Origin: an uncultured Aquitalea sp.
Lineage (GTDB): Bacteria > Pseudomonadota > Gammaproteobacteria > Burkholderiales > Chromobacteriaceae
Direction: 5' to 3'
Length of the DNA: 64,000 nucleotides
NCBI RefSeq assembly: GCF_945957525.1
Contig: NZ_CAMFLA010000014.1
Span: 1-64,000 of the forward strand
The notes beneath the pieces are model-generated. The model had not been told where the DNA came from. It saw only the letters and a list, made by a program, of their open reading frames with translations, and did not search any database. Below are positions 1-64,000 of the stretch, in pieces. Each line of letters starts with the position of its first letter. Within the stretch, counting starts at the first letter, position 1. The translations under genes were made by a program, and so were the position numbers.

Positions 1-1507
1 CGTTGATCACGTTGTCGTCGGTGATGTTGTCCACCGCGATGTGCGCTACCGGCGGCACCAGATCCACGCCATAGCCATGATCGGTCGCGGCAGTGGTGGT
101 GTTGTTGTAACTGTCGGTCACCGTCACCGTGGCGTGAATGTTGGTGCTGTCCGCCAGCGTGCCGGTGCTGACAAGCTGCGAGAAGCCCAGATGGCCGTTG
201 ATCTCGATAACCGTCGTGGTGTAGGTGGACGAGCCAATGGTAAGGGTGACAGCGTCGCCCAGCTTGGCGTCACCACCAACTACGCCAGTGATGGTGACAA
301 TGTCGCCGCCCAGTTCCTGGATGTTGAGGACGTTATCAGCAGTGACGTTGTCTACCGAGATGGTGGCGACCGGCAGTGCGCTGTGCAGCGTGCCGGTATC
401 CGCGCCCTGACCGGAGGTGTTGCCGGCGGCGTCGGTCTGAGTGGCGGTAACGACCACCTGCGCGCCCTGCCCGGGCGGCGTCATGCTGATGGTGACGGTG
501 CCGTTGCTGTATGTGCCGGTGACGGTGCCGTCCGAGCCGGTAACACTGCCATCGCTGTGCACCACCAGCGTGGTGGTGTGGCCACCGTCGTTGACGACGA
601 TGGTGGCGGAGCCGTTTTTGGCCAGGTCGGCGGCATCCAGCTTGACAGTGGCCTCCACCTTGCCGTTGTTCACATCGCTGGCGTTGATCACGCCATTGTG
701 GTCGACGATGGTGACCGGCGGAGTACCCGGCGGGGTGGTGTCAACAACAGCGGAACCGTTGGCGGTGGCGGTTTGGCCACCGGTATTGGTGGCGGTGGCG
801 ATCAGGCCGGTGGTGCCATCCGGCAGGGCTTGCGTCGGCACGAAAGACCAGTTGCCGCTGCCATCCACAACAGCGGAACCGATCACATTGCCCTGCGTAT
901 CGGTAACGATGACGGTTTCGCCGCTGATGCCGGTACCGTGAATCAACGGACGATTGTTATTGGTGAGGCTGACGTCGTCGATGGTGACGGCGGCCTGAGC
1001 AGGCTGGTTTGCGCCCTGAGCCTGTACGGTATTTTCAGCAACGGCCGCCGTGGTGCTGGTGGCGGTATCGGTAGTCAGCCCGGAGATGGATTCGCTGATG
1101 CGCGACAGACGGATAAAGCTGTGACTGCCGTCGCTGGCCGGGCCGCCCGCGGCGTTGAGGCCGGCTGCGGCGGAGTCCAGATTGGCCAAGGGGTCCTGGC
1201 CGTTTTCCAGAGCCGCCAGGATTTGCTGCGCCTCCGGCGCCAGCTTGGCGACGGCGGCTTCGGACTTGTCAGTGGCGTTGGGAGTCAGCGCGTCATCGGT
1301 CAGCACCAGATCGCGCGGGCCATCCACGGTGACGCTCTCGCCACCGGCCCGGCCAACGGTGAGGCTTGCGCCGTCCAGCAGTACCACATGCTCGCCCGGC
1401 TGGATGATGTCGCCTACTTTGAGGATACGTTCGTGCCCTTGGGCATCGATGACTTTAACGACTCCGTGAAGGGCGACGACCTGGCCCTGGATGGCGGGTG
1501 CATTCAT
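1..1507 (-). CDS. LapA-like giant adhesin with retention module (N-terminal part)
   Basis: The frame runs open from an ATG at 1507 (good AGGAG 8 nt upstream) to the window edge, so about 502 N-terminal residues are present and the C-terminus lies outside. Residues 1-140 look like the outer-membrane retention module of LapA/BapA-type type I secreted adhesins. A small beta domain (about 1-70) is followed by a linker with AAAG at 113-116 and then SFIRLSRISES at 130-140; in LapA the related TAAG/PAAG site is cut by the periplasmic protease LapG. From about residue 150 the protein is Ser/Thr/Gly/Asp-rich Ig-like repeats, including two VDN(V/I)TxDNV(L/I)N stretches about 100 residues apart. The exporter and fusion protein lie upstream on the same strand (2298-5875). 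Expected role: surface attachment and biofilm. Family assignment is by motif recognition. Confidence 0.85.
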   Translation of the reverse strand, partial: MNAPAIQGQVVALHGVVKVIDAQGHERILKVGDIIQPGEHVVLLDGASLTVGRAGGESVTVDGPRDLVLTDDALTPNATDKSEAAVAKLAPEAQQILAALENGQDPLANLDSAAAGLNAAGGPASDGSHSFIRLSRISESISGLTTDTATSTTAAVAENTVQAQGANQPAQAAVTIDDVSLTNNNRPLIHGTGISGETVIVTDTQGNVIGSAVVDGSGNWSFVPTQALPDGTTGLIATATNTGGQTATANGSAVVDTTPPGTPPVTIVDHNGVINASDVNNGKVEATVKLDAADLAKNGSATIVVNDGGHTTTLVVHSDGSVTGSDGTVTGTYSNGTVTISMTPPGQGAQVVVTATQTDAAGNTSGQGADTGTLHSALPVATISVDNVTADNVLNIQELGGDIVTITGVVGGDAKLGDAVTLTIGSSTYTTTVIEINGHLGFSQLVSTGTLADSTNIHATVTVTDSYNNTTTAATDHGYGVDLVPPVAHIAVDNITDDNVIN

Positions 1508-1611
1508 GGTGCTGACTCCTGTGGACGCAATTTGGATTTCGCCGAGGATACGCAGCCGCCGTCCAGAAAAACATTGTACTGAAGGGCAATGTCATTTTTT
1601 GTCAACAGCCC

Positions 1612-1654
1612 AAAAAGACAGAGCCGCCAAGGGTTTGCTCCGGTTGGCGGCTCT
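1612..1654 (-). terminator. Rho-independent terminator after the LuxR gene
   Basis: An 11-bp perfect stem (AGAGCCGCCAA at 1620-1630 with 1644-1654) and a 13-nt loop are followed on the minus strand by GTCTTTTT. It lies between the regulator gene (ends 1690) and the adhesin start (1507), so the adhesin probably has its own promoter. Confidence 0.75.
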
Positions 1655-1689
1655 TTCGCTGGCCACAAAGGCCAGTGAGATAGGGATAG

Positions 1690-2301
1690 TCAGGCGCTGG
1701 TCAGTTTCAGCATCAATTGCAGGCGGTCTTCCACGCCGAATTTCTGGAATACCGACGTCAGATGCGCCTTGACCGTACGTTCGGAAATATCCAGTTCGCG
1801 GGCGATTTCCTTATTGGACTTGCCCTTGCGCAGCGCTTGCACCACCTCGCCCTCGCGACTGGACAGCCGGGTCTGCACCACGGTTTGCGCCGCCGCCGGC
1901 ACCGGCCGGCTGCCGAAACGCGCGCACAATTTCAGCATGATGCTTCGGCCAACCCAAGTGCCGCCCATTTCCACGGTTTCCACCACCTGCTGCAGCAAAT
2001 CCGGCGTACTCATGGCGTGGGCGTAACCGGCGGCGCCCTGCTCCAGCCAGCGCATGCCTTCATCATCGGTCGGGCTGGACGACAACGCCACCAGACGGTA
2101 ACGACCGGCGCACTCGGCGGTCAGCGAGGCCGGCACTGCCGGCAAGGCCAGATCAAGCAGCACCGTGCTGTCGGCCGGCTCGCCGGACATGGCCAGCGTG
2201 GCCAGATCAGGCAGGCTTACCGCGCCCGGACGCTGCAGGGATTCAGACCAGTAAACCGCCAGCGCCGGGCTGGCGGTAATGAGGATCAGGGCAGGTTTCA
2301 T
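1690..2301 (-). CDS. LuxR/NarL-type regulator with degenerate receiver domain
   Basis: A 203-residue protein. Residues 1-120 resemble a response-regulator receiver and 146-200 form a clear LuxR helix-turn-helix (LSSREGEVVQAL ... NKEIARELDISERTVKAHL). The receiver keeps an Asp at the phosphoacceptor place (D50 in VLLDLALP). It lacks the acidic pair after strand 1 (ILITASPA) and the conserved Lys near 97, so ordinary phosphorylation is doubtful. The start overlaps the stop of the membrane fusion protein gene by 4 nt (ATGA), so it is translated with the exporter. By position it may control the adhesin that follows at 1507; that is inference. Confidence 0.85.
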   Translation of the reverse strand: MKPALILITASPALAVYWSESLQRPGAVSLPDLATLAMSGEPADSTVLLDLALPAVPASLTAECAGRYRLVALSSSPTDDEGMRWLEQGAAGYAHAMSTPDLLQQVVETVEMGGTWVGRSIMLKLCARFGSRPVPAAAQTVVQTRLSSREGEVVQALRKGKSNKEIARELDISERTVKAHLTSVFQKFGVEDRLQLMLKLTSA

Positions 2302-3707
2302 CGTTCGGTCAACGCCTCCGCCTTGGCCCTGAGCACCGGCTTGAGCAGGTAGGACAGGATGCTCTTCTTGCCGGTCATGATGTCCACTTGGGCCACCATG
2401 CCGGGGATGATGGGCAGGTGCTTCTCGCCCAGCGTGCCTTCCTTGGTGCGCACTTTGACGATGTAGAAGGCATTGCCCTTGTCGTCGGTAACGGTATCCG
2501 CGCCGATTTCCTGCAAAGTGGCTTCCATGCCGCCGTAGACGGTGTAGTCATAGGCGGTGAAGCGCACCATGGCGCGCTGGCCCGGTCGCAAGAAAGCAAT
2601 GTCGCGCGGGGAAACACGGGCCTCCACCAGCAGCGAATCCTCCAACGGCACGATTTCCAGAATATCCTTGCCTGGTTGCACCACGCCGCCAATGGTGTTG
2701 ACGAACAGCCGCTTCACTTCGCCCTTCACCGGCGAGCGCACCTCGGACAACTTCACCTTGTCGGCCAGACCGGAACTGCCGGCGGACAGGCTGTTGATCT
2801 TGGCCATGGTGTCGGACAACTCGGCGCTGGCCTGATTGCGGAAATTCAGTTCCACTTCCTGAATCTTGTGGGTGGCCTCGCTCATGGCGGCCTGGATCTT
2901 CGGAATCTGGGCATTCGCCATATCGCGTTCGCCCTGATAGCGGGAAACATCGCGCTGCAAGCGCAACAAATCCACGTCAGATACCGCGCCGGACTCTTTC
3001 AGCGGTTTGGTTACCGCAAGCTCGCGCACCGTCAGCTCATAACCTTGCTGCGCCTGATCGCGCTTGGCGCGCACCTCGTTCAGCTCTTGCGTGCGCTGAT
3101 TGAGCTCCTGACGCGCCACGGAGATGGTGGCGTCCAGTTCCTGGCGCTTGGTCTGGTACAGCTCCATTTCCTGCTTGGCGATATCGGGCGCGCTGGCGCT
3201 CACCTGCTGCGGCATCTCGAACGGCGTGTTGTTGGCGATGGCGCGCAAACGGGCCGCCTTACCTTGCAGCGCCAGATACTGCGCCTGATTCTCGTTGAGC
3301 GAAGACATGAAGCGGGTGTTGTCGATATTGAGCAGCAGCTGCCCTTTCTGCACGATCTGGCCTTCCTTCACCAGAATCTTCGACACCACACCGCCATCCA
3401 GACTCTGGATATGCTGGTTCTGCGAAAGCGGCACTACCTTACCCTCGCCCTTGGCCACTTCATCCACCTTGGCCAAGGCCGCCCATAGCAGGGCCACCAC
3501 GAAAAAGCCCGCCATCGACCAGACAAACACCCGCGGGCGGCCCGGCTTTTGCTCCAGAATCGCCCAGTCGGCGTCAGTGGCGAAGTCCATGCGATCTTGC
3601 AGATCGCGCGCCGCCGCCCAGTCCATCAGTTTGTCCCACCACGGGGACGTGCGCAGCCGGGCCACGCCCAGCCAGCTGGCAAATCGTTGTTTCCACGTGC
3701 GCTTCAT
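2298..3707 (-). CDS. HlyD/LapC-family type I secretion membrane fusion protein
   Basis: A periplasmic adaptor that joins the inner-membrane ABC exporter to a TolC-type channel. I start it at ATG 3707, which shares one base with the upstream stop and has GGAGG 8 nt before it; a TTG one codon earlier is possible. The 469 residues show a short cytoplasmic N-terminus, one membrane segment near 40-60, a lipoyl-like half motif (GGVVSKILVKEGQIVQKGQLL), a long Glu/Gln/Arg-rich coiled coil, and the second half of the barrel with the usual HlyD C-terminus (GMVAQVDIMTGKKSILSYLLKP, quoted here as GMVAQVDIMTGKK then ILSYLLKP). It is the middle gene of exporter-adaptor-regulator. No TolC/LapE partner is in the window. 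Confidence 0.93.
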   Translation of the reverse strand: MKRTWKQRFASWLGVARLRTSPWWDKLMDWAAARDLQDRMDFATDADWAILEQKPGRPRVFVWSMAGFFVVALLWAALAKVDEVAKGEGKVVPLSQNQHIQSLDGGVVSKILVKEGQIVQKGQLLLNIDNTRFMSSLNENQAQYLALQGKAARLRAIANNTPFEMPQQVSASAPDIAKQEMELYQTKRQELDATISVARQELNQRTQELNEVRAKRDQAQQGYELTVRELAVTKPLKESGAVSDVDLLRLQRDVSRYQGERDMANAQIPKIQAAMSEATHKIQEVELNFRNQASAELSDTMAKINSLSAGSSGLADKVKLSEVRSPVKGEVKRLFVNTIGGVVQPGKDILEIVPLEDSLLVEARVSPRDIAFLRPGQRAMVRFTAYDYTVYGGMEATLQEIGADTVTDDKGNAFYIVKVRTKEGTLGEKHLPIIPGMVAQVDIMTGKKSILSYLLKPVLRAKAEALTER

Positions 3708-5875
3708 CAACCGGCCCTCCCCACTTTGCCCTGCTGCAGGGCTTCGATGACGGCCTGTTTGGGCCCATCGGCGACAATCGCGCCGTTGTCGATCACGATC
3801 AGACGGTCAGCCAACTCCATCAAGGAGGTGTGATGGGTGACGATGATCATGGTCTTGCCGGGCATGACGCGGGTGAAGGTCTGCTTGATCTGGCTCTCCG
3901 TGGTGTTGTCCATATTGCTGGTGGGTTCATCCATCAGCAGGATGGGCGGCGCATTCAACAAGGCGCGGGCAATGGTAACCGCCTTGCGCTGACCGCCGGA
4001 AAGCGAATCGCCCCGCTCGCCGATGATCATGTCGAAGCCGTCCGGGTGGCCGTTGATGAAGTCCGACAGGCCGGCCAGTTCGGCCGCGGCGGCCACGCTG
4101 GCATCGTGCGCGTGCGGCGCGCCCATGGCGATGTTCTGCCGCAACGTGCCGTAAAACAGCACCGGGTCCTGCGGCATGTAGCCGATATGGCGGCGCAACT
4201 CGGCCGGGTCGATCTGGTTGATGTCGATGCCGTCGATGCGCACCGAGCCCTCGGTAGGCTGGTACAGGCCGAGAATCAGCTTCTGCAACGTCGACTTGCC
4301 GGAGCCTACGCGGCCGATGATGGCCACGCGCTCGCCGGCGCGAATCTTGAAGGACACATTGCGCAGCGCGGTTTGCGGATTGTTGGGGTAGCTGAAGGAC
4401 ACATTGCGGAACTCGATCTCGCCGCTGAAGCTGGTGCGGTGGAAGAAGTTGGCGTCCTGCTCGCGCTCCACCGGCATCTTCATGAAGCCATCCAGCGAAG
4501 CCAGCGAGGTCTTGGCATTGTGATACTGCGTCATCAGCCCCACCAGCTGGCCCAACGGCGCCATGGCGCGGCTGGACAGCATCACTGCGGCAATCACGCC
4601 GCCTTGCGAGGTGTTGCCTTCGAAAATCTGGTAAATGCCCAGCACCAGCATCACCACCGACACCGACTGCTGAATGAAGCCGGAGAAGTAGTTGGCCGAA
4701 GCCGCCAGCAACTTGAGGCGGGCGCCCACTTGCGCCAGAAACAGCGTGGACTGCTCCCAACGGCCCTGCTGCATGCCCTCCGCCGCCAGAATCTTGATGG
4801 TTTCCAGCCCGGCCAAGTTTTCCACCAGCAAGGCATTGCGCTGCGCGGACGCGCGCAACGTGGCCTCGGTCAGCTCCTCCATCTTTTCCTGAATCAGCAG
4901 GGCATAGAGGATCATGATGGCCCCGCCCACCACCAACGGCACCGCCAGGATCGGCGAAATCCACATGATGACAATAAGGAAAATCAGCAGAAACGGCAGA
5001 TCGATCAAGGCCGTAATGGAAGCGGAAGCAATAAAGTCGCGCACGGTTTCAAAAGCGCGCAGGTTGGCCGAAAAAGCGCCTACGGAAGCAGGCCTCGCCT
5101 CCATGCGGATGCCCAGCACCCGTTCCATGATCAGCGTGGACAGCGTCACATCCACCCGCTTGCCGGCCAGATCCACCAGATAGCTGCGCGTCATCTTCAG
5201 CAAAAAGTCGAAGACAAACGCCAGCAGCGCGCCGATGGCCAGCACCCACAAAGTCTCGGTCGCCATATTGGGTACGACGCGGTCGTACACATTCATGGAC
5301 ACCAGAGGCATCACCAGCGCAAACAGGTTGATCAGCAAGGCGGCCATCAAGGCGTCGCGGTACAGCGGATAGCCTTCGTATACGGTCTGCCAGAACCAGT
5401 GGCGCGAACGCACCTTGCTCAACTCCGGCGCGCGGCGCTCGAAAGCGAACCGCGGCCGCACAAAGATGGCGACGCCGGCGTATTTTTCCGCCAGCTCGGC
5501 GATCGGCAAACTCACTTCCGACTCGGTTAGCTCGGCAAAGCTCACCCTCGCCATGCCGGTGGCCTGATCGATGCCGCGCAGAATGCAGGCTTCGTCGCCC
5601 TTGAGCAGCAATACCGCCGGCAACAGCGCCTCGCGCAATTGCTCGACGGGCTGGCGCACTACGCGCGAAGCCAGGCCGATGCGGCGGGCGGAGCGGGAGA
5701 ACATGGAAGGGCTGAGCCGGTTGTCGGTCAGCGGAATGCCGGCCACCAATGACTCACGGGTAGCATTGATGCCGTAAGAACGAGCCAAGGCAAACAGGCA
5801 ATCCAGCAGCGGATCAAGATGGGTAGCCTGTAAGGGAATGGAACTCGCCTGCGGTCCTTTGAACTCGGATTGCAT
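3707..5875 (-). CDS. LapB-like type I secretion ABC transporter (ATPase/permease)
   Basis: A 722-residue half-size exporter, expected as a homodimer that drives secretion of the neighbouring adhesin. The N-terminal 130 residues are a C39-like domain. A Cys remains in DPLLDCLFAL (C26), but I see no conserved catalytic His, as in LapB/HlyB-type proteins that do not cleave a leader. The middle carries about six membrane helices. The ATPase has Walker A GRVGSGKST, signature LSGGQRKAV, Walker B ILLMDEPTSN and a switch His (IIVTHH). It is the first gene of the three-gene secretion operon. The ATG at 5875 follows a long AT-rich upstream stretch. Confidence 0.94.
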   Translation of the reverse strand: MQSEFKGPQASSIPLQATHLDPLLDCLFALARSYGINATRESLVAGIPLTDNRLSPSMFSRSARRIGLASRVVRQPVEQLREALLPAVLLLKGDEACILRGIDQATGMARVSFAELTESEVSLPIAELAEKYAGVAIFVRPRFAFERRAPELSKVRSRHWFWQTVYEGYPLYRDALMAALLINLFALVMPLVSMNVYDRVVPNMATETLWVLAIGALLAFVFDFLLKMTRSYLVDLAGKRVDVTLSTLIMERVLGIRMEARPASVGAFSANLRAFETVRDFIASASITALIDLPFLLIFLIVIMWISPILAVPLVVGGAIMILYALLIQEKMEELTEATLRASAQRNALLVENLAGLETIKILAAEGMQQGRWEQSTLFLAQVGARLKLLAASANYFSGFIQQSVSVVMLVLGIYQIFEGNTSQGGVIAAVMLSSRAMAPLGQLVGLMTQYHNAKTSLASLDGFMKMPVEREQDANFFHRTSFSGEIEFRNVSFSYPNNPQTALRNVSFKIRAGERVAIIGRVGSGKSTLQKLILGLYQPTEGSVRIDGIDINQIDPAELRRHIGYMPQDPVLFYGTLRQNIAMGAPHAHDASVAAAAELAGLSDFINGHPDGFDMIIGERGDSLSGGQRKAVTIARALLNAPPILLMDEPTSNMDNTTESQIKQTFTRVMPGKTMIIVTHHTSLMELADRLIVIDNGAIVADGPKQAVIEALQQGKVGRAG

Positions 5876-6026
5876 ACTGCCCCTAGCATTTATTTCTGGT
5901 TGTATGCTGACACTTTGGCCAGCTTATGCCGGGATTCTAAACGATGCCATGTGACGAGAAAACTCATTAATTATAAAAATAATTCCAGTTTAAAATCAGA
6001 CCATGTTTGAGAAGCTTTCACACAGC
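5876..6026 (-). promoter_or_regulatory. Upstream region and likely promoter of the secretion operon
   Basis: This 151-bp gap is AT-rich compared with its surroundings. On the minus strand a perfect TATAAT lies at 5970-5975, about 95 nt upstream of the exporter start, with only a weak -35 candidate about 17 nt further up. With the terminator at 6027-6054, the 308-bp gap between the exporter and DUF2069 genes shows nothing else I can support. Confidence 0.4.
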
Positions 6027-6054
6027 AAAAAGCCCGCCAGGCGGCGGGCTTTTT
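6027..6054 (-). terminator. Bidirectional terminator downstream of tatC/DUF2069
   Basis: A 7-bp GC stem (GCCCGCC at 6032-6038 with 6043-6049) and a 4-nt loop are flanked by A5 on the left and T5 on the right, so it can stop transcription in either direction. It lies about 130 nt beyond the DUF2069 stop. Confidence 0.85.
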
Positions 6055-6183
6055 CATGGTGCGGCAAGAGCGCCAGCGGGGCAGGACACCTGCCGCAGGG
6101 CAGGCTGCGCCTGGTTTTCCCTCTTGCAACCCAAGCCAGGCAGACAAGATAAGCGCAGCAGAGAAAACTGTTGTCAGCCGTCC

Positions 6184-6531
6184 TCAGGATTTGTGCAACT
6201 TGAAGGTGCGGGCAAAACCCAGCACACAGCCAAAGAAGACAACGCTGATACCCACCTCCGCCATTGCCAGCTGCTGCGACAGGCCGCTATCGGCCCAGGA
6301 ACGCATCACGCCCTCGGTGAAGAAGGCCAGAATGAACATGCTGGCCCACTGGAAGGTATACAGGCGGCCCTTGATGATGCCCATCAGCGGCGTCAGCAAC
6401 AGCAGCGCCTTGAACGCGAGGAAAGAACCGCCCGGACGCAACGGCGCCAGCCACAATTCCCATGCCAGCGTCAGCGCGACAAGCGCCAGCAGACTGATCA
6501 GCGCGCCGCGCTGAAACCATTGCCGATTCAA
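6184..6531 (-). CDS. DUF2069 integral membrane protein
   Basis: A small hydrophobic protein of about 115 residues with four predicted membrane helices. It contains ALLLLTPLMGIIKGRLYTFQ and WASMFILAFFTEG, typical of DUF2069 proteins. The reading frame stays open further upstream, but I choose the TTG at 6531 because it overlaps the tatC stop (TTGA), which suggests translational coupling, and it gives the usual family length. The function is unknown to me. It sits at the end of the tatABC cluster. Confidence 0.75.
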   Translation of the reverse strand: MNRQWFQRGALISLLALVALTLAWELWLAPLRPGGSFLAFKALLLLTPLMGIIKGRLYTFQWASMFILAFFTEGVMRSWADSGLSQQLAMAEVGISVVFFGCVLGFARTFKLHKS

Positions 6532-7265
6532 GATTTGTTCTCCAGACGCGCCCGCTCCGGCCGGCTCATGAAGCCCGCCATGATGATGCCCAGCTCGTAC
6601 AACAGCCACAGCGGCACCGCCAGCATGGTTTGCGACAGCACATCCGGCGGCGTGACCACTGCGGCCACCACAAAGGCGCCCACAATCACATAGGGCCGCC
6701 CCTCGCGCAGTTTGGCCACCGACACCACGCCCATGCGCACCAGCACAATCACGACCACCGGCACCTCAAAGGTCACGCCAAAAGCCATGAACATGCCCAG
6801 CACGAAAGAGAAATATTTGTCGATGTCGGTCATCATGCTCACCCCGCTGGGCGTCATGATGGAGAAGAAGTGGAAGGCGACGGGAAACACCAGGAAATAG
6901 GCAAACGCCATGCCGGTGACAAACAGCACCACGCTGGACACCACCAGCGGCAGCACCAGCCGTTTTTCGTGGTTGTACAGCCCGGGTGCGATAAAAGCCC
7001 AGATCTGGTACAGCGTATTGGGCAGCGACAGCAGGAAAGCCACCAGCATGGTGACTTTCATCGGCACAAAGAACGGCGCGGTGACTTCGGTTGCGATCAT
7101 GCTGGTGCCCTTGGGCAAAGCCTCCAGCAAGGGTTTGGCCAGCAGGTGATAGATATCGCCGGACCAGTGGAACAGCGCCAGAAAGATCACGACAAAGCCG
7201 ATCATGGCGCGCACCAGCCGCTGGCGCAGCTCGATCAGGTGGGCAAGCAGGGGTTGTTCGTTCAT
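6528..7265 (-). CDS. tatC: Twin-arginine translocase subunit TatC
   Basis: A 245-residue polytopic inner-membrane protein with six helices. It forms the signal-peptide receptor of the Tat pathway, which exports folded proteins with twin-arginine leaders. Recognisable parts are the N-terminal LIELRQRLVRAMIGF, the periplasmic stretch VTAPFFVPMKV, YQIWAFIAPGLYNHEKR, and the late GRPYVIVGAFVVAAVVTPPD. The start overlaps the tatB stop by 4 nt, placing it in a tatABC operon. Confidence 0.96.
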   Translation of the reverse strand: MNEQPLLAHLIELRQRLVRAMIGFVVIFLALFHWSGDIYHLLAKPLLEALPKGTSMIATEVTAPFFVPMKVTMLVAFLLSLPNTLYQIWAFIAPGLYNHEKRLVLPLVVSSVVLFVTGMAFAYFLVFPVAFHFFSIMTPSGVSMMTDIDKYFSFVLGMFMAFGVTFEVPVVVIVLVRMGVVSVAKLREGRPYVIVGAFVVAAVVTPPDVLSQTMLAVPLWLLYELGIIMAGFMSRPERARLENKS

Positions 7266-7792
7266 GCTCGGGGGCGGGCTTCGCTCTCGGGGGAAGGGGA
7301 AGACGCAACAGGCGGCGTCTCGTCAAAGAGGTCCAGCTGATTTTCGTCTCGCGGCGCTTGCGGCGTCTCTTCGGGCAACCCATGCGCTGCGGCGGGCGCG
7401 TCGCTGAATAGATCCGGCCCCGCAGCGGCCTGCGCTTCGGCCACCGAGTCATGGATGGTGCGCTCGGCCTCGTGCAAGGGTGCGGCGGCCTCCTGCCCCA
7501 GTTGACGTACGGCTTCCGCCTGCTGATCCATCACCTGCCGCACTTCCTGCACTTCGCTTTCGATGCGCTGGCGGAAGGTATCGGCAGCGTCCTGCAAATC
7601 ATGACGCAAGCTGTCTATGCCGGTGAGATTGGCCTGATGCTGGATATCCGCCTTGACGCTGGCGACAAAGCGCTGCGCCTTGCCCACCAGCGCGCCCAGC
7701 GTGCGCGCCACCGTGGGCAGGCGCTCAGGCCCCAGCACCACCAGCGCCACCACGCCAATCAACAGGATCTCGCTGAAACTGATGTCGAACAC
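7262..7792 (-). CDS. tatB: Sec-independent translocase subunit TatB
   Basis: A 176-residue TatB. One N-terminal helix (MFDISFSEILLIGVVALVVL) with the conserved Glu8 is followed by the GPERLP hinge, an amphipathic helix (TVARTLGALVGKAQRFV) and a long charged, low-complexity cytoplasmic tail. GPERLP and tail length separate it from TatA. It works with TatC as the substrate receptor. It overlaps tatC by 4 nt and lies 15 nt after tatA. Confidence 0.95.
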   Translation of the reverse strand: MFDISFSEILLIGVVALVVLGPERLPTVARTLGALVGKAQRFVASVKADIQHQANLTGIDSLRHDLQDAADTFRQRIESEVQEVRQVMDQQAEAVRQLGQEAAAPLHEAERTIHDSVAEAQAAAGPDLFSDAPAAAHGLPEETPQAPRDENQLDLFDETPPVASSPSPESEARPRA

Positions 7793-7807
7793 GGCGCGTC
7801 CTGCGGC

Positions 7808-8002
7808 TTATTTCTTGTCGGCGTCGTTATCGATCACCCGACCGCCTTCGGCCGGCTTCTCGCCATCGCCCTTCATACCTTCCTTGAAGCCGCGCACCGC
7901 GCTGCCCAAGTCTTCACCGACGTTCTTGAGTTTCTTGGTGCCGAAAACCAGCACCACGATCAGCAACACAACCAGCCAGTGCCAGATACTGAGAGAACCC
8001 AT
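7808..8002 (-). CDS. tatA: Sec-independent translocase subunit TatA
   Basis: A 64-residue TatA with an N-terminal helix ([20 protein letters not shown]), the FGTKKLKN hinge and an amphipathic helix ([16 protein letters not shown]), ending in a short charged tail. It forms the pore oligomer of the Tat system. The frame extends 10 codons upstream, but ATG 8002 has AAAGGA 7-8 nt before it and begins exactly at the family N-terminus. Confidence 0.95.
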
Positions 8003-8017
8003 GTCCACATCCTTTGC

Positions 8018-8052
8018 TAAAAACAGCGGCATGCCGTCTTGCCGGCATGCCG
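8018..8052 (-). terminator. Terminator between hinT and tatA
   Basis: Two copies of the self-complementary 10-mer CGGCATGCCG (8027-8036 and 8043-8052) form a 10-bp stem with a 6-nt loop. T5 follows on the minus strand. It would limit read-through from his/hinT into tatABC, implying a tat promoter close to or within this gap. Confidence 0.75.
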
Positions 8053-8067
8053 TGGGAATCAGAAAAA

Positions 8068-8391
8068 TCAGGCCTTGTGGCCGAATACATGCACGTGCAG
8101 GTGAAACACTTCCTGCCCGCCACCGCGACCGGTATTGATGCCAGTCTTGAAGCCGTGCGCCAGCCCCTGCTCATGCGCAAGCTTGGGCACCAGCGTCATG
8201 ATATGGCCCAGCAGCGCGGTGTGCTCGGGGCCGCACTCGGCAAGCGAGGCCACATGCAGCTTGGGAATGATGAGGAAATGCACCGGCGCGATCGGGCGGA
8301 TATCGTGAAACGCCACTACGTGCTCGTCTTCATAAACCTTGTTGCAGGGAATATCACCTGCGGCAATCTTGCAGAAAATGCAGTCGCTCAT
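8068..8391 (-). CDS. hinT: HIT-family nucleotide hydrolase HinT
   Basis: A 107-residue histidine-triad protein of the HinT branch, purine nucleoside phosphoramidase-like. It has the N-terminal zinc/Cys pair typical of bacterial HinT (DCIFCKI), the IPKLHVAS and [18 protein letters not shown] segments, and the catalytic triad HLHVHVFG near the C-terminus. The complete short length matches the family. It follows hisE by 19 nt, a common arrangement in betaproteobacteria; I see no evidence that it takes part in histidine synthesis. Confidence 0.95.
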
Positions 8392-8410
8392 CCGGGTATC
8401 CTTAGCGGGT

Positions 8411-8731
8411 TCAGCCCTTGCGGGCGGCCTTTTCGTCGAGTCCGGAAATGCCTTCGCGACGATGCAATTCCATCAGCACGTCTTCCGGACGCAGGCCATG
8501 ATAGGTCAGCAACACCATGGAATGGAACCACAGGTCGGCCACTTCGCGCACCAGATGCAGCTTGTCCTTGTCCTTGGAGGCCATCAGCACTTCAGCAGCC
8601 TCTTCCGCCACCTTTTTCAGGATGGCGTCCTCGCCCTTGTGAAACAGCGAAGCCACATAGGAAGATTGCGGGCTCGCCTCGCGGCGGGCATCCAGCGTAT
8701 CGGCGATGTTCTTCAGCGCATCGAAACTCAT
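8411..8731 (-). CDS. hisE: Phosphoribosyl-ATP pyrophosphatase HisE
   Basis: A 106-residue MazG-like helical protein catalysing histidine step 2 (PR-ATP to PR-AMP). The metal-binding core [16 protein letters not shown] followed by [16 protein letters not shown] is typical of HisE. It is encoded separately from hisI, which lies 93 nt upstream, rather than fused as in enterobacteria. Confidence 0.95.
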
Positions 8732-8824
8732 GTCCGTGTCCTTGCCTGGGAAGTTGTCTGCCGGATATCGGCGGCAGGCGCTATTCTACCGCGAGCCAGC
8801 GCCCGGAGGTTGACCGTTCGCAAC

Positions 8825-9214
8825 TCAGTGCGAATGGTAGATGGCGCTCGGGTCTTTCAACACCTCGTCCACCACCGCCCAGCCACCGTTTTCGAAACGA
8901 CGATAGAAGCAGCTTTCGCGACCTGTGTGACAAGCAATGCCGCCGGCTTGTTCAATCTGCATCACCACCACATCGCCGTCGCAGTCCAGCCGCAGTTCGC
9001 GCACGGTTTGCAAATGACCCGACTCTTCGCCCTTCTTCCACAGCTTGCGGCGCGAACGGCTCCAGTAATGCGCGATACCGGTTTCCGCCGTAAGTTGCAG
9101 GCTTTCCCGGTTCATCCAGGCCACCATCAGTACGCGCCCCGTGGCGGCATCCTGGGCAATGGCGGTCACCAGGCCGTTGTCGTCCCACTTCACGTCTTCC
9201 AGCCAGTCGCTCAT
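8825..9214 (-). CDS. hisI: Phosphoribosyl-AMP cyclohydrolase HisI
   Basis: A 129-residue zinc enzyme for histidine step 3. It shows [34 protein letters not shown], the metal site [15 protein letters not shown] and [11 protein letters not shown]. The start overlaps the hisF stop by 4 nt. It is monofunctional, with HisE separate. Confidence 0.96.
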
Positions 9215-9978
9215 AAGCGCACCTCGATGCCGGCGGCTTGCATGGCCAGTTTGGCCTCGCGCACGGAGTATTCGCCAAAGTGAAAAATGCTGGCCGCCAG
9301 CACGGCGTCCGCCTTGCCCAGCGTCACGCCTTCCACCAGATGCTGCAGATTGCCCACGCCGCCGGAGGCGATGACGGGAATGCCCACCCCTTCAGACACC
9401 GCGCGCGTCAGCGGCAGATTGAAACCGATTTTGGTACCGTCCCGGTCCATGCTGGTGAGCAGGATTTCGCCCGCGCCCAGCGCCTGCATTTTTTGCGCCC
9501 ACTCCACGGCGTCTATGCCGGTGCGGTTACGTCCGCCATGGGTGAACACTTCCCAGCGATCGTTTTCCGGCGTTACCGCCTTGGCGTCCACCGCCACCAC
9601 GATGCACTGGCTGCCGAACTTGTCGGCCGCTTCGCGAACCAGATCGGGGTTGGTCACAGCGGCGGTGTTGATGCTCACCTTGTCGGCTCCGGCATTGAGC
9701 AGGCGACGAATGTCTTCCACCTTGCGCACGCCGCCACCCACGGTCAGCGGGATAAACACCTGATCCGCGACGGATTCGATCACATGCAGGATGAGATCGC
9801 GGTCGTCGGAGCTGGCGGTAATGTCGAGGAAGGTCAGCTCGTCGGCGCCCTGCTCGTTGTAACGACGGGCGATCTCCACCGGATCCCCGGCGTCGCGCAG
9901 TCCGACGAAGTTGACGCCCTTGACCACGCGACCGGCGGTCACGTCGAGACAAGGGATGATGCGTTTGGCCAGTGTCAT
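9211..9978 (-). CDS. hisF: Imidazole glycerol phosphate synthase subunit HisF
   Basis: A 255-residue TIM barrel that uses ammonia from HisH to make imidazole glycerol phosphate and AICAR. The catalytic Asp is in [15 protein letters not shown], with [26 protein letters not shown] and [14 protein letters not shown] following. It lies immediately after the hairpin at 9990-10027. I see no strong Shine-Dalgarno before ATG 9978, so expression may depend on how that hairpin behaves. Confidence 0.97.
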
Positions 9979-9989
9979 TTTCTAAGCGC

Positions 9990-10027
9990 AAAAAAGGGTT
10001 GGCCGAAGGCAAGCCTTCGGCCAACCC
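9990..10027 (-). terminator. Terminator-like hairpin between hisA and hisF, built from an inverted TTGGCCGAA pair
   Basis: A perfect 15-bp inverted repeat (9996-10010 with 10013-10027, 2-nt centre) is made from the motif GGTTGGCCGAAGG and its complement. On the minus strand six T follow. It has every mark of an intrinsic terminator but lies inside the his gene run, so it probably lowers hisF-I-E expression or hides a second promoter. Confidence 0.8.
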
Positions 10028-10039
10028 GGGTTAGGACGA

Positions 10040-10783
10040 TCAATCCTCGGACAGTTCGTCGGCCAGAGCCTGAGCGGCGGCAAAATCAATGCTGCCCTCG
10101 TAAATGGCCCGGCCGGTGATGGCGCCTTCGATACCCTCGGACTCCACCGCACACAGATTGCGCACGTCGTCGAGGTTGGTCAGACCGCCGGAGGCGATAA
10201 CCGGAATGGTCAGCGCCTGCGCCAGCTTCACCGTGGCCTCGATATTGACGCCCGTCATCATGCCGTCGCGGCCGATATCGGTGTAGATCACGGAGTTGAC
10301 GCCGTAGTCCTCGAAACGCTTGGCCAGATCCACCACATTGTGGTTGGTAATCTTGGCCCAGCCGTCGATGGCCACCATGCCGTCCTTGGCGTCCAGACCC
10401 ACGATCACCTGACCCGGGAAGGCATCGCAGGCGTCATGCAGGAAGCCCGGCGTCTTCACGGCGGCGGTGCCGATGATGACGTAGGACAGACCCATGTCCA
10501 GATATTTTTCGATGGTGTCCAGATCGCGAATGCCGCCGCCCAACTGTACCGGCATGTCCTCGCCGACTTCCTTGAGGATGTCGCGAATCACATTGAGGTT
10601 TTTGGGCTTGCCGGCAAAAGCGCCGTTCAGGTCTACCAGATGCAGGCGGCGCGCGCCCTGGTCTCGCCAGTGGGCGGCCACTTTGACCGGGTCATCGGAG
10701 AAGACGGTGGCATCGTCCATGACGCCCTGTTTCAGGCGTACGCATTGACCATCTTTGAGGTCGATAGCGGGTATAAGCAGCAT
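10040..10783 (-). CDS. hisA: ProFAR isomerase HisA
   Basis: A 247-residue TIM barrel for the Amadori rearrangement of histidine step 4. The catalytic Asp8 is in [19 protein letters not shown], with [22 protein letters not shown], and the second acid region in [12 protein letters not shown]. HisH is 18 nt upstream, and the terminator-like hairpin lies 12 nt beyond the stop. Confidence 0.97.
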
Positions 10784-10801
10784 GGTGCTAGATCACTTGA
10801 G

Positions 10802-11443
10802 TTAGACACTGCCGTCCCAGGCGAGGAAGTTCTTCATCATCTGAAGGCCCGCCCGGTGGCTCTTTTCGGTGTGAAACTGTGTGGCAAAGATATTGCCACG
10901 CCCGACGATGCAAGAGAATCGTGCGGGGTATTCGCTTTCGGCCAAGGTCAGTGCTGCGTCGGCCGGAGCAAAATGGTAGCTGTGGACGAAATAAAACCGC
11001 TCGCCGTCTTCAATGCCCTTGAACAAGGGATGGGGTACGGTCTGCCAAACCCGGTTCCAACCCATGTGCGGCACTTTCAGGCGTTCGCCCGCGCTGTCTT
11101 TCAGGTTAGCCGAAAAACGGACCACATTGCCCGGAAACAGACCCAGGCCGGCCGTATCGCCCTCTTCGCTGTGCTCGAAAAGCAACTGTGCGCCCACGCA
11201 GATGCCGAAAAACGGCTTGCTGCGGGTGGTTTCGCGCACGGCTTCGGCCAAGCCGTAGCCGTTGAGTTCGCGCATGCAGTCCGGCATCGCGCCCTGACCG
11301 GGAAAGATCACCTTGTCGGCTTTGACAATGGCGTCCGGATCGCTGGTCAGAAAAATGTCGGCGCCAATCTCGTTGACCGCCTGTACCGACTTGAGCACCG
11401 AATGCAGGTTGCCCATGCCGTAATCAATCACTGCGACTTTCAT
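10802..11443 (-). CDS. hisH: Imidazole glycerol phosphate synthase glutaminase HisH
   Basis: A 213-residue class I glutamine amidotransferase that supplies ammonia to HisF. It shows VIDYGMGNLHSV, the oxyanion loop FPGQGAMPDCM, the nucleophile Cys in FFGICVGAQLLFE and the His/Glu of the triad in ATQFHTEKSHRAG. It lies between hisB and hisA. Confidence 0.97.
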   Translation of the reverse strand: MKVAVIDYGMGNLHSVLKSVQAVNEIGADIFLTSDPDAIVKADKVIFPGQGAMPDCMRELNGYGLAEAVRETTRSKPFFGICVGAQLLFEHSEEGDTAGLGLFPGNVVRFSANLKDSAGERLKVPHMGWNRVWQTVPHPLFKGIEDGERFYFVHSYHFAPADAALTLAESEYPARFSCIVGRGNIFATQFHTEKSHRAGLQMMKNFLAWDGSV

Positions 11444-11469
11444 ACTATCCCGACAGTAGTGCCGACCGC

Positions 11470-12063
11470 TCAGGCGGTCAGCGTGCCCTTGGTGGACGGT
11501 GTGGCGCCGCCCATGCGTTCGTCCACTTCACAGGCCATGCGCAGCGCGCGACCGAAGGCCTTGAACACCGTTTCCGCCTGATGGTGGCTGTTGACGCCAC
11601 GCAGGTTGTCGATGTGCAGTGTGCTCATGCTGTGATTGACGAAGCCGTGGAAGAATTCGGAGAACAAGTCCACATCGAACTGGCCGATGGCGGCGCGGGT
11701 GAAGTCGATGTTGTACACCAGCCCCGGTCGGCCGGAAAGATCGATCACCACGCGGCTGAGCGCTTCGTCCAGCGGCACATAGGCGTGGCCGTAGCGGCGG
11801 ATGCCCTTTTTGTCGCCGATGGCTTGGGCAAACGCCTGGCCCAGCGTGATGCCGATATCTTCCACCGTGTGATGCGCGTCGATGTGCAAATCGCCCTTGG
11901 CGACGATGTCCAGATCAATCAGCCCGTGCCGGGCGATCTGGTCCATCATGTGATCAAGAAAAGGAACGCCGGTCTCAAACCGGCTTTTGCCGCTGCCATC
12001 CAGGTTGATGGTAACGGTGATCTGGGTTTCCAGCGTGTTGCGGGTAACGGTGGCGGTTCTCAT
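11470..12063 (-). CDS. hisB: Imidazoleglycerol-phosphate dehydratase HisB
   Basis: A 197-residue monofunctional dehydratase (step 6), without the phosphatase domain of enterobacterial HisB. It has [20 protein letters not shown], the metal-binding [11 protein letters not shown] and the second site [16 protein letters not shown] use ATG 12063 ([10 protein letters not shown]) rather than an upstream in-frame start because it matches the family N-terminus and follows the hisC stop by 4 nt. Confidence 0.96.
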
Positions 12064-12067
12064 GATG

Positions 12068-13138
12068 TCAGGCGAAATAGCGGGCCAGCGCGTCAAGCAC
12101 GGCCGTGTTGTCGTCGGGGCTGCCCACGGTAAAACGCAGGCACTGCGTCAGCAGCGGGTGGCTGCCGTGCAAGTTCTTGATAAGAATGCCATTCTTCTTC
12201 AGCCATGCAAACAGGGCGGGCGCATCGGGCACGCGCGCTGTGACAAAATTGGCCTCCGAAGGATAGGCGGCAACGCCGGGCAAGGCGGCCAGCCCGGCAT
12301 ATAGGCGCTCGCGCTCCGCGCGCAACTGCGCAGCCTGCTCGTTGAATACGTCCAGATGGCGCAAGGCGAAACGGGTGGCCGCTTGGGTCAGCACATTGAT
12401 GTTGTAGGGCGGACGCACTTTGTCCAGCTCGTCGATCCAGGCGGCCGGCCCGGCGGCGTAGCCCAGACGAATGCCGGCAAGACCGAGCTTGGAGAGGGTG
12501 CGCATCACTACCAGATTGTCGCGGCTGCCGGCCAGATCCATCAGGCTGTCGGCGGCAAAGGCCTGGTAGGCTTCGTCCACCACCACCAGACCAGGCGCGG
12601 CATCCAGTGCGGCCAGCACGTCTACGCGGGCAAAGCGCGGCCCGGTGGGATTATTGGGGTAGGACAGGAACAGCACCGCCGGCTGATGCTCGGCGATGGC
12701 GGCCAACAGGGCTGGCAGGTTGAGGCTGAAATCGTCATTGAGCGGCACGCCGATGTAATCAAGCCGGGAGAACAGTGCGTTCATCCGGTACATGACGAAC
12801 GACGGTTCCAGCGCCATCAGTTTGGCGCCGGGACGCGCCAGCGCCTGCGCGATCAGCGTGATGATTTCGTCGGACCCGTTGCCCAGCAGCACACTGGCGG
12901 CGTCGGGAATGGCGAAGGCTTGCTTCAGCAGCGGCTTGAGGCCGCCGCCAGCGGGATCGGGATAACGGTTGATGGCGGCTTCGGCCAACTCTCGGCCAAA
13001 CTCTGCCTTGAGGGATGCCGGCAGCTCATGGGGGTTTTCCATGGCGTCCAGCTTGATGAGGCCGCTGGCGTCGGCGACATGATAGGCCGCCATCTCGGCG
13101 ATTTCCGGGCGAACCAGTTGCTTGGCGGTCAGTGTCAT
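12068..13138 (-). CDS. hisC: Histidinol-phosphate aminotransferase HisC
   Basis: A fold-type I PLP enzyme of about 356 residues (step 7). Visible are [22 protein letters not shown], the substrate/PLP segment [18 protein letters not shown], and the Schiff-base Lys in [15 protein letters not shown] start it at ATG 13138 ([13 protein letters not shown]); 15 more codons are open upstream but do not look like the family. Confidence 0.95.
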
Positions 13139-13237
13139 CACGATGTGGCGGCCGTCAGCCGGAACAATCCGGACTGGCGTCAACCAGAAAAATCAAACAG
13201 GAGAGGGGCTTATCCTACCGTTTTATGCCGCTTTGGG

Positions 13238-14230
13238 CTACTCGATCCATTCCGCCTTGCGCCGCACCCGCTCCGGCAAGCTGATGCCAAAGCGCGTCAG
13301 ACTGCTCTTGCTGAACACAAACTGCCCGGTATTCGGCGTGACGGGGTACAAATCGCCCGGCTTTCGGCCTTCAAACAGGATTTTCTCCGCCAGTTCGCCG
13401 GCGGCGATGCCCTGATCTCGACCCGAGATCACCATACCGCCTGCCGCCTTGTCCTTGCCCACCGCGTAACGCCACAGGGCAAACAGGGGCAGACGCGCAT
13501 GAGCGGATGTCCAGGCAAGAATTTCCTTGTCGGGAATCGGCCTGCCCTGCTCATCCTTCAAGGCCTGATACAGGCCGATCCATACCGCCTGATAGGTATC
13601 CGGCGCTTGTGCCAGCATCCGCTGCCAGTCTGCGAAACGGCACGCCTGGAAGACGTCCACGGCCACACTGCCCACTTGCAGTGATTCCTTGCCCTGCAAG
13701 CTGTCGCTGCGCAGGATGTCGGACGTGAAGTCGCAGTCCAGCATCACCAGCGCGCGGCGCAAACCCGGCACCGAGGATGACAACTCGGCGACGCTGCGCT
13801 GGATCAGCGGACGTTCCAGCACGCCGGTGACATTGCGCGGCTGAGCATGAAAATAGGCCCGGGGGTTGCCGTTGATGCCAAGATACACCACCGGCACACC
13901 ACTTTCGGCCGCTGGCGCACCCACCAGTTTGAGCGCAGCGTCATCGCCGACGATGAGCAACTGCGGCGGACGCAGGACGACCGTTTGCAGGATTTGCCCG
14001 GCCCGGAGATTGACTGCCTCTGCAGGCAAATGCTTGGCGTCCAGTTGCAGGCTCTCCAGCCTGACCCGACCACCCAGTCTGTCCATCAGGCCCTGCCGGT
14101 ATTGCACGTCCCACTCGAAATCCGCGTGGTAACTCTCTACCAGCGTCACCCGGGGCGAAGCGGCCCGACACAACGATGCGACCACGGACAAGCTCAGGAG
14201 GACCAACCACAACGAGCGCATCCCGGTCAT
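13238..14230 (-). CDS. Periplasmic substrate-binding-like protein inserted in the his operon
   Basis: A 330-residue protein with a Sec signal peptide (MRSLWLVLLSLSVVASLCRA) and a two-lobed fold like the TrpX/ABC_sub_bind family: RVTLVESYHADFEWDVQYRQ, LLIVGDDAALKLVG, VVYLGINGNP, GMVISGRDQGIAAGELAEKI. It lies on the same strand between hisD (15 nt upstream) and hisC, with no permease or ATPase gene nearby. It may feed a transporter encoded elsewhere or act as a sensor-type binding protein. Ligand unknown; its place between his genes suggests, but does not show, a link to histidine or a related compound. Confidence 0.75.
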   Translation of the reverse strand: MTGMRSLWLVLLSLSVVASLCRAASPRVTLVESYHADFEWDVQYRQGLMDRLGGRVRLESLQLDAKHLPAEAVNLRAGQILQTVVLRPPQLLIVGDDAALKLVGAPAAESGVPVVYLGINGNPRAYFHAQPRNVTGVLERPLIQRSVAELSSSVPGLRRALVMLDCDFTSDILRSDSLQGKESLQVGSVAVDVFQACRFADWQRMLAQAPDTYQAVWIGLYQALKDEQGRPIPDKEILAWTSAHARLPLFALWRYAVGKDKAAGGMVISGRDQGIAAGELAEKILFEGRKPGDLYPVTPNTGQFVFSKSSLTRFGISLPERVRRKAEWIE

Positions 14231-14245
14231 CGCGTCCGGTCCGCC

Positions 14246-15538
14246 TTACTGGTCGAGCCGCAACTCGGCGGCGCGGGCGTGGGCGGTGAGGCCCTCGCCA
14301 TGCGCCAGCACACTGGCGATGCGACCCAACTTCTGCGCGCCGGAGGCGGATACCTTGATCAGGCTGGAGCGTTTCTGGAAGTCGTACACGCCCAGAGGGC
14401 TGGCAAAGCGCGCGGTACGGCTGGTAGGCAGCACGTGATTAGGGCCGGCGCAGTAGTCGCCAAGGCTTTCCGAGGTGAAACGGCCCATGAAGATGGCGCC
14501 GGCGTGGCGCAGCAAGGGCAGACAGGCGTCCGGGTCCGCCACCGACAGTTCCAGATGCTCGGGCGCGATGTAGTTGGCGATGTCGCAGGCTTCGGCCAGA
14601 TCGCGCACGGCGATCAGCGCGCCGCGATTGCCGAGGCTGGCTTCAATGATGGCGCGGCGCGGCATGTCCGGCAGCATGCGGGCGATGCTGGCTTCCACCT
14701 GAGCGATGTAGTCGGCCGAAGGGCACAGCAGGATGGCCTGGGCGATTTCATCATGTTCGGCCTGGCTGAACAGATCCATCGCCACCCAGTCCGGCGGCGT
14801 GTCGCCGTCACAGATCACCAGGATTTCCGACGGGCCCGCCACCATGTCAATGCCCACCACACCAAAGACGCGGCGCTTGGCGGCGGCAACGTAGGCGTTG
14901 CCCGGGCCGGTGATCTTGTCCACTTGCGGCACGGTTTCGGTGCCGTAGGCCAATGCGGCCACGGCCTGCGCGCCGCCGCAGGTGAACACGCGGTCCACGC
15001 CGGCAATATAGGCGGCAGCCAGCACCAGATCGTTGCGTTCTCCCTGCGGCGTGGGCACCACCATGATGATTTCGCCCACGCCCGCCACCTTGGCCGGCAT
15101 GGCGTTCATCAGGACGGAGCTGGGGTATGCGGCCTTGCCGCCGGGCACATAGATGCCCACGCGGTCCAACGGGGTGACTTGCTGGCCCAGCAGGGTGCCG
15201 TCTTCGTCTTCATAGCTCCAGCTGTGCGCCAGCTGCTTCTCGTGATAACGGCGCACCCGCTCGGCGGCATGGCCAAGCGCCTCCTGAACATGAACGGGCA
15301 AGCGCTCCCAGGCCGCCTGCAACTCTTCGCGAGTGAGCGTGAGCTCGGCCATGCCGCCGGCCTGCATGCGGTCGAAGCGGTTGGTGTACTCGACAACGGC
15401 GGCGTCTCCGCGCGCTTTCACATCGTCGCAGATGGCGGCGACGGCGGCATCCACCGCCGGGTCCTGCGCGGTTTCAAACGCCAGCAGCGCCTTGAGCTGC
15501 TGCTGGAAATCGGCTTGGGTAGAAGACAGTTTCAGCAT
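14246..15538 (-). CDS. hisD: Histidinol dehydrogenase HisD
   Basis: A 430-residue zinc enzyme oxidising histidinol to histidine. It shows the N-terminal [78 protein letters not shown]-like [16 protein letters not shown], the catalytic AEHDEIAQ region and [11 protein letters not shown]. Full length. It follows hisG by 8 nt. Confidence 0.97.
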
Positions 15539-15546
15539 GGTGTTCC

Positions 15547-16188
15547 TCAGGCCGGCACGGCCTCGGCAAAGGCGTCCAGCACGGGCTGGATGCGGTCGTA
15601 CTTGAGCTTGAGCGCAGCCTGGTTCACCACCAGACGGGAGCTGATATCGATGATGTGCTCCACTGCCGACAGATTGTTGGCGCGCAGGGTGCCGCCAGTG
15701 GAAACCAGGTCGACAATGGCGTCGGCCAGACCCACCAGCGGGGCCAGCTCCATGGAGCCGTACAGTTTGATAATGTCCACATGCACGCCCTTCGCGGCGA
15801 AGTGCTCTCGGGCGATCTGCGGATACTTGGTAGCCACTTTCAGGCGCGCGCCGTGGCGCACGGCCTTGTCGTAGTCAAAGCCGTTTTCCACCGCCACCAT
15901 CATCTTGCATTTGGCGATGTTGAGGTCCAGCGGCTGATAGAGACCGGCGCCGCCATGCTCGATCAACACGTCGCGACCGGCAATGCCCAGATCGGCCGCA
16001 CCGTACTGGACATAGGTGGGCACGTCGGACGCGCGCACGATTACCAGCCGTACGTCTTCGCGATTGGTGCCGATGATGAGCTTGCGGGAGGATTCCGGAT
16101 CTTCCGCCGGCACAATACCGGCAGCGGCCAGAAGCGGCAGGGTTTCTTCAAAGATGCGCCCTTTGGACAGGGCAATGGTCAGGGTCAT
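15547..16188 (-). CDS. hisG: ATP phosphoribosyltransferase HisG, short form
   Basis: A 213-residue catalytic subunit of the first histidine enzyme ([20 protein letters not shown] opens it, then [31 protein letters not shown], and [15 protein letters not shown]). It lacks the C-terminal regulatory domain of the long form. Short HisG works as a hetero-octamer with the HisRS-like HisZ, which is not in this window, so hisZ should lie elsewhere. It is the first gene of the his run. Confidence 0.96.
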
Positions 16189-16224
16189 GATTCAAACAGC
16201 CAGTATGAAAATCGGGGACGACCG

Positions 16225-16989
16225 TCAGCCTACCAGAGCGCGGCGCTCGCGCTCCAGCATGCCGACATAACGCTGGATCAGCGTTTCGGCGGACGGCGTC
16301 ATGTTGAGAAAGGCGCAACCGGCGCGCACGGCTTCGTTGCCGTTGCGCAATTGCATGCTGAGGCGGTGACGCACTTCAATGCCCAGCCTGAGCGTGCCCA
16401 TGGGTTTGAGGTCCAGCGTGCAGTCGCGATACTGCTGGCCCACGTCAAAGCCGCCGGTCTGCGCCGACGGCAGCCACAGACTGACGCCGCCGAGACTGAT
16501 ATCGAACAGATTGAGATCAAGCGGCCGGCCGGGGTAATCGGCGACATGGCAAGTGGCGGGATTGCTGATGGGCGTCTGGATGCGAAAAAATTCGCGACGC
16601 TGCAGCTTGATGGCGGTGTCCGGCAAGTCCACTTCGAAAGCAGGCCCGCTCTCCAGCATGACCTTGCGCGCCGGACCGGTGACAAACTGGGTCTTCACCC
16701 CTTCGGGCGAACAGACGAAAACATTGCGTTCGCTGGCCAGCAGTTGCTCGTTGGTGGCCGGATCAGCCCCCCAGTCGAACTGCAGCGTGCCGGCCTTGCC
16801 GTCCACCTCGAGAAAGCGGGTGAGAATGAAGGTTTTCCCCTTATTGGAGAACACCGTCACCATGTGGCCCGACTTGGCGATGGACGAAAGGTGATGCGCC
16901 ACCTCCACCCTGGTGGTCAGGGTGTACTTGGACAGGTCGAGGGGCGCTTGGCTGCCCGACGTCAGGCCTGGGGTGTTCTCGTCGCTCAC
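16225..16989 (-). CDS. YcgR-like c-di-GMP-binding flagellar brake protein (PilZ domain)
   Basis: A 254-residue cytoplasmic protein with an N-terminal YcgR/PilZN-like beta domain (about 20-125) and a PilZ domain (about 130-245). The c-di-GMP motifs are both present: QRREFFRI (RxxxR type) and DISLGGVSLW (D/NxSxxG). By family it slows flagellar rotation when c-di-GMP is high. It lies 36 nt upstream of hisG on the same strand but has no evident link to histidine synthesis. Confidence 0.88.
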   Translation of the reverse strand: MSDENTPGLTSGSQAPLDLSKYTLTTRVEVAHHLSSIAKSGHMVTVFSNKGKTFILTRFLEVDGKAGTLQFDWGADPATNEQLLASERNVFVCSPEGVKTQFVTGPARKVMLESGPAFEVDLPDTAIKLQRREFFRIQTPISNPATCHVADYPGRPLDLNLFDISLGGVSLWLPSAQTGGFDVGQQYRDCTLDLKPMGTLRLGIEVRHRLSMQLRNGNEAVRAGCAFLNMTPSAETLIQRYVGMLERERRALVG

Positions 16990-17038
16990 AGTGGTCCGGC
17001 TTTCGGCAAGGGAATGAAATGGCGGTTGATATTCGATT

Positions 17039-17626
17039 TTAGCGCAACAGCTGACTTATATCATGAGCCAGTACATCTGCCTGCGTTCCGTAGGCCTCAT
17101 AAACGCGCAACTTGCCTTGCGGATCCAGCAAATAGGAGCCGGCGCTGTGATCCACGGTATAGCCGCCTCCCGGCGTATTGACCTTCTGCGCCACGATGCG
17201 GAACTGCTTGAGAATGGGCTCGATCTGTGCGGCGCTGCCGGTCAGGCCGAGGAAGCGCTTGTCGAAGTGCGGCACATAGCCGGCCAACACCTCGCGCGTG
17301 TCGCGCTCCGGGTCCACCGTGACGAACAGCACTTGCACCTTGTCGGCATCCGGCCCCAGCTTCTTCATTACCGCGGCGTATTCAAGCATGGTGGTGGGAC
17401 AGACGTCCGGGCAATGGGTGTAGCCGAAAAACAGCGCCACGGCCTTGCCGGGAAAACCGCTCAGCTTGCGTGGCTGGCCATTCTGGTCGGTCAGGGTAAA
17501 GTCGCCGCCAATGTCGGCGGCGGTGACGTCGGTGCCCTTGAGGTCGAGCTTGGGCTCGGACGGCGCGCAGGCGGCGAGGGCGGTCAACAACAGGAAAGAC
17601 ACTATCAGGCGGGCAATGGCGGGCAT
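17039..17626 (-). CDS. SCO1/SenC copper chaperone lipoprotein
   Basis: A 195-residue thioredoxin-fold protein that helps assemble the CuA site of cytochrome oxidase. A lipoprotein signal (VSFLLLTALAAC) gives membrane anchoring. The copper ligands are in GYTHCPDVCPTTM and the downstream His in YTVDHSAGSYLLDP. It overlaps the ctaB stop by one base and is the last gene of the oxidase cluster. Confidence 0.94.
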   Translation of the reverse strand: MPAIARLIVSFLLLTALAACAPSEPKLDLKGTDVTAADIGGDFTLTDQNGQPRKLSGFPGKAVALFFGYTHCPDVCPTTMLEYAAVMKKLGPDADKVQVLFVTVDPERDTREVLAGYVPHFDKRFLGLTGSAAQIEPILKQFRIVAQKVNTPGGGYTVDHSAGSYLLDPQGKLRVYEAYGTQADVLAHDISQLLR

Positions 17627-18525
17627 CAGCTAAGCGGCAAATACAGGTAATGATCCAACAGAAGCGCCGCAAACAGCCAAGTCAGATACCAGATCGACCA
17701 GACGAACACGCGACGCGCCAGAGCGTCAGCATACTGGCGATGCAGGCAAGCGGCAAGAAACAGGAAGCGCGCGTCCAGCGCCAGTGCGGCAGCCAGATAG
17801 AGCGCGCCCGCCCCGCCCATGGCCGCCGGCAGCAAGGTGACTGCCGTCAGCAAGGCGGTGTAGAGCAGGATGGACAACGTGGTGTAGGACTGGCCGTGGG
17901 TAAGCGGCAACATCGGCAGCCCGGCGCGGCGATAGTCCTCCCGGCGATACAGCGCCAGCGCCCAGAAGTGCGGCGGCGTCCAGGCGTAAATAATGAGGAA
18001 CAACGTCAGGGCCATAGGCCCGATATCGCCCGTCACCGCCGCCCAGCCCAGCAAGGGCGGCATGGCGCCGCTGGCGCCGCCGATCACGATGTTTTGCGGG
18101 GTATTGGGTTTGAGCAGCAGGGTATACACCACCGCATAGCCGACAAAAGTGGCCAGCGTCAGCCAGGCGGTCAGGGCATTGACCAGCCCGGCCAGCAAGG
18201 CCATGCCGAAACCGCCCAGCGTCAGCGCCGCGGCCAGGGTTTCCACGCCGCCAACCGCGCCCCGCGCCGTGGCGCGCCGGCAAGTGCGCCGCATGCGGGC
18301 GTCCACGGTCCGCTCCACCAGACAATTGACCATGGCGGCGGCCGCGGCCACCAGTGCTATGCCCGCCGTCGCCGGCAGCGCCACTGCCAGAGAAGGCAAG
18401 CCCGGCGCGGCAAGCAACATGCCGATCACCGCGCAAAACACGATCAGCGCCAGCACACGGGGTTTGCACAGTTGAAACAGCTCGCCGACATGGCGGCGGG
18501 CGACAGGCGTCAGCGCAATCAGCAT
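17626..18525 (-). CDS. ctaB: Protoheme IX farnesyltransferase (heme O synthase)
   Basis: A 299-residue UbiA-family prenyltransferase with eight or nine membrane helices that farnesylates heme [15 protein letters not shown] opens the catalytic region, with an Asp-rich motif region around [15 protein letters not shown] and a second in [18 protein letters not shown] start at ATG 18525 because AAAGGAGAG sits about 6 nt before it. The first Asp-rich motif is less acidic than usual DxxxD, as in some other CtaB. Confidence 0.93.
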
Positions 18526-18541
18526 CGCCACTCTCCTTTGC

Positions 18542-19573
18542 TCATCCGGCCCAGTGACCATGCGCATCGCGGCGGCGGTACAGGGCAAGACGCGGGGTCA
18601 CCGCTCGCCAGCGCCGGCGAGCGGCCGGCTGCAGGCAGCGCCCCAGCAGCGTGGCGGCGCAGGCCAGCAACAACATGGCCGTCGCGTTGTGCGCCACCGC
18701 CACCGGCAAGGGCAATGCCAGCAAGACATTGGCCATGCCCAAGCCCACCTGCGCGGCCCACAGGACGATCAGCAAGAGCGCGTGCGCGCGCAACTCCGCC
18801 TCGCGCCAGGCCAGCCAGGTGCAACGCCAAGCCAGTACGCTGACCAGCAGCGCGCCCAGCCGGTGCAGCCAATGCACAGCGATCAGGCTTTCGCCCGCCA
18901 AGGGCGCGCCATCCGCCGCCTCGCCGGCTTCTCGCAACCAATGAAACGCCTGATCGAAGCGCATGGCCGGCCACCATTCGCCGTTGCAGGCGGGAAATCC
19001 CTGACAGGCCAGCGCGGCGTGACTGGACGATACCCAACCGCCCAGTGCGACCTGCGCCAGCAATGCCAACACCAGCAGACTCAGGGCGCGGCGCAAGCCC
19101 TTGCTCGCCGCCAGAGGACGCCAGGCGGGCGACAAGGCGCGCCACGCCAGCGTCGCGACAATGCTCATGCCCAGCAGCAAGTGCAGCGTCACGACCACCG
19201 GTTTGAGCAACAAGGCAACAGTCAGCATGCCAAGCAGGCCCTGCGCCAGCACTGCCGTCAGGAGAAGGTTGGCCGAAGCGCGGCCCTGCCGACGACGGCG
19301 GGCTTGGCAGGCCGTCAGCAGAATGCAAACGCCCAGCAGACTGGCGGCGTAACGGTGAGCCATCTCTTTCCAGGCCTTGTCCAGACTGACCGGCCCGGCG
19401 GGATTGGCGCTTTCAGCGCGCAAGATATCGGCGCGGGCGTGATGCGGCGATACGTGGCCATAGCAGCCCGGCCAGTCAGGGCAGCCCAGCCCGGCGTCCG
19501 ACAACCGCACATACGCCCCCAGCGGCACCACCAGACAAGCCAGCAATAGCGAAAACCAGGCGAGTCGTCTCAT
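18542..19573 (-). CDS. ctaA: Heme A synthase CtaA
   Basis: A 343-residue, eight-helix membrane protein that oxidises the C8 methyl of heme O to give heme A. It shows [21 protein letters not shown], an early His-containing helix ([12 protein letters not shown]), [20 protein letters not shown] and a late heme-binding His ([12 protein letters not shown]). ATG 19573 has a very strong GGAGGAGG-type ribosome site. It pairs with ctaB, 16 nt downstream. Confidence 0.94.
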
Positions 19574-19592
19574 CCCCCCTCCTCCCGGACTG

Positions 19593-20093
19593 TCAGCCAA
19601 GCCCGTTGTTGGTTTTCAGCACGCGCGCCACTTCCTGGATGATGCGGCGCGGTTCCTGATCATCCGCGTAAAACAGCACCTGATTGCCCAGCGGATCCAC
19701 CAGATAGAAGCCATCGCTGCGCACGCCGGAACGAGGCGCGGGCAGCACGGCAACGCCGACCTCCGGTGCGGGGCCGGCTGCCGCCATCAAGGCCGCCCGG
19801 CTCAGGCGGGCGGCAGCTTCGCCCTGCGCGGCGCGGATTTGGCGCAAAGTGAACTGGCGCTGACGGCATGCGCCATCGCAGGGAGAACTCACTACGCCGG
19901 CCAGCACCCAGCGTCCCTTGGGCCAGGCCGGGCTGGCGGCCGCGGGAAAGGGCCGGGTGGGCAGCAAAACGCCATAACTGCCCCCGCCGGCCGGCACTCG
20001 ACCGAAATACAAGGCGCTGGACGCCAGCACCGGCAACAGGCACAGGGCCAGCATCAGCCACAACAGGATGCGACTTCGCTTCTCATGACTCAT
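19593..20093 (-). CDS. Cox-cluster membrane-anchored protein with Cx3C motif, possible assembly factor
   Basis: A 166-residue protein with one N-terminal membrane helix (LLWLMLALCLLPVLASSALY) and a periplasmic domain of about 130 residues. It carries SSPCDGACRQRQF, a Cx3C pair spaced as in SCO-type copper chaperones (CPDVC), and a C-terminal VDPLGNQVLFYADD like the thioredoxin-fold end of SCO proteins. Its start overlaps the SURF1 stop by 11 nt, with AAGGGG before ATG 20093. A divergent SCO-like oxidase assembly role is my inference; I do not recognise a named family. Confidence 0.7.
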   Translation of the reverse strand: MSHEKRSRILLWLMLALCLLPVLASSALYFGRVPAGGGSYGVLLPTRPFPAAASPAWPKGRWVLAGVVSSPCDGACRQRQFTLRQIRAAQGEAAARLSRAALMAAAGPAPEVGVAVLPAPRSGVRSDGFYLVDPLGNQVLFYADDQEPRRIIQEVARVLKTNNGLG

Positions 20094-20796
20094 GCTCGCG
20101 CCCCTTGCCATAACGCCGCGCCTGCCAGCACAAACACAGACCCAGCAAAGCCCATTGCAGGGCATAGCCGTAATGACGGGCGGAGGACAGCGGCGGATCT
20201 TCCGGCCAGACCGTCATGCCAGCCTGCGGATTGAGCGCCACCACACCCGCGCGCCAAACGCCGGGCCAAAGCGCCATCAAGGCTTGACGATCCAGCCGGT
20301 CCACCACGCCCGTCGCGCCCACCCGTGCCCCGCCCAGCACAAAACGCTCATGCCAGGGCTGCCACAGCCCGCTGACGTCCCGGCCCGGCCGCCACGGCGG
20401 GACGGGACGGCCTTCGGCCAACCAGCCCAGATCCAGCAAAACCCGGCTGCCGTCCGCCAGCGCCGCCGGCTGCAATACGCGATAACCCGGCTTGCCTTCC
20501 AGCAGGCTGTTGTCCAGCAACACCGGCTCGCCCAATGGCGCGGCACGCCCCAGGCGCACGCTTTGCCAGCCCGGCGCGGCGTCTGCCGGCAGGCTTTGCA
20601 TGATTTGCGGCGGCCGGGTTTGCGAAGCCGCCAGCGCATCTTCCCAGCTGGCTTTCTCCACGCCGCGCAACACTTGCCACAGCGACAGCACAAACGGTAA
20701 CAAGGCGATAACCATCAGAAACCCACGCAGCCGCTTTTTGCCACTAGACTGAAAACTGGTTCGGCCCGCGCCGGCCCCTCCGGAGGAAGCGCCCAT
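20083..20796 (-). CDS. SURF1-family cytochrome oxidase assembly protein
   Basis: About 237 residues with an N-terminal helix (FLMVIALLPFVLSLWQVLRG), the SURF1 GYRVLQPAAL and VLLDLGWLAEGR (normally the 'VLV(N/D)RGW(I/V)' stretch), and a C-terminal helix (HYGYALQWALLGLCL). SURF1 proteins help heme A insertion. The start is uncertain: ATG 20796 shares its bases with the opposing ATG at 20795 (a CATG), while ATG 20715 would begin right at the membrane helix. The C-terminal tail overlaps the next gene. Confidence 0.82.
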   Translation of the reverse strand: MGASSGGAGAGRTSFQSSGKKRLRGFLMVIALLPFVLSLWQVLRGVEKASWEDALAASQTRPPQIMQSLPADAAPGWQSVRLGRAAPLGEPVLLDNSLLEGKPGYRVLQPAALADGSRVLLDLGWLAEGRPVPPWRPGRDVSGLWQPWHERFVLGGARVGATGVVDRLDRQALMALWPGVWRAGVVALNPQAGMTVWPEDPPLSSARHYGYALQWALLGLCLCWQARRYGKGREHES

Positions 20797-20995
20797 GAAA
20801 CTCGTCGCCATTTTTCTGCTCGCCTGCATCCTGCTGTCCCTGTTCTGGGGACTGGGCGGGCTGATGCGCGCCGATGCCGGTTCGCCGCGCCTCATCCGCT
20901 CGCTGACCTTGCGCGTCGGCCTGTCCATCGGACTGTTCATGCTGTTGATCCTCGGCGCGCTGTTTGGCTGGTGGCGTCCGCATCAGGCTCACTGA
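20795..20995 (+). CDS. DUF2909 twin-transmembrane protein
   Basis: A 66-residue protein made of two membrane helices (VAIFLLACILLSLFWGLGGL and VGLSIGLFMLLILGALFGWW) joined by RADAGSPRLIRSLTLR, typical of DUF2909 proteins next to cox3/SURF1 in betaproteobacteria. GGAGGAAG lies 5 nt before the ATG. It reads against every other gene of the oxidase cluster and ends 6 bp from the coxC stop. Confidence 0.85.
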   Translation: MKLVAIFLLACILLSLFWGLGGLMRADAGSPRLIRSLTLRVGLSIGLFMLLILGALFGWWRPHQAH

Positions 20996-21001
20996 GGCGG
21001 G

Positions 21002-21862
21002 CTACAACCAGTACACGAAGACGAACAGCAACAACCACACCACATCCACGAAGTGCCAGTACCATGACGCCGCCTCGAAGGCGAAATGATGGCGCTCGTC
21101 AAAATGCCCCCGCATCACCCGCAGCCACACCACCGCCAGGATGATGGTGCCCAGCAGCACATGCAGGCCGTGGAAGCCGGTCAGCAGGTAGAAGGTCATG
21201 CCGTAAGCGCCGGACGCCAGCGTGAGATTGAGTTCGCTGATGGCATGGCGGTATTCATGCACCTGCAGCGTGAGAAACAAGACCCCCAGACACACCGTGG
21301 CTAGCAGACCCCATTTGAGCTGGAAGCGGTCGCCGCTGAGCATGCCCCAGTGCGCCAGCGTCACCGTGGCCCCGGAGGTAAGCAGCACTAGCGTATTGAT
21401 GGCCGGCAAGCCCAGCGCCTCCATCGCGCTGTAGACGTCGGTGATGCCGGGGCCGGTGGCCAGCGGCCAGGCGGCGTCGAAGTCCGGATACAGCAACTTG
21501 TAGTCGGCGCTGCCCAAGGTGGGCAGCGAGACCACGCGCACCCAGAACAGCGCGCCAAAAAAAGCGGCGAAGAACATCACCTCGGAAAAGATGAACCAAC
21601 CCATGCCCCAGCGGAAGGAAAGGTCTTCCTTTCCCTGATAATTGCCGCGCAGGCTCTCGCGAATGACGTCGCCAAACCAGCCCAGCAGCATGTACAACAG
21701 GATCAGCGCGCCGGCCAGCAAACCCCAGCGACCGGCCGGCATGCCGTTGACGGCAAAGGCCGCTCCCAGCCCCAGGCAAAACAGCGCCACTGCACCCACT
21801 ACCGGCCAGCGCGACGGGTCCGGCACGAAATAATGCGTTTGCGACCGCGACATGACCGTCAT
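21002..21862 (-). CDS. coxC: Cytochrome c oxidase subunit III
   Basis: A 286-residue seven-helix subunit III. Recognisable are HYFVPDPSRWPVVG, SFRWGMGWFIFSEVMFFAAF with the conserved Glu, YLLTGFHGLHVLLGTI, and the end FEAASWYWHFVDVVWLLLF. ATG 21862 has AAGGAG 6 nt upstream; a GTG just before and an ATG four codons later are alternatives. Confidence 0.96.
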   Translation of the reverse strand: MTVMSRSQTHYFVPDPSRWPVVGAVALFCLGLGAAFAVNGMPAGRWGLLAGALILLYMLLGWFGDVIRESLRGNYQGKEDLSFRWGMGWFIFSEVMFFAAFFGALFWVRVVSLPTLGSADYKLLYPDFDAAWPLATGPGITDVYSAMEALGLPAINTLVLLTSGATVTLAHWGMLSGDRFQLKWGLLATVCLGVLFLTLQVHEYRHAISELNLTLASGAYGMTFYLLTGFHGLHVLLGTIILAVVWLRVMRGHFDERHHFAFEAASWYWHFVDVVWLLLFVFVYWL

Positions 21863-21877
21863 CACCCTCTCCTTCTC

Positions 21878-22054
21878 TCAGCCCACCAACCAGAACACCA
21901 GCAGCAATAGCCCGCCCGCCAGGCAACCGGCCAGCACAAACGCGGTCAGCACGATCTGCAGCGCCGTGAGCCGCTGGTCGCGTTGCGCGTCGGCATGGCG
22001 GCGTATGCCGATGAAGGCGGACAACACCGCGGGCACCCCGCGCCAGAAATTCAT
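21878..22054 (-). CDS. DUF2970 single-helix protein
   Basis: A 58-residue protein (MNFWRGVPAVLSAFIGIRRH, then a C-terminal membrane helix) that matches the small DUF2970 proteins found between ctaG and cox3 in betaproteobacteria. Its ATG overlaps the ctaG stop by 4 nt, supporting real translation. Function unknown to me; oxidase assembly or stability is the natural guess from context. Confidence 0.8.
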   Translation of the reverse strand: MNFWRGVPAVLSAFIGIRRHADAQRDQRLTALQIVLTAFVLAGCLAGGLLLLVFWLVG

Positions 22055-22599
22055 GATCCGCGCCCCTCTTGGCCGGACGGCACCTCGTACACCGTGTAGC
22101 CCAGCGTCACGCTGTCCACCCCGGCGGGCAGCGCCTTGTCTATCACCAGCACCACTGGAAATCGCCGTGTTTCGCCCGGCGAGAAGGCCTGCTGGCTGAA
22201 ACAGAAACATTCCAGCTTGCGCACATGCGCGGCGGCCTCGGCCGGCAGATAACGCGGAATGGCCTGCCCCACCACGCGCCGGTTGCTGTTGTTGGTGATT
22301 TCATACTCCAGCTGGATGAAATCCCCGGTGCGCCCGGCCACCAGCCTGGTCAAGGGCCGCACCTGCCAGGGCAGGCCGGCCTCCGTGGTGGCGTCCAGCA
22401 CCAGGCTCACCGGCCGCGCCGACAAGCCGGCCTGCTCCTTCGGCAAACCATCGGCGCTCACTACCCGGTTCAGCCCGGTCGCTTCGCAAATCACCCGATA
22501 AAGCGGAATCAGCCCCCAGGCGAAGGCAAACATCAGCAAGGCCGCCAACGTCAGTCGGCGCAGCAGCGCAAGGTTGGCCGAAGCCAGCGGCGCGGCCAT
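22051..22599 (-). CDS. ctaG: Cytochrome c oxidase assembly protein CtaG/Cox11
   Basis: A 182-residue copper chaperone for the CuB site. It has an N-terminal helix (LTLAALLMFAFAWGLIPLYRVICEATG) that includes a conserved Cys, here split as LTLAALLMFAFAWGLIPLYR and VICEATG. The Cox11 copper motif follows in KLECFCFSQQAFSPGE and the domain end in VTLGYTVYEV. I start at ATG 22599, with AGGAG 8 nt upstream inside the coxA stop region. Confidence 0.94.
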   Translation of the reverse strand: MAAPLASANLALLRRLTLAALLMFAFAWGLIPLYRVICEATGLNRVVSADGLPKEQAGLSARPVSLVLDATTEAGLPWQVRPLTRLVAGRTGDFIQLEYEITNNSNRRVVGQAIPRYLPAEAAAHVRKLECFCFSQQAFSPGETRRFPVVLVIDKALPAGVDSVTLGYTVYEVPSGQEGRGS

Positions 22600-22603
22600 G
22601 TCC

Positions 22604-24235
22604 TCACTCCTCATGGCGCCCGCCGCTCAGGCGGACGACCACGCCGTTTTCCTTCACTTCCAGCTGCGGCGCTTCAACAAAACTGTGATACGGCGCCGGC
22701 GTGGGAATGCGCCACTCCAGTGTATTGGCGCCGTCCCATGGCAACTGGGGCGCAGGCGCGCCGTGCCGCAGCGAGCGCAGCATGTTGAACAGGAAGATCA
22801 GTTGCCCCAGGCCGAACATGAAGGCCCCCACGCTGGCAATCTGGTTGAACTCGGTGAACTGCAGCGCGTAATCCGGAATGCGGCGCGGCATGCCGGCCAG
22901 TCCGAGAAAATGCATGGGAAAGAAGGTGACGTTGAACCACAGCAGCGACCACCAGAAATGCAGCTTGCCCAGCCGCTCGCTGTAGAGGCGGCCCGTCATC
23001 TTGGGAAACCAGTAGTAGATGGCGGCAAACAGGCTGAACAGCGCGCCGGCCACCAGCACATAGTGGAAGTGCGCCACCACGTAGTAACTGCCGTGCAACT
23101 GCACATCCACCGCCGCCACGCTGAGCGTGACCCCGGACAGGCCGCCAATGGTGAACAGCAGGATGAAGCCCACAGCAAACAGCATCGGCGTTTCAAAACT
23201 CATGCTGCCTTCCCACATGGTGGCGATCCAGTTGAACACCTTCACCCCGGTGGGCACGGCAATCAGCATGGTGGCGTACATGAAGAACAACTGCGCCGCA
23301 GCCGGCATGCCGGTAACGAACATGTGATGCGCCCACACCATGAAGGACAGTACGCCAATGGAGCTGGTGGCGTACACCATGGAGGCATAGCCGAACAGCG
23401 GTTTGCGGGCAAACGCCGGTATCACCTGGCTGACGATGCCGAATGCCGGCAGCGCCATGATGTACACCTCGGGATGGCCGAAGAACCAGAAAATGTGCTG
23501 ATAGAGTATCGGGTCTCCCCCCCCGGCCGCATTGAAAAAGTGGGTGCCGAAGTGTCGATCGGTCAGCACCATGGTGACCACGCCGGCCAGCACCGGCATC
23601 ACTGCAATGATGAGAAACGCGGTGATCAGGCTGGCCCAGGCGAACATCGGCATCTTCATCAGCGACATGCCAGGCGCGCGAAGATTGAGAATGGTGACGA
23701 TGATGTTGATCGACCCCATGATGGAACTCAGCCCCATGATGTGGATGGCGAAGATGGTCATGTCCATGCCCATGCCCATCTGGGTGGACAGCGGCGCGTA
23801 CAGCGTCCAGCCCGCCGCCGCCGCGCCGCCCGGCACGATGAAAGACAGCATCAGCAGCGCCGCCGCCGGCGGCAGCAACCAGAAGCTCCAGTTGTTCATG
23901 CGGGCAAAGGCCATGTCCGGCGCGCCTATCATCAACGGCAACATCCAGTTGGCCATGCCGGTGAAGGCCGGCATGATGGCGCCGAACACCATGATCAGGC
24001 CGTGCAGCGTCGTGAACTGGTTAAACAGCTCCGGCTGGAAAAACTGCAGCCCGGGACGGAACAACTCGGCGCGGATGCACAAAGCCAGTACCCCGCCGCT
24101 GAGGAACATGCAGAAGGAAAACCACAAGTACAGGCTGCCGATGTCCTTGTGATTGGTAGCGAACAGCCAACGCGCCAAACCCTGCGGTTTGCCGTGGTGG
24201 CCATGCCCCGCTTGGGCGATATCCGTCATGGCCAT
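22604..24235 (-). CDS. coxA: Cytochrome c oxidase subunit I
   Basis: The 543-residue, 12-helix catalytic subunit. It shows WLFATNHKDIGSLYLWF, TTLHGLIMVFGAIMPAFTG with a heme a ligand, the CuB/Tyr-cross-link region FWFFGHPEVYIMALPAFG, WAHHMFVTGMP and VAHFHYVLVAGALF with the heme ligands. ATG 24235 has AAGGAG 7 nt before it, inside the coxB end. With coxB carrying a fused cytochrome c, this is a caa3-type oxidase. Confidence 0.97.
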   Translation of the reverse strand: MAMTDIAQAGHGHHGKPQGLARWLFATNHKDIGSLYLWFSFCMFLSGGVLALCIRAELFRPGLQFFQPELFNQFTTLHGLIMVFGAIMPAFTGMANWMLPLMIGAPDMAFARMNNWSFWLLPPAAALLMLSFIVPGGAAAAGWTLYAPLSTQMGMGMDMTIFAIHIMGLSSIMGSINIIVTILNLRAPGMSLMKMPMFAWASLITAFLIIAVMPVLAGVVTMVLTDRHFGTHFFNAAGGGDPILYQHIFWFFGHPEVYIMALPAFGIVSQVIPAFARKPLFGYASMVYATSSIGVLSFMVWAHHMFVTGMPAAAQLFFMYATMLIAVPTGVKVFNWIATMWEGSMSFETPMLFAVGFILLFTIGGLSGVTLSVAAVDVQLHGSYYVVAHFHYVLVAGALFSLFAAIYYWFPKMTGRLYSERLGKLHFWWSLLWFNVTFFPMHFLGLAGMPRRIPDYALQFTEFNQIASVGAFMFGLGQLIFLFNMLRSLRHGAPAPQLPWDGANTLEWRIPTPAPYHSFVEAPQLEVKENGVVVRLSGGRHEE

Positions 24236-24237
24236 GG

Positions 24238-25362
24238 TCAGGCTCCTTGCCCCGCGCCGCGCGCGGCCTTGATCTCGGCGGGCTGCACCACCTGCCCGGT
24301 ATGGTTGCCCCAGGCATTGCGCTCGTAGGTAATGACCGCCGCGATGTCGGTATCGGACAACTGCTTGCCCCAAGCCGGCATGGCGGTGTTGCGCTTGCTG
24401 CCGTTCAGCACGATGGCGATATGCGCCGCCTTGTCGCCCGTGGCCACCGGCGAACCGTCCAGTGCCGGAAAGGCCCCCGGTATGCCCTTGCCGGTAGCCT
24501 GATGACAGGCCACGCAGTTCTGGCTGTACACCCGCTCGCCCCGGCTTTTCAGTTCCGCCAGCGTCCACACCCGAGCCGGATCATCCGCCGCCGCGGCCGC
24601 CGCCTTTTTGCGCGCGGCCAACCACAGGGCGTAATCGGCCGGGCTGCGGGCATCCACCACAATGGGCATGAAACCGTGATCCTTGCCGCACAGTTCGGAA
24701 CACTGGCCGCGATACAAGCCAGGCTTGTCGATGGTGAACCAGGCATCGCGCAAAAACCCTGGAATGGCATCCTGCTTCACCCCCAGTTGCGGCACCCACC
24801 AGGAGTGAATGACATCGTTGGCGGTCAGCAGCAGCCGCACCTTGCGACCGGTGGGCACCACCAGCGGCTCATCCACTTCCAGCAGGTAATTGGCCGGCTT
24901 GGCCGCCGTGCCGCTGATGGCCTCGCGCGGGGTGGCCAGATGGCTCATGAAACCGATGTTGTCGTCCACGTAGTCGTAGCGCCATTTCCACTGATAGCCG
25001 GTCACTTTGATGGTGAGGTCCTCGCCCCGCGTGCTTTTTTGCGCCAGCACCGCGCGCGTGGCCGGCCAGGCCATGGCCAGCAGGATCAGCAACGGCAGCA
25101 GGGTCCAGATGATCTCGACCGCCGTGTTTTCGTGGAAGTGAGCAGCCTGATGGCCCAAGGATTTGCGGTGACGGAGAATGGCGTACAGCATCACCGCCAG
25201 CACCAGCAGGAAGATGGCGCCGGTGATGGCCAGCAGCGTGGTGTGCAGGTCGTACTCCACCCTCGCCAGCGCCGTGACCGGCGTTTGCAGATTGATTTCG
25301 CCGGCGCGCGCCGCCGCCGGCCACGCCAACAAGGTGATGCCTAGCACGCGCCCAAGGGACAT
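24238..25362 (-). CDS. coxB: Cytochrome c oxidase subunit II with fused cytochrome c domain
   Basis: A 374-residue subunit II with a signal peptide (1-20), two membrane helices, and a CuA domain whose ligands are H186, C221, E223, C225, H229 and M232 (CSELCGKDHGFM). A C-terminal cytochrome c domain follows, with heme motif CVACH at 283-287 and a later Met in NTAMPAWG. The fusion marks a caa3-type oxidase that accepts electrons through its own heme c. It is the first gene of the cluster, and an 11-bp inverted repeat lies 40 nt upstream. Confidence 0.96.
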   Translation of the reverse strand: MSLGRVLGITLLAWPAAARAGEINLQTPVTALARVEYDLHTTLLAITGAIFLLVLAVMLYAILRHRKSLGHQAAHFHENTAVEIIWTLLPLLILLAMAWPATRAVLAQKSTRGEDLTIKVTGYQWKWRYDYVDDNIGFMSHLATPREAISGTAAKPANYLLEVDEPLVVPTGRKVRLLLTANDVIHSWWVPQLGVKQDAIPGFLRDAWFTIDKPGLYRGQCSELCGKDHGFMPIVVDARSPADYALWLAARKKAAAAAADDPARVWTLAELKSRGERVYSQNCVACHQATGKGIPGAFPALDGSPVATGDKAAHIAIVLNGSKRNTAMPAWGKQLSDTDIAAVITYERNAWGNHTGQVVQPAEIKAARGAGQGA

Positions 25363-25715
25363 GACATGTCTCCCCTTTGTGCGCCTGAAAAAAGATCAGG
25401 CAAATCAACCGGCTAACTGATCGAACTACCGGTTGATTTCGATCGTAGAAAGCACTTTCAACGAATACAAGAAGATTCGATGATGCAGCGCAATAGCTGT
25501 CTACTTGTCAAAAAGGGGAAAAGCGGATCAAAAACCACCAACAGCAGCCTTGCAGTGCCTTCGCAGCAAGGCCGCGCCGCCGTGGTGAATTGTGTGCGAG
25601 TTGAAGCTTGCCGTGCTGGCCGCAGCGGATCTGCATTCAACCGGGCAGTGAAAACCTCTGACGGCGATAGCGCAATCATCCCGCTGGCCCAGCACAGCCG
25701 TCGCGGGACAAGCAC
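25363..25715 (-). other. 353-bp gap between bioD and coxB (cox upstream region)
   Basis: No convincing gene. On the minus strand a GGGGAG ribosome site lies before coxB ATG 25362. Beyond it are a small 5-bp hairpin (CCTGA/TCAGG, 25384-25400) and the 11-bp inverted repeat at 25402-25439. I could not fix a confident -35/-10 pair, and no T-tailed terminator follows bioD. Confidence 0.5.
25402..25439. promoter_or_regulatory. 11-bp perfect inverted repeat upstream of coxB
   Basis: AAATCAACCGG (25402-25412) and CCGGTTGATTT (25429-25439) are perfectly inverted around a 16-bp spacer, 40-77 nt upstream of the coxB start. No T-run follows on either side, so an operator or 5' leader structure is more likely than a terminator. 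Confidence 0.45.
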
Positions 25716-26342
25716 TCAGCCCTGGTAGGGAATTTCCAGCAACATGGGCGCGGGGATGGCCGCCTTCAGCGTGGCGAGATTGTCTTCGTAGGCCAACTGA
25801 TCGGGCACCACCCGGTTGGCCACCCAGCCAGCCAGCGTCAGACCGGCGCCGCGAATGGCGCGCGCGGTCAGCAAGGCGTGGTTGATGCAACCCAACCGCA
25901 TGCCCACCACCAGGATCACCGGCAGGGCCAGACGCCGCGCCATGTCTTCCATGCAGAGCTCATCGGTCAGCGGAGCCAGCCAACCGCCGGCCGCCTCCAC
26001 CAGCACGACATCCGCCTCTTCGGCCAACCTTTGGTAATGCGCGGCGATCACTTCCAGAGAAATGAGCTGCCCCGCCTCACGCGCTGCGATATGCGGCGAC
26101 ACCGGCGGCAAAAAGCGATAGGGATTCATCAGCGCCAGGTCCTGCTGACCCGTGGCGGCGCTCAAGCGGGCCACATCGTCGTTCCACCAGCTGCCGTCGT
26201 CGCGGATTTCACAGCCGGAGGCCACCGGCTTCATGGCCAGCACGCGCCGGCCCTGTGCCTGCCAGTGGCGCGTCAACGCCACAGCAGAATGGGTCTTGCC
26301 GATTTCGGTGTCGGTGCCAGTAATGAAATAGCCTTGTGCCAT
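25716..26342 (-). CDS. bioD: Dethiobiotin synthetase BioD
   Basis: A 208-residue P-loop enzyme closing the ureido ring of biotin. GYFITGTDTEIGKTHSAVAL carries the P-loop, followed by VLAMKPVASGCE, VVLVEAAGGWLAPLTDELCM and VILVVGMRLGCINHALLTAR. ATG 26342 fits the family N-terminus, although the frame is open 49 codons further upstream. It stands alone, with no bioA/F/B/C in the window. Confidence 0.94.
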   Translation of the reverse strand: MAQGYFITGTDTEIGKTHSAVALTRHWQAQGRRVLAMKPVASGCEIRDDGSWWNDDVARLSAATGQQDLALMNPYRFLPPVSPHIAAREAGQLISLEVIAAHYQRLAEEADVVLVEAAGGWLAPLTDELCMEDMARRLALPVILVVGMRLGCINHALLTARAIRGAGLTLAGWVANRVVPDQLAYEDNLATLKAAIPAPMLLEIPYQG

Positions 26343-26748
26343 GGATGAAGGTGCTCCGCCGATATTGGGACAGGGCGGATAATACCCGCCGCAGCGGTTC
26401 GCGGTAAGCGCCTCAACCGCCATCCACCCTGCTGCAAGCAGGTTTCCAGCAGACGGCGACGACCACCACACGCGCTGTTTGCGCGGCATGGCCAGCCTTG
26501 CCCGGAAAAACAGGCGGGAAAAGCCAGCGCGACAACGCCGACCTCATGGGTCGGCAGTCGGCCGCGCTGGTCTTGTGAACCGGGGCTGCAATGTCAACGG
26601 CCTTGTGGGCCTGGGGTTTCAATACCTGATAAAACTGAAACCAGCCCGCCAACCAGCGCTGTTGCCTTCGTCCGCCCGGCAGGGAACGGGATGGGAAAAA
26701 CCTGCCGGACAGCGGGCCGTCGCGCTGGCGACGACAATGACAAACTGT
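26343..26748 (-). other. 406-bp gap between leuA and bioD
   Basis: No ORF here looks coding. On the minus strand, from leuA, there is a short hairpin (CGTCGC/GCGACG, 26718-26733) just after the stop. The larger nested hairpin at 26524-26570 follows, then the bioD leader. Confidence 0.5.
26524..26570 (-). other. Nested hairpin downstream of leuA, possible terminator
   Basis: An 8-bp outer stem (CCAGCGCG at 26524-26531 with 26563-26570) encloses a perfect 7-bp inner hairpin (GCCGACC 26537-26543 with 26549-26555). CTTTTCCC follows on the minus strand. It could end the leuA transcript or be a structured leader of bioD. The T-run is weak. Confidence 0.4.
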
Positions 26749-28545
<1,797 letters not shown>

Positions 28546-28813
28546 TGTTGTGCTCCTGCAGCATTAATGGGTTCAATGTATCGACCTGAGGACATTTCGT
28601 CAAAGATGCGATGTCTAAATTCACTCACAATTTGAAAGCCCTGTGTCAAATTCACAAATATTAGACTTAATGTCTAATATTTGCAGTGTATTTGGACTTC
28701 TTTGTGCACCACTCAGCCACAAAAACGCTAAACCGCCCGCTCGCAGCCCGGTATAACTCAGAAAATTGGACAAATTGCGCTTCGGCCAACCTTGTCTGCC
28801 TCGACAGGCACCG
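28546..28813 (-). promoter_or_regulatory. leuA upstream region with three ATGTCTAA boxes
   Basis: An AT-rich non-coding stretch upstream of the leuA frame. ATGTCTAA occurs at 28532-28539 (over the leuA start), 28611-28618 and 28670-28677. The last is one arm of the perfect dyad at 28655-28683. A CTTCGGCCAACCT motif lies at 28780-28792. I see no gene. Confidence 0.55.
28655..28683. promoter_or_regulatory. Perfect 29-bp dyad operator upstream of leuA
   Basis: CAAATATTAGAC (28655-28666) and GTCTAATATTTG (28672-28683) are perfect inverted arms of 12 bp around TTAAT. It lies 110-138 nt upstream of the first leuA ATG, and its half-site recurs twice nearer the gene. There is no T-tail, so a protein-binding operator is the best reading. 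Confidence 0.65.
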
Positions 28814-28859
28814 CCGGCATGAAAAAAGGGAGGCCAGGGCCTCCCTTTTTTCATGCCGG
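28814..28859 (-). terminator. 22-bp-stem bidirectional terminator after pssA
   Basis: The arms 28814-28835 and 28838-28859 are perfect complements (22 bp) and include A6/T6 tracts beside GGGAGGCC. Transcription from pssA (ends 28867) meets it 8 nt beyond the stop. Confidence 0.9.
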
Positions 28860-28866
28860 ACGCACG

Positions 28867-29619
28867 TCACGCAGCTTGTGGCTTCCGTTTCAACAAATTC
28901 CACCCTGCCATCACATAGCCGGACAGCGCGTAGCAAACAAAGAAACCAAACAGCACCAGCGGCGGCTCCGACACCACCAGCAACATGCCCACCACCAGCG
29001 CCAGCAACACCACAAACGGCACGCGGCGGCGCAAATGCACTTCCTTGAAGCTCCAGAAGCGCACATTGGTCACCATGGTGATGCCCGAGAACGCGGTAAA
29101 GCCCAATAACACCCATTTGAGCCAGGCGTAGCCGGTGTAGTCATAGGCGTGACAGATCCACACCAGCCCGGCCACCAAAGCCGCGGCCGCCGGACTGGGC
29201 AAACCGGTGAACCAGCGTTTGTCGGTAGTGCCGATCATGGTGTTGAAGCGCGCCAGCCGCAGGGCCGCGCCGGCGCAATGGATGAAGGCCACCATCCAGC
29301 CGAGCTTGCCTATGTCTTTCAGCAGCCATTCATAAGCCACCAGCGCCGGCGCCACGCCGAAGCTCACCATATCGGAAAGGCTGTCGAATTCTGCGCCGAA
29401 CGCGCTCTGGCTGTGCGTCAGCCGCGCGACGCGGCCATCCATGCCATCCAGGATCATGGCAATGAAGATGGCGACCGCCGCTTGTTCGAAGTGCTGGTTC
29501 ATCGCCTGCACAATGGCGTAGAAACCGGCAAACAGCGCTGCCAGCGTAAAAGAGTTGGGCAAGAGGTAAATACCCTGACGTCGCAAGGACGGCTTGCCTG
29601 GTACGGGATCGTGAAGCAT
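28867..29619 (-). CDS. pssA: CDP-diacylglycerol-serine O-phosphatidyltransferase
   Basis: A 250-residue membrane enzyme making phosphatidylserine. The CDP-alcohol phosphotransferase signature is present as DGMDGRVARLTHSQSAFGAE followed by FDSLSDMVSFG. About seven membrane helices follow, with LPNSFTLAALFAGFYAIVQA at the start. I choose ATG 29619 (MLHDPVPGKPSLRRQ); the frame is open further up and the ribosome site is weak. It lies between ilvC and leuA on the same strand, an arrangement seen in other betaproteobacteria. Confidence 0.93.
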   Translation of the reverse strand: MLHDPVPGKPSLRRQGIYLLPNSFTLAALFAGFYAIVQAMNQHFEQAAVAIFIAMILDGMDGRVARLTHSQSAFGAEFDSLSDMVSFGVAPALVAYEWLLKDIGKLGWMVAFIHCAGAALRLARFNTMIGTTDKRWFTGLPSPAAAALVAGLVWICHAYDYTGYAWLKWVLLGFTAFSGITMVTNVRFWSFKEVHLRRRVPFVVLLALVVGMLLVVSEPPLVLFGFFVCYALSGYVMAGWNLLKRKPQAA

Positions 29620-29680
29620 GGTTGTTCCGTTGGCTAGGCCGCGCCGGCAAGGCCTCTTCATCAAAGGCCCATCAAGAACG

Positions 29681-29783
29681 GCTAACAAAATGCCTGATGC
29701 TGCGTTGCGCCACCTTGCCGTACTCAAGTACGACCTGCGACGGCGCGCCTTGCCTCAGTCGTCATGCTGATTTTTGTTAACCG
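29681..29783. repeat. 103-bp dispersed repeat, copy A
   Basis: It aligns without gaps to 45200-45302 over 103 bp (about 77 of 103 identical by hand). The best-kept block is TGCGTTGCGCC-N-CCTTGCCGTACT at about 29701-29724. The ends are inverted repeats (GCTAACAAAA and TTTTTGTTAAC). It sits between pssA and ilvC in a 366-bp gap that otherwise holds only the ilvC terminator. Confidence 0.8.
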
Positions 29784-29937
29784 CCCGCAAGAGAACCGGA
29801 CGGCGCTCTGGGAAACACCGCCTGCAGGCGGCACAAGACCGGCCATTTTACTGCAAGCGGGAAAGCGCGGGCAAAACGCATTGCCGTGTCGTGTGCAAAT
29901 CGTCTCCTCAGCCAAGCTTGTCGGCAGGGCGTACAAG

Positions 29938-29965
29938 AAAAAAGCCGGGTTGCCCCGGCTTTTTT
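29938..29965 (-). terminator. Terminator after ilvC
   Basis: A 12-bp perfect stem (AAAAAAGCCGGG 29938-29949 with 29954-29965) has a TTGC loop and ends in six T on either strand. It lies 20 nt past the ilvC stop. Confidence 0.92.
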
Positions 29966-29985
29966 GCGCTGCAGAACACGGTTGA

Positions 29986-31065
<1,080 letters not shown>

Positions 31066-31557
31066 TCAGATTTTCAGAACCCGTTCACCTCGGCCGATGC
31101 CGGATGCGCCAGTACGGACCGTTTCCAGGATCACTGAGCGGTCGATGGCCTCGATAAAGGCCCCCAGCTTGTCGCTCGTACCAGTCAGCTCGATGGTGTA
31201 AGTCTTTTCCGTAACGTCGATGATGCGACCGCGGAAAATATCCGCCATGCGCTTCATTTCCTCGCGGTCCTTGCCGGAGGCGCGCACTTTGATCAGCATC
31301 AGTTCGCGTTCGATGTGCTCGGATTCATTGAGGTCTATCACCTTGACCACTTCAATCAGCTTGTTGAGCTGCTTGGTGATCTGTTCGATGACTTCGTCGG
31401 AGCCGTGAGTGACGATGGTCATGCGAGACAGTGTCGGGTCCTCGGTCGTGGACACTGTCAAAGAGTCGATATTGTAGGCGCGCGCAGAAAAAAGACCTAC
31501 CACGCGGGAGAGCGCGCCCGCTTCGTTTTCCAGAAGAATAGAAAGAATGTGTCTCAT
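31066..31557 (-). CDS. ilvH: Acetolactate synthase small (regulatory) subunit
   Basis: A 163-residue ACT-domain regulatory subunit that confers valine feedback on acetolactate synthase. MRHILSILLENEAGALSRVV is the first ACT strand-helix, then GLFSARAYNIDSLTVSTTED, and a C-terminal second domain (DVTEKTYTIELTGTSDK). It lies 11 nt after ilvB and 63 nt before ilvC. Confidence 0.96.
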   Translation of the reverse strand: MRHILSILLENEAGALSRVVGLFSARAYNIDSLTVSTTEDPTLSRMTIVTHGSDEVIEQITKQLNKLIEVVKVIDLNESEHIERELMLIKVRASGKDREEMKRMADIFRGRIIDVTEKTYTIELTGTSDKLGAFIEAIDRSVILETVRTGASGIGRGERVLKI

Positions 31558-31568
31558 ACCGTCCCGCC

Positions 31569-33335
31569 TCAGCACATATTGCCGTAGTCACGGTTGTTCT
31601 CGAAAGGCACCTGCTGGATGTCGCTCATGTGGGGCGGCAGGTCCATCTGGTCCAGACCCTTGCCGTTCTGCACCATCGGGAACACGTTTTCGGACTGGTC
31701 GGTACGGAAGTCCATGAACACCAGGCGTTCCTTCAGCGCGGGGCTGAAGGCTTCGCGCAGCACCGGCTCCACATCCGACGGATTTTCGATCTTGAAGCCG
31801 ATGTGGCCGTAGGCTTCGGCAATTTTGACGAAATCCGGCAGCGCGTCCATGTAGGACTCCGAATAACGGGTGCCGTAGAAGAACTGCTGCCACTGGCGAA
31901 CCATGCCCAGGTAACGGTTGTTCAGCGCCAGCACCTTCACCGGGGTGTGGTACTGCTTGCAGGTGGACAGCTCCTGGATGTTCATCTGGATGGAACCTTC
32001 GCCAGTGATGCAGGCGACGGTAGCGTCCGGATTGGCCAGTTGCGCGCCCATCGCGGCAGGCAGGCCGAAGCCCATGGTGCCCAGACCGCCAGAGTTGAGC
32101 CACTGCTTGGGGCTGTCGAAACGGTAGTACTGGGCTGCCCACATCTGGTGCTGACCCACGTCGGAAGTGACGATCGCCTTGCCGCCAGTGATCTCGTACA
32201 GCTTCTCCACCACGAACTGCGGCTTGATCAGCTCGCTGGACGGGGTATAGAGCAGGCTGTTCGGCGCGCGCCATTTTTCAATCTGCGTCCACCAGTTGTT
32301 CAGATGGCCGGCATCCGGCTTCTGGCCCGACTGGTTGAGGATGTCCAGCATCTCGCGCAGCACGTGCTTGACGTCGCCCACGATGGGCACGTCCACCTTC
32401 ACGCGCTTGGAGATCGAGGAAGGGTCCACGTCGATGTGGATGATCTTCTTCGGCTGCGAGAGGAAGTGCGACGGCACGCTGATGACGCGGTCGTCAAAAC
32501 GCGCGCCAACGGCAATCAGCACATCACAGTACTGCATGGCCATATTGGCTTCGTAGGTACCGTGCATGCCCAGCATGCCGAGGAATTGCTTGTCGGTGCC
32601 CGGATAGGCGCCCAGGCCCATCAGCGTATTGGTACAGGGCAGGCCCAGCGATTTCACCAGTTCGGTGACTTCCGCCGCCGCATTGCCCTGCACGGCGCCG
32701 CCGCCAACGTAGACATAAGGGCGCTTGGCTTCCAGCAGAAGGTTGATGGCCTTCTTTATCTGACCCGGGTGCCCGCGAGTAGCCGGCACGTAGGAACGGA
32801 TATGCACGCTTTCCGGGTAGTGGAATTCCGCGCGTTGCTGGGTAACGTCCTTGGGGATGTCCACTACCACCGGGCCCGGACGGCCGGTCTTGGCGATGTA
32901 AAACGCCTTCTTCATGGTGGCGGCAATATCGTTGACGTCCTTCACCAGGAAGTTGTGCTTCACACACGGACGGGTAATGCCCACCATGTCCACTTCCTGG
33001 AAAGCGTCCAGACCGATGGCCGGCGTCGGCACCTGCCCGGAGATCACCACCATCGGGATGGAATCCATGTAGGCGGTGGCGATGCCGGTAACGGCATTGG
33101 TCGCGCCGGGACCGGAAGTCACCAGCGCCACGCCCACCCTGTCGCTGGAGCGGGAATAGGCGTCGGCGGCATGCACCGCAGCCTGTTCATGGCGCACCAG
33201 AACGTGTTTGAACTTGTCCTGCCGGAAGATGGCATCATAAATGTCGAGAACCGCGCCGCCGGGGTAGCCGAATACGAATTCGACACCTTCTTCCTGCAGG
33301 CAACGGGTAACGATTTCCGCGCCCGATATCTGCAT
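31569..33335 (-). CDS. ilvB: Acetolactate synthase large (catalytic) subunit
   Basis: A 588-residue TPP enzyme that condenses pyruvate, or pyruvate with 2-oxobutyrate. It shows VEFVFGYPGGAVLDIYDA with LVRHEQAAVHAADAYSRS (the catalytic Glu), GPGATNAVTGIATAYMDSIP, VGARFDDRVIS (FAD contact), and the TPP/Mg site CITGEGSIQMNIQELSTCKQ then LNNRYLGMVRQWQ. The motif that usually reads GDG is GEG here. It is the first gene of ilvBHC. Confidence 0.97.
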   Translation of the reverse strand: MQISGAEIVTRCLQEEGVEFVFGYPGGAVLDIYDAIFRQDKFKHVLVRHEQAAVHAADAYSRSSDRVGVALVTSGPGATNAVTGIATAYMDSIPMVVISGQVPTPAIGLDAFQEVDMVGITRPCVKHNFLVKDVNDIAATMKKAFYIAKTGRPGPVVVDIPKDVTQQRAEFHYPESVHIRSYVPATRGHPGQIKKAINLLLEAKRPYVYVGGGAVQGNAAAEVTELVKSLGLPCTNTLMGLGAYPGTDKQFLGMLGMHGTYEANMAMQYCDVLIAVGARFDDRVISVPSHFLSQPKKIIHIDVDPSSISKRVKVDVPIVGDVKHVLREMLDILNQSGQKPDAGHLNNWWTQIEKWRAPNSLLYTPSSELIKPQFVVEKLYEITGGKAIVTSDVGQHQMWAAQYYRFDSPKQWLNSGGLGTMGFGLPAAMGAQLANPDATVACITGEGSIQMNIQELSTCKQYHTPVKVLALNNRYLGMVRQWQQFFYGTRYSESYMDALPDFVKIAEAYGHIGFKIENPSDVEPVLREAFSPALKERLVFMDFRTDQSENVFPMVQNGKGLDQMDLPPHMSDIQQVPFENNRDYGNMC

Positions 33336-33554
33336 TTTTGCCTCTTTGTCTTGTCTTGTCGGTCAATCTTTCGATTGACTCAGTTTCATCCCGTTGTAGT
33401 GAAAGACCTTAGCGTATCCCTCAAAGACCGGTCAAGGGTTTTGTGCAGGTGCAAAAAGGCGCTAAGCCAAGGTAAAACAAGGATTTTCACGGGGTGGCCT
33501 TGCCGTGGCCGCTCTGCTACCATCTTGGGTTGGCATCAAACCGAAACACTCCCG
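33336..33554 (-). promoter_or_regulatory. ilvB leader and divergent promoter region
   Basis: A 219-bp divergent gap between ilvB (-) and the sigma factor gene (+). In the ilvB leader a 7-bp hairpin with GAAA loop (GTCAATC 33362-33368 with 33373-33379) lies about 30 nt before the start. I see no convincing leader peptide rich in Ile/Val/Leu. Confidence 0.4.
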
Positions 33555-34121
33555 ATGGCAAGCCGCAAGGAAATGGCCGACTTCCTCCTGTCGGCGGAGA
33601 AACGCGCCTTCAAGCAGGCCCTGTACGCCGTGAGGCACGAGCAGAACGCGCTCGACATCGTGCAGGACGCCATGATGAAGCTGGCCGACCGCTATCCCCA
33701 CGCGCCCGCCGCCGAACTGCCGCTGCTCTTCCAGCGCATTTTGCAGAACACCATCCGCGACCACTTCCGCCGCAGCAAGGTGCGAGCTTTCTTCAGCACC
33801 CTGCTGTCTTCGCTGGTGCCTGTGCGCCATGAAGACGAATCTCCCGATCCGCTGGAGCTGCTGGACATTGCCGCCGACGACGCCAGCGCCAATCCGGAGA
33901 AATGGTATGCGCGCAAGGAAGTCGCGCAGCTGATCGAAGGCGCGGTGGCGCTGCTGCCGCCCCGTCAACGCGAGGCCTTTCTGCTGCGTTACTGGGAAGG
34001 ACTGGATGTGGCAGAAACAGCCCTGGTGATGGGCTGCTCGCAAGGCAGCGTGAAGACCCATTGCTCGCGCGCCACGCATACGCTGGCCACCATCCTGACG
34101 CAGAAAGGAGTGGCCCTGTGA
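33555..34121 (+). CDS. ECF-like sigma-70 family RNA polymerase sigma factor
   Basis: A 188-residue sigma factor. Region 2 is AVRHEQNALDIVQDAMMKLA followed by ELPLLFQRILQNTIRDHFRR. Region 4 is LPPRQREAFLLRYWEGLDVA and GCSQGSVKTHCSRATHTL. I start it at ATG 33555. The next gene begins at a GTG overlapping its stop, and DUF3619-DUF3106-RDD genes follow on the same strand. This four-gene set is conserved in betaproteobacteria to my knowledge; its regulon is unknown to me. Confidence 0.92.
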   Translation: MASRKEMADFLLSAEKRAFKQALYAVRHEQNALDIVQDAMMKLADRYPHAPAAELPLLFQRILQNTIRDHFRRSKVRAFFSTLLSSLVPVRHEDESPDPLELLDIAADDASANPEKWYARKEVAQLIEGAVALLPPRQREAFLLRYWEGLDVAETALVMGCSQGSVKTHCSRATHTLATILTQKGVAL

Positions 34122-34501
34122 AACCCGCCATGCAAGACGACGCCCCGAATTCACTGCCCGATTCACTCAGCCGACTGCTGGATCAGCCTTCGGCCAACCT
34201 GGAAGATGCGCAACTGCGCGCGCTGGCCGCCATTCGCCAGCAGGCGCTGACGCGCCACGCCGAGCGACTGGCCGAACCGGACACGCTGCGCGAGCGCCTG
34301 TCATCCTGGTTGCTGCTGCATGCCCTGCAGGTAAAACGCGCGCTGGCGGCCGCCGGTTTCGCGCTGGTGGCCGGCGGCGGGCTGATGATGGTGGAAGGCA
34401 TGTTGGCCGAAGAGGAAGCGGTGGATATCGCCATTCTCAGCCACGAGCTGCCGCTGGAATCCATGCTGGACCCGGCCTTCAGCGGAGCCGTGCATGATTA
34501 A
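34118..34501 (+). CDS. DUF3619 membrane protein, candidate anti-sigma partner
   Basis: A 127-residue protein with about 78 N-terminal soluble residues (LPDSLSRLLDQPSANLEDAQ ...), one membrane helix (ALAAAGFALVAGGGLMMV) and a short acidic tail. The start is a GTG that overlaps the sigma stop (GTGA) and has AAGGAG 7 nt before it. A cytoplasmic domain plus one helix, translated with a sigma factor, is the layout of anti-sigma factors; I infer such a role without seeing a known zinc or ASD motif. Confidence 0.8.
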   Translation: MKPAMQDDAPNSLPDSLSRLLDQPSANLEDAQLRALAAIRQQALTRHAERLAEPDTLRERLSSWLLLHALQVKRALAAAGFALVAGGGLMMVEGMLAEEEAVDIAILSHELPLESMLDPAFSGAVHD

Positions 34502-34895
34502 GCCATCCCAATGCCTCGCCTTGCTGATGATGCTGGCCGCCCTGCAGGCGCAAGCCAGCCCGCCGCCCAATCCGCGCTGGGAGCAGCTGAGCAGCGAGCA
34601 GCAGTCCGTGCTGTCCGTACTGGGCAGCGACTGGGACCGCTACTCGCCGGACAAGAAACAGGACTTGCTCAATCTGGTGCCCGCCTACCAGAAGTTGGGC
34701 CCGGCCGAGCAAATCAATTTGCAGCAGAAGCTGAAAGCCTGGGCCGATCTTTCCCAGCAGCAGCGCGATGAAATACGCGCCAACTGGAAAAAACTGCAGT
34801 CGCTGCCCAACAAGGAGCGCTCGCAGGCTATTGCCCGCTTGAAACAGAACACTGACGCGAGCATGCCTGGTCGCGCCCGATCCACCCATCACTGA
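34494..34895 (+). CDS. DUF3106 secreted protein
   Basis: A 133-residue protein with a Sec signal peptide (CLALLMMLAALQAQA, cleavage near 22). Its Gln/Lys-rich helical mature part contains PRWEQLSSEQQSVLSVLGSD and W..L...QR.EIR..W..L, typical of DUF3106 periplasmic proteins. It overlaps the DUF3619 gene by 8 nt. The function is unknown; the repeated W-L-Q spacing recalls heavy-metal-sensor CpxP-like helices, but that is only a resemblance. Confidence 0.82.
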   Translation: MIKPSQCLALLMMLAALQAQASPPPNPRWEQLSSEQQSVLSVLGSDWDRYSPDKKQDLLNLVPAYQKLGPAEQINLQQKLKAWADLSQQQRDEIRANWKKLQSLPNKERSQAIARLKQNTDASMPGRARSTHH

Positions 34896-34905
34896 CCGTC
34901 TCCGC

Positions 34906-35445
34906 ATGACCACCAACCCTTCCGCCACCATCCGCCGCCGGCTGTGCAGCCTGTTTTACGAACTGTTGCTGCTGGGCGCGCTGGCGCTGACCGTTTCCGC
35001 CGTGATGACCGGCTTTCAGGCCTGGCTGGGCAAGTCCTGGCTACTGGACGTGCTGACTCAGTTGGCGCTGCTGGCCTCCATTTTTGGTTATCTGGGGTAC
35101 AGCTGGGTGCAACGCGGCCAGACCGTGGCCATGAAAACCTGGCGTCTGAAACTGGTGCGACTGGACGACGGTGGGCTGGTGGACTGGCGTCAGGCCGGCT
35201 TTCGTTATCTGGTGGCCTTGCTGTTGCTGGTGGGCATGCCGGCCATATCCTACCTGGCCTGGTCCAACCGCTTGGGCCACGGCAAGGAGGCCATGCTGAT
35301 TTCCCTCGCATGGTGCGCCCTCCCCTTCCTGGCCGCCTTCTACGACAAGGATCGCCTCTTCCTGCATGACCGGCTGGCCCGCACGCGCCAGATTGAAGTG
35401 GCCAAGGCGCCGCATCCGGGCAAGGGCAAGCCGCGCGCGGAATAA
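34906..35445 (+). CDS. RDD-family membrane protein
   Basis: A 179-residue protein with three to four membrane helices. The RDD domain is recognisable from RRRLCSLFYELLLLGALALT through RGQTVAMKTWRLKLVRLDDG and ends DKDRLFLHDRLARTRQI; the usual R-D-D becomes R-E here in the first motif (LFYELL). RDD proteins are poorly defined, and some are linked to ion transport. Last gene of the sigma operon, followed by a terminator. Confidence 0.88.
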   Translation: MTTNPSATIRRRLCSLFYELLLLGALALTVSAVMTGFQAWLGKSWLLDVLTQLALLASIFGYLGYSWVQRGQTVAMKTWRLKLVRLDDGGLVDWRQAGFRYLVALLLLVGMPAISYLAWSNRLGHGKEAMLISLAWCALPFLAAFYDKDRLFLHDRLARTRQIEVAKAPHPGKGKPRAE

Positions 35446-35476
35446 TCCCACCGGCCACCGGTCTTCCCGAGAACAC

Positions 35477-35511
35477 GGCTGCACGGCGCGCAAGCGCCTG
35501 GCAGCCTTTTT
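35477..35511 (+). terminator. Terminator of the sigma-DUF3619-DUF3106-RDD operon
   Basis: The outer stem GGCTGC/GCAGCC (35477-35482, 35501-35506) and inner stem GGCGC/GCGCC with a GCAA loop are followed by five T. It lies 31 nt after the RDD stop and in front of the convergent guaD end. Confidence 0.82.
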
Positions 35512-35537
35512 AATCTGCGCCATCCGGCAGCGGGCGC

Positions 35538-36851
35538 TCAGGCAGCAGCCGGCCGTCGCCAGGCCGGTTCGCCGGCCACCCAGGTGGCGCTGACCGCCCG
35601 ATCGTCGCCCATCATCATCAGGATGAACATGGCGTCCTCGATGCCGCGTGCGTATTGCATGCGCCAAGCCAAGAGCGGCGTAGCTTTCAAGTCCAGCACC
35701 ACCAGATCCGCCTCCATCCCCGGCGCGATGCTGCCCACTTTGCCGGCCAGGCCAAGCGCCTCGGCGCTGCCGCGCGTGGCAAGGTAATAAGCCTGCGGCG
35801 CCGTTAGCGCATGACCGTTGAACTGGGCGGCCTGATAGGCTGCGGCCATGGTTTGCAACATGGAAAAACTGGTGCCGGCGCCAATATCGGTAGCCAGCCC
35901 CACGGTAACCGGCCGCACGCTTTCCTTGCCGCGCTTGACATCGAAACAACCCGAACCGAGGAAAAAATTGGAGGTGGGGCAATGCGCGAGACTGGCCCCG
36001 GCAGCGTGGAAAACCTCCAGCTCAGGTTCGGACAAATGGATGCCGTGGCCGTAGACCGCGCGCGGCCGCAACAAACCGTGGCGGGCGTAGACGTCGGCGT
36101 AATCCCGACAGCCGGGAAACAACGACTCCACCCAGGCGATTTCGCCCAGGTTTTCCGACACATGCGACTGGATCAGCACGTCCGGATGCTCGGCGGCCAG
36201 GGCGCCCAGCCACTCCAGCTGGGCCGTGCTGCTGGTGGGGGCGAAACGGGGGGTGATGGCGTATTCCAGCCGGCCTTGCCCGTGCCAGCGCTCGATCAGC
36301 ACCCGCGATTCGTCGTAAGCGCGCTGCGGGGTATCCAGCAGGACGCCGGGCGCATTGCGGTCCATGCACACTTTGCCGGCCGCCAGGCGCAGGCCGCGCT
36401 GCTGCGCTTCGGCAAACAAGGCCTCCACGGACTGCGGATGCACGGTGCCGAATACGCAGCCGGTGGTCACGCCGTGCCGCATCTGTTCGTCCAGAAACAC
36501 ACGCGCCACTTGGCGGGCGTGATCCGCATCGACAAAAGCCTGCTCTTCAACAAAGGTGTAGTGGTTGAGCCAGTCAATCAGCTGTTCGCCGAAGGCGGCC
36601 ATCATGCCGGTTTGCGGGTAATGCACGTGACAATCGACGAAGCCGGGCAGGATCAGACTGTCCGGGCAGGTTTCCACCACGATGCCAGCGGGCAGCGCGG
36701 GCAGCAGCTCCGCGGCATTTCCCACCTGCATGATGTGGCCATTTTCCATCACTATCAGCGCGTCCGGCAGATAATGGAAAACATCGTTTTGCGCCTGCAG
36801 GAAGGGGTCGCCGCTAAAACTGGCCATCGCGCCCCGCAAGACACGCATCAT
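35538..36851 (-). CDS. guaD: Guanine deaminase
   Basis: A 437-residue amidohydrolase converting guanine to xanthine. It has GFVDCHVHYPQTGMMAAFGE (the HxH metal pair), GVTTGCVFGTVH, ITPRFAPTSS, IQSHVSENLGEI, HCPTSNFFLGSG and the late Asp in GLATDIGAGTSFSM. ATG 36851 has AGGAG 6 nt before it. It is divergent from a MarR regulator with a palindrome between them. Confidence 0.95.
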   Translation of the reverse strand: MMRVLRGAMASFSGDPFLQAQNDVFHYLPDALIVMENGHIMQVGNAAELLPALPAGIVVETCPDSLILPGFVDCHVHYPQTGMMAAFGEQLIDWLNHYTFVEEQAFVDADHARQVARVFLDEQMRHGVTTGCVFGTVHPQSVEALFAEAQQRGLRLAAGKVCMDRNAPGVLLDTPQRAYDESRVLIERWHGQGRLEYAITPRFAPTSSTAQLEWLGALAAEHPDVLIQSHVSENLGEIAWVESLFPGCRDYADVYARHGLLRPRAVYGHGIHLSEPELEVFHAAGASLAHCPTSNFFLGSGCFDVKRGKESVRPVTVGLATDIGAGTSFSMLQTMAAAYQAAQFNGHALTAPQAYYLATRGSAEALGLAGKVGSIAPGMEADLVVLDLKATPLLAWRMQYARGIEDAMFILMMMGDDRAVSATWVAGEPAWRRPAAA

Positions 36852-36941
36852 GATAATCTCCTGCAAAACAATGGCTTGAAGAAGAATTCCGTCACGATCG
36901 GCACTGATTGTGCAATAGTTTTTTGAGGCATTTATGTTTCA

Positions 36942-36956
36942 ATAAAGAATCTTTAT
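36942..36956. promoter_or_regulatory. MarR-type palindrome between guaD and the MarR gene
   Basis: ATAAAGA-A-TCTTTAT is a perfect 7-bp inverted repeat with a single central base, in an AT-rich patch of a 188-bp divergent region. Size and position suit a MarR dimer; binding is inferred. Confidence 0.5.
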
Positions 36957-37039
36957 GTGAAGATATTATAACACGAAGCCATGATAGGCTTTGCGCCCGG
37001 AACGGAATGCCACACAAGCCCTTACCTGGAACTCGCAGA

Positions 37040-37537
37040 ATGTTAGAACAGCCCGATCAGATCGACCGCATCGTAGCCCTGTGGAAAGAAGTACGCCCGG
37101 ATCTGGACCCCTCTTCCACCGAAGTCATCGGCCGCATCGTACGCATGGAATATTTCATTACCCGTCGCGTGCTGCAGGATCTGGCCCGGCACAACCTGAA
37201 TGTCGGCGAATTCGACGTGCTGGCGGCGCTGCGCCGCGGCGGCGAGCCCTATCAGTTGTCGCCCAACCAGCTGCAAGGCATGGTGCTGATTTCCTCCGGC
37301 GCGCTCACCAATCGCATCAACCGGCTGGAAGAAGCAGGCCTGGTGACGCGCTCCCCCGACCCGGACGACCGTCGCGGCGTCATCGTCACCCTGACGCCCA
37401 AGGGCTTCAGCGTGATCGAAGATGCGGTAGTACACCATCTGGCGGCGGAATCCGAGCTGATGGACAATCTGGACGCCGGCGAACGCGTATTGCTGGCCGG
37501 CTTGCTGAAGAAGCTGCTGCAGTCGCAGGAAGACTGA
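37040..37537 (+). CDS. MarR-family transcriptional regulator
   Basis: A 165-residue winged-helix regulator. It contains NLNVGEFDVLAALRRGGEPY, the recognition region SSGALTNRINRLEEAGLVTR and the wing SPDPDDRRGVIVTLTPKG. The start is uncertain: ATG 37040 (MLEQPDQID) fits the family, ATG 37007 would add 11 residues, and neither has a strong ribosome site. Divergent transcription from guaD suggests control of purine breakdown, as with urate-sensing HucR/PecS relatives, but I see no proof of ligand. Confidence 0.88.
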   Translation: MLEQPDQIDRIVALWKEVRPDLDPSSTEVIGRIVRMEYFITRRVLQDLARHNLNVGEFDVLAALRRGGEPYQLSPNQLQGMVLISSGALTNRINRLEEAGLVTRSPDPDDRRGVIVTLTPKGFSVIEDAVVHHLAAESELMDNLDAGERVLLAGLLKKLLQSQED

Positions 37538-37560
37538 GCCGCCGTCGCGCCGGATTCATC

Positions 37561-37596
37561 AAACAACAAGGCCACCCCAGGGTGGCCTTGTTGTTT
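37561..37596 (+). terminator. 16-bp-stem terminator between the MarR gene and mntH
   Basis: AAACAACAAGGCCACC (37561-37576) pairs perfectly with 37581-37596 around a CCAG loop. It lies 23 nt after the MarR stop and also faces the mntH 3' end, so it can serve both convergent genes. Confidence 0.8.
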
Positions 37597-37713
37597 ACAG
37601 CAGGCATGGGCCGCGGACCAAACTTCATGACGACTTCGAGCCCAGGCGCGCCAAAGCGGGTGGCAGACGGTGCAGGGCAAGGCGGTGAAGTCGGCGGCGG
37701 GTTTTGGCCGGCA

Positions 37714-39018
37714 TCAGGCCAACAGCAAGGCCAGGTTGGCGGCGATGATCACGACAAACAGCAACCAGCCCGCCGCCAGCACCCAAGCCGGCGCGGCGTG
37801 ACTGCCCATCACCGCCCGATCGCCGTTTAGCCGCAGTAGCGGCCACATCGCCAGCGGCAGCTGCAGGCTCAACACCACCTGACTCCACACCAGCAAGGGC
37901 CCTACCGCCTGCTCGCCCTGCCAGAGGATGCCGGCAAAGGCGGGCAGCAGCGCCAGCGAACGCGTGATCAGTCGGCGCTGATAGCAGGGAATGCGGATAT
38001 GCAGGAAACCATCCATGATCACCTGCCCGGCCACCGTGCCGGTAAGGGTGGCGCTCTGCCCGGCAGCCAGCAGCGCCACACCGAACAGCAGCGCCGCCAT
38101 GGAGCCCGCCAACGGCCGGATCAGCTCATGCGCATCGGCGATGTCGGTCACGGTGGTATGTCCCGCCGCATGGAAAGCGCTACCCGCCAGCACCAGAATC
38201 GCCCCGTTCACCAGCATGGCCAGCAACAGCGAACCGATGGTATCGATGCGGCACAGCAGCAAGGTTTGCCGAAGGGCGTCCGGGCCGCCCTCTACCTTGC
38301 GCGTTTGCACCACGGAAGAATGCAGGTAGAGATTGTGCGGCATGATGGTGGCCCCCATGATGCCCAAGGCCAGTATCAGCGCATGGCGACCTTCACCCTC
38401 GGGCAGGGCGGGACGCAGGCCGGCAGCCACTTGCCCCCAGTCGGTAGGCAGCATCGACAGCTGCAACAGGAAACACAGGGTGATGGTGGCGATCAGTCCC
38501 AGCACGATGGCTTCCAGCTGACGAAAACCCTTGCCCTTCAGTCCCAGCACAATCAGGGTGTCGAAGGCCGTCAGCGCCACGCCCCACAGCAAGGGCACCC
38601 CCAGCAGCAACTTGAAGGCCAGCGCGCAGCCAAGCACCTCGGCCACATCGCAAGCGATGATGGATACCTCGGCGCTCAGCCAGTGACATAGGCGTCCGAA
38701 GCGGCCGTAACGCTGATGGCTGGCCTGCGCCAGATCCATGCCGGTCACCAGCCCCAGCCGCGCCGCCAGCATCTGCAGCAGCATGGCGGCCATGCCGGAC
38801 AGCATCACCACCCATAACAGCTGATAGCCAAAACGCGAGCCGGCCTCGATATCGGTGGCCCAATTGCCCGGATCCATATAGCCCACCGCCACCAGAAGGC
38901 CGGGGCCGACAAAACGGCGCAGACGTTGGCCGAAGGGCTGGCGGGCATCGATGCGCACACTGCCGTTGACCTCGGCGGGACAAAAGGGCGCGGTGGCCGT
39001 GGTGGGAAGTGAAAACAT
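37714..39018 (-). CDS. mntH: Nramp-family Mn2+/divalent metal:H+ symporter MntH
   Basis: A 434-residue, 11-helix transporter. The Nramp signatures are present: first-helix metal site GYMDPGNWATDIEAGS and sixth-helix GIMGATIMPHNLYLHSSVVQ. SAEVSIIACDVAEVLGCAL lies between. I start at ATG 39018 (MFSLPTTATAPF). The frame is open 31 codons further up and the ribosome site is poor. I see no obvious MntR/Fur box in the 154 bp upstream. Confidence 0.92.
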   Translation of the reverse strand: MFSLPTTATAPFCPAEVNGSVRIDARQPFGQRLRRFVGPGLLVAVGYMDPGNWATDIEAGSRFGYQLLWVVMLSGMAAMLLQMLAARLGLVTGMDLAQASHQRYGRFGRLCHWLSAEVSIIACDVAEVLGCALAFKLLLGVPLLWGVALTAFDTLIVLGLKGKGFRQLEAIVLGLIATITLCFLLQLSMLPTDWGQVAAGLRPALPEGEGRHALILALGIMGATIMPHNLYLHSSVVQTRKVEGGPDALRQTLLLCRIDTIGSLLLAMLVNGAILVLAGSAFHAAGHTTVTDIADAHELIRPLAGSMAALLFGVALLAAGQSATLTGTVAGQVIMDGFLHIRIPCYQRRLITRSLALLPAFAGILWQGEQAVGPLLVWSQVVLSLQLPLAMWPLLRLNGDRAVMGSHAAPAWVLAAGWLLFVVIIAANLALLLA

Positions 39019-39172
39019 GAAAAGGTCCAGAGTGGATGCGACCGGTTGCAGCAAGCGCGCCGCGCCGCCCGCAAACGCCAAGCCTGGCTCGTCCGCCGAT
39101 GGACTCAACAAGACCAGGCTGACGGAAAAGCGGTGAAGTCAGGCGGGACCACAGCCATCGCCCGGCCGGCGA

Positions 39173-39811
39173 TCAGGGCTGATGCGGCATGCTGTCGGCC
39201 GCCAGTTGCACCATGGGCGGCGGCGTCCAGGCCCACTGGCGCTTCCAGGCGCCAATCACCAGATTAGGGTATTCCGGCTTGCCCAGGCTGCCGTTGTAGC
39301 GGCCCAGCGCGCGATAGAGATTGCCGCGCTCCATGTCCAGATAATGACGCAGGATGGTGCAGCCGTAGCGCAGATTAAGCGTGAGATCGAAGAGATTGTG
39401 CTGCGGCGTGCCGATCTGCCGCACCCAGAACGGCATGACCTGCATCAGCCCGCGCGCGCCGGCACCGGAGATGGCGTATTTCTTGAAGCCGCTTTCTACC
39501 TGGATCAGTCCCAACACCATTTGCGGGTCAAGGCCGGCCCGTACGGATTCGTACTGAATGGCGGTGAGCAGGCGCTCGCGCATCCAGGGGTCGGGAATGC
39601 GTTTTTCCAGCCGACTGGACATCTCCGCCAGCCAGTACACGCCCTCCTGCGGATTGGCGAACACCAGCCGCGGCGCGTTGACGTCGGAAATGCTGCGACT
39701 CATCGCCGACGCCACATTGGCGGACAGCTCCTCCTCTTTCTGCGCGCCGGCCCACGCGGGCCGCAAGGCCAGCGCTAAGAGGAAGGCGCACAGGAAGAGG
39801 ACGGGTTTCAT
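39173..39811 (-). CDS. Periplasmic lytic transglycosylase, SLT (LT1) domain
   Basis: A 212-residue protein with a signal peptide (LFLCAFLLALALRPAWA, cleavage near 21) and a C-terminal goose-lysozyme-like SLT domain. The catalytic Glu is in LGLIQVESGFKKYAISGAGA, followed by RGLMQVMPFW and LGRYNGSLGKPEYPN. It cleaves peptidoglycan to 1,6-anhydromuropeptides, the substrates recycled by AmpD (see 43971). Its ATG shares a base with the proS stop (TGATG). Confidence 0.93.
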   Translation of the reverse strand: MKPVLFLCAFLLALALRPAWAGAQKEEELSANVASAMSRSISDVNAPRLVFANPQEGVYWLAEMSSRLEKRIPDPWMRERLLTAIQYESVRAGLDPQMVLGLIQVESGFKKYAISGAGARGLMQVMPFWVRQIGTPQHNLFDLTLNLRYGCTILRHYLDMERGNLYRALGRYNGSLGKPEYPNLVIGAWKRQWAWTPPPMVQLAADSMPHQP

Positions 39812-41517
39812 CAGGCCAGACGCGAGAGAACATGCTCCAGCATAGCATCCGGGGCTACGGCCGTTGCGGCGGCATCGCGGCGATGCTGGTATTCCATCTT
39901 GCCTTCCTTCAGGCCGCGGTCGCCGATCGTGATGCGGTGCGGCGCACCGATCAGTTCCCAGTCGGCGAACATCGCACCCGGGCGCTCGCCGCGGTCGTCG
40001 ATCAGCACATCCACGCCCTTGGCCAGCAGCGCGTCGTACAGACTGTCGGCAGCGGCCTTCACCTCGGCGGAACGGTCGTAACCCACCGGGCAGATCACTA
40101 CGGCGAACGGGGCGATGTTGTCCGGCCAGATGATGCCGCGCTCGTCGTGATTCTGCTCGATGGCCGCACCCAGAATACGGGTAACGCCGATGCCGTAGCA
40201 GCCCATTTCGAAAGGCTTGGGTTTGCCGTCTTCATCGAGGAAGGTGGCGTTCATGGCGGAGGAGTACTTGGTGCCCAGGTAGAACACGTGACCCACTTCG
40301 ATGCCGCGCTGGATGGCCAGCGCGCCCTTGCCGTCCGGGCTCGGGTCGCCGGCCACCACGTTGCGGATGTCGGCCACTTCCGGCTCGGGACAATCGCGGC
40401 CGAAGTTCGCGCCGGTGTAGTGCTGGTCGTCTTCATTGGCGCCGATAACGAAATCCGCCATCTTGGCCACGGTGCGGTCGGCCACGATGCGGCCCTTGAA
40501 GCCCACCGGGCCCAGCGAACCGGGATTCGCGCCGAAAGCTTCGCGGATCAAGGCCGGGGAAGCCATGGTCAGCGGCTTTTTGATGCCGGCTACTTTCTCG
40601 GCCTTCACTTCGTTCAGTTCGTGATCGCCGCGCACCATCATCAGTACGGCGTCGCCTTCCGCGCCCTCCACCACCACGGCCTTCACGGTGACGGCGATGT
40701 CGATGTTGAGGAAGTTCACCAGATCGGCGATGGTTTTCACCTTGGGCGTATGCACCTTGGTCAGCGCGGCGGCGGGAGCAGGGCGCTCGCCGGCCGGGGC
40801 CACGGCTTCGGCCAACTCGATGTTGGCGGCGTAGTCGGAGTCCGGGCAGTAGATGATGGCGTCTTCGCCGGTGTCGGCGATCACCTGGAATTCGTGCGAG
40901 CGGTCGCCGCCGATGGCGCCGGTATCGGCCGCCACGGCGCGGTAGGTCAGGCCCAGGCGGTCGAAGATGCGGCAATAGGCGGCGTACATGGTGTCGTAGC
41001 TCTTGCCTGCGTCTTCCTGAGTGCGGTCGAAGGAGTAGGCGTCCTTCATGGTGAACTCGCGGCCGCGCATCACGCCGAAACGCGGACGGCGTTCATCGCG
41101 GAACTTGGTCTGGATCTGATAGAAGTTCTTCGGCAGCGCGCGGTAGCTGCGCAGTTCGTTGCGGGCGATGTCGGTGATGACTTCTTCAGCGGTAGGCTGC
41201 AGGGCGAAATCGCGCTCATGGCGATCCTTGAAGCGCAGCATTTCCTCGCCCATGGTGTCCCAGCGGCCGGATTCCTGCCACAGGCCGGCCGGCTGCACCA
41301 CCGGCAGCGATACTTCGATCGCGCCGGAGCGGTTCATTTCTTCGCGCACGATGTTCTCCACCTTGCGCAGCACGCGCAGGCCCATCGGCATCCAGGAATA
41401 AATACCGGCCGCCACTTTGCGGATGAAGCCGGCGCGGATCATCAGCTTCTGGCTGATGATGTCGGCGTCGGCGGGGGCTTCTTTCAGGGTAGAGATGAAA
41501 AACTGCGTCGCGCGCAT
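39811..41517 (-). CDS. proS: Prolyl-tRNA synthetase, bacterial type with editing domain
   Basis: A 568-residue class II synthetase. Motif 1 region is [20 protein letters not shown], motif 2 is [20 protein letters not shown], and motif 3 is [20 protein letters not shown]. Between motifs 2 and 3 is the YbaK-like Ala-tRNA(Pro) editing insertion (about 230-390), with the anticodon-binding domain at the end. ATG 41517 has AAGGA 6 nt before it. Confidence 0.97.
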
Positions 41518-41847
41518 GATGCGTCCTTGGAATTCGGCTAAATAGTAGGGGATTGTAGCGTTTAGCACGGCAATGGGGAAAGCTCCCCGCCCGGCGCGCG
41601 TTTCGGCGGCAAAGCCTTGATGGGCCAAGGTTTGCCGAAGAACCAGCCTGAAACGCCCCGTGAGCGACCGCCCAAGGCTGTCGCTTTCCCCACACAGGGC
41701 CGGGAGAAATACCGGCCGGCGGGCAGGCTACGCTTGGCTGCCCACGGGCACAGTAGTAACCTTCGCGCTCACAGGCCATCCGTTTTGCGCAGTGCAGCAA
41801 GACGCCGCCGAGCGGATGAACCCTCAACTACACAAAGAACACACACA
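41518..41847. other. 330-bp divergent region between proS and kup
   Basis: No gene is evident. A 6-bp GC hairpin (GGCCGG 41698-41703 with CCGGCC 41712-41717) lies about 130 nt before kup. The kup ATG has only a weak AAAGAA upstream. I looked for a c-di-AMP (ydaO) riboswitch, known before potassium transporters, and could not match it. Confidence 0.4.
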
Positions 41848-43713
41848 ATGCAGGCTCACAACAAACAAGCCATGGCCGGCCTTACACTGGCCGCGCTGGG
41901 CGTGGTGTACGGCGATATCGGCACCAGCCCGCTTTACACCCTGCGCGAATGTTTGACCGGCCACGGCCTCACGACCACCCCCGACAACATCCTTGGCATC
42001 CTGTCCCTGATTTTCTGGTCGCTCATCTTCGTGGTGTCCATCAAGTACGTGGCCTTCGTGCTGCGTGCCGACAACCACGGCGAAGGCGGCATCATGGCCC
42101 TGATGGCGCTGGCGCGGCACTACATCACCCACAATTCCCGCTGGAAGGTGGTATTGCTGGGCCTGTTCGGCGCTTCGCTGTTCTACGGCGACGCCATCAT
42201 CACGCCCGCCGTCTCGGTGCTGTCCGCCGCTGAAGGCCTCATCGTACTCAATCCCTCGTTCGGCCCCTTGGTGCTGCCCATCGCCATTGCCGTGCTGGTG
42301 GGCCTGTTCCTGCTGCAACGCTTCGGCACTGCCAGTGTGGGCATGATGTTCGGACCGGTAATGCTGCTGTGGTTCTCGGTGCTTGGCGTGCTGGGCATGA
42401 TCCACATCGTGCAGACTCCGGCCGTGCTGGCCGCCATCAATCCGTGGTATGCGTTCAACTTCCTCTTCCATCACGGTGTTGGCGCCTATCTGACGCTGGG
42501 CTCTGTGGTGCTGGCGCTGACCGGCGCGGAAGCCTTGTACGCCGACATGGGCCACTTCGGTAGCAAGCCGATCCGCTTTGCCTGGTACGGCCTGGTGTTG
42601 CCGGCGCTGGTGATGAACTACTTTGGCCAGGGCGCCTTGCTGCTGACCAATCCGAAAGCCATCGAAAACCCCTTCTTTCTGCTGGCTCCGCAATGGGCGC
42701 TGCTGCCGCTGATCATCATGGCCACGCTGGCCACCGTGATCGCGTCGCAAGCCGTGATTTCCGGCGCCTACTCGCTGACTCGCCAAGCCATCCAGCTGGG
42801 TTACAGCCCGCGCATGGAGATTTCGCATACCAATGAGAAGGAAATCGGCCAGATCTACCTGCCCTTCGTCAACTGGGCACTGCTGGTTGCCGTCTTGGTG
42901 GTGGTGCTGACCTTCCAGTCCTCCAGCAGCCTGGCCGCTGCTTACGGCATCGCCGTCACCGGCACCATGCTGATCACCACCACGCTGTTCTTCGTCGTGG
43001 CGCGCGTCAACTGGCGCTGGCCGCTGCCGATCGCCTTGGGCATCACCGTGCTGTTCGGCATCATCGACATCGCCTTCTTCAGCGCCAACCTGCTCAAGCT
43101 GTTCTCCGGAGGCTGGCTGCCCCTGGTGCTGGGTCTGGTGATTTTCCTGCTGATGACCACCTGGAAGCAGGGCCGCGAACTGCTGTTCAAACGCCTGCGC
43201 GAACAGGCGCTGCCGCTGGACAGCTTTGTCGAGAACCTCGAAGCCTACCCCCCCACCCGCGTACAGGGCACGGCGGTATTCCTCACCAGCACCCTGCACG
43301 GCGTGCCGCACGCGCTCTTGCACAACCTCAAGCACAACAAGGTGTTGCACGATCGCATTGTGCTGATGACCATCCGCACCGAGGATGTGCCCTATGTGGC
43401 CAAGGATCAGCGTCTGGAAGTGGTGCAGATGTCGCCCTCGTTCTGGCGCGTAGTGGCCCGCTACGGCTTCAAGGAAGACCCGAGCGTGCTGGATGTGCTG
43501 GCAGGTTGCGAAGCGCAGAATCTGGCGTTCGAACTGATGGACACCTCGTTCTTCCTCTCGCGAGAAACCATCATTTCCACGGAGCGTCCGGGCATGGCCC
43601 GCTGGCGCGAGCGTCTGTTTGTGTGGATGAGCAAGAATGCGCTGCGCGCCACCGACTTCTTCCAGATTCCCACCAACCGCGTGGTGGAGCTGGGCGCGCA
43701 AGTGGAGCTGTAA
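41848..43713 (+). CDS. kup: Low-affinity K+ uptake protein Kup (KUP/HAK family)
   Basis: A 621-residue K+:H+ symporter, full length. The N-terminal LAALGVVYGDIGTSPLYTLR is diagnostic. About 12 helices follow, with LRADNHGEGGIMALMALA, SLFYGDAIITPAVSVLSAAE, and a cytoplasmic C-terminal domain (VQGTAVFLTSTLHGVPHALL). The frame is open 77 codons upstream of ATG 41848, but only from this ATG does it match the family. Confidence 0.95.
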   Translation: MQAHNKQAMAGLTLAALGVVYGDIGTSPLYTLRECLTGHGLTTTPDNILGILSLIFWSLIFVVSIKYVAFVLRADNHGEGGIMALMALARHYITHNSRWKVVLLGLFGASLFYGDAIITPAVSVLSAAEGLIVLNPSFGPLVLPIAIAVLVGLFLLQRFGTASVGMMFGPVMLLWFSVLGVLGMIHIVQTPAVLAAINPWYAFNFLFHHGVGAYLTLGSVVLALTGAEALYADMGHFGSKPIRFAWYGLVLPALVMNYFGQGALLLTNPKAIENPFFLLAPQWALLPLIIMATLATVIASQAVISGAYSLTRQAIQLGYSPRMEISHTNEKEIGQIYLPFVNWALLVAVLVVVLTFQSSSSLAAAYGIAVTGTMLITTTLFFVVARVNWRWPLPIALGITVLFGIIDIAFFSANLLKLFSGGWLPLVLGLVIFLLMTTWKQGRELLFKRLREQALPLDSFVENLEAYPPTRVQGTAVFLTSTLHGVPHALLHNLKHNKVLHDRIVLMTIRTEDVPYVAKDQRLEVVQMSPSFWRVVARYGFKEDPSVLDVLAGCEAQNLAFELMDTSFFLSRETIISTERPGMARWRERLFVWMSKNALRATDFFQIPTNRVVELGAQVEL

Positions 43714-43735
43714 TAAAAGTAGTGGCGGCACTACA

Positions 43736-43767
43736 AAAAAAGGCGGGCCTCATGGCCCGCCTTTTTT
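43736..43767 (+). terminator. Terminator after kup
   Basis: A 14-bp perfect stem (AAAAAAGGCGGGCC 43736-43749 with 43754-43767) has a TCAT loop and a T6 tail, 23 nt past the kup stop. It is symmetric and also faces the convergent amidase gene. Confidence 0.92.
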
Positions 43768-43784
43768 CATTTCTACTGATTCTT

Positions 43785-43814
43785 CATCGAGATGTAATCG
43801 TTTACATCTCGATG
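43785..43814. repeat. 13-bp perfect inverted repeat downstream of the kup terminator
   Basis: CATCGAGATGTAA (43785-43797) and TTACATCTCGATG (43802-43814) flank TCGT. There is no T-run directly after either arm, so it is not a usual terminator. It lies in the 257-bp convergent gap between kup and the amidase gene, where no promoter for a known gene is expected. Confidence 0.5.
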
Positions 43815-43970
43815 GCGAAAACCAAAAAAAACATTTCCATTCAACAGCTTGCTGACAAATATTATGCATCGTCCTGATGACGCATCGCAACATATCCCTG
43901 TCATCGGCACGGTTTTACTGCGACTGTCCAAGCAAGAAAAATCGTGAAATTTTACTATGTAGCACCACTG

Positions 43971-45002
43971 CTACATCGGCAACCCGATTTCAGCTCGGGC
44001 GCGCACCCAGTCGAACCAGGGGCCAGGGTCGGTCTTGCGGCCCGGCGCAATATGCTCGTGCCCGGTCATTGCGCGCAAAGGCAGCCGGCTTTTAAGCTCT
44101 GCCGCCAGCGCCTCGAGCATGCGGTACTGCGCATCGGCAAAGGGCTCGAAGTCGCAACCCTCCATCTCCACCCCGATGGAAAAGTCATTGCAGCGCTCCC
44201 GACCCTCCCATTGCGATGCGCCGGCGTGCCAGGCGCGCTTGTGCACCGGAACGAATTGCAGCAATTGGCCATTGCGGCGGATGAAGAAATGGGCGGAGAC
44301 CCGCAAATCGCGCAGTTGGCCGAAGAAAGGATGCGCCTCCGGGTCCAGATGATTGGTGAACAACTGCTCCACCGCAGGCCCGCCATAGCGATACGGCGGC
44401 AGGCTGATATTGTGGATCACCAAGAGTTCCGGCACGCCGGTTTCCCGTTCGTCGCAATTGGGAGACGGTATCTGGCGCGCTTCGCGCACCCAGCCCGACT
44501 CGTCCAGATGCAACGCCGGCAAGGGCGCTTGTCGACGATAGTTCAGCCGCCACAGCAGCAGCCCGTCGCTGGTGCTCCAGCGCTGCTCCAGCACAAAACC
44601 CGCCTTGTGATACAAGGCCACGGCGGCCGCATTCACCTCCGCCGTGTCCACGCTCACCTCTTCGCTCCCGGGCAAGAGATGGTTGAGCAGGTGGTTCAGC
44701 AGGCGATAGCCCCACCCTTCGCCAAAACGCGCCGGGTCCACCACGGTGCGCTCGATGTGAAAGCCGCCCTGCTGCCGCGCGCTGACCACCAGCACCCCGC
44801 ACAGGGTCTCGCCCTCGAACGCGCCCAACACGCGATGCGGGCTGCGCGCCACCTCGTCCGCCTGCGACCACATCAGCGGCAACGCCGGGTAGGATAGCCA
44901 GTCCGCCTCCACCTGATGCGCCGCCAGCTGGATGCGCAGCGCTTCGGCCAACAGGGCCGGGTCGTTGCGCGGCAGGTCCTTCACGACAAATGGTGCGTCC
45001 AT
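43971..45002 (-). CDS. GNAT acetyltransferase-AmpD amidase fusion
   Basis: A 343-residue two-domain protein. Residues about 5-155 look like a GNAT fold: VLGAFEGETLCGVLVVSA, a central FHIERTVVDPARFGEGWGYR leading to the acyl-CoA helix, and VNAAAVALYHKAGFVLEQRW. Residues about 180-343 are a full AmpD-type amidase: H197 in LLVIHNISLPP, E279 in IGVEMEGCDF, H315 and D325 in TGHEHIAPGRKTDPGPW. AmpD cleaves L-Ala from anhydro-muropeptides in cell-wall recycling. No stop separates the domains. ATG 45002 has AAAGGGA upstream. The acetyl acceptor is unknown. Confidence 0.9.
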   Translation of the reverse strand: MDAPFVVKDLPRNDPALLAEALRIQLAAHQVEADWLSYPALPLMWSQADEVARSPHRVLGAFEGETLCGVLVVSARQQGGFHIERTVVDPARFGEGWGYRLLNHLLNHLLPGSEEVSVDTAEVNAAAVALYHKAGFVLEQRWSTSDGLLLWRLNYRRQAPLPALHLDESGWVREARQIPSPNCDERETGVPELLVIHNISLPPYRYGGPAVEQLFTNHLDPEAHPFFGQLRDLRVSAHFFIRRNGQLLQFVPVHKRAWHAGASQWEGRERCNDFSIGVEMEGCDFEPFADAQYRMLEALAAELKSRLPLRAMTGHEHIAPGRKTDPGPWFDWVRARAEIGLPM

Positions 45003-45382
45003 GCTTTTCCCTTTTTCATCGGCGGGCGGCCACAACAGGCCGGAGCGCCAGCATAATGGCAGCGAGGCGCGGAGAAAACCCCGCTTGTCCCCTGCGGTTT
45101 GACTTTGCGCAAGCGCGCCCAGGCCTTCTGGCGACAACCACGAGGATTGCCCTCCCCGCCTTGTGGCGTTCAGGCGACCGTCTCGCAGCGCTTAGGCCCG
45201 CTAACAACACCGCTGATTCTGCGTTGCGCCTCCTTGCCGTACTCCAGTACTGCCTGCGTTGGCGCGCTTTGGCTCAGGGTCTCTGCGAGGTGTTGTTAGC
45301 GGCGCTTAGTTGAGCAGGGTCATGGTTTTTTGCATTGCAGCACGGCACACTCGATTGAACTGTCAACCGGAGACCCCCCACC
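45003..45382. other. 380-bp gap holding repeat copy B
   Basis: This gap carries the upstream region of the GNAT-AmpD gene (-), repeat copy B (45200-45302) and the leader of the hemerythrin gene (+), which has GGAG about 12 nt before ATG 45383. I see no gene in it. Confidence 0.5.
45200..45302. repeat. 103-bp dispersed repeat, copy B
   Basis: It pairs with copy A (29681-29783) in length and about 75% of bases. The ends are inverted repeats with a 13-bp perfect match (CGCTAACAACACC at 45199-45211, GGTGTTGTTAGCG at 45289-45301). It contains an inner GTACTCCAGTAC hairpin. It has no coding capacity. Confidence 0.8.
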
Positions 45383-45919
45383 ATGCTTACTCTCAATGAC
45401 ATCGGCAAATCAGGCGGTGCCACTTTCGAGCAACCGCTGGACATGCTGCTCGCCTGTCACGACAAGATCCGCCGCTTTTGCGACCAGCTGGACAAGCTGC
45501 CGGCCTATATCGCCGAGCACGGCGTCAACGAGCCGGTGAAAAACACCATCGACAGCGTGGTGCGCTACTTCGACGTGGCCGGCCCCGCTCACCACACCGA
45601 CGAGGAAGAAGAGCTGTTCCCCGTCCTGCTGGAGCGCGTGCCGGACGCCGCGCCGCGCATCGAGCAACTGTCGGCCGAGCACGGCTATCTGCATTCCTGC
45701 TGGAACGCCATCCGCGATGATCTGGTGGCACTGCGCAACGGCGACATCAAATCCATCAGCCAGAATGCGGTGGAAGAATTCGTACGCCAGTACCGCGAGC
45801 ATGCCGCCTCGGAAGAGGCCTGGCTGATTCCCACTGCCGACCACGCGTTGACAGACGAAGAAAAACGTCAGGCAGGCCGCCGCATGGCGGCGCGCCGCCA
45901 ACAGGCCGCGGCCAGCTGA
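45383..45919 (+). CDS. Hemerythrin HHE domain protein
   Basis: A 178-residue helical protein with di-iron ligands in MLLACHDKIRRFCDQLDKLP, AHHTDEEEELFPVLLERV, LSAEHGYLHSCW and QYREHAASEEAWLIP, the HxxxE/H pattern of bacterial hemerythrin-like proteins. Likely binds O2 or NO or senses iron; the exact role cannot be read from sequence. Monocistronic, followed by a terminator shared with the convergent transaldolase gene. Confidence 0.9.
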   Translation: MLTLNDIGKSGGATFEQPLDMLLACHDKIRRFCDQLDKLPAYIAEHGVNEPVKNTIDSVVRYFDVAGPAHHTDEEEELFPVLLERVPDAAPRIEQLSAEHGYLHSCWNAIRDDLVALRNGDIKSISQNAVEEFVRQYREHAASEEAWLIPTADHALTDEEKRQAGRRMAARRQQAAAS

Positions 45920-45937
45920 TACTGCGCCGTCCGCACA

Positions 45938-45965
45938 AAAAAGGGATGCCGAGGCATCCCTTTTT
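45938..45965. terminator. Bidirectional terminator between the hemerythrin and transaldolase genes
   Basis: A 13-bp perfect stem (AAAAAGGGATGCC 45938-45950 with 45953-45965) has a GA centre and A/T tails on both sides, placed between two convergent genes. Confidence 0.92.
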
Positions 45966-45995
45966 CTTTCATTGCCAATGCCGTGCAAACGGCGC

Positions 45996-47057
45996 TCAGG
46001 CGGTGAGCTTCAGCAACTGCTCGAAGGCGTCGTCGAACAGCTTGAGGCCGTCCTGTTGCAGCTTCTCGCCCACAGCCGGCAGATCAATGCCGCTGGCGGC
46101 GGCATCGGCCAAAACCCGCAGCGCGCCTTCGGCGTCCATCGGCAGGGTCAGCGCGGCAGTGCCGTGGTCGCGGAAAGCCGCCAGCGTGCCGTCCGGCACG
46201 GTATTGACGGTTTCGTCGCCGATCAGGCTTTCCACGTACAGCACGTCGGAGTAAGCCGCGTTCTTGGTGCCAGTGGATGCCCACAGCAGGAACTGCGGAC
46301 GCGCCCCGGCCGCCTTGAGGGCGGCGAATTCCCCACCATGGAAGCGCGCCTGATAGCGGGCATAGGCCGCCTTGGACAGCGCAATGGCCACTTTGCCTTG
46401 CAGCGGCGCCGGCAGTTGCGGGTCCAGCAGGCTGTCCACGCGCGACAGGAAGAAGCTGGCCACGGCCTTGACGCCGGACACCGCTTCACCGGCTGCCAGG
46501 CGGGCGCTCAGGCCTGCGATGTAGGCATCCCACACCGCTTCCACCTGCGGCAGGCTGAACAGCAGCGTGATGTTGACGTTGACGCCTTCGCGGGTCAGCG
46601 CCTGGAAGGCGCGGATGCCTTCCGGCGTGGCCGGGATCTTGATCATGGCGTTGGGGCGGGCAATCTCGGCCCACAAACGGCGGGCGGCCGCCAGGGTGCC
46701 CGCCTCGTCGCGCGACAGCGCCGGCGACACTTCCAGACTCACATAGCCGTCATCGCCGCCAGTGGCCTGATACTGCGGCAGCAACAGGTCGCAGGCGGCC
46801 TGGATGTCCGGCACCACCAGCGCTTCGTAACGCTGCTCGGCGCTCAGGCCGGCATCCTGCTTCAGGCGCGCCAGATCGTCCTGATAGCGGGCGTCGGTGC
46901 TGATGGCCTTGTAAAAAATAGCCGGATTGGAGGTGACGCCGGCAATGCCGTCATCTTGCAACAGGCGGGACAGTTCGCCGGAGGCGATTAGTTCGCGGGA
47001 CAGATTATCCAGCCAGATACGTTGGCCGAAGGGACGAATGGATTGCAGACGATTCAT
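45996..47057 (-). CDS. tal: Transaldolase
   Basis: A 353-residue TIM-barrel enzyme of the non-oxidative pentose phosphate pathway. IWLDNLSRELIASGELSRLL with GIAGVTSNPAIFYKAI is typical of the longer actinobacterial/cyanobacterial/betaproteobacterial class. VSLEVSPALSRDE follows, then the Schiff-base Lys in ARPNAMIKIPATPEGIRAFQ and LLWASTGTKNAAYSDVLYVE. ATG 47057 is the family start. Confidence 0.94.
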   Translation of the reverse strand: MNRLQSIRPFGQRIWLDNLSRELIASGELSRLLQDDGIAGVTSNPAIFYKAISTDARYQDDLARLKQDAGLSAEQRYEALVVPDIQAACDLLLPQYQATGGDDGYVSLEVSPALSRDEAGTLAAARRLWAEIARPNAMIKIPATPEGIRAFQALTREGVNVNITLLFSLPQVEAVWDAYIAGLSARLAAGEAVSGVKAVASFFLSRVDSLLDPQLPAPLQGKVAIALSKAAYARYQARFHGGEFAALKAAGARPQFLLWASTGTKNAAYSDVLYVESLIGDETVNTVPDGTLAAFRDHGTAALTLPMDAEGALRVLADAAASGIDLPAVGEKLQQDGLKLFDDAFEQLLKLTA

Positions 47058-47147
47058 GGTGTGTCCGGAGAAAGCAGGGAGGTGCGGCAGAATGGGACAT
47101 CCTAGCGCGCCGGCACCGACACGCCAAGATGCTTGCAGCAAATGTCG

Positions 47148-47447
47148 TCAATCTGACGTGAAATCGACAACTAAAACGTCATCAACAAACGGTTTTACCT
47201 GCAAAACAAATGCCTGATGCGCCGGATGCACCAGATAGGCGTCGCGGTCGGCGGCATCGGCAAACGTCAGCAACCAGGCGTGGGTAAAACCCTTCTGCAA
47301 GCCTTCCGGGCTGACATCCGGGCCATGGCGCAAGCTGAGCACGCCGGGCACTTGCCGGCGCAGGGCGGCAAAGGCCTCAGTCAGCGCGGCGATGCGCTCC
47401 TCGTCGGCCTTGCTGTTGAAACGGAACAGGACGATGTGATGCAGCAT
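47148..47447 (-). CDS. Dabb-domain (stress-response alpha/beta barrel) protein
   Basis: A 99-residue ferredoxin-like alpha/beta protein: MLHHIVLFRFNSKADEERIA, VPGVLSLRHGPDVSPEGLQK, FTHAWLLTFADAADRDAYLV, HPAHQAFV. The family dimerises into an open barrel; its function in bacteria is mostly undefined. I start at ATG 47447, where family homology begins. It lies 44 nt after phoR on the same strand. Confidence 0.88.
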   Translation of the reverse strand: MLHHIVLFRFNSKADEERIAALTEAFAALRRQVPGVLSLRHGPDVSPEGLQKGFTHAWLLTFADAADRDAYLVHPAHQAFVLQVKPFVDDVLVVDFTSD

Positions 47448-47491
47448 GGGGCTTTCTCCAACGTTGGCCGAAAGCCCCGGCGACATGGCGG

Positions 47492-48805
47492 CTAGGCGGC
47501 CTGCTGATCGGGATCCGCCGAACGCTCGCGCTGGAAGATCACACTGAAGGTGCTGCCCTTTTCGGGCTCGCTCTGGATGTCCAGACGGGCATTATGGCGC
47601 GCGATCACATGCTTGACGATGGCCAGGCCCAGCCCGGTGCCGCCATTGCCGCGCGAGCGGCCGCGGTCAACACGGTAGAAGCGTTCGGTAAGCCGGGGAA
47701 TATGCTCGCGCGGGATGCCGATGCCGCTGTCGCGCACGGAAAAGCGCAAACGGTCGCCTTCGGCCTTCCACGACAGCGTCACGGTGCCGCCTTCCGGCGT
47801 GTAGCGCACCGCGTTGGACACCAGATTGCCGAAGGCCGAGTGCAGTTCGGATGCGCTGCCCCACAGCCACTGGGTGCAATCGCGCTCCAGGCGAATCTGA
47901 TGCCGGCCTTGCGACAGGCCTTCCGCTTCCACCATCAGCGTGTCCAGCATTTCCTGCATATTGACCTTCTCCGCCGCCACCGCCTTGGGACTGTTCTCCA
48001 GTCGGGACAGGGTAAGCAGGTCTTCCACCAGGCTCTGCATGCGGCGCGACTGCTCCATCATCATGGGCAAGAAATGGCGCAGGGTGTCCTGATCCACTTC
48101 TTCCATGTCCGACAACGTTTCCAGAAAACCACCCACCACCGTCAGCGGGGTGCGCAGCTCGTGGGACACGTTGGCGACGAAATCGCGATGCACGGTCTGC
48201 ACGCGGTCCAGCGAGGTGATGTCGCGACTTAGCAGCAGCTTGCGGGTGGAATCAAACGGCACCAACTGCACCGAGATCACTAGCTCGCGCGGTTGGGTCA
48301 TGTGCAGCACCAACGGCTGGCTGAAGCTGGCGTTGGTCATATAGGCGTGAAAGGACGGCTGGCGGATCAGGTTGAGAATCTGATTGCCCACATCCTGCTT
48401 GCGGTCCAGCCCCAAGTGCTCCATGGCCATGGGGTTGAGCCACTCGATGCGGTCATGTTCGTCCAGCACCACCACACCGTCCGGCATGGCCTCGCCGGCG
48501 TTGATGAAGCGTTCCAGCACATTGGTGAGCTTGCGCTTGCTCTGGCTTTGGGTGCGCATCAGCCGGTAGAGGGTGAGGAATACCGAATGCCAGGAACCGA
48601 AACCATCCGGCACGCGCTCGGCGGTGGGATGCGCCAGCCAGCGCAGCATCAGCGCTACGTGGTAGAGGTGAAAACCAAGCCAGGCCAGCAAGCTGACGAT
48701 GACGGCCACCAGCCCCGCGGTCGGGCCCTGCCAGGCCCAGAAACCCAGGCCGATCAGGGTGATGATGCACAACCAGGTCAGCGTACGCTGGACGAATTCT
48801 CGCAA
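47492..48805 (-). CDS. phoR: Phosphate regulon sensor histidine kinase PhoR
   Basis: A 437-residue membrane kinase with two N-terminal helices (TLTWLCIITLIGLGFWAWQG onward), a DUF3329-like cytoplasmic link and a PAS domain (AMPDGVVVLDEHDRIEWLNP). The HisKA H-box is FVANVSHELRTPLTVVGGFL, and the ATPase has N, G1 and G2 boxes (FGNLVSNAVRYTPEGG, VRDSGIGIP, GGTGLGLAIVKHV). The start is a TTG at 48805 with GAGG 5 nt before it. It follows phoB by 7 nt and senses phosphate through the Pst-PhoU system, not in this window. Confidence 0.94.
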   Translation of the reverse strand: MREFVQRTLTWLCIITLIGLGFWAWQGPTAGLVAVIVSLLAWLGFHLYHVALMLRWLAHPTAERVPDGFGSWHSVFLTLYRLMRTQSQSKRKLTNVLERFINAGEAMPDGVVVLDEHDRIEWLNPMAMEHLGLDRKQDVGNQILNLIRQPSFHAYMTNASFSQPLVLHMTQPRELVISVQLVPFDSTRKLLLSRDITSLDRVQTVHRDFVANVSHELRTPLTVVGGFLETLSDMEEVDQDTLRHFLPMMMEQSRRMQSLVEDLLTLSRLENSPKAVAAEKVNMQEMLDTLMVEAEGLSQGRHQIRLERDCTQWLWGSASELHSAFGNLVSNAVRYTPEGGTVTLSWKAEGDRLRFSVRDSGIGIPREHIPRLTERFYRVDRGRSRGNGGTGLGLAIVKHVIARHNARLDIQSEPEKGSTFSVIFQRERSADPDQQAA

Positions 48806-48812
48806 GACTGCC

Positions 48813-49502
48813 TCACTGCTGGGTGGAGAAGCGGTAACCGGTGCCGCGCACCGTCTGGATCAAGGCGTCGTGCCCGGTGCTTTCCAGCGAGCTGCGCAGA
48901 CGGCGGATGTGCACGTCCACGGTGCGCTCTTCCACGAATACATGGTCGCCCCACACTTGATCCAGCAATTGCGAGCGCGAATGCACGCGTTCCGGGTGGG
49001 TCATGAAGAAGTGAAGCAGGCGGAACTCCGTCGGGCCCAGATCGATGGTGCCGCCGTTGCCGGTAACGCGATGGGTAACCGGGTCCAGCTTCAAGCCTTG
49101 CACCTCGACCGCGTCGTCGGTCATTTGCGGCGCACGGCGGCGCAGCACGGCCTTGATGCGGGCCAGCAATTCACGCGGGGAGAAAGGCTTGGTGATGTAA
49201 TCGTCGGCGCCGGACTCCAGGCCGGTGATCTTGTCCTGCTCGTCGGAGCGGGCGGTCAGCATGATGATGGGCACATGCTTGGTGCGCTCGTCCGAACGCA
49301 GGCGCTTGGCGATGTCCACGCCGGACGCGCCCGGCAGCATCCAGTCCAGCAGCACCAGATCCGGCAGTGCGTTGCGCACCAGCGTCAGCGCGGCTTCGGC
49401 CGTGCTGGCGCGCAGGACATGATGGCCGGCCTGAGTCAGGTTGAAGGCTATCAATTCCTGAATCGCCGGTTCGTCTTCTACTAGCAAGATATTGGCAGGC
49501 AT
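48813..49502 (-). CDS. phoB: Phosphate regulon response regulator PhoB
   Basis: A 229-residue OmpR-class regulator. The receiver has ILLVEDEPAIQELI, phosphoacceptor Asp in LVLLDWMLPGASGVD, and the Lys in DDYITKPFSPRELLARI. The winged helix ends DQVWGDHVFVEERTVDVHIR and TVRGTGYRFS. It is first in the phoBR operon. The upstream region contains the candidate small RNA described at 49656. Confidence 0.95.
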   Translation of the reverse strand: MPANILLVEDEPAIQELIAFNLTQAGHHVLRASTAEAALTLVRNALPDLVLLDWMLPGASGVDIAKRLRSDERTKHVPIIMLTARSDEQDKITGLESGADDYITKPFSPRELLARIKAVLRRRAPQMTDDAVEVQGLKLDPVTHRVTGNGGTIDLGPTEFRLLHFFMTHPERVHSRSQLLDQVWGDHVFVEERTVDVHIRRLRSSLESTGHDALIQTVRGTGYRFSTQQ

Positions 49503-49957
49503 GGCTGTCCGTTCCCGTTTTTGGATTATGGCAAGGATAAAAACAGGCGATTACAGAAATATGACATTTCTTGGTTTGTTGCGCCATGACACGGAACAAA
49601 TGGCGCAAACGTCGCCAAGACGGTCTCTCACTGCTGGAAATCCGGGCAAAAAGGCAAAAAAAACGGGCCTGCCCTTGGGGCAGACCCGGAATGGTCGTCG
49701 TCAAAAACTGTTTGATCTGACTTGAGACCAGGGACAAAGAGATCACCAGGACAGTTTCGACGGGTACAACGGAATGACATGCGCCCATCAGCAACGAATC
49801 CGGTAGGAAACCACCCCGCGGGACAGTGCTTGGCGGTTTCCGATAGGGGGGCATTGTACGTAGTGGCATGAAATAATTTAATGCGAAACAATGGGAATTT
49901 TCTTAGAATTACCTTCGATTCACAGTTTTTTTGCCATGATTTTTTTCGATTGCAAAG
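49503..49957. other. 455-bp divergent region between phoB and the lrp-type gene
   Basis: No protein gene is convincing here; a minus frame opening near 49790 runs straight through a terminator. The right 100 bp are AT-rich and hold the Lrp-gene promoter. The middle holds a candidate small RNA with its own terminator. I looked for PHO boxes before phoB and could not assign any with confidence. Confidence 0.5.
49656..49846 (-). ncRNA. Candidate small RNA upstream of phoB
   Basis: On the minus strand a TACAAT (49853-49858) with a weak TTAAAT 17 nt upstream could start a transcript near 49846. It would begin with a strong hairpin (GGAAACC at 49835-49841 with GGTTTCC at 49806-49812). It ends at an intrinsic terminator: a 9-pair stem with one mismatch (49665-49674 with 49678-49687), followed by eight T at 49656-49663. 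Predicted length is about 190 nt. It does not match 6S RNA as I know it. An alternative is a terminated leader of phoB. Confidence 0.35.
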
Positions 49958-50398
49958 ATGGATAAATTCGACAAAAGAATCCTTGCCGCACTGCACGAAA
50001 ATGCCCGCATCAGCTTCGCCGAACTGGCCCGCCGCGTGAACCTTTCCGCCCCCGCCGTGGCGGACCGGGTGGAGAAGCTGGAGCGCGCCGGCGTCATCAC
50101 CGGCTACCACGCCCACATCAATCCGGCTAAAGTGGGCTTCCCTATCCACTGCATGATCGAACTAACGGTCAAGCATCTGGAGTACTTCGTGGTGCTGGAC
50201 CATATCCGCAATCTGCCGCAAGTGCTGGAATGCGCCTCCATCACTGGCACCAGCGGCTTGCTGATGAAGGTGGCGGTGGACGAAATGACCTCGCTGCAAA
50301 GCCTGATCGCTCACCTGATGCAGTACGGCGACACCAAAACCTCGATGATCATCGACATGCCGGTGCCGCCGCGCATGCCGCAGCTGGAAGACGACTGA
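49958..50398 (+). CDS. Lrp/AsnC-family transcriptional regulator
   Basis: A 146-residue regulator: N-terminal helix-turn-helix (DKFDKRILAALHENARISFA, LARRVNLSAPAVADRVEKLE) and a C-terminal RAM/AsnC ligand domain (ITGYHAHINPAKVGFPI, VLECASITGTSGLLMKVAVD). Family members form octamers and sense amino acids. It is divergent from phoB and convergent with, 1 bp from, an AstE-like gene. The target genes are unknown. Confidence 0.92.
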   Translation: MDKFDKRILAALHENARISFAELARRVNLSAPAVADRVEKLERAGVITGYHAHINPAKVGFPIHCMIELTVKHLEYFVVLDHIRNLPQVLECASITGTSGLLMKVAVDEMTSLQSLIAHLMQYGDTKTSMIIDMPVPPRMPQLEDD

Positions 50399-50399
50399 C

Positions 50400-51524
50400 T
50401 CAGGCGTCCAGCAGGCGCGACTTTTGCAGTTTCACCGCGCCGGCTATCTTGGCCACGGTGCCGCCCAGATGGGTGTAGGGGTGATGAATGCCGGCATACA
50501 GCACGCCTGCCGTGCCCGCGCGCACCTCGCTCGCGCGGCCGTCCACGGTGTCCACCACCTCGGCCACCAACTGGCCCGGCTCAATCCACTCGCCCATGGC
50601 GGCGTGCAGCACCACCACACCGGCGTGCGGCGCGGTCAGCGTCTCCGAGCCTTCCAGCGGCGTGGCCGGATAGGGCAGCGGCAGCACGGGCGGCGCGTCT
50701 TCGGCCAACAGGCCCTGATACCGCAGGAAATCCAGAATGGCGTTGGCGTCCTGTCGTGCCAGCTCGTGGTTCACATCCTGCTGGCCGCGCAACTCCACCG
50801 TCACCGACACGCTGTCTACCGGAACGGGCTTGCCGGGCAAGGCGTCGCGAATGCGCAGCCAAGGCATGAAGATGGCCTCGTCAAAAGGCATGCCGCCGTA
50901 GGAGTCGGCCAGCAAGGACACCGGACAGCGCAAATAAGCCGCCAGCGCTTCCACGCGCGGCCATTGTTCGTTGTTGGCGTAAATGTGGATGGCGCCGCGC
51001 CATTCGCAGTGCAGATCAATCACCAGATCGGCATCCACCGCCAGCAAATGCAATTGCTGGCGCAGGCTGGCCAGCTCGCTGTCCACGCTTTGCGCCTGCA
51101 GCGCCTCGCGCAGGGCCTGGCGGATCAGGCTGCGATTGTGATCGATGTCGTCGGTAAGGCGCTCGCCAACGGCCGCCACGACCTGCGCCGAGGGCTCGGC
51201 ATAGTAACGATTAAAGTTTTCGCCGCTGTCCAACTCGAAACGGCCGACGCTGTTGTGCAGCACGCGCTGGGCCAGGCCGATGGGGTTGGCCATCGGCACC
51301 AGCACCACTTCGCCGCGCAGCTTGCCTTCCGCCTCCAGCCTTGCAAGCGCCTCGCGCAGATGGTGGGCCACCAGCATGCCGGGGATCTCGTCGGCGTGCA
51401 GGCTGCTCTGGATATACACCTTGCGCGGCCAAGCACCCGCGGCGGGCGCGCCAAAGTGATAACTGGTGAGTTCGTGATAACGGCCGATACTGGCGGAGGC
51501 CAGCCGGTGATGGTTTTTTTGCAT
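50400..51524 (-). CDS. M14-type deacylase/peptidase of the AstE/AspA (succinylglutamate desuccinylase) family
   Basis: A 374-residue zinc hydrolase. Metal ligands H43 and E46 (QSSLHADEIPGM) and H172 (VIDLHCEW), with catalytic Glu 243 in VTVELRGQQDV, give the carboxypeptidase/AstE catalytic set. The C-terminal part (LTAPHAGVVVLHAAMGEWIE) is a barrel-like domain found in the peptidase-like branch, not in true AstE. No other arginine-succinyltransferase genes are near, so I would not call it astE. The substrate is unknown, probably an N-acyl amino acid or small peptide. Confidence 0.85.
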   Translation of the reverse strand: MQKNHHRLASASIGRYHELTSYHFGAPAAGAWPRKVYIQSSLHADEIPGMLVAHHLREALARLEAEGKLRGEVVLVPMANPIGLAQRVLHNSVGRFELDSGENFNRYYAEPSAQVVAAVGERLTDDIDHNRSLIRQALREALQAQSVDSELASLRQQLHLLAVDADLVIDLHCEWRGAIHIYANNEQWPRVEALAAYLRCPVSLLADSYGGMPFDEAIFMPWLRIRDALPGKPVPVDSVSVTVELRGQQDVNHELARQDANAILDFLRYQGLLAEDAPPVLPLPYPATPLEGSETLTAPHAGVVVLHAAMGEWIEPGQLVAEVVDTVDGRASEVRAGTAGVLYAGIHHPYTHLGGTVAKIAGAVKLQKSRLLDA

Positions 51525-51588
51525 GGTTTCTCCTCTTTTTGCCGGGGCAGACGCTTACCTTACCACTGGCGGCGGGCCGGGCGCGGGC

Positions 51589-51626
51589 AAAAAAATTGCC
51601 GAAGAACCAGACGGTTCTTCGGCCAA
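51589..51626 (-). terminator. Terminator downstream of gap, built from an inverted TTGGCCGAA-type pair
   Basis: The stem GCCGAAGAACC/GGTTCTTCGGC (51598-51608 with 51613-51623) has an AGAC loop and is followed on the minus strand by AATTTTTTT. The right arm extends into CTTCGGCCAACCT. It lies about 190 nt past the gap stop and just upstream of the AstE-like gene. Confidence 0.82.
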
Positions 51627-51813
51627 CCTCTTGGGAGAGACCATATATAGAAGCACATCGACGAGCGATGAAACCTGAAGCCGCGCGATCTGACCCGCGC
51701 TACGACAGGGTACTGCAGGCCGTGCCCGCCGCCGCCGTCTGACTGACGGCCGCAAGGCGCGGCGACTTCAAACCGGCGACGCCGCAAAGACGGCGCCGGC
51801 AATGCTTTCGCGC

Positions 51814-52824
51814 TTACTTGGCGGCAGCCCAGGCCAGCGCGGTATCGATCATGCGGTTGGAGAAGCCCCACTCGTTGTCATACCAAGACAGCACCTTCAC
51901 TTCGCGGCCGCCGATCACGCGGGTCAGCGTTGCATCGAAAATGCTGGAGGCCGGATGGTGCAGGAAGTCGCGGGATACCAGCGGCAGGGTGTTGACGGCC
52001 AGCACGCCGGCCAGCTTGCCCTTGGCGGCGGTGGTGATCAGTTCGTTCACTTCTTCCACGGTGGTGTCGCGGCTGGCGGTGAAGGTGAGGTCGACCAGCG
52101 ACACGTTGCTGACCGGTACGCGCACGGCGAAACCATCCAGCTTGCCCTTCAGTTGCGGCAGCACCAGGCCCACGGCGGCGGCGGCGCCGGTCTTGGTGGG
52201 AATCATGGAGACAGCGGCGGAACGGGCGCGGCGCAGATCGCTGTGCTCGGTGTCCAGCAGTACCTGGTCATTGGTGTAGGCGTGAACCGTGGTCATCAGG
52301 CCGCGCTCGATGCCGATGGTGTCGATCAGCGGCTGTACCAGCGGGGCGAGGCAGTTGGTGGTGCAGGAAGCGTTGGACACCACAGTCATGGCGCTGGTCA
52401 GCTGGTCGTGGTTGACGCCGAACACCACGGTGGCTTCCGCATCGTTGGCCGGCGCGGAAATCAGCACACGCTTGGCGCCTGCTTCCAGATGCAGCGCGGC
52501 TTTTTCGCGCTTGGTGAAGATGCCGGTGCATTCCATCACCACATCCACGCCCAGTTCTTTCCACGGCAGTTCGGCCGGATTGCGGATGGACAAGAGCTTG
52601 ATGCGCTTGCCGTTCACCACCAGCGCGTCGCCGTCCAGATTGACGCTGCCGGCGAAAGTGCCATGCACGCTGTCAAAGCGGGTCAGGTGTTCGTGCAGTT
52701 CGGGCTTGCCCAGATCATTGATGGCGACGATTTCGATATCGCTGTCGGCGTAACGCTCCTGCCAGGCACGTACCAGCATGCGACCGATTCGACCGTAACC
52801 GTTAATGGCAACTTTCAACGTCAT
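51814..52824 (-). CDS. gap: Glyceraldehyde-3-phosphate dehydrogenase, type I
   Basis: A 336-residue glycolytic/gluconeogenic enzyme: NAD-binding [20 protein letters not shown], active-site Cys in [49 protein letters not shown], and [15 protein letters not shown] 52824 has a strong GGAGG site; the frame is open 36 codons upstream without homology. Epd (erythrose-4-phosphate dehydrogenase) is a close relative, but the motifs fit GAPDH. Confidence 0.95.
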
Positions 52825-52998
52825 GATGCATCCTCCAAAAATGAAATGGCGCAAGGTCATCCGTGTGCCCTGCGCCATCCAATTTCTGCCTGTTTTCGCC
52901 TGTAAGCAAGCGACTACAAAAGTAGTGTGCAAGCTACCAACAACCGGCTCAAACCCTTGTCAGAAAAGGCTTGCGGCAGTGTAGCGTCAAACGCTGAT

Positions 52999-54735
52999 TT
53001 ACCCCTGCAGCAAGCTGGCGTAGGGTGTGGCGTCCCCGCTGACCACAACGTGCAGCAGGTTGCCGGAGAAGGCGGTAACGCCGCTTGCCCCCAGCGCCTT
53101 GAGGGCGGCCTCGTCCACCTTGCCCGCATCAGCCACTTCCACTCTGAGACGACTGCCGGCCACGGCCTCCACCGAGCGCACATTGCCCGCGCCGCCCAAG
53201 GCCTTGATCCAGCCGGCGCGATCCATGCCGCCAACGCCGGCCGACGCAGCCGCAACGGGCGCCGCTTCGGCAAACGTCGAGAACTGCTGACCGGACAGCG
53301 CCTGACGGATCTCATCGGAGATGATGTCGGCTTCGGGGCCGAGCACCACCTGCACGCTGCCCGCCGCCGGCTTGATCAGCCCGCGCGAGCCCAGCGCCTT
53401 CAGCGCGTTGTCGTCCACTTTTGCATTATCGACCACCTGCAGACGAAGGCGAGTGGTACATGCGTCCACCGACTTCAGATTACCCGCGCCGCCCAGCGCC
53501 GCGATGAAGCCGCGCGCGCGTTCGGAGCCGCTGGCCGCCGGGGCAACCGCCACCACATTGTCTTCGCGCCCCATGGTCATCAGGTTGAACTTGCGGATGA
53601 AGAAACTGAACAGACCGTAGTAGACGATGAAATACACCAGGCCCACCGGCAGCAGCAGCCAGGGCTTCTGCGCGATGCCGAAATTAAGCAGGTAATCGAA
53701 CAGACCCGCCGAGAAACCAAAGCCCAAGTGCACGCCCAGCGCCTGCATCAAGGCCAGCGAAATGCCGGTCAGCACCGCATGGATGGCGTACAGCGCAGGC
53801 GCCAGGAACATGAAAGCGAACTCCACCGGCTCGGTCACGCCGGTCAGGAAGGCCGTCAGCGCCATGGAGAACAGCACGCCCCCCACCGCTGCGCGGTTTT
53901 CCGGGCGAGCGGCGCGGTACATCGCCAGGCAAGCGGCCGGCAGACCGAACATCATCACCGGGAAGAAGCCGCTCATGAACATGCCGGCCGTCTTGTCGCC
54001 GGCAAAGAAACGGGTCAGGTCGCCATGCACCAACTCGCCGGTAGCCTTGGTGAAATCGCCCACCTGGAACCACACCATGGTGTTGAGAATATGGTGCAGG
54101 CCGGTAACGATGAGCAGGCGGTTGAGAATACCGTAGAAGAACACGCCCACTTCGCCGATGCTGATCAGCCATTTGCCCAGCGAATCGATGCCATGCTGCA
54201 CCGGCGGCCAAGCCACGCCAAGCACCACGCCCAGCAGCAACATGGCAAAGCCGGTGGCAATGGGCACGAAGCGCTTGCCGCCGAAAAAGGCCAGATAGCT
54301 TGGCAGCTTGATGTCCTTGTAGCGGTTGTACAGCGCGCCGGCCACCAGACCGGACAAAATGCCCGCCAGCACGCCCATGTTGATGGCCAACGGCTTGCCG
54401 GCCGGGTCCAGCTGCACCAACGCCTTGAAGCCCTCATGCGCCAGCAGCACGTCCGGCATCACTTTCAGCACCGCAGACAGCACATGAAAACCGATTGCGC
54501 CAGCCAGGCCGGCCGCGCCGTTGTTGTCCTTGGCGAAGCCCACCGCCACCCCGATGGCGAAAATCAGCGCAAGATTGCTGAAGATGGCATCGCCCGCCTG
54601 CGCCATGACCTTGATGTCCAGCAAGTCGGGCTGGCCCAGCCGCAGCAGCAGGCCGGCCACCGGCAGCACGGCGATCGGCAGCATCAGGGCGCGCCCCAAC
54701 TGCTGAATGCCGGCGAATCTGTTTTGTGTACTCAC
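52999..54735 (-). CDS. nagE: N-acetylglucosamine PTS permease EIIC-EIIB-EIIB
   Basis: A 578-residue glucose-superfamily PTS permease. The EIIC domain (1-385) has about ten helices, LPIAVLPVAGLLLRLGQPDL at the start and LTGVTEPVEFAFMFLAPALY as the sugar-site loop. Two EIIB domains follow: the first has the phospho-Cys C426 in SVDACTTRLRL, while the second (about 503-578) has Val at the matching place (525, SVEAVAGSRLRV). No EIIA is attached; it is on the neighbouring protein. The start is a GTG with AAGGAGG 7 nt upstream. It imports and phosphorylates GlcNAc. Confidence 0.93.
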   Translation of the reverse strand: MSTQNRFAGIQQLGRALMLPIAVLPVAGLLLRLGQPDLLDIKVMAQAGDAIFSNLALIFAIGVAVGFAKDNNGAAGLAGAIGFHVLSAVLKVMPDVLLAHEGFKALVQLDPAGKPLAINMGVLAGILSGLVAGALYNRYKDIKLPSYLAFFGGKRFVPIATGFAMLLLGVVLGVAWPPVQHGIDSLGKWLISIGEVGVFFYGILNRLLIVTGLHHILNTMVWFQVGDFTKATGELVHGDLTRFFAGDKTAGMFMSGFFPVMMFGLPAACLAMYRAARPENRAAVGGVLFSMALTAFLTGVTEPVEFAFMFLAPALYAIHAVLTGISLALMQALGVHLGFGFSAGLFDYLLNFGIAQKPWLLLPVGLVYFIVYYGLFSFFIRKFNLMTMGREDNVVAVAPAASGSERARGFIAALGGAGNLKSVDACTTRLRLQVVDNAKVDDNALKALGSRGLIKPAAGSVQVVLGPEADIISDEIRQALSGQQFSTFAEAAPVAAASAGVGGMDRAGWIKALGGAGNVRSVEAVAGSRLRVEVADAGKVDEAALKALGASGVTAFSGNLLHVVVSGDATPYASLLQG

Positions 54736-54800
54736 CTCTTATCCTCCTTGGGTTATGCGACGACCGCCCCCCGGCGGCCGCCTGTTGTTTGCGGCTCGCC

Positions 54801-57305
54801 TCAGATGGCGGGCCAGCAATGTCTTGCCCGGTCACGCACCTGGGCCGCGGACGGCAGGCCCAGCAGTTGCACCACCTCGCGCTGGCAGGCGGCGAACTCC
54901 AGGGTGCGCACGCGTTGCTTGATTTCCGGCACCAGCGCGGCGCTGACCGACAGCTCGGTCACACCCAGCCCCACTAGCACCGGCACCGCGTCCGGATCGG
55001 ACGCCAGCGCACCGCACACGCCTACCCACTTGCCGTGCTGGCGAGCGCCTTCCACCGTCATGGCGATCAGGCGCAGCAAGGCCGGGTGCAGAGAATCCAG
55101 CCGGGGCGCGAGGGCCGCGTTGCAGCGATCCATGGCCAGCGCGTACTGGGTCAGGTCATTGGTGCCTATGGACAGGAAATCAGCGTGGCGAGCCAGCTGT
55201 TCGGCCAACAGGGCCGCGGACGGCACTTCGATCATGGCGCCCAGTTGCGGACGCTCGCGCAGGCCCAAGCGCTGCGCAATGAGGTCGATGCGGGCTCGCA
55301 CGGCAATGATTTCGTTAGCCTCCGTCACCATTGGCAGCAGAATGCGCAGGGACGACAGCGGCGCGACCGACAGCAAGGCCTCCAGCTGCGCGTCCAGGAT
55401 GTGCGGATCGGCCATGCCGCTGCGGATGCCGCGCAGGCCCAGCGCCGGATTCGGTTCCGGCGGCAGCGGCAGGTAGGGCACTTCTTTGTCCCCGCCCACA
55501 TCCATGGTGCGGATGATCACCGGCCGGCCTTGCATGGCGTCCAGCACGGCCTGATAGGCGTCGCGCTGCTCACGCACATCCGGCGCGATATCGCGTTCGA
55601 TAAAGAGGAATTCGGTACGGGTCAGCCCCACGCTGTCGGCACCATACGCCAGCCCTTCGCAAGCGTCGGCGGCATTGGCGATATTGACCGCCACTTCCAC
55701 GCTAACGCCATCCAGCGTCACGGCGGAAGCGGAGGCGCAGGCCTGCATTTGCTCGCGGCGCTGGCGCAGCCGGGCGATTTCCCGCTCCGCGTCGGCCAGT
55801 ACCTTGGCCGAAGGCGCGGGATCGCAAACGCCCTGCCCGGCATCCAGCAGTACCGTGCGACCGTCTTCCAGCGCCAGCGCGGGCGCGCCGCACGCCACCA
55901 GCGCCGGAATGCCCAGCGCGCGGGCCAGAATGGCCACATGCGCGGTTGCGCCACCGGCGGCGGTGATCATGCCGGCCACTTGCTCGCGCGGCAGGCTGGT
56001 CAGTTGCGAGGGGGTAATGTCTTCGGCCAACAGGATGGCGGAGGCCGGTAAAACCGGCGCGGCGGCGTCAGCGCCGGCCAGCGCGCGCGCCACCCGGCGG
56101 CGCAGGTCTTTCAGGTCGCCCACCCGCTCGGCCAGCAGGCTGTTGCCCAGCGAAGCCAGCACGCGGCATTGCTCTTCCACCGCCGTGCCGAACGCGAAAC
56201 CGGCGCTCTTGCCTCCGCTGATCAGACCATCGGCGCGCGCCGCCAGCTCGGGGTCGTCCAGCAAGGCGAGGTGCGCGGTGAAGATGTCGCTTTCCGCCGT
56301 TGCGCCGCGTCGCAGCGCCTCGGAAATGGTCTGGCTGATGTCCTGACGCACTGTTTGCAAAGCCTGCGACAGCGCATCGCGCTCGTCGCCGGCATTGCCG
56401 GCGGTTTCCGCAAACACTGGCTCCGTCTGGTCCAGACAGACAATACTGCCCACCGCTAGGCCCGGCGCAGCGCAAACGCCGGCAATGCGGCCGTCCTCCA
56501 GCACACGGCCGATCGGCCCGGCGCTGGCGGCTACAGGCGCGTGGTCGGTCTTGCTGCGTTTTTGCAGCGCGGCAATCACCGCCACTACCGCTTGCTCGGC
56601 ATCCTCGCCCTGGGCCAGCACATGCACGCGGTCGTCTTCGGCCACGCTCAGGCCCATCAGCGCCACCATGCTCTTGGCGTTGGCGCGCCGGCCCTGGAAC
56701 TCGATGCTGATGTCGGCGCGGAAGGCGCGGGCGGCATTCTGCACCAGCGCGGACGGACGGGCATGCAAGCCGCCTTCGTGACGCACCGTGGCCGCGCCGG
56801 CGGCGCTGGGGCCTGCCGCCGCACCGGCCTCCGCCACCGCATCCAGCGGCGCGACGGTCAGCAAAGGCGACTGGCCGGCCAGCACCGAAGCACCGGCGCG
56901 TTGCGCGACGCGGAACAGATCGCCGTTGGGCACCACCAGCAGGGTGATCAGCGATGGCGCACGACGCCCCACCGCATCCAGATCCACTTCAATCAGACAT
57001 TGGCCGCGCGCCACGCGCTCGCCCTCGGCCACGCAGGCATGGAAGCCCACGCCGCCCAGCTGAACGGTGTCGATACCAATATGCAGCAGGATTTCAGCGC
57101 CGTTGTCGGCGGTCAGGGTAATGGCGTGCGCGGTGCGGGCCAGTTGCGCGACCACGCCGTCGCAGGGAGCCAGCAGACGGCTGGAGAGCGGATCGATGGC
57201 AATGCCGTCGCCCATCATGCGGCCGGCGAACACCGGGTCCGGCACCTGCTCCAGCGGGATTACCGGGCCGCTCAGCGGGGCGGTCAGTTCGATAGCGTAG
57301 GTCAT
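54801..57305 (-). CDS. PTS multiphosphoryl transfer protein EIIA-HPr-EI
   Basis: An 834-residue fusion that brings phosphate from PEP to NagE. EIIA(Glc type) covers about 1-150 with phospho-His H75 (ILLHIGIDT) and supporting H60. HPr covers about 172-255 with H181 (GGLHARPSAL) and S212 in the regulatory-Ser position (NAKSMVALM). EI covers about 272-834 with active His H456 (AAGGATAHVAILARALGIPA), and PEP-binding and Cys-type C-terminal motifs (YLPLPPEPNPALGLRGIR, VGVCGALASDP). ATG 57305 has GGAGGAG before it. Such fusions are known in GlcNAc operons of betaproteobacteria. Confidence 0.95.
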   Translation of the reverse strand: MTYAIELTAPLSGPVIPLEQVPDPVFAGRMMGDGIAIDPLSSRLLAPCDGVVAQLARTAHAITLTADNGAEILLHIGIDTVQLGGVGFHACVAEGERVARGQCLIEVDLDAVGRRAPSLITLLVVPNGDLFRVAQRAGASVLAGQSPLLTVAPLDAVAEAGAAAGPSAAGAATVRHEGGLHARPSALVQNAARAFRADISIEFQGRRANAKSMVALMGLSVAEDDRVHVLAQGEDAEQAVVAVIAALQKRSKTDHAPVAASAGPIGRVLEDGRIAGVCAAPGLAVGSIVCLDQTEPVFAETAGNAGDERDALSQALQTVRQDISQTISEALRRGATAESDIFTAHLALLDDPELAARADGLISGGKSAGFAFGTAVEEQCRVLASLGNSLLAERVGDLKDLRRRVARALAGADAAAPVLPASAILLAEDITPSQLTSLPREQVAGMITAAGGATAHVAILARALGIPALVACGAPALALEDGRTVLLDAGQGVCDPAPSAKVLADAEREIARLRQRREQMQACASASAVTLDGVSVEVAVNIANAADACEGLAYGADSVGLTRTEFLFIERDIAPDVREQRDAYQAVLDAMQGRPVIIRTMDVGGDKEVPYLPLPPEPNPALGLRGIRSGMADPHILDAQLEALLSVAPLSSLRILLPMVTEANEIIAVRARIDLIAQRLGLRERPQLGAMIEVPSAALLAEQLARHADFLSIGTNDLTQYALAMDRCNAALAPRLDSLHPALLRLIAMTVEGARQHGKWVGVCGALASDPDAVPVLVGLGVTELSVSAALVPEIKQRVRTLEFAACQREVVQLLGLPSAAQVRDRARHCWPAI

Positions 57306-57452
57306 CGGGGCTCCTCCAAAACGCGGCAGCCCCGACGCATCAGCGGCGGAAAGCTGCGGGTGCAAGCAAGCTTCCCGCGGCGGGGAAGCGTCGCCGACGA
57401 CATGCGCCGCGGCGAAACGGGTGAAACGGGGCAATCGGCACGACGCGATGCA

Positions 57453-58475
57453 TCAATGCGTGCGGGTCACCTTGGAAAGATGGCGCGGCGCGTCCGGGTT
57501 CAAACCCCGCGCTTCCGACAGCTGCGCCGCCATCAGGTAAAAACTCTGGATGGCCAGCAGCGGATCCAGCGCTTCGTCGTCTGCCACCGCCAGCGTCAAG
57601 TCGCGACCGGCGATATCGGCCGGCGCGGCCAGCAACACGCTGGCACCGCGGCCACGCATTTCTTCGGCCAACTTGATGAGGCCGTCCTGCTCCGGACCGC
57701 GCGGCGCGAACACCAGCAGCGGGTAACCCTGATCAATCAGGGCCATCGGGCCGTGTTTGATTTCGGCGCTGGAGAAGGCTTCCGCCTGAATGGCGCAGGT
57801 TTCCTTGAACTTGAGCGCGGCTTCCAGCGCCACGGCGAAGCCCAGCCCGCGTCCCACCACCATGATGCGTTCGGCCGGCGCCAGCACCGGGATGGCGGCG
57901 GACCAGTCCTGCTCACAAGCCTGTTTCAGTTTTTCCGGCAGCGTTTCCAGCGCGCCGAGCAGGCCGCGATCGTCCTGCCAGTGCGCCACCAGTCGCGCCA
58001 CGGCGGACAAGGAAGCGATGTAGCTCTTGGTAGCGGCGACGCTGCGCTCTTCACCGGCGCACAGCGGCAAAGACCATTCGCAGGCGGCGGCCAGCGGGGA
58101 TTCATGCTTGTTGACCAGCGCCACGGTGCGCGCGCCGGCGTTGGCGAGGCGGGTCATGGTGTCGATCAGGTCCGGGCTCTGGCCCGATTGGGAGAGCGCC
58201 ACCGCCAACTGGCCTTTCACCGCCAGCGGAGCCTGATGCAAGGTAACCAGCGACATCGGCAGGGACACCACCGGCACGCCCAGTCGCTGCATGGCGAGGT
58301 AGGCGAAGTAGCTGGCGGCGTGGTCCGAGCTGCCGCGCGCCACGGTCAGCGCCAGCGTGGGCGGCGCGGCGGCCAGTTCGCGGGCCAGCACGGCCAGCCC
58401 TTCATCGGCGTACATGTGCTGGCTGGCAACGGCGTCGGCCGCGGACAAGGCTTCTTCATACATCAGCGACGGCAA
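57453..58475 (-). CDS. nagB-II: SIS-domain glucosamine-6-phosphate deaminase, NagB-II type
   Basis: A 340-residue protein with two SIS domains, like the isomerase half of GlmS without the glutaminase. It has LALTVARGSSDHAASYFAYL, VALSQSGQSPDLIDTMTRLA, VVGRGLGFAVALEAALKFKE with ETCAIQAEAFSSAEIKHGPM, and the GlmS-like LNPDAPRHLSKVTRT end. In GlcNAc operons this family replaces classical NagB, turning GlcN-6-P into Fru-6-P and ammonia. The start is probably TTG 58475 (GGGAG 6 nt before it), overlapping nagA by 20 nt; ATG 58463 is an alternative. Confidence 0.9.
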   Translation of the reverse strand: MPSLMYEEALSAADAVASQHMYADEGLAVLARELAAAPPTLALTVARGSSDHAASYFAYLAMQRLGVPVVSLPMSLVTLHQAPLAVKGQLAVALSQSGQSPDLIDTMTRLANAGARTVALVNKHESPLAAACEWSLPLCAGEERSVAATKSYIASLSAVARLVAHWQDDRGLLGALETLPEKLKQACEQDWSAAIPVLAPAERIMVVGRGLGFAVALEAALKFKETCAIQAEAFSSAEIKHGPMALIDQGYPLLVFAPRGPEQDGLIKLAEEMRGRGASVLLAAPADIAGRDLTLAVADDEALDPLLAIQSFYLMAAQLSEARGLNPDAPRHLSKVTRTH

Positions 58476-59577
58476 GGTGTTCTCCCTCGAGGTAAACGTC
58501 CAACAGATTCAGATCGGCATCCATGACCACCACATCCGCCCAGGCCCCTTCGGCCAACCTGCCGCGATCCTCGTGACCGAGGTAATCGGCCGGATACAGC
58601 GACAGGCGGTGCGAGGCCTCGGCCAGCGGCAGGCCGATGGACACCAGATTGCGCAGCGCCTGATCCATGGTCAGCGTGCTGCCGGCCAGCGTGCCGTCGG
58701 CAAGACGCACGCCGCCCATGCATTTGGTCACCGAATGAGAACCCAGCTTGTACTGGCCGTCCGGCATGCCGGACGCGGCAGTGGAATCCGTCACGCAGTA
58801 AAGGCGCGGAATGGCGCGCAAGGCGGTGCGGATGGCACCCGGATGCACGTGCAAGAGATCGGGAATCAGCTCGGCGTACTCGGCATGCGCCAGCGCCGCG
58901 CCCACCATGCCCGGTTCGCGGTGATGCAGGCCGGTCATGGCGTTGAAGAGATGGGTAAAGCCGGCCGCGCCCTGTTCCAGCGCCGCCACGCCGTCCTCAT
59001 AAGAACCCAGCGTGTGACCGATCTGCACCCGTACGCCGGCATCCGTCAGCGCGCGGATGATGTCCATATGGCCGGGAATTTCCGGCGCCAGCGTGATCAG
59101 CGGCACCGGTGCCAGCGCGCGCAGGCGCTCCACTTGCGCCAGAACGGCGCGACAGGCGTCGTCAGGCTGGGCGCCCAGTTTGCCGGGGTTGATGTAGGGG
59201 CCTTCCAGGTGCACGCCCAGCAGGCGCGCGCCGCCGGCCGCACGCTGACGGCAATGCGGCGACAGCGCCGCCAGTACGGTTTCGATTTCCTCGATGGGCG
59301 CGGTCATGGTGGTGGCCAGCATGGCGGTAGTGCCGTGGCGGGCATGCAGGCGGGACACCGCCTCGGCGGCATTGCCGCCTTCCATGATGTCCACCCCGCC
59401 GCCGCCGTGTACGTGCAAGTCGATGAAGCCCGGCAACAGGTAGCGCTCCACCTGCCGGCCCGAAGCCAGCCTGCCCTCAATGCCGGCCACGCGGCCGTCT
59501 GCGCCCAGCGCGAGCGCGCCGTCCAGCCAGCCGGCGTCGGTCAGGATGCGTCCTTGCAGTACACGGGTGTCGTTCAT
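58456..59577 (-). CDS. nagA: N-acetylglucosamine-6-phosphate deacetylase
   Basis: A 373-residue amidohydrolase removing acetate from GlcNAc-6-P. It shows GFIDLHVHGGGGVDIMEGG, ATTMTAPIEEIE, the metal Glu in GVHLEGPYINPGKLGAQPD, IGHTLGSYEDG, THLFNAMTGLHHREPGM, and the catalytic Asp in YCVTDSTAASGMPDG. It overlaps nagR by 4 nt and nagB-II by 20 nt. Confidence 0.96.
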   Translation of the reverse strand: MNDTRVLQGRILTDAGWLDGALALGADGRVAGIEGRLASGRQVERYLLPGFIDLHVHGGGGVDIMEGGNAAEAVSRLHARHGTTAMLATTMTAPIEEIETVLAALSPHCRQRAAGGARLLGVHLEGPYINPGKLGAQPDDACRAVLAQVERLRALAPVPLITLAPEIPGHMDIIRALTDAGVRVQIGHTLGSYEDGVAALEQGAAGFTHLFNAMTGLHHREPGMVGAALAHAEYAELIPDLLHVHPGAIRTALRAIPRLYCVTDSTAASGMPDGQYKLGSHSVTKCMGGVRLADGTLAGSTLTMDQALRNLVSIGLPLAEASHRLSLYPADYLGHEDRGRLAEGAWADVVVMDADLNLLDVYLEGEHLAVADV

Positions 59578-60308
59578 CGTCTCAGTTCAGCCACAAAGTC
59601 GTAGTAATCGTTCCGACAATAGGTGTCGGTCAGTTCAATGGTGGCGTTGTCGGCGGTAAAGCCGATACGCGTGATCAGCAGCATCGCCTCGCCCTGACGG
59701 ATGCCTGCCAGCGCAGCGATGTCGGCCGAAGCGTTCACCGCGCGGATATGCTGCAACGCCCGCACCACCGAGTGGCCGGCACTGTCCAGAAAGGCGTACA
59801 GCGAGTTGCCCACCCGGGTCGGGTCCGGCAGGTAGGCCACCGGGATGGTGGTCATCTCGATGGCCATCACCACGCCGTCCGCCAGCCTTTGCCGCTTCAG
59901 CCGCGCCACTTGCGCGGTGGGCGACAGCCCCAGCTTGATCACTTCTTCATTGGTGGGCGGGTGCACGCCCCGCTCCAGCCACACCGACGACGGCTCAAAG
60001 CCGCGCTGGCGCAATTGTTCGGTAAAGCCGGTCAGCCGCGACAGCGGCTGCTCCAGCCTGGGGGTGATGAAGGTGCCGGACCCATGGCGGCGTCGAATCA
60101 GCCCCTGCTCCAGCAACACATCCATCGCCTTGCGCGCCGTGACCCGCGAAATGCCCAGCTCTTCCGAAAACGCCCGCTCCGAGGGCAGGGCCTCGTCCGC
60201 CTGCCACCAACCCGCGTTGATGGCGTCCGCCAACTTGCGGGCCAGTTGCAGGTACAGCGGCGTGGTGGACGTTTCGTCCGGTTTCAGTGCTAACCAACGG
60301 TTTTCCAT
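59574..60308 (-). CDS. nagR: GntR/HutC-family regulator of GlcNAc use
   Basis: A 244-residue regulator. The GntR winged helix is PLYLQLARKLADAINAGWWQ, LPSERAFSEELGISRVTARK and LIRRRHGSGTFI; the C-terminal UTRA effector domain (about 100-240) contains LERGVHPPTNEEV and ELTDTYCRNDYYDFVAEL. Such UTRA regulators respond to GlcN-6-P or GlcNAc-6-P. It heads the nag operon, so it is likely autoregulated through the TGGTATT repeats upstream. ATG 60308 fits the family start. The name is given by context. Confidence 0.88.
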   Translation of the reverse strand: MENRWLALKPDETSTTPLYLQLARKLADAINAGWWQADEALPSERAFSEELGISRVTARKAMDVLLEQGLIRRRHGSGTFITPRLEQPLSRLTGFTEQLRQRGFEPSSVWLERGVHPPTNEEVIKLGLSPTAQVARLKRQRLADGVVMAIEMTTIPVAYLPDPTRVGNSLYAFLDSAGHSVVRALQHIRAVNASADIAALAGIRQGEAMLLITRIGFTADNATIELTDTYCRNDYYDFVAELRR

Positions 60309-60391
60309 AAGCGGTCTGCAAGTGGTCTGAAAGATGACAGTGTAAATCCGCCGGTCAGCCACGCAAACGCAAGCACGGTTCACTTGCGCCG

Positions 60392-60447
60392 AAGTTAATA
60401 CCACTTAAATACCACGTCAATACCAATTATCAGAAAATACCATACCA
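60392..60447 (-). promoter_or_regulatory. nag promoter with 11-bp-spaced TGGTATT operator array
   Basis: On the minus strand TTGACG (60415-60420) and TAACTT (60392-60397) are 17 bp apart, a plausible sigma-70 promoter. TGGTATT is repeated in the same orientation at 60419-60425, 60408-60414 and 60397-60403, exactly 11 bp apart. A fourth copy is at 60436-60442 and a partial TGGTAT at 60442-60447. The copies cover the -35, spacer and -10, as expected for repression. Confidence 0.65.
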
Positions 60448-60547
60448 CCAGTGCAAAACAGCCACAGGGTGTGGCATTCCAAGCCACTGATGACAAGGCA
60501 TTTTTTGCGCAGCGCAGCAAACCGGAATCAACAAAAAACAGAATAAT

Positions 60548-60564
60548 TGGTATTTAAGTGGTGG
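60548..60564 (+). promoter_or_regulatory. Second TGGTATT-type site in opposite orientation
   Basis: TGGTATTTAAGTGGTGG reads on the + strand, with two half-sites 11 bp apart, as in the nag promoter array but inverted and about 130 bp further upstream. No + strand gene follows, so a looping or auxiliary operator is more likely than a second promoter. Confidence 0.5.
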
Positions 60565-60737
60565 AAATCAGGCAAGCTGAATCGTGTCAGCAGCGGTCAG
60601 CCGGCAAAAACACGTCAGAGCAACAAAGCGGGGTCAGAGCAGGCGACATTGCCTGCAGGCAGGGGCGGGAAAGAAAAACAGCGCGGCCCGCGCGCCCGGG
60701 CAAGGCGACGCGGGTTGCGGCGGGCGGGGCATCACGA

Positions 60738-61616
60738 TCAGCGCTTGCGCCAGCTGATCAGCACCACACCGGAAAGGATGACCACCATGGCGATGATCTC
60801 ATGCGCGCCAATGCGCTCGCCCAACAGCATGACGCCCAGTAACACCGCGATTACCGGATTGACATAGGCGTAGCTGGTGGCGGCGGCCGGGGTAACGGTT
60901 CTGAGCAGATAGAGATAGGCGCTGTAAGCCACCATGGAACCGAACACCGATAAATACAGAATGGCGGCCCAGCCTTGCCAGGCCGGCGCGGCGTGCAGGC
61001 TTTCGCCGGAAGCGGCGCTGCCGGCCAGCAAGGCCAGCCCGCCGAAGATCATCATCCAGGCGCTGCCCATCGGCCCCTTGGGCTGGGCAATCACCCGGCT
61101 CCAGGCCGAACCCAGCGCCCAGCCGGCGGAAGCAAACACCAGCCAGAAAGCCCCTGTCGGGCTGGCGCGCAGGTTGGAACCGAAATTCAGAAACACCATG
61201 CCGGCAAAACCCAGGGCAATGCCGGCCCATTCACGCCCGGCGGCACGTTGGCCGAAGAAAAAGCGGCCGAACAACACCGTGAACAAGGGCACGGTGGCCA
61301 CCACCAACGCCGCCACGCCGGACGACACTTCCTTTTCAGCCAGCGTGACAAAACCATTGCCGATGGCCGGCATCAGCACGCCCAGCACCGCTGCGCCGAC
61401 CAGCTCGCGTCGCTCAGGCAGTTTCTCGCCGCGCCAGAGCAGCCAAGCCAGCATCACGCCGCCGGCAAAAAGGAAACGGAGGCCTGCCATCATGAAGGGC
61501 GGCCAGTATTCGATGCCGATGCGGATGCCGAAATAGGTGGAGCCCCAGATCACATACAGGGCGAAGAAAGCGGCCAGAGTAAGCCAACGACGGGATACTG
61601 CGGGGTGGGACGACAT
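60738..61616 (-). CDS. EamA/DMT-family exporter (YedA-like)
   Basis: A 292-residue drug/metabolite transporter with ten helices in two EamA repeats: LYVIWGSTYFGIRIGIEYWP, FMMAGLRFLFAGGVMLAWLL, LAEKEVSSGVAALVVATVPL, and YLLRTVTPAAATSYAYVNPV, AVLLGVMLLGERIGAHEIIA. It matches the YedA branch. The start is unsettled: ATG 61616 is directly preceded by a hairpin and has no ribosome site, while ATG 61658 adds 14 residues and also lacks one. The substrate is unknown. Confidence 0.9.
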   Translation of the reverse strand: MSSHPAVSRRWLTLAAFFALYVIWGSTYFGIRIGIEYWPPFMMAGLRFLFAGGVMLAWLLWRGEKLPERRELVGAAVLGVLMPAIGNGFVTLAEKEVSSGVAALVVATVPLFTVLFGRFFFGQRAAGREWAGIALGFAGMVFLNFGSNLRASPTGAFWLVFASAGWALGSAWSRVIAQPKGPMGSAWMMIFGGLALLAGSAASGESLHAAPAWQGWAAILYLSVFGSMVAYSAYLYLLRTVTPAAATSYAYVNPVIAVLLGVMLLGERIGAHEIIAMVVILSGVVLISWRKR

Positions 61617-61645
61617 GGTGTACTCGCTCAAGTGAGCCGTACACC
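61617..61645 (-). promoter_or_regulatory. Hairpin directly abutting the EamA start codon
   Basis: On the minus strand GGTGTAC and GTACACC (61639-61645 and 61617-61623) enclose GCTCA/TGAGC. The 3' arm ends one base before ATG 61616. In mRNA this structure would occupy the ribosome-binding region; in DNA it could be an operator. Confidence 0.45.
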
Positions 61646-61846
61646 ATGCCTTTCGCATGAAAAAAACTCAAGCCCAGCCGGCAAACGCTGTGTGCGCGTT
61701 CAAGAACAATGCCGGCAGCGGCACAGGCGGCTCAGCGTCGCCGGCAAAACCTTATGGAGGCCCTGAACCCAAGCGCGCAGGCGCAGGCAATGCACAAAGC
61801 ACGACAAGGAGGCGCCGCGCAGGATCAGTTTTTTTGCCCGTGGCCC

Positions 61847-62515
61847 TTAGCGCGTGGCCAGCCGTTGCAGGATGTTGGAAAACTCTTCCATGAAAGTGTC
61901 GAAGCGCGTGGCCAGACGGTCCACATCCGAGGCGAAGCGATTGTAAGCCACTACCGCCGGGATGGCGGCGAACAGGCCGATGGCGGTGGCCACCAGTGCT
62001 TCGGCAATACCCGGCGCCACGGTGGACAAGGTGGCCTGACCTGCATTGCCCAGGCCAATGAAGGCATGCATGATGCCCCACACCGTGCCGAACAGGCCGA
62101 TATACGGGCTGACGGAACCCACCGTCGCCAGAAAGGCCGTGTGGCTGTCCAGCGTGTCCAGCTCGCGCTGGGCCGCGGCGCGCATGGCGCGGCGCGAGCC
62201 GTCCATGATGTCCGACAGTTCCGCGCCTGTGCGGCCGCGTAGCTTGAGGAATTCGGCAAAACCGGACTGGAAGATGCGCTCCATGCCCAGCAGCTCGCCG
62301 CGGCGGCCCGCGTCTTCGTACAGCCGGTTGAGATCGGCGCCGCTCCAGAAATTGCGCTCGAACTCATCGCTGTGCCGCTTGGCGGAGCGCAGTACCGATA
62401 CCTTGCTGAAAATCAGCGCCCAGGACAGCACCGACATCAGCGCAAGGCCGGCCATCACCAGCTGCACCACCAGGCTGGCGTCCATGACCAGGCTCAGGAT
62501 TGAAATCTGTTGCAC
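61847..62515 (-). CDS. tolQ: TolQ (MotA/TolQ/ExbB proton channel family)
   Basis: A 222-residue inner-membrane proton-channel subunit of the Tol-Pal envelope system. Three helices are visible: the first near LVMDASLVVQLVMAGLALMS, then LDTLDSHTAFLATVGSVSPY-IGLFGTVWGIMHAF, and LSTVAPGIAEALVATAIGLF. TolQ-type lengths and motifs fit better than ExbB. The start is a GTG with AAGGAAAG before it. No tolR or exbD follows: the next 230 bp are non-coding, then the EamA gene. Confidence 0.88.
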   Translation of the reverse strand: MQQISILSLVMDASLVVQLVMAGLALMSVLSWALIFSKVSVLRSAKRHSDEFERNFWSGADLNRLYEDAGRRGELLGMERIFQSGFAEFLKLRGRTGAELSDIMDGSRRAMRAAAQRELDTLDSHTAFLATVGSVSPYIGLFGTVWGIMHAFIGLGNAGQATLSTVAPGIAEALVATAIGLFAAIPAVVAYNRFASDVDRLATRFDTFMEEFSNILQRLATR

Positions 62516-62543
62516 GATCTTTCCTTGTTGAACGGGCGGCGGC

Positions 62544-63128
62544 TCAGCGTAGCACGCGCCCGGTTGCGAAATCGATGATGGTGGAAGGTTTTCTGCGTTT
62601 GCCGATGCGGCCCGGCAAGGTCAGTACCTGGCCGTCGAAGGCCTGGCGGCAGGCCCGCGCCGTTTTCAGCGAGCGCTGGCCGGCCCGGTTGGCCGACGTG
62701 GACACCAGGGCGGTGCCCAGCGCCCGGCACAGCGCCGCCGCTTCGCCGTGAGCAGTCACCCGCACGGCGATCTTGTCGTGGCGGCCGCGCAAGGCGGGCG
62801 GCACGCGACGCGAGGCCGGCAGCAGAAAGGTGTAGGGACCGGGCCAGTAGCGCGCAAGTTCCGCTTTCTGCGCGGCGGACAACGGCCGGATCAGATGACG
62901 GATCTGCCCGATGTCGGCGGCAATCACGATCAGCCCCTTGTGATTGGGCCTGGCCTTGATGGCCAGCACGCGGCGAATGGCGCGCACATCGGTGGGCAGG
63001 CAGCCCAGTCCGAAGCAGGATTCGGTGGCATACGCCAGCACGCCGCCAGCACGCAACCGGCCGCGGGCCTGCCGGACCAGACCGACCTTCGGCAAACGGC
63101 GGGGGGACAACAGCGACGGCTTGGACAT
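62544..63128 (-). CDS. Sua5/YrdC/TsaC-family threonylcarbamoyl-AMP synthase
   Basis: A 194-residue single-domain YrdC protein, short like TsaC. It has GGVLAYATESCFGLGCLPTD, the KxR...S/K region VLAIKARPNHKGLIVIA, WPGPYTFLLPASRRVP and ALVSTSANRAGQ. It makes threonylcarbamoyl-AMP for the t6A37 tRNA modification. A second Sua5 paralogue could exist elsewhere, so I leave the gene symbol open. It precedes tolQ by 28 nt. Confidence 0.92.
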   Translation of the reverse strand: MSKPSLLSPRRLPKVGLVRQARGRLRAGGVLAYATESCFGLGCLPTDVRAIRRVLAIKARPNHKGLIVIAADIGQIRHLIRPLSAAQKAELARYWPGPYTFLLPASRRVPPALRGRHDKIAVRVTAHGEAAALCRALGTALVSTSANRAGQRSLKTARACRQAFDGQVLTLPGRIGKRRKPSTIIDFATGRVLR

Positions 63129-63214
63129 CTCGATGGGCGGAGGAACGGCGAAAAACCGCTATTGTAGCGGCTGCCGGGCCATAACCGGAACTGCCGCGTC
63201 GTTTTGACTCGCGG

Positions 63215-63946
63215 TTAATCCTTCATATTGAGATAGCGGGCAACGATGCGCGCCATGGCGCCATCTTTCTGCATGCCGCGCAGCTGCTCGTTGAGTTGAT
63301 GCACTTGCGCGTCCGCCATGCCCACATTGCAGGCCAGATACATGAAGGTGGTGTTGAAAGTGAGCACCGGCTTGAGTTGGCTGGCGTGCTCGCGCGCCAC
63401 CAAATAAGCGCCCAGATATTTGCCGGTGGCCCAGAAGTCGATGCGACCGGCCAAGAGCTTGCGCACGTTTTGCTGGTCGGTACTGGCCAGATCCACATCA
63501 AAGCCTCGGTCTATCAAGTACTGGGACACCGCATCGCCGCTATAGCCGCCCAGGCGGTAAGGCCGCACTTCCTCCAGCGCCAGCACATTGTGACTGTTGT
63601 CGGCCCGGGCGTAGAGCACCCAGGGGTTTTCCACCAGCGGGCCTATCCATTTGAGCTGATGTTCCCGCGCGTCGGTGCGGGTGGTGGAGTAAACACAGGT
63701 ATTGGCGTCCAGCACGGCGGAATTGAAGGCGCGAATCCACGGCATGAGTTCGATGGTGTAACTGACGCCGGCGCGCTTGAGCAGCTCCTGCACGATTTCG
63801 GTGGACAGGCCGGAAACCTTGCCATTGCCGGCGGGCATGTTGAAGGGCGGATAGTCTTCAGTGAGCAAGCGCAGGCCGGCGGCCTCGACGGCCGCGGCGG
63901 ACAGGAAACAACTCAGCGCAATGCCGGCGATAAGGCGAATGGTCAT
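63215..63946 (-). CDS. Periplasmic amino-acid-type substrate-binding protein (SBP family 3)
   Basis: A 243-residue protein with a Sec signal peptide (LIAGIALSCFLSAAAVEA, cleavage near 22) and a family 3 solute-binding fold: LRLLTEDYPPFNMPAGNGKV, GLSTEIVQELLKRAGVSYTI, VYSTTRTDAREHQLKWIGPL, RLGGYSGDAVSQYLIDRGFD. No ABC permease or ATPase is adjacent within the window. The family is split between transporters and stand-alone binding proteins; the ligand cannot be read from sequence. Confidence 0.88.
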   Translation of the reverse strand: MTIRLIAGIALSCFLSAAAVEAAGLRLLTEDYPPFNMPAGNGKVSGLSTEIVQELLKRAGVSYTIELMPWIRAFNSAVLDANTCVYSTTRTDAREHQLKWIGPLVENPWVLYARADNSHNVLALEEVRPYRLGGYSGDAVSQYLIDRGFDVDLASTDQQNVRKLLAGRIDFWATGKYLGAYLVAREHASQLKPVLTFNTTFMYLACNVGMADAQVHQLNEQLRGMQKDGAMARIVARYLNMKD

Positions 63947-64000
63947 GTCGGCGCCCCTTCTGGTCAGACTGTTTATCCAGTGTAGTCGACCGGCCAGACA

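Follow-up and report, generated by a model that had tools for sequence, protein, structure and literature searches.

A probable DNA uptake sequence with genus-level dialects, accompanied by a ComP-type minor pilin gene, in the Chromobacteriaceae

Uptake tags are best known from the Neisseria family, and the origin of the DNA uptake sequence (DUS) is a long-standing question. In Frye et al. 2013 (PMC3630211), eight DUS dialects are described in the Neisseriaceae, all with CTG at positions +6 to +8, Simonsiella is given two DUS forms in one genome, and the origin of the DUS is dated after the split from Chromobacterium; the same paper reports that C. violaceum has no ComP and that the Chromobacteriaceae, among which it names Lutiella nitroferrum 2002, Pseudogulbenkiania NH8B, two Chromobacterium and Laribacter, have no obvious DUS. 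Table S1D of that paper holds over-represented 10-mers for L. nitroferrum 2002 and others, and the motif string described here may already be printed in it. The Pasteurellaceae USS is given in PMC12616744 as the word AAGTGCGGT or ACAAGCGGT with the core GCGG, the proposed receptor being PpdA/ComN. Our literature search gave no title on an uptake sequence in the Chromobacteriaceae among the matches listed, and the same holds for uptake-sequence titles among the matches listed for the literal motif. Here we describe, from this neighbouring family, a word not seen before in such a role and the gene of a putative receptor to go with it.

The window, by which we mean the whole stretch of DNA analysed, comprises 64,000 nt of contig NZ_CAMFLA010000014.1 from an uncultured Aquitalea sp. 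(GCF_945957525.1) placed in the Chromobacteriaceae. A sequence-only reading had claimed that the 9-mer TTGGCCGAA is massively over-represented there, in both orientations and in genes as well as gaps, and our counts bear this out: 29 exact copies were found (12 plus, 17 minus; some intergenic by the gene calls made here) against 0.80 expected (mean of 100 dinucleotide shuffles; largest shuffle value 4), including all 27 at the coordinates previously listed and two, at 1944 and 55804, that had been overlooked (Table 1). The 11-mer GTTGGCCGAAG occurred 23 times versus 0.05 expected, and a second form, GTTTGCCGAA, also overlooked, six times versus 0.22. The excess is not confined to the window: over the 4,045,770 bases covered by the genome-wide counts, TTGGCCGAA had 1,497 copies (735 forward, 762 reverse) against 92 (42 + 50) for the reversed 9-mer as control, while the 11-mer had 520 + 549 copies against 1 + 4 for its reversed word. 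The consensus core is AGGTT[G/T]GCCGAAG, and one-base variants are rare (0 to 15 each versus 152 exact 11-mers), only the G/T form and an A as final base departing from this. A weak excess of the motif was also seen outside the Chromobacteriaceae (for example 82 versus 16 in G123 and 139 versus 31 in G288).

Table 1. Motif copies and associated features in the window.
Feature	Position	Strand	Remark
Motif copy TTGGCCGAA, inside 11-mer GTTGGCCGAAG	1944..1952	-	
Motif copy (11-mer)	4692..4700	+	
Motif copy	5064..5072	+	GCA form at same site in G013, G022
Motif copy, inverted pair (left arm)	9999..10007	+	
Motif copy, inverted pair (right arm)	10016..10024	-	
Terminator-like hairpin, two inverted motif copies then TTTTTT	9996..10027	-	Between his genes 10040-10720 and 9211-9978
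Motif copy, C rather than G before core	10937..10945	-	
Motif copy, C before core	11243..11251	-	
Motif copy in hisC-like aminotransferase gene	12980..12988	-	Same site GAA in G014, GAG in G021
Motif copy (11-mer)	19269..19277	+	
Motif copy (11-mer)	20413..20421	-	
Motif copy (11-mer)	22574..22582	+	
Motif copy (11-mer)	26019..26027	-	
Motif copy (11-mer), intergenic	28781..28789	-	Gene calls made here
Motif copy (11-mer)	34189..34197	-	
Motif copy (11-mer)	34403..34411	+	
Motif copy (11-mer)	38926..38934	+	
Motif copy (11-mer)	40807..40815	-	
Motif copy (11-mer)	44316..44324	+	
Motif copy (11-mer)	44943..44951	-	
Motif copy (11-mer)	47022..47030	+	
Motif copy, intergenic	47464..47472	+	Gene calls made here
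Motif copy (11-mer)	50700..50708	-	
Motif copy (11-mer), intergenic	51618..51626	-	Gene calls made here
Motif copy	55200..55208	-	
Motif copy, C before core	55804..55812	+	
Motif copy (11-mer)	56022..56030	-	
Motif copy (11-mer)	57663..57671	-	
Motif copy (11-mer)	58549..58557	-	
Motif copy (11-mer)	61248..61256	+	
Second form GTTTGCCGAA	22439..22448	-	
Second form GTTTGCCGAA	36408..36417	-	
Second form GTTTGCCGAA	38264..38273	+	
Second form GTTTGCCGAA, intergenic	41630..41639	+	Gene calls made here
Second form GTTTGCCGAA	53266..53275	-	
Second form GTTTGCCGAA	63088..63097	-	

Contig C1 (352 kb) has a one-signed GC skew (negative in 9/9 40-kb bins) and carries 82 forward and 94 reverse copies of the motif, with no strand bias; a supposed stretch of plus-only copies beyond 162 kb of this contig was rejected, its sequence having an even strand mix. 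Bins above 57 percent GC held 0.42 to 0.8 copies per kb, and the bins below 53 percent (four 5-kb bins, a single island) one copy. A motif-free gap of 14.5 kb (C1, 34-48 kb) was considered as a foreign island and rejected, Pfam assigning all ten proteins tested to ribosomal protein, SecY and EF-Tu genes.

The motif is present in 23 of the 61 Chromobacteriaceae genomes examined, Pseudogulbenkiania ferrooxidans being one motif-bearing species, and occurs in genus-level versions ending in GCCGAA, GCCGAG or GCCGCA; AGGTTGGCCGAAG is the motif word in its GAA version, with GAG and GCA as the alternatives. P. ferrooxidans belongs to the GAA group and Crenobacter luteus to the GAG group. The GAG version was found in both g4 genomes (2/2), GCA in all six sampled of the 13 g5 genomes and GAA in the seven remaining motif-bearing genomes sampled, a distribution that follows the phylogeny (tree of 13 genomes). 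Relatives also show shared placement, as at the hisC site, where eight of the nine motif-bearing species aligned carry their own version. Congeners of the window organism keep ComP and lack the motif. Among motif-less relatives, no comparable word that might serve as another dialect was detected in 260 kb of G005, 200 kb of G069, 80 kb of G001, 160 kb of three g8 genomes or 100 kb of two g9 genomes, and the top-ranking words in these samples belonged to a tandem repeat or to tRNA genes or were codon-like; the remaining motif-less genomes are represented by small samples at most. Loss and gain were judged on an unrooted 13-genome tree, where two losses are as parsimonious as two gains; we infer that some lineages lost the word, the sole ground for this preference being that gain would require the same word and two shared sites to arise twice.

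A ComP-type minor pilin is encoded in all 23 motif-bearing Chromobacteriaceae genomes. In the present genome, where the sequence-only reading had proposed looking for such a gene, comP lies outside the window on contig C9, as the final gene of a minor-pilin cluster that follows polA, and its product is nearest to Neisseria ComP; ComEC and DprA genes are also present, and the ComP and ComEC reading frames are open. A ComP-type minor pilin is likewise found in 34 of the 38 motif-less genomes of the family, which tells against a simple uptake reading, and ComP presence was rejected as a predictor of the motif. These 34 include the presumed C. violaceum, in contrast with the absence reported in PMC3630211. 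At a position occupied by Tyr in the other 14 aligned ComPs from motif-bearing genomes (..ERW-Y), the ComP of the window organism carries Arg, as do those of the motif-less congeners.

It is extremely improbable that the excess stems from codon or amino-acid bias, terminators or a dispersed repeat family. Although a single frame (Leu-Ala-Glu, LAE) accounts for 88 of the 145 10-mer copies in coding sequence, 48 of the 145 are antisense, and TTGGCCGAA encodes LAE 98 times versus 11.2 expected from synonymous usage; the synonymous-codon expectation is thus exceeded about 9-fold for LAE, and also 4-fold for FGQ and 8-fold for SAN, both antisense frames, so codon bias alone does not account for the excess. 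Two inverted pairs had been read as terminators: one, at 9999-10024, does form a strong hairpin of terminator-like make-up, which on the minus strand is followed by a T tract, and lends some weight to a terminator origin, but the second was not recovered, the window holding only one inverted pair of exact copies within 60 bases. Close pairs number just six among 274 copies; across 544 kb the six pairs within 60 bases are all inverted and five are intergenic, random spacing predicting 7.5 of any kind. Sequence conservation ends immediately outside the motif, so the copies belong to no longer repeat.

Chi-like recombination sites and HIP1, the methylase-kept site of cyanobacteria, are likewise short, dense and genome-wide, and the motif contains a GGCC palindrome, both of which would suit a role in chromosome upkeep, whether as a Chi-like site, a segregation signal or a methylase-kept site. 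Such a role is nevertheless very improbable: taken in full, the motif is no palindrome, its even strand mix on C1 argues against a Chi-type orientation bias, and uptake is the better fit for a word that has several dialects in a single family, is missing from close relatives and is accompanied by a ComP gene in each genome that carries it. A relic of a defunct uptake system, with copies decaying slowly after loss of specificity, would agree with the congeners that have ComP without the motif and with the Arg shared with them, but the scarcity of one-base variants indicates little decay and the open ComP and ComEC frames also speak against it, making a relic highly improbable.

Given the over-representation, dialects, shared sites and ComP, ComEC and DprA genes observed directly, AGGTT[G/T]GCCGAAG is very probably the ComP-read DUS of this Chromobacteriaceae genome, with new dialects. 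A type IV pilus would bear the minor pilin ComP, which would bind free motif-bearing DNA; the pilus would then draw the DNA in, and ComEC and DprA would hand it over to recombination. Because motif-bearing DNA would enter more often, this uptake bias would drive the spread and repair of motif copies by biased transformation, which would hold the motif at a density near 0.5 copies per kb, on either strand, at any place where the encoded protein tolerates it, and a shift in ComP specificity would shift the whole motif set and give rise to genus-level dialects.

More tentatively, and with a little less than even confidence, we suggest that ComP-based sequence-specific uptake predates the Neisseriaceae/Chromobacteriaceae split, as one inherited system whose words diverged across the supposedly essential CTG core; in the Chromobacteriaceae, hundreds of sites would have changed in concert on two or more occasions (GAA, GAG and GCA forms in matching gene positions), and the word would have been dropped, with the receptor kept, by Chromobacterium and by the congeners of the window organism. 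With a second family that has dialects of its own, a ComP ortholog and close relatives in which ComP occurs without the word, the origin of the DUS, the scope of the CTG-core rule and the coordinated change of a receptor with its thousands of sites can be put to direct test in environmental species.

Compared with the Pasteurellaceae USS, as described in PMC12616744, the motif has a similar density and probably a function of the same kind, but the words are unrelated, the receptor proposed there is PpdA/ComN, and by inspection neither GTTGGCCGAAG nor its complement contains GCGG. The motif core also differs from that of the Neisseriaceae DUS, as the sequence-only reading had maintained: CCG stands at aligned positions +6 to +8 in place of CTG, CTG occurs in neither strand of the core, and GCCGTCTGAA has no copy in the window. 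Since the CTG core common to the eight described dialects is absent, the motif is not classed as a Neisseriaceae DUS. Nonetheless, AGGTTGGCCGAA aligns without gaps to AG-mucDUS with 9 of 12 bases identical, and the motif resembles the Neisseriaceae DUS in being a short, dense word in both orientations, in genes and gaps, with one inverted pair forming a terminator-like hairpin, dialects at genus level, a putative ComP-type receptor and two forms in one genome (as for Simonsiella in PMC3630211). The Chromobacteriaceae minor pilin shares 27 to 36 percent identity with solved ComPs in structural alignments; it has the ComP-type pilin fold, its best matches in both sequence and fold are ComP (PF16732) and the solved structures of the Neisseria DUS receptor (PDB 2m3k, 5hz7, 2nba), and it carries the ComP-like conserved stretch ..LLENAHF.ERWY...G...WP.LP.. 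together with two invariant C-terminal cysteines.

The 9-mer TTGGCCGAA, proposed by the sequence-only reading as a candidate DNA uptake sequence (DUS), was found 29 times in the window (12 plus, 17 minus) against 0.80 in shuffles; all of the positions listed by that reading were correct (27/27), with additional copies at 1944 and 55804. The over-representation held beyond the window: the whole genome (GCF_945957525.1) contained 1,497 copies, whereas the reversed word was present 92 times, and for the 11-mer GTTGGCCGAAG the corresponding figures were 1,069 and 5. In a sample of 544,349 bases (13 percent of this genome), GTTGGCCGAAG was present 152 times and a second form, GTTTGCCGAAG, 58 times, where an order-5 Markov model predicted 4.0 and 2.9 copies, respectively. 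One-base variants of the 11-mer numbered 0 to 15 copies each, except for two commoner ones (58 copies with T at position 4 and 24 with A at position 11). The consensus flanking the 194 copies of the 10-mer GTTGGCCGAA has A at 56 percent and G at 44 percent on its 5' side, and G at 78 percent on its 3' side.

Of these 194 copies, 145 were coding, 48 intergenic and one at a gene edge, the intergenic counts being rough because coding share by our own simple gene calls was 80 to 93 percent, depending on the stretch. The coding copies were read as Leu-Ala-Glu (LAE, 88), antisense Ser-Ala-Asn (SAN, 28), antisense Phe-Gly-Gln (FGQ, 20) or in other frames (9). Codon bias, the competing explanation named alongside the original proposal, is ruled out by the excess over synonymous usage in all three tripeptides: TTG GCC GAA encoded 98/234 LAE tripeptides (11.2 expected), while the motif accounted for 32/56 SAN (4.1 expected) and 21/33 FGQ (5.05 expected). 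The tripeptides themselves were about twice as frequent as expected. A strand-specific site was similarly ruled out, with 82 and 94 copies per strand on the 352 kb contig C1 of this genome, where GC skew is one-signed, and membership of a larger repeat was rejected.

Six close motif pairs (60 bases or less) were detected, all inverted and 5/6 intergenic, where 7.5 pairs of any kind were expected. The sole inverted close pair within the window forms a strong terminator-like hairpin (see table); it lies between two his genes of equal direction and so may attenuate the his operon. On C1, the low-GC island L086 is by its predicted genes a DISARM-like plus DRT defence island, in which the motif is absent or nearly so (a single case), and the 14.5 kb motif gap fits a stretch of constrained genes.

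Locations of motif-related features
Feature	Location	Details
Terminator-like hairpin (inverted motif pair)	window 9996-10027	14 pairs, then TTTTTT; -29.8 kcal/mol, z -6.1
his gene	window 10040-10720	
his gene	window 9211-9978	
Motif gap, 14.5 kb	C1 34214-48760	coincides with ribosomal protein operon
Low-GC island (L086)	C1 340001-352812	about 51 percent GC; DrmA- and DrmB-like genes, C5 methylase, NERD-helicase, UG14-type reverse transcriptase (PADLOC matches)

The named relatives were Pseudogulbenkiania ferrooxidans 2002, P. subflava, a Pseudogulbenkiania MAG (G026), Gulbenkiania mobilis, strain JH1-16, Crenobacter luteus and C. oryzisoli, and we conclude that these and the window's genome are Chromobacteriaceae. 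The genome assigned to P. ferrooxidans 2002, which we take to be the same strain as Lutiella nitroferrum 2002, contained the 11-mer 779 times and its reversed form 2 times. Across 61 family genomes, GTTKGCCGMR was enriched over its reversed pattern in 23 (the window's genome and, by genus-level group, g2 3, g3 2, g4 2, g5 all 13, g6 1 and g10 1), 22 of them at least 6-fold and G026 3.5-fold, the latter counted as a carrier because of its 116 copies of the 11-mer versus 1. The other 38/61 genomes (g1 9, g7 19, g8 6, g9 4) showed only 1.4 to 2.7 times the reversed pattern. In an order-wide sample of 250 genomes, GTTGGCCGMR reached 1,442 to 2,348 copies in the four motif-bearing family members and at most 221 in the 243 genomes outside the family (a count from genomes 5.6 and 7.0 Mb in size, at roughly 1.5 times the reversed pattern), where the top ratio among counts above 20 was 5.1 (G123, 82 vs 16). 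Several genomes of families f49, f23 and f18 had a 2- to 5-fold excess, and G123 (82 vs 16), G288 and others from f18 and f49 were among the non-family genomes with a 3- to 5-fold excess, which may reflect codon use or a further dialect. A 7.8 kb contig of the Pseudogulbenkiania MAG (L199) had no motif copies. In the motif-less G005 (L115-L117, L179-L188) the top words derived from tRNA genes and from a tandem repeat with the form ACTGGGAC.

Among sampled genomes, the GTTGGCCGAA dialect was found in the window's genome and in g2, g3, g6 and g10, GTTGGCCGAG in both g4 genomes and GTTGGCCGCA in 6/6 from g5. When 20-kb regions around the his operon were compared in 12 relatives, one hisC codon site bore the motif in 8/9 carrier species aligned, each with its own dialect (G018 lay outside the alignment), and lacked it in the window's genome and three motif-less species. 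Six of the 34 distinct sites were common to two or more dialect groups, although one of the six lies close to a start codon and may stem from the alignment itself; exact coincidences over 28 cross-dialect genome pairs, which are not independent, numbered 27 against 0.026 expected. An unrooted tree of 18 proteins grouped the window's genome with two motif-less g1 genomes (100 percent support) and placed the motif-less G069 apart from both the g1 cluster and the other motif-bearing genomes. Two losses and two gains fit this tree equally; we prefer loss in the motif-less lineages over repeated gain, because two gains need the same word to arise twice, together with two sites of the window's genome common to other dialect groups.

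A gene for ComP, the minor pilin that is the DUS receptor in Neisseria, was present in every motif carrier and was also widespread among non-carriers; from homology and this presence in every carrier we infer a putative ComP-motif link. The window's genome has four separate minor-pilin clusters (L092, L087, L088, L093), two with genes of more than 1,100 residues that we read as PilY1-like. In G075, of the motif-less g8, a ComP-like match (L232) contains an in-frame TGA, and this gene may therefore be decaying.

Frye et al. 2013 (PMC3630211) date DUS-based transformation after the split from C. violaceum, in which ComP was not found by BLAST, list Lutiella nitroferrum 2002 among genomes without obvious DUS, and describe a CTG core kept in all eight DUS dialects. 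Our motif and mucDUS were alike at 9/12 bases (shuffled P 0.012) and at 7/10 bases in the core (shuffled P 0.18), which weakly suggests that the motif and the Neisseriaceae words share common descent. In contrast to the Neisseriaceae DUS, the aligned Chromobacteriaceae word breaks the CTG core, and because of this we say, judging from sequence, that the motif would work like a DUS, yet place it outside the Neisseriaceae DUS class.
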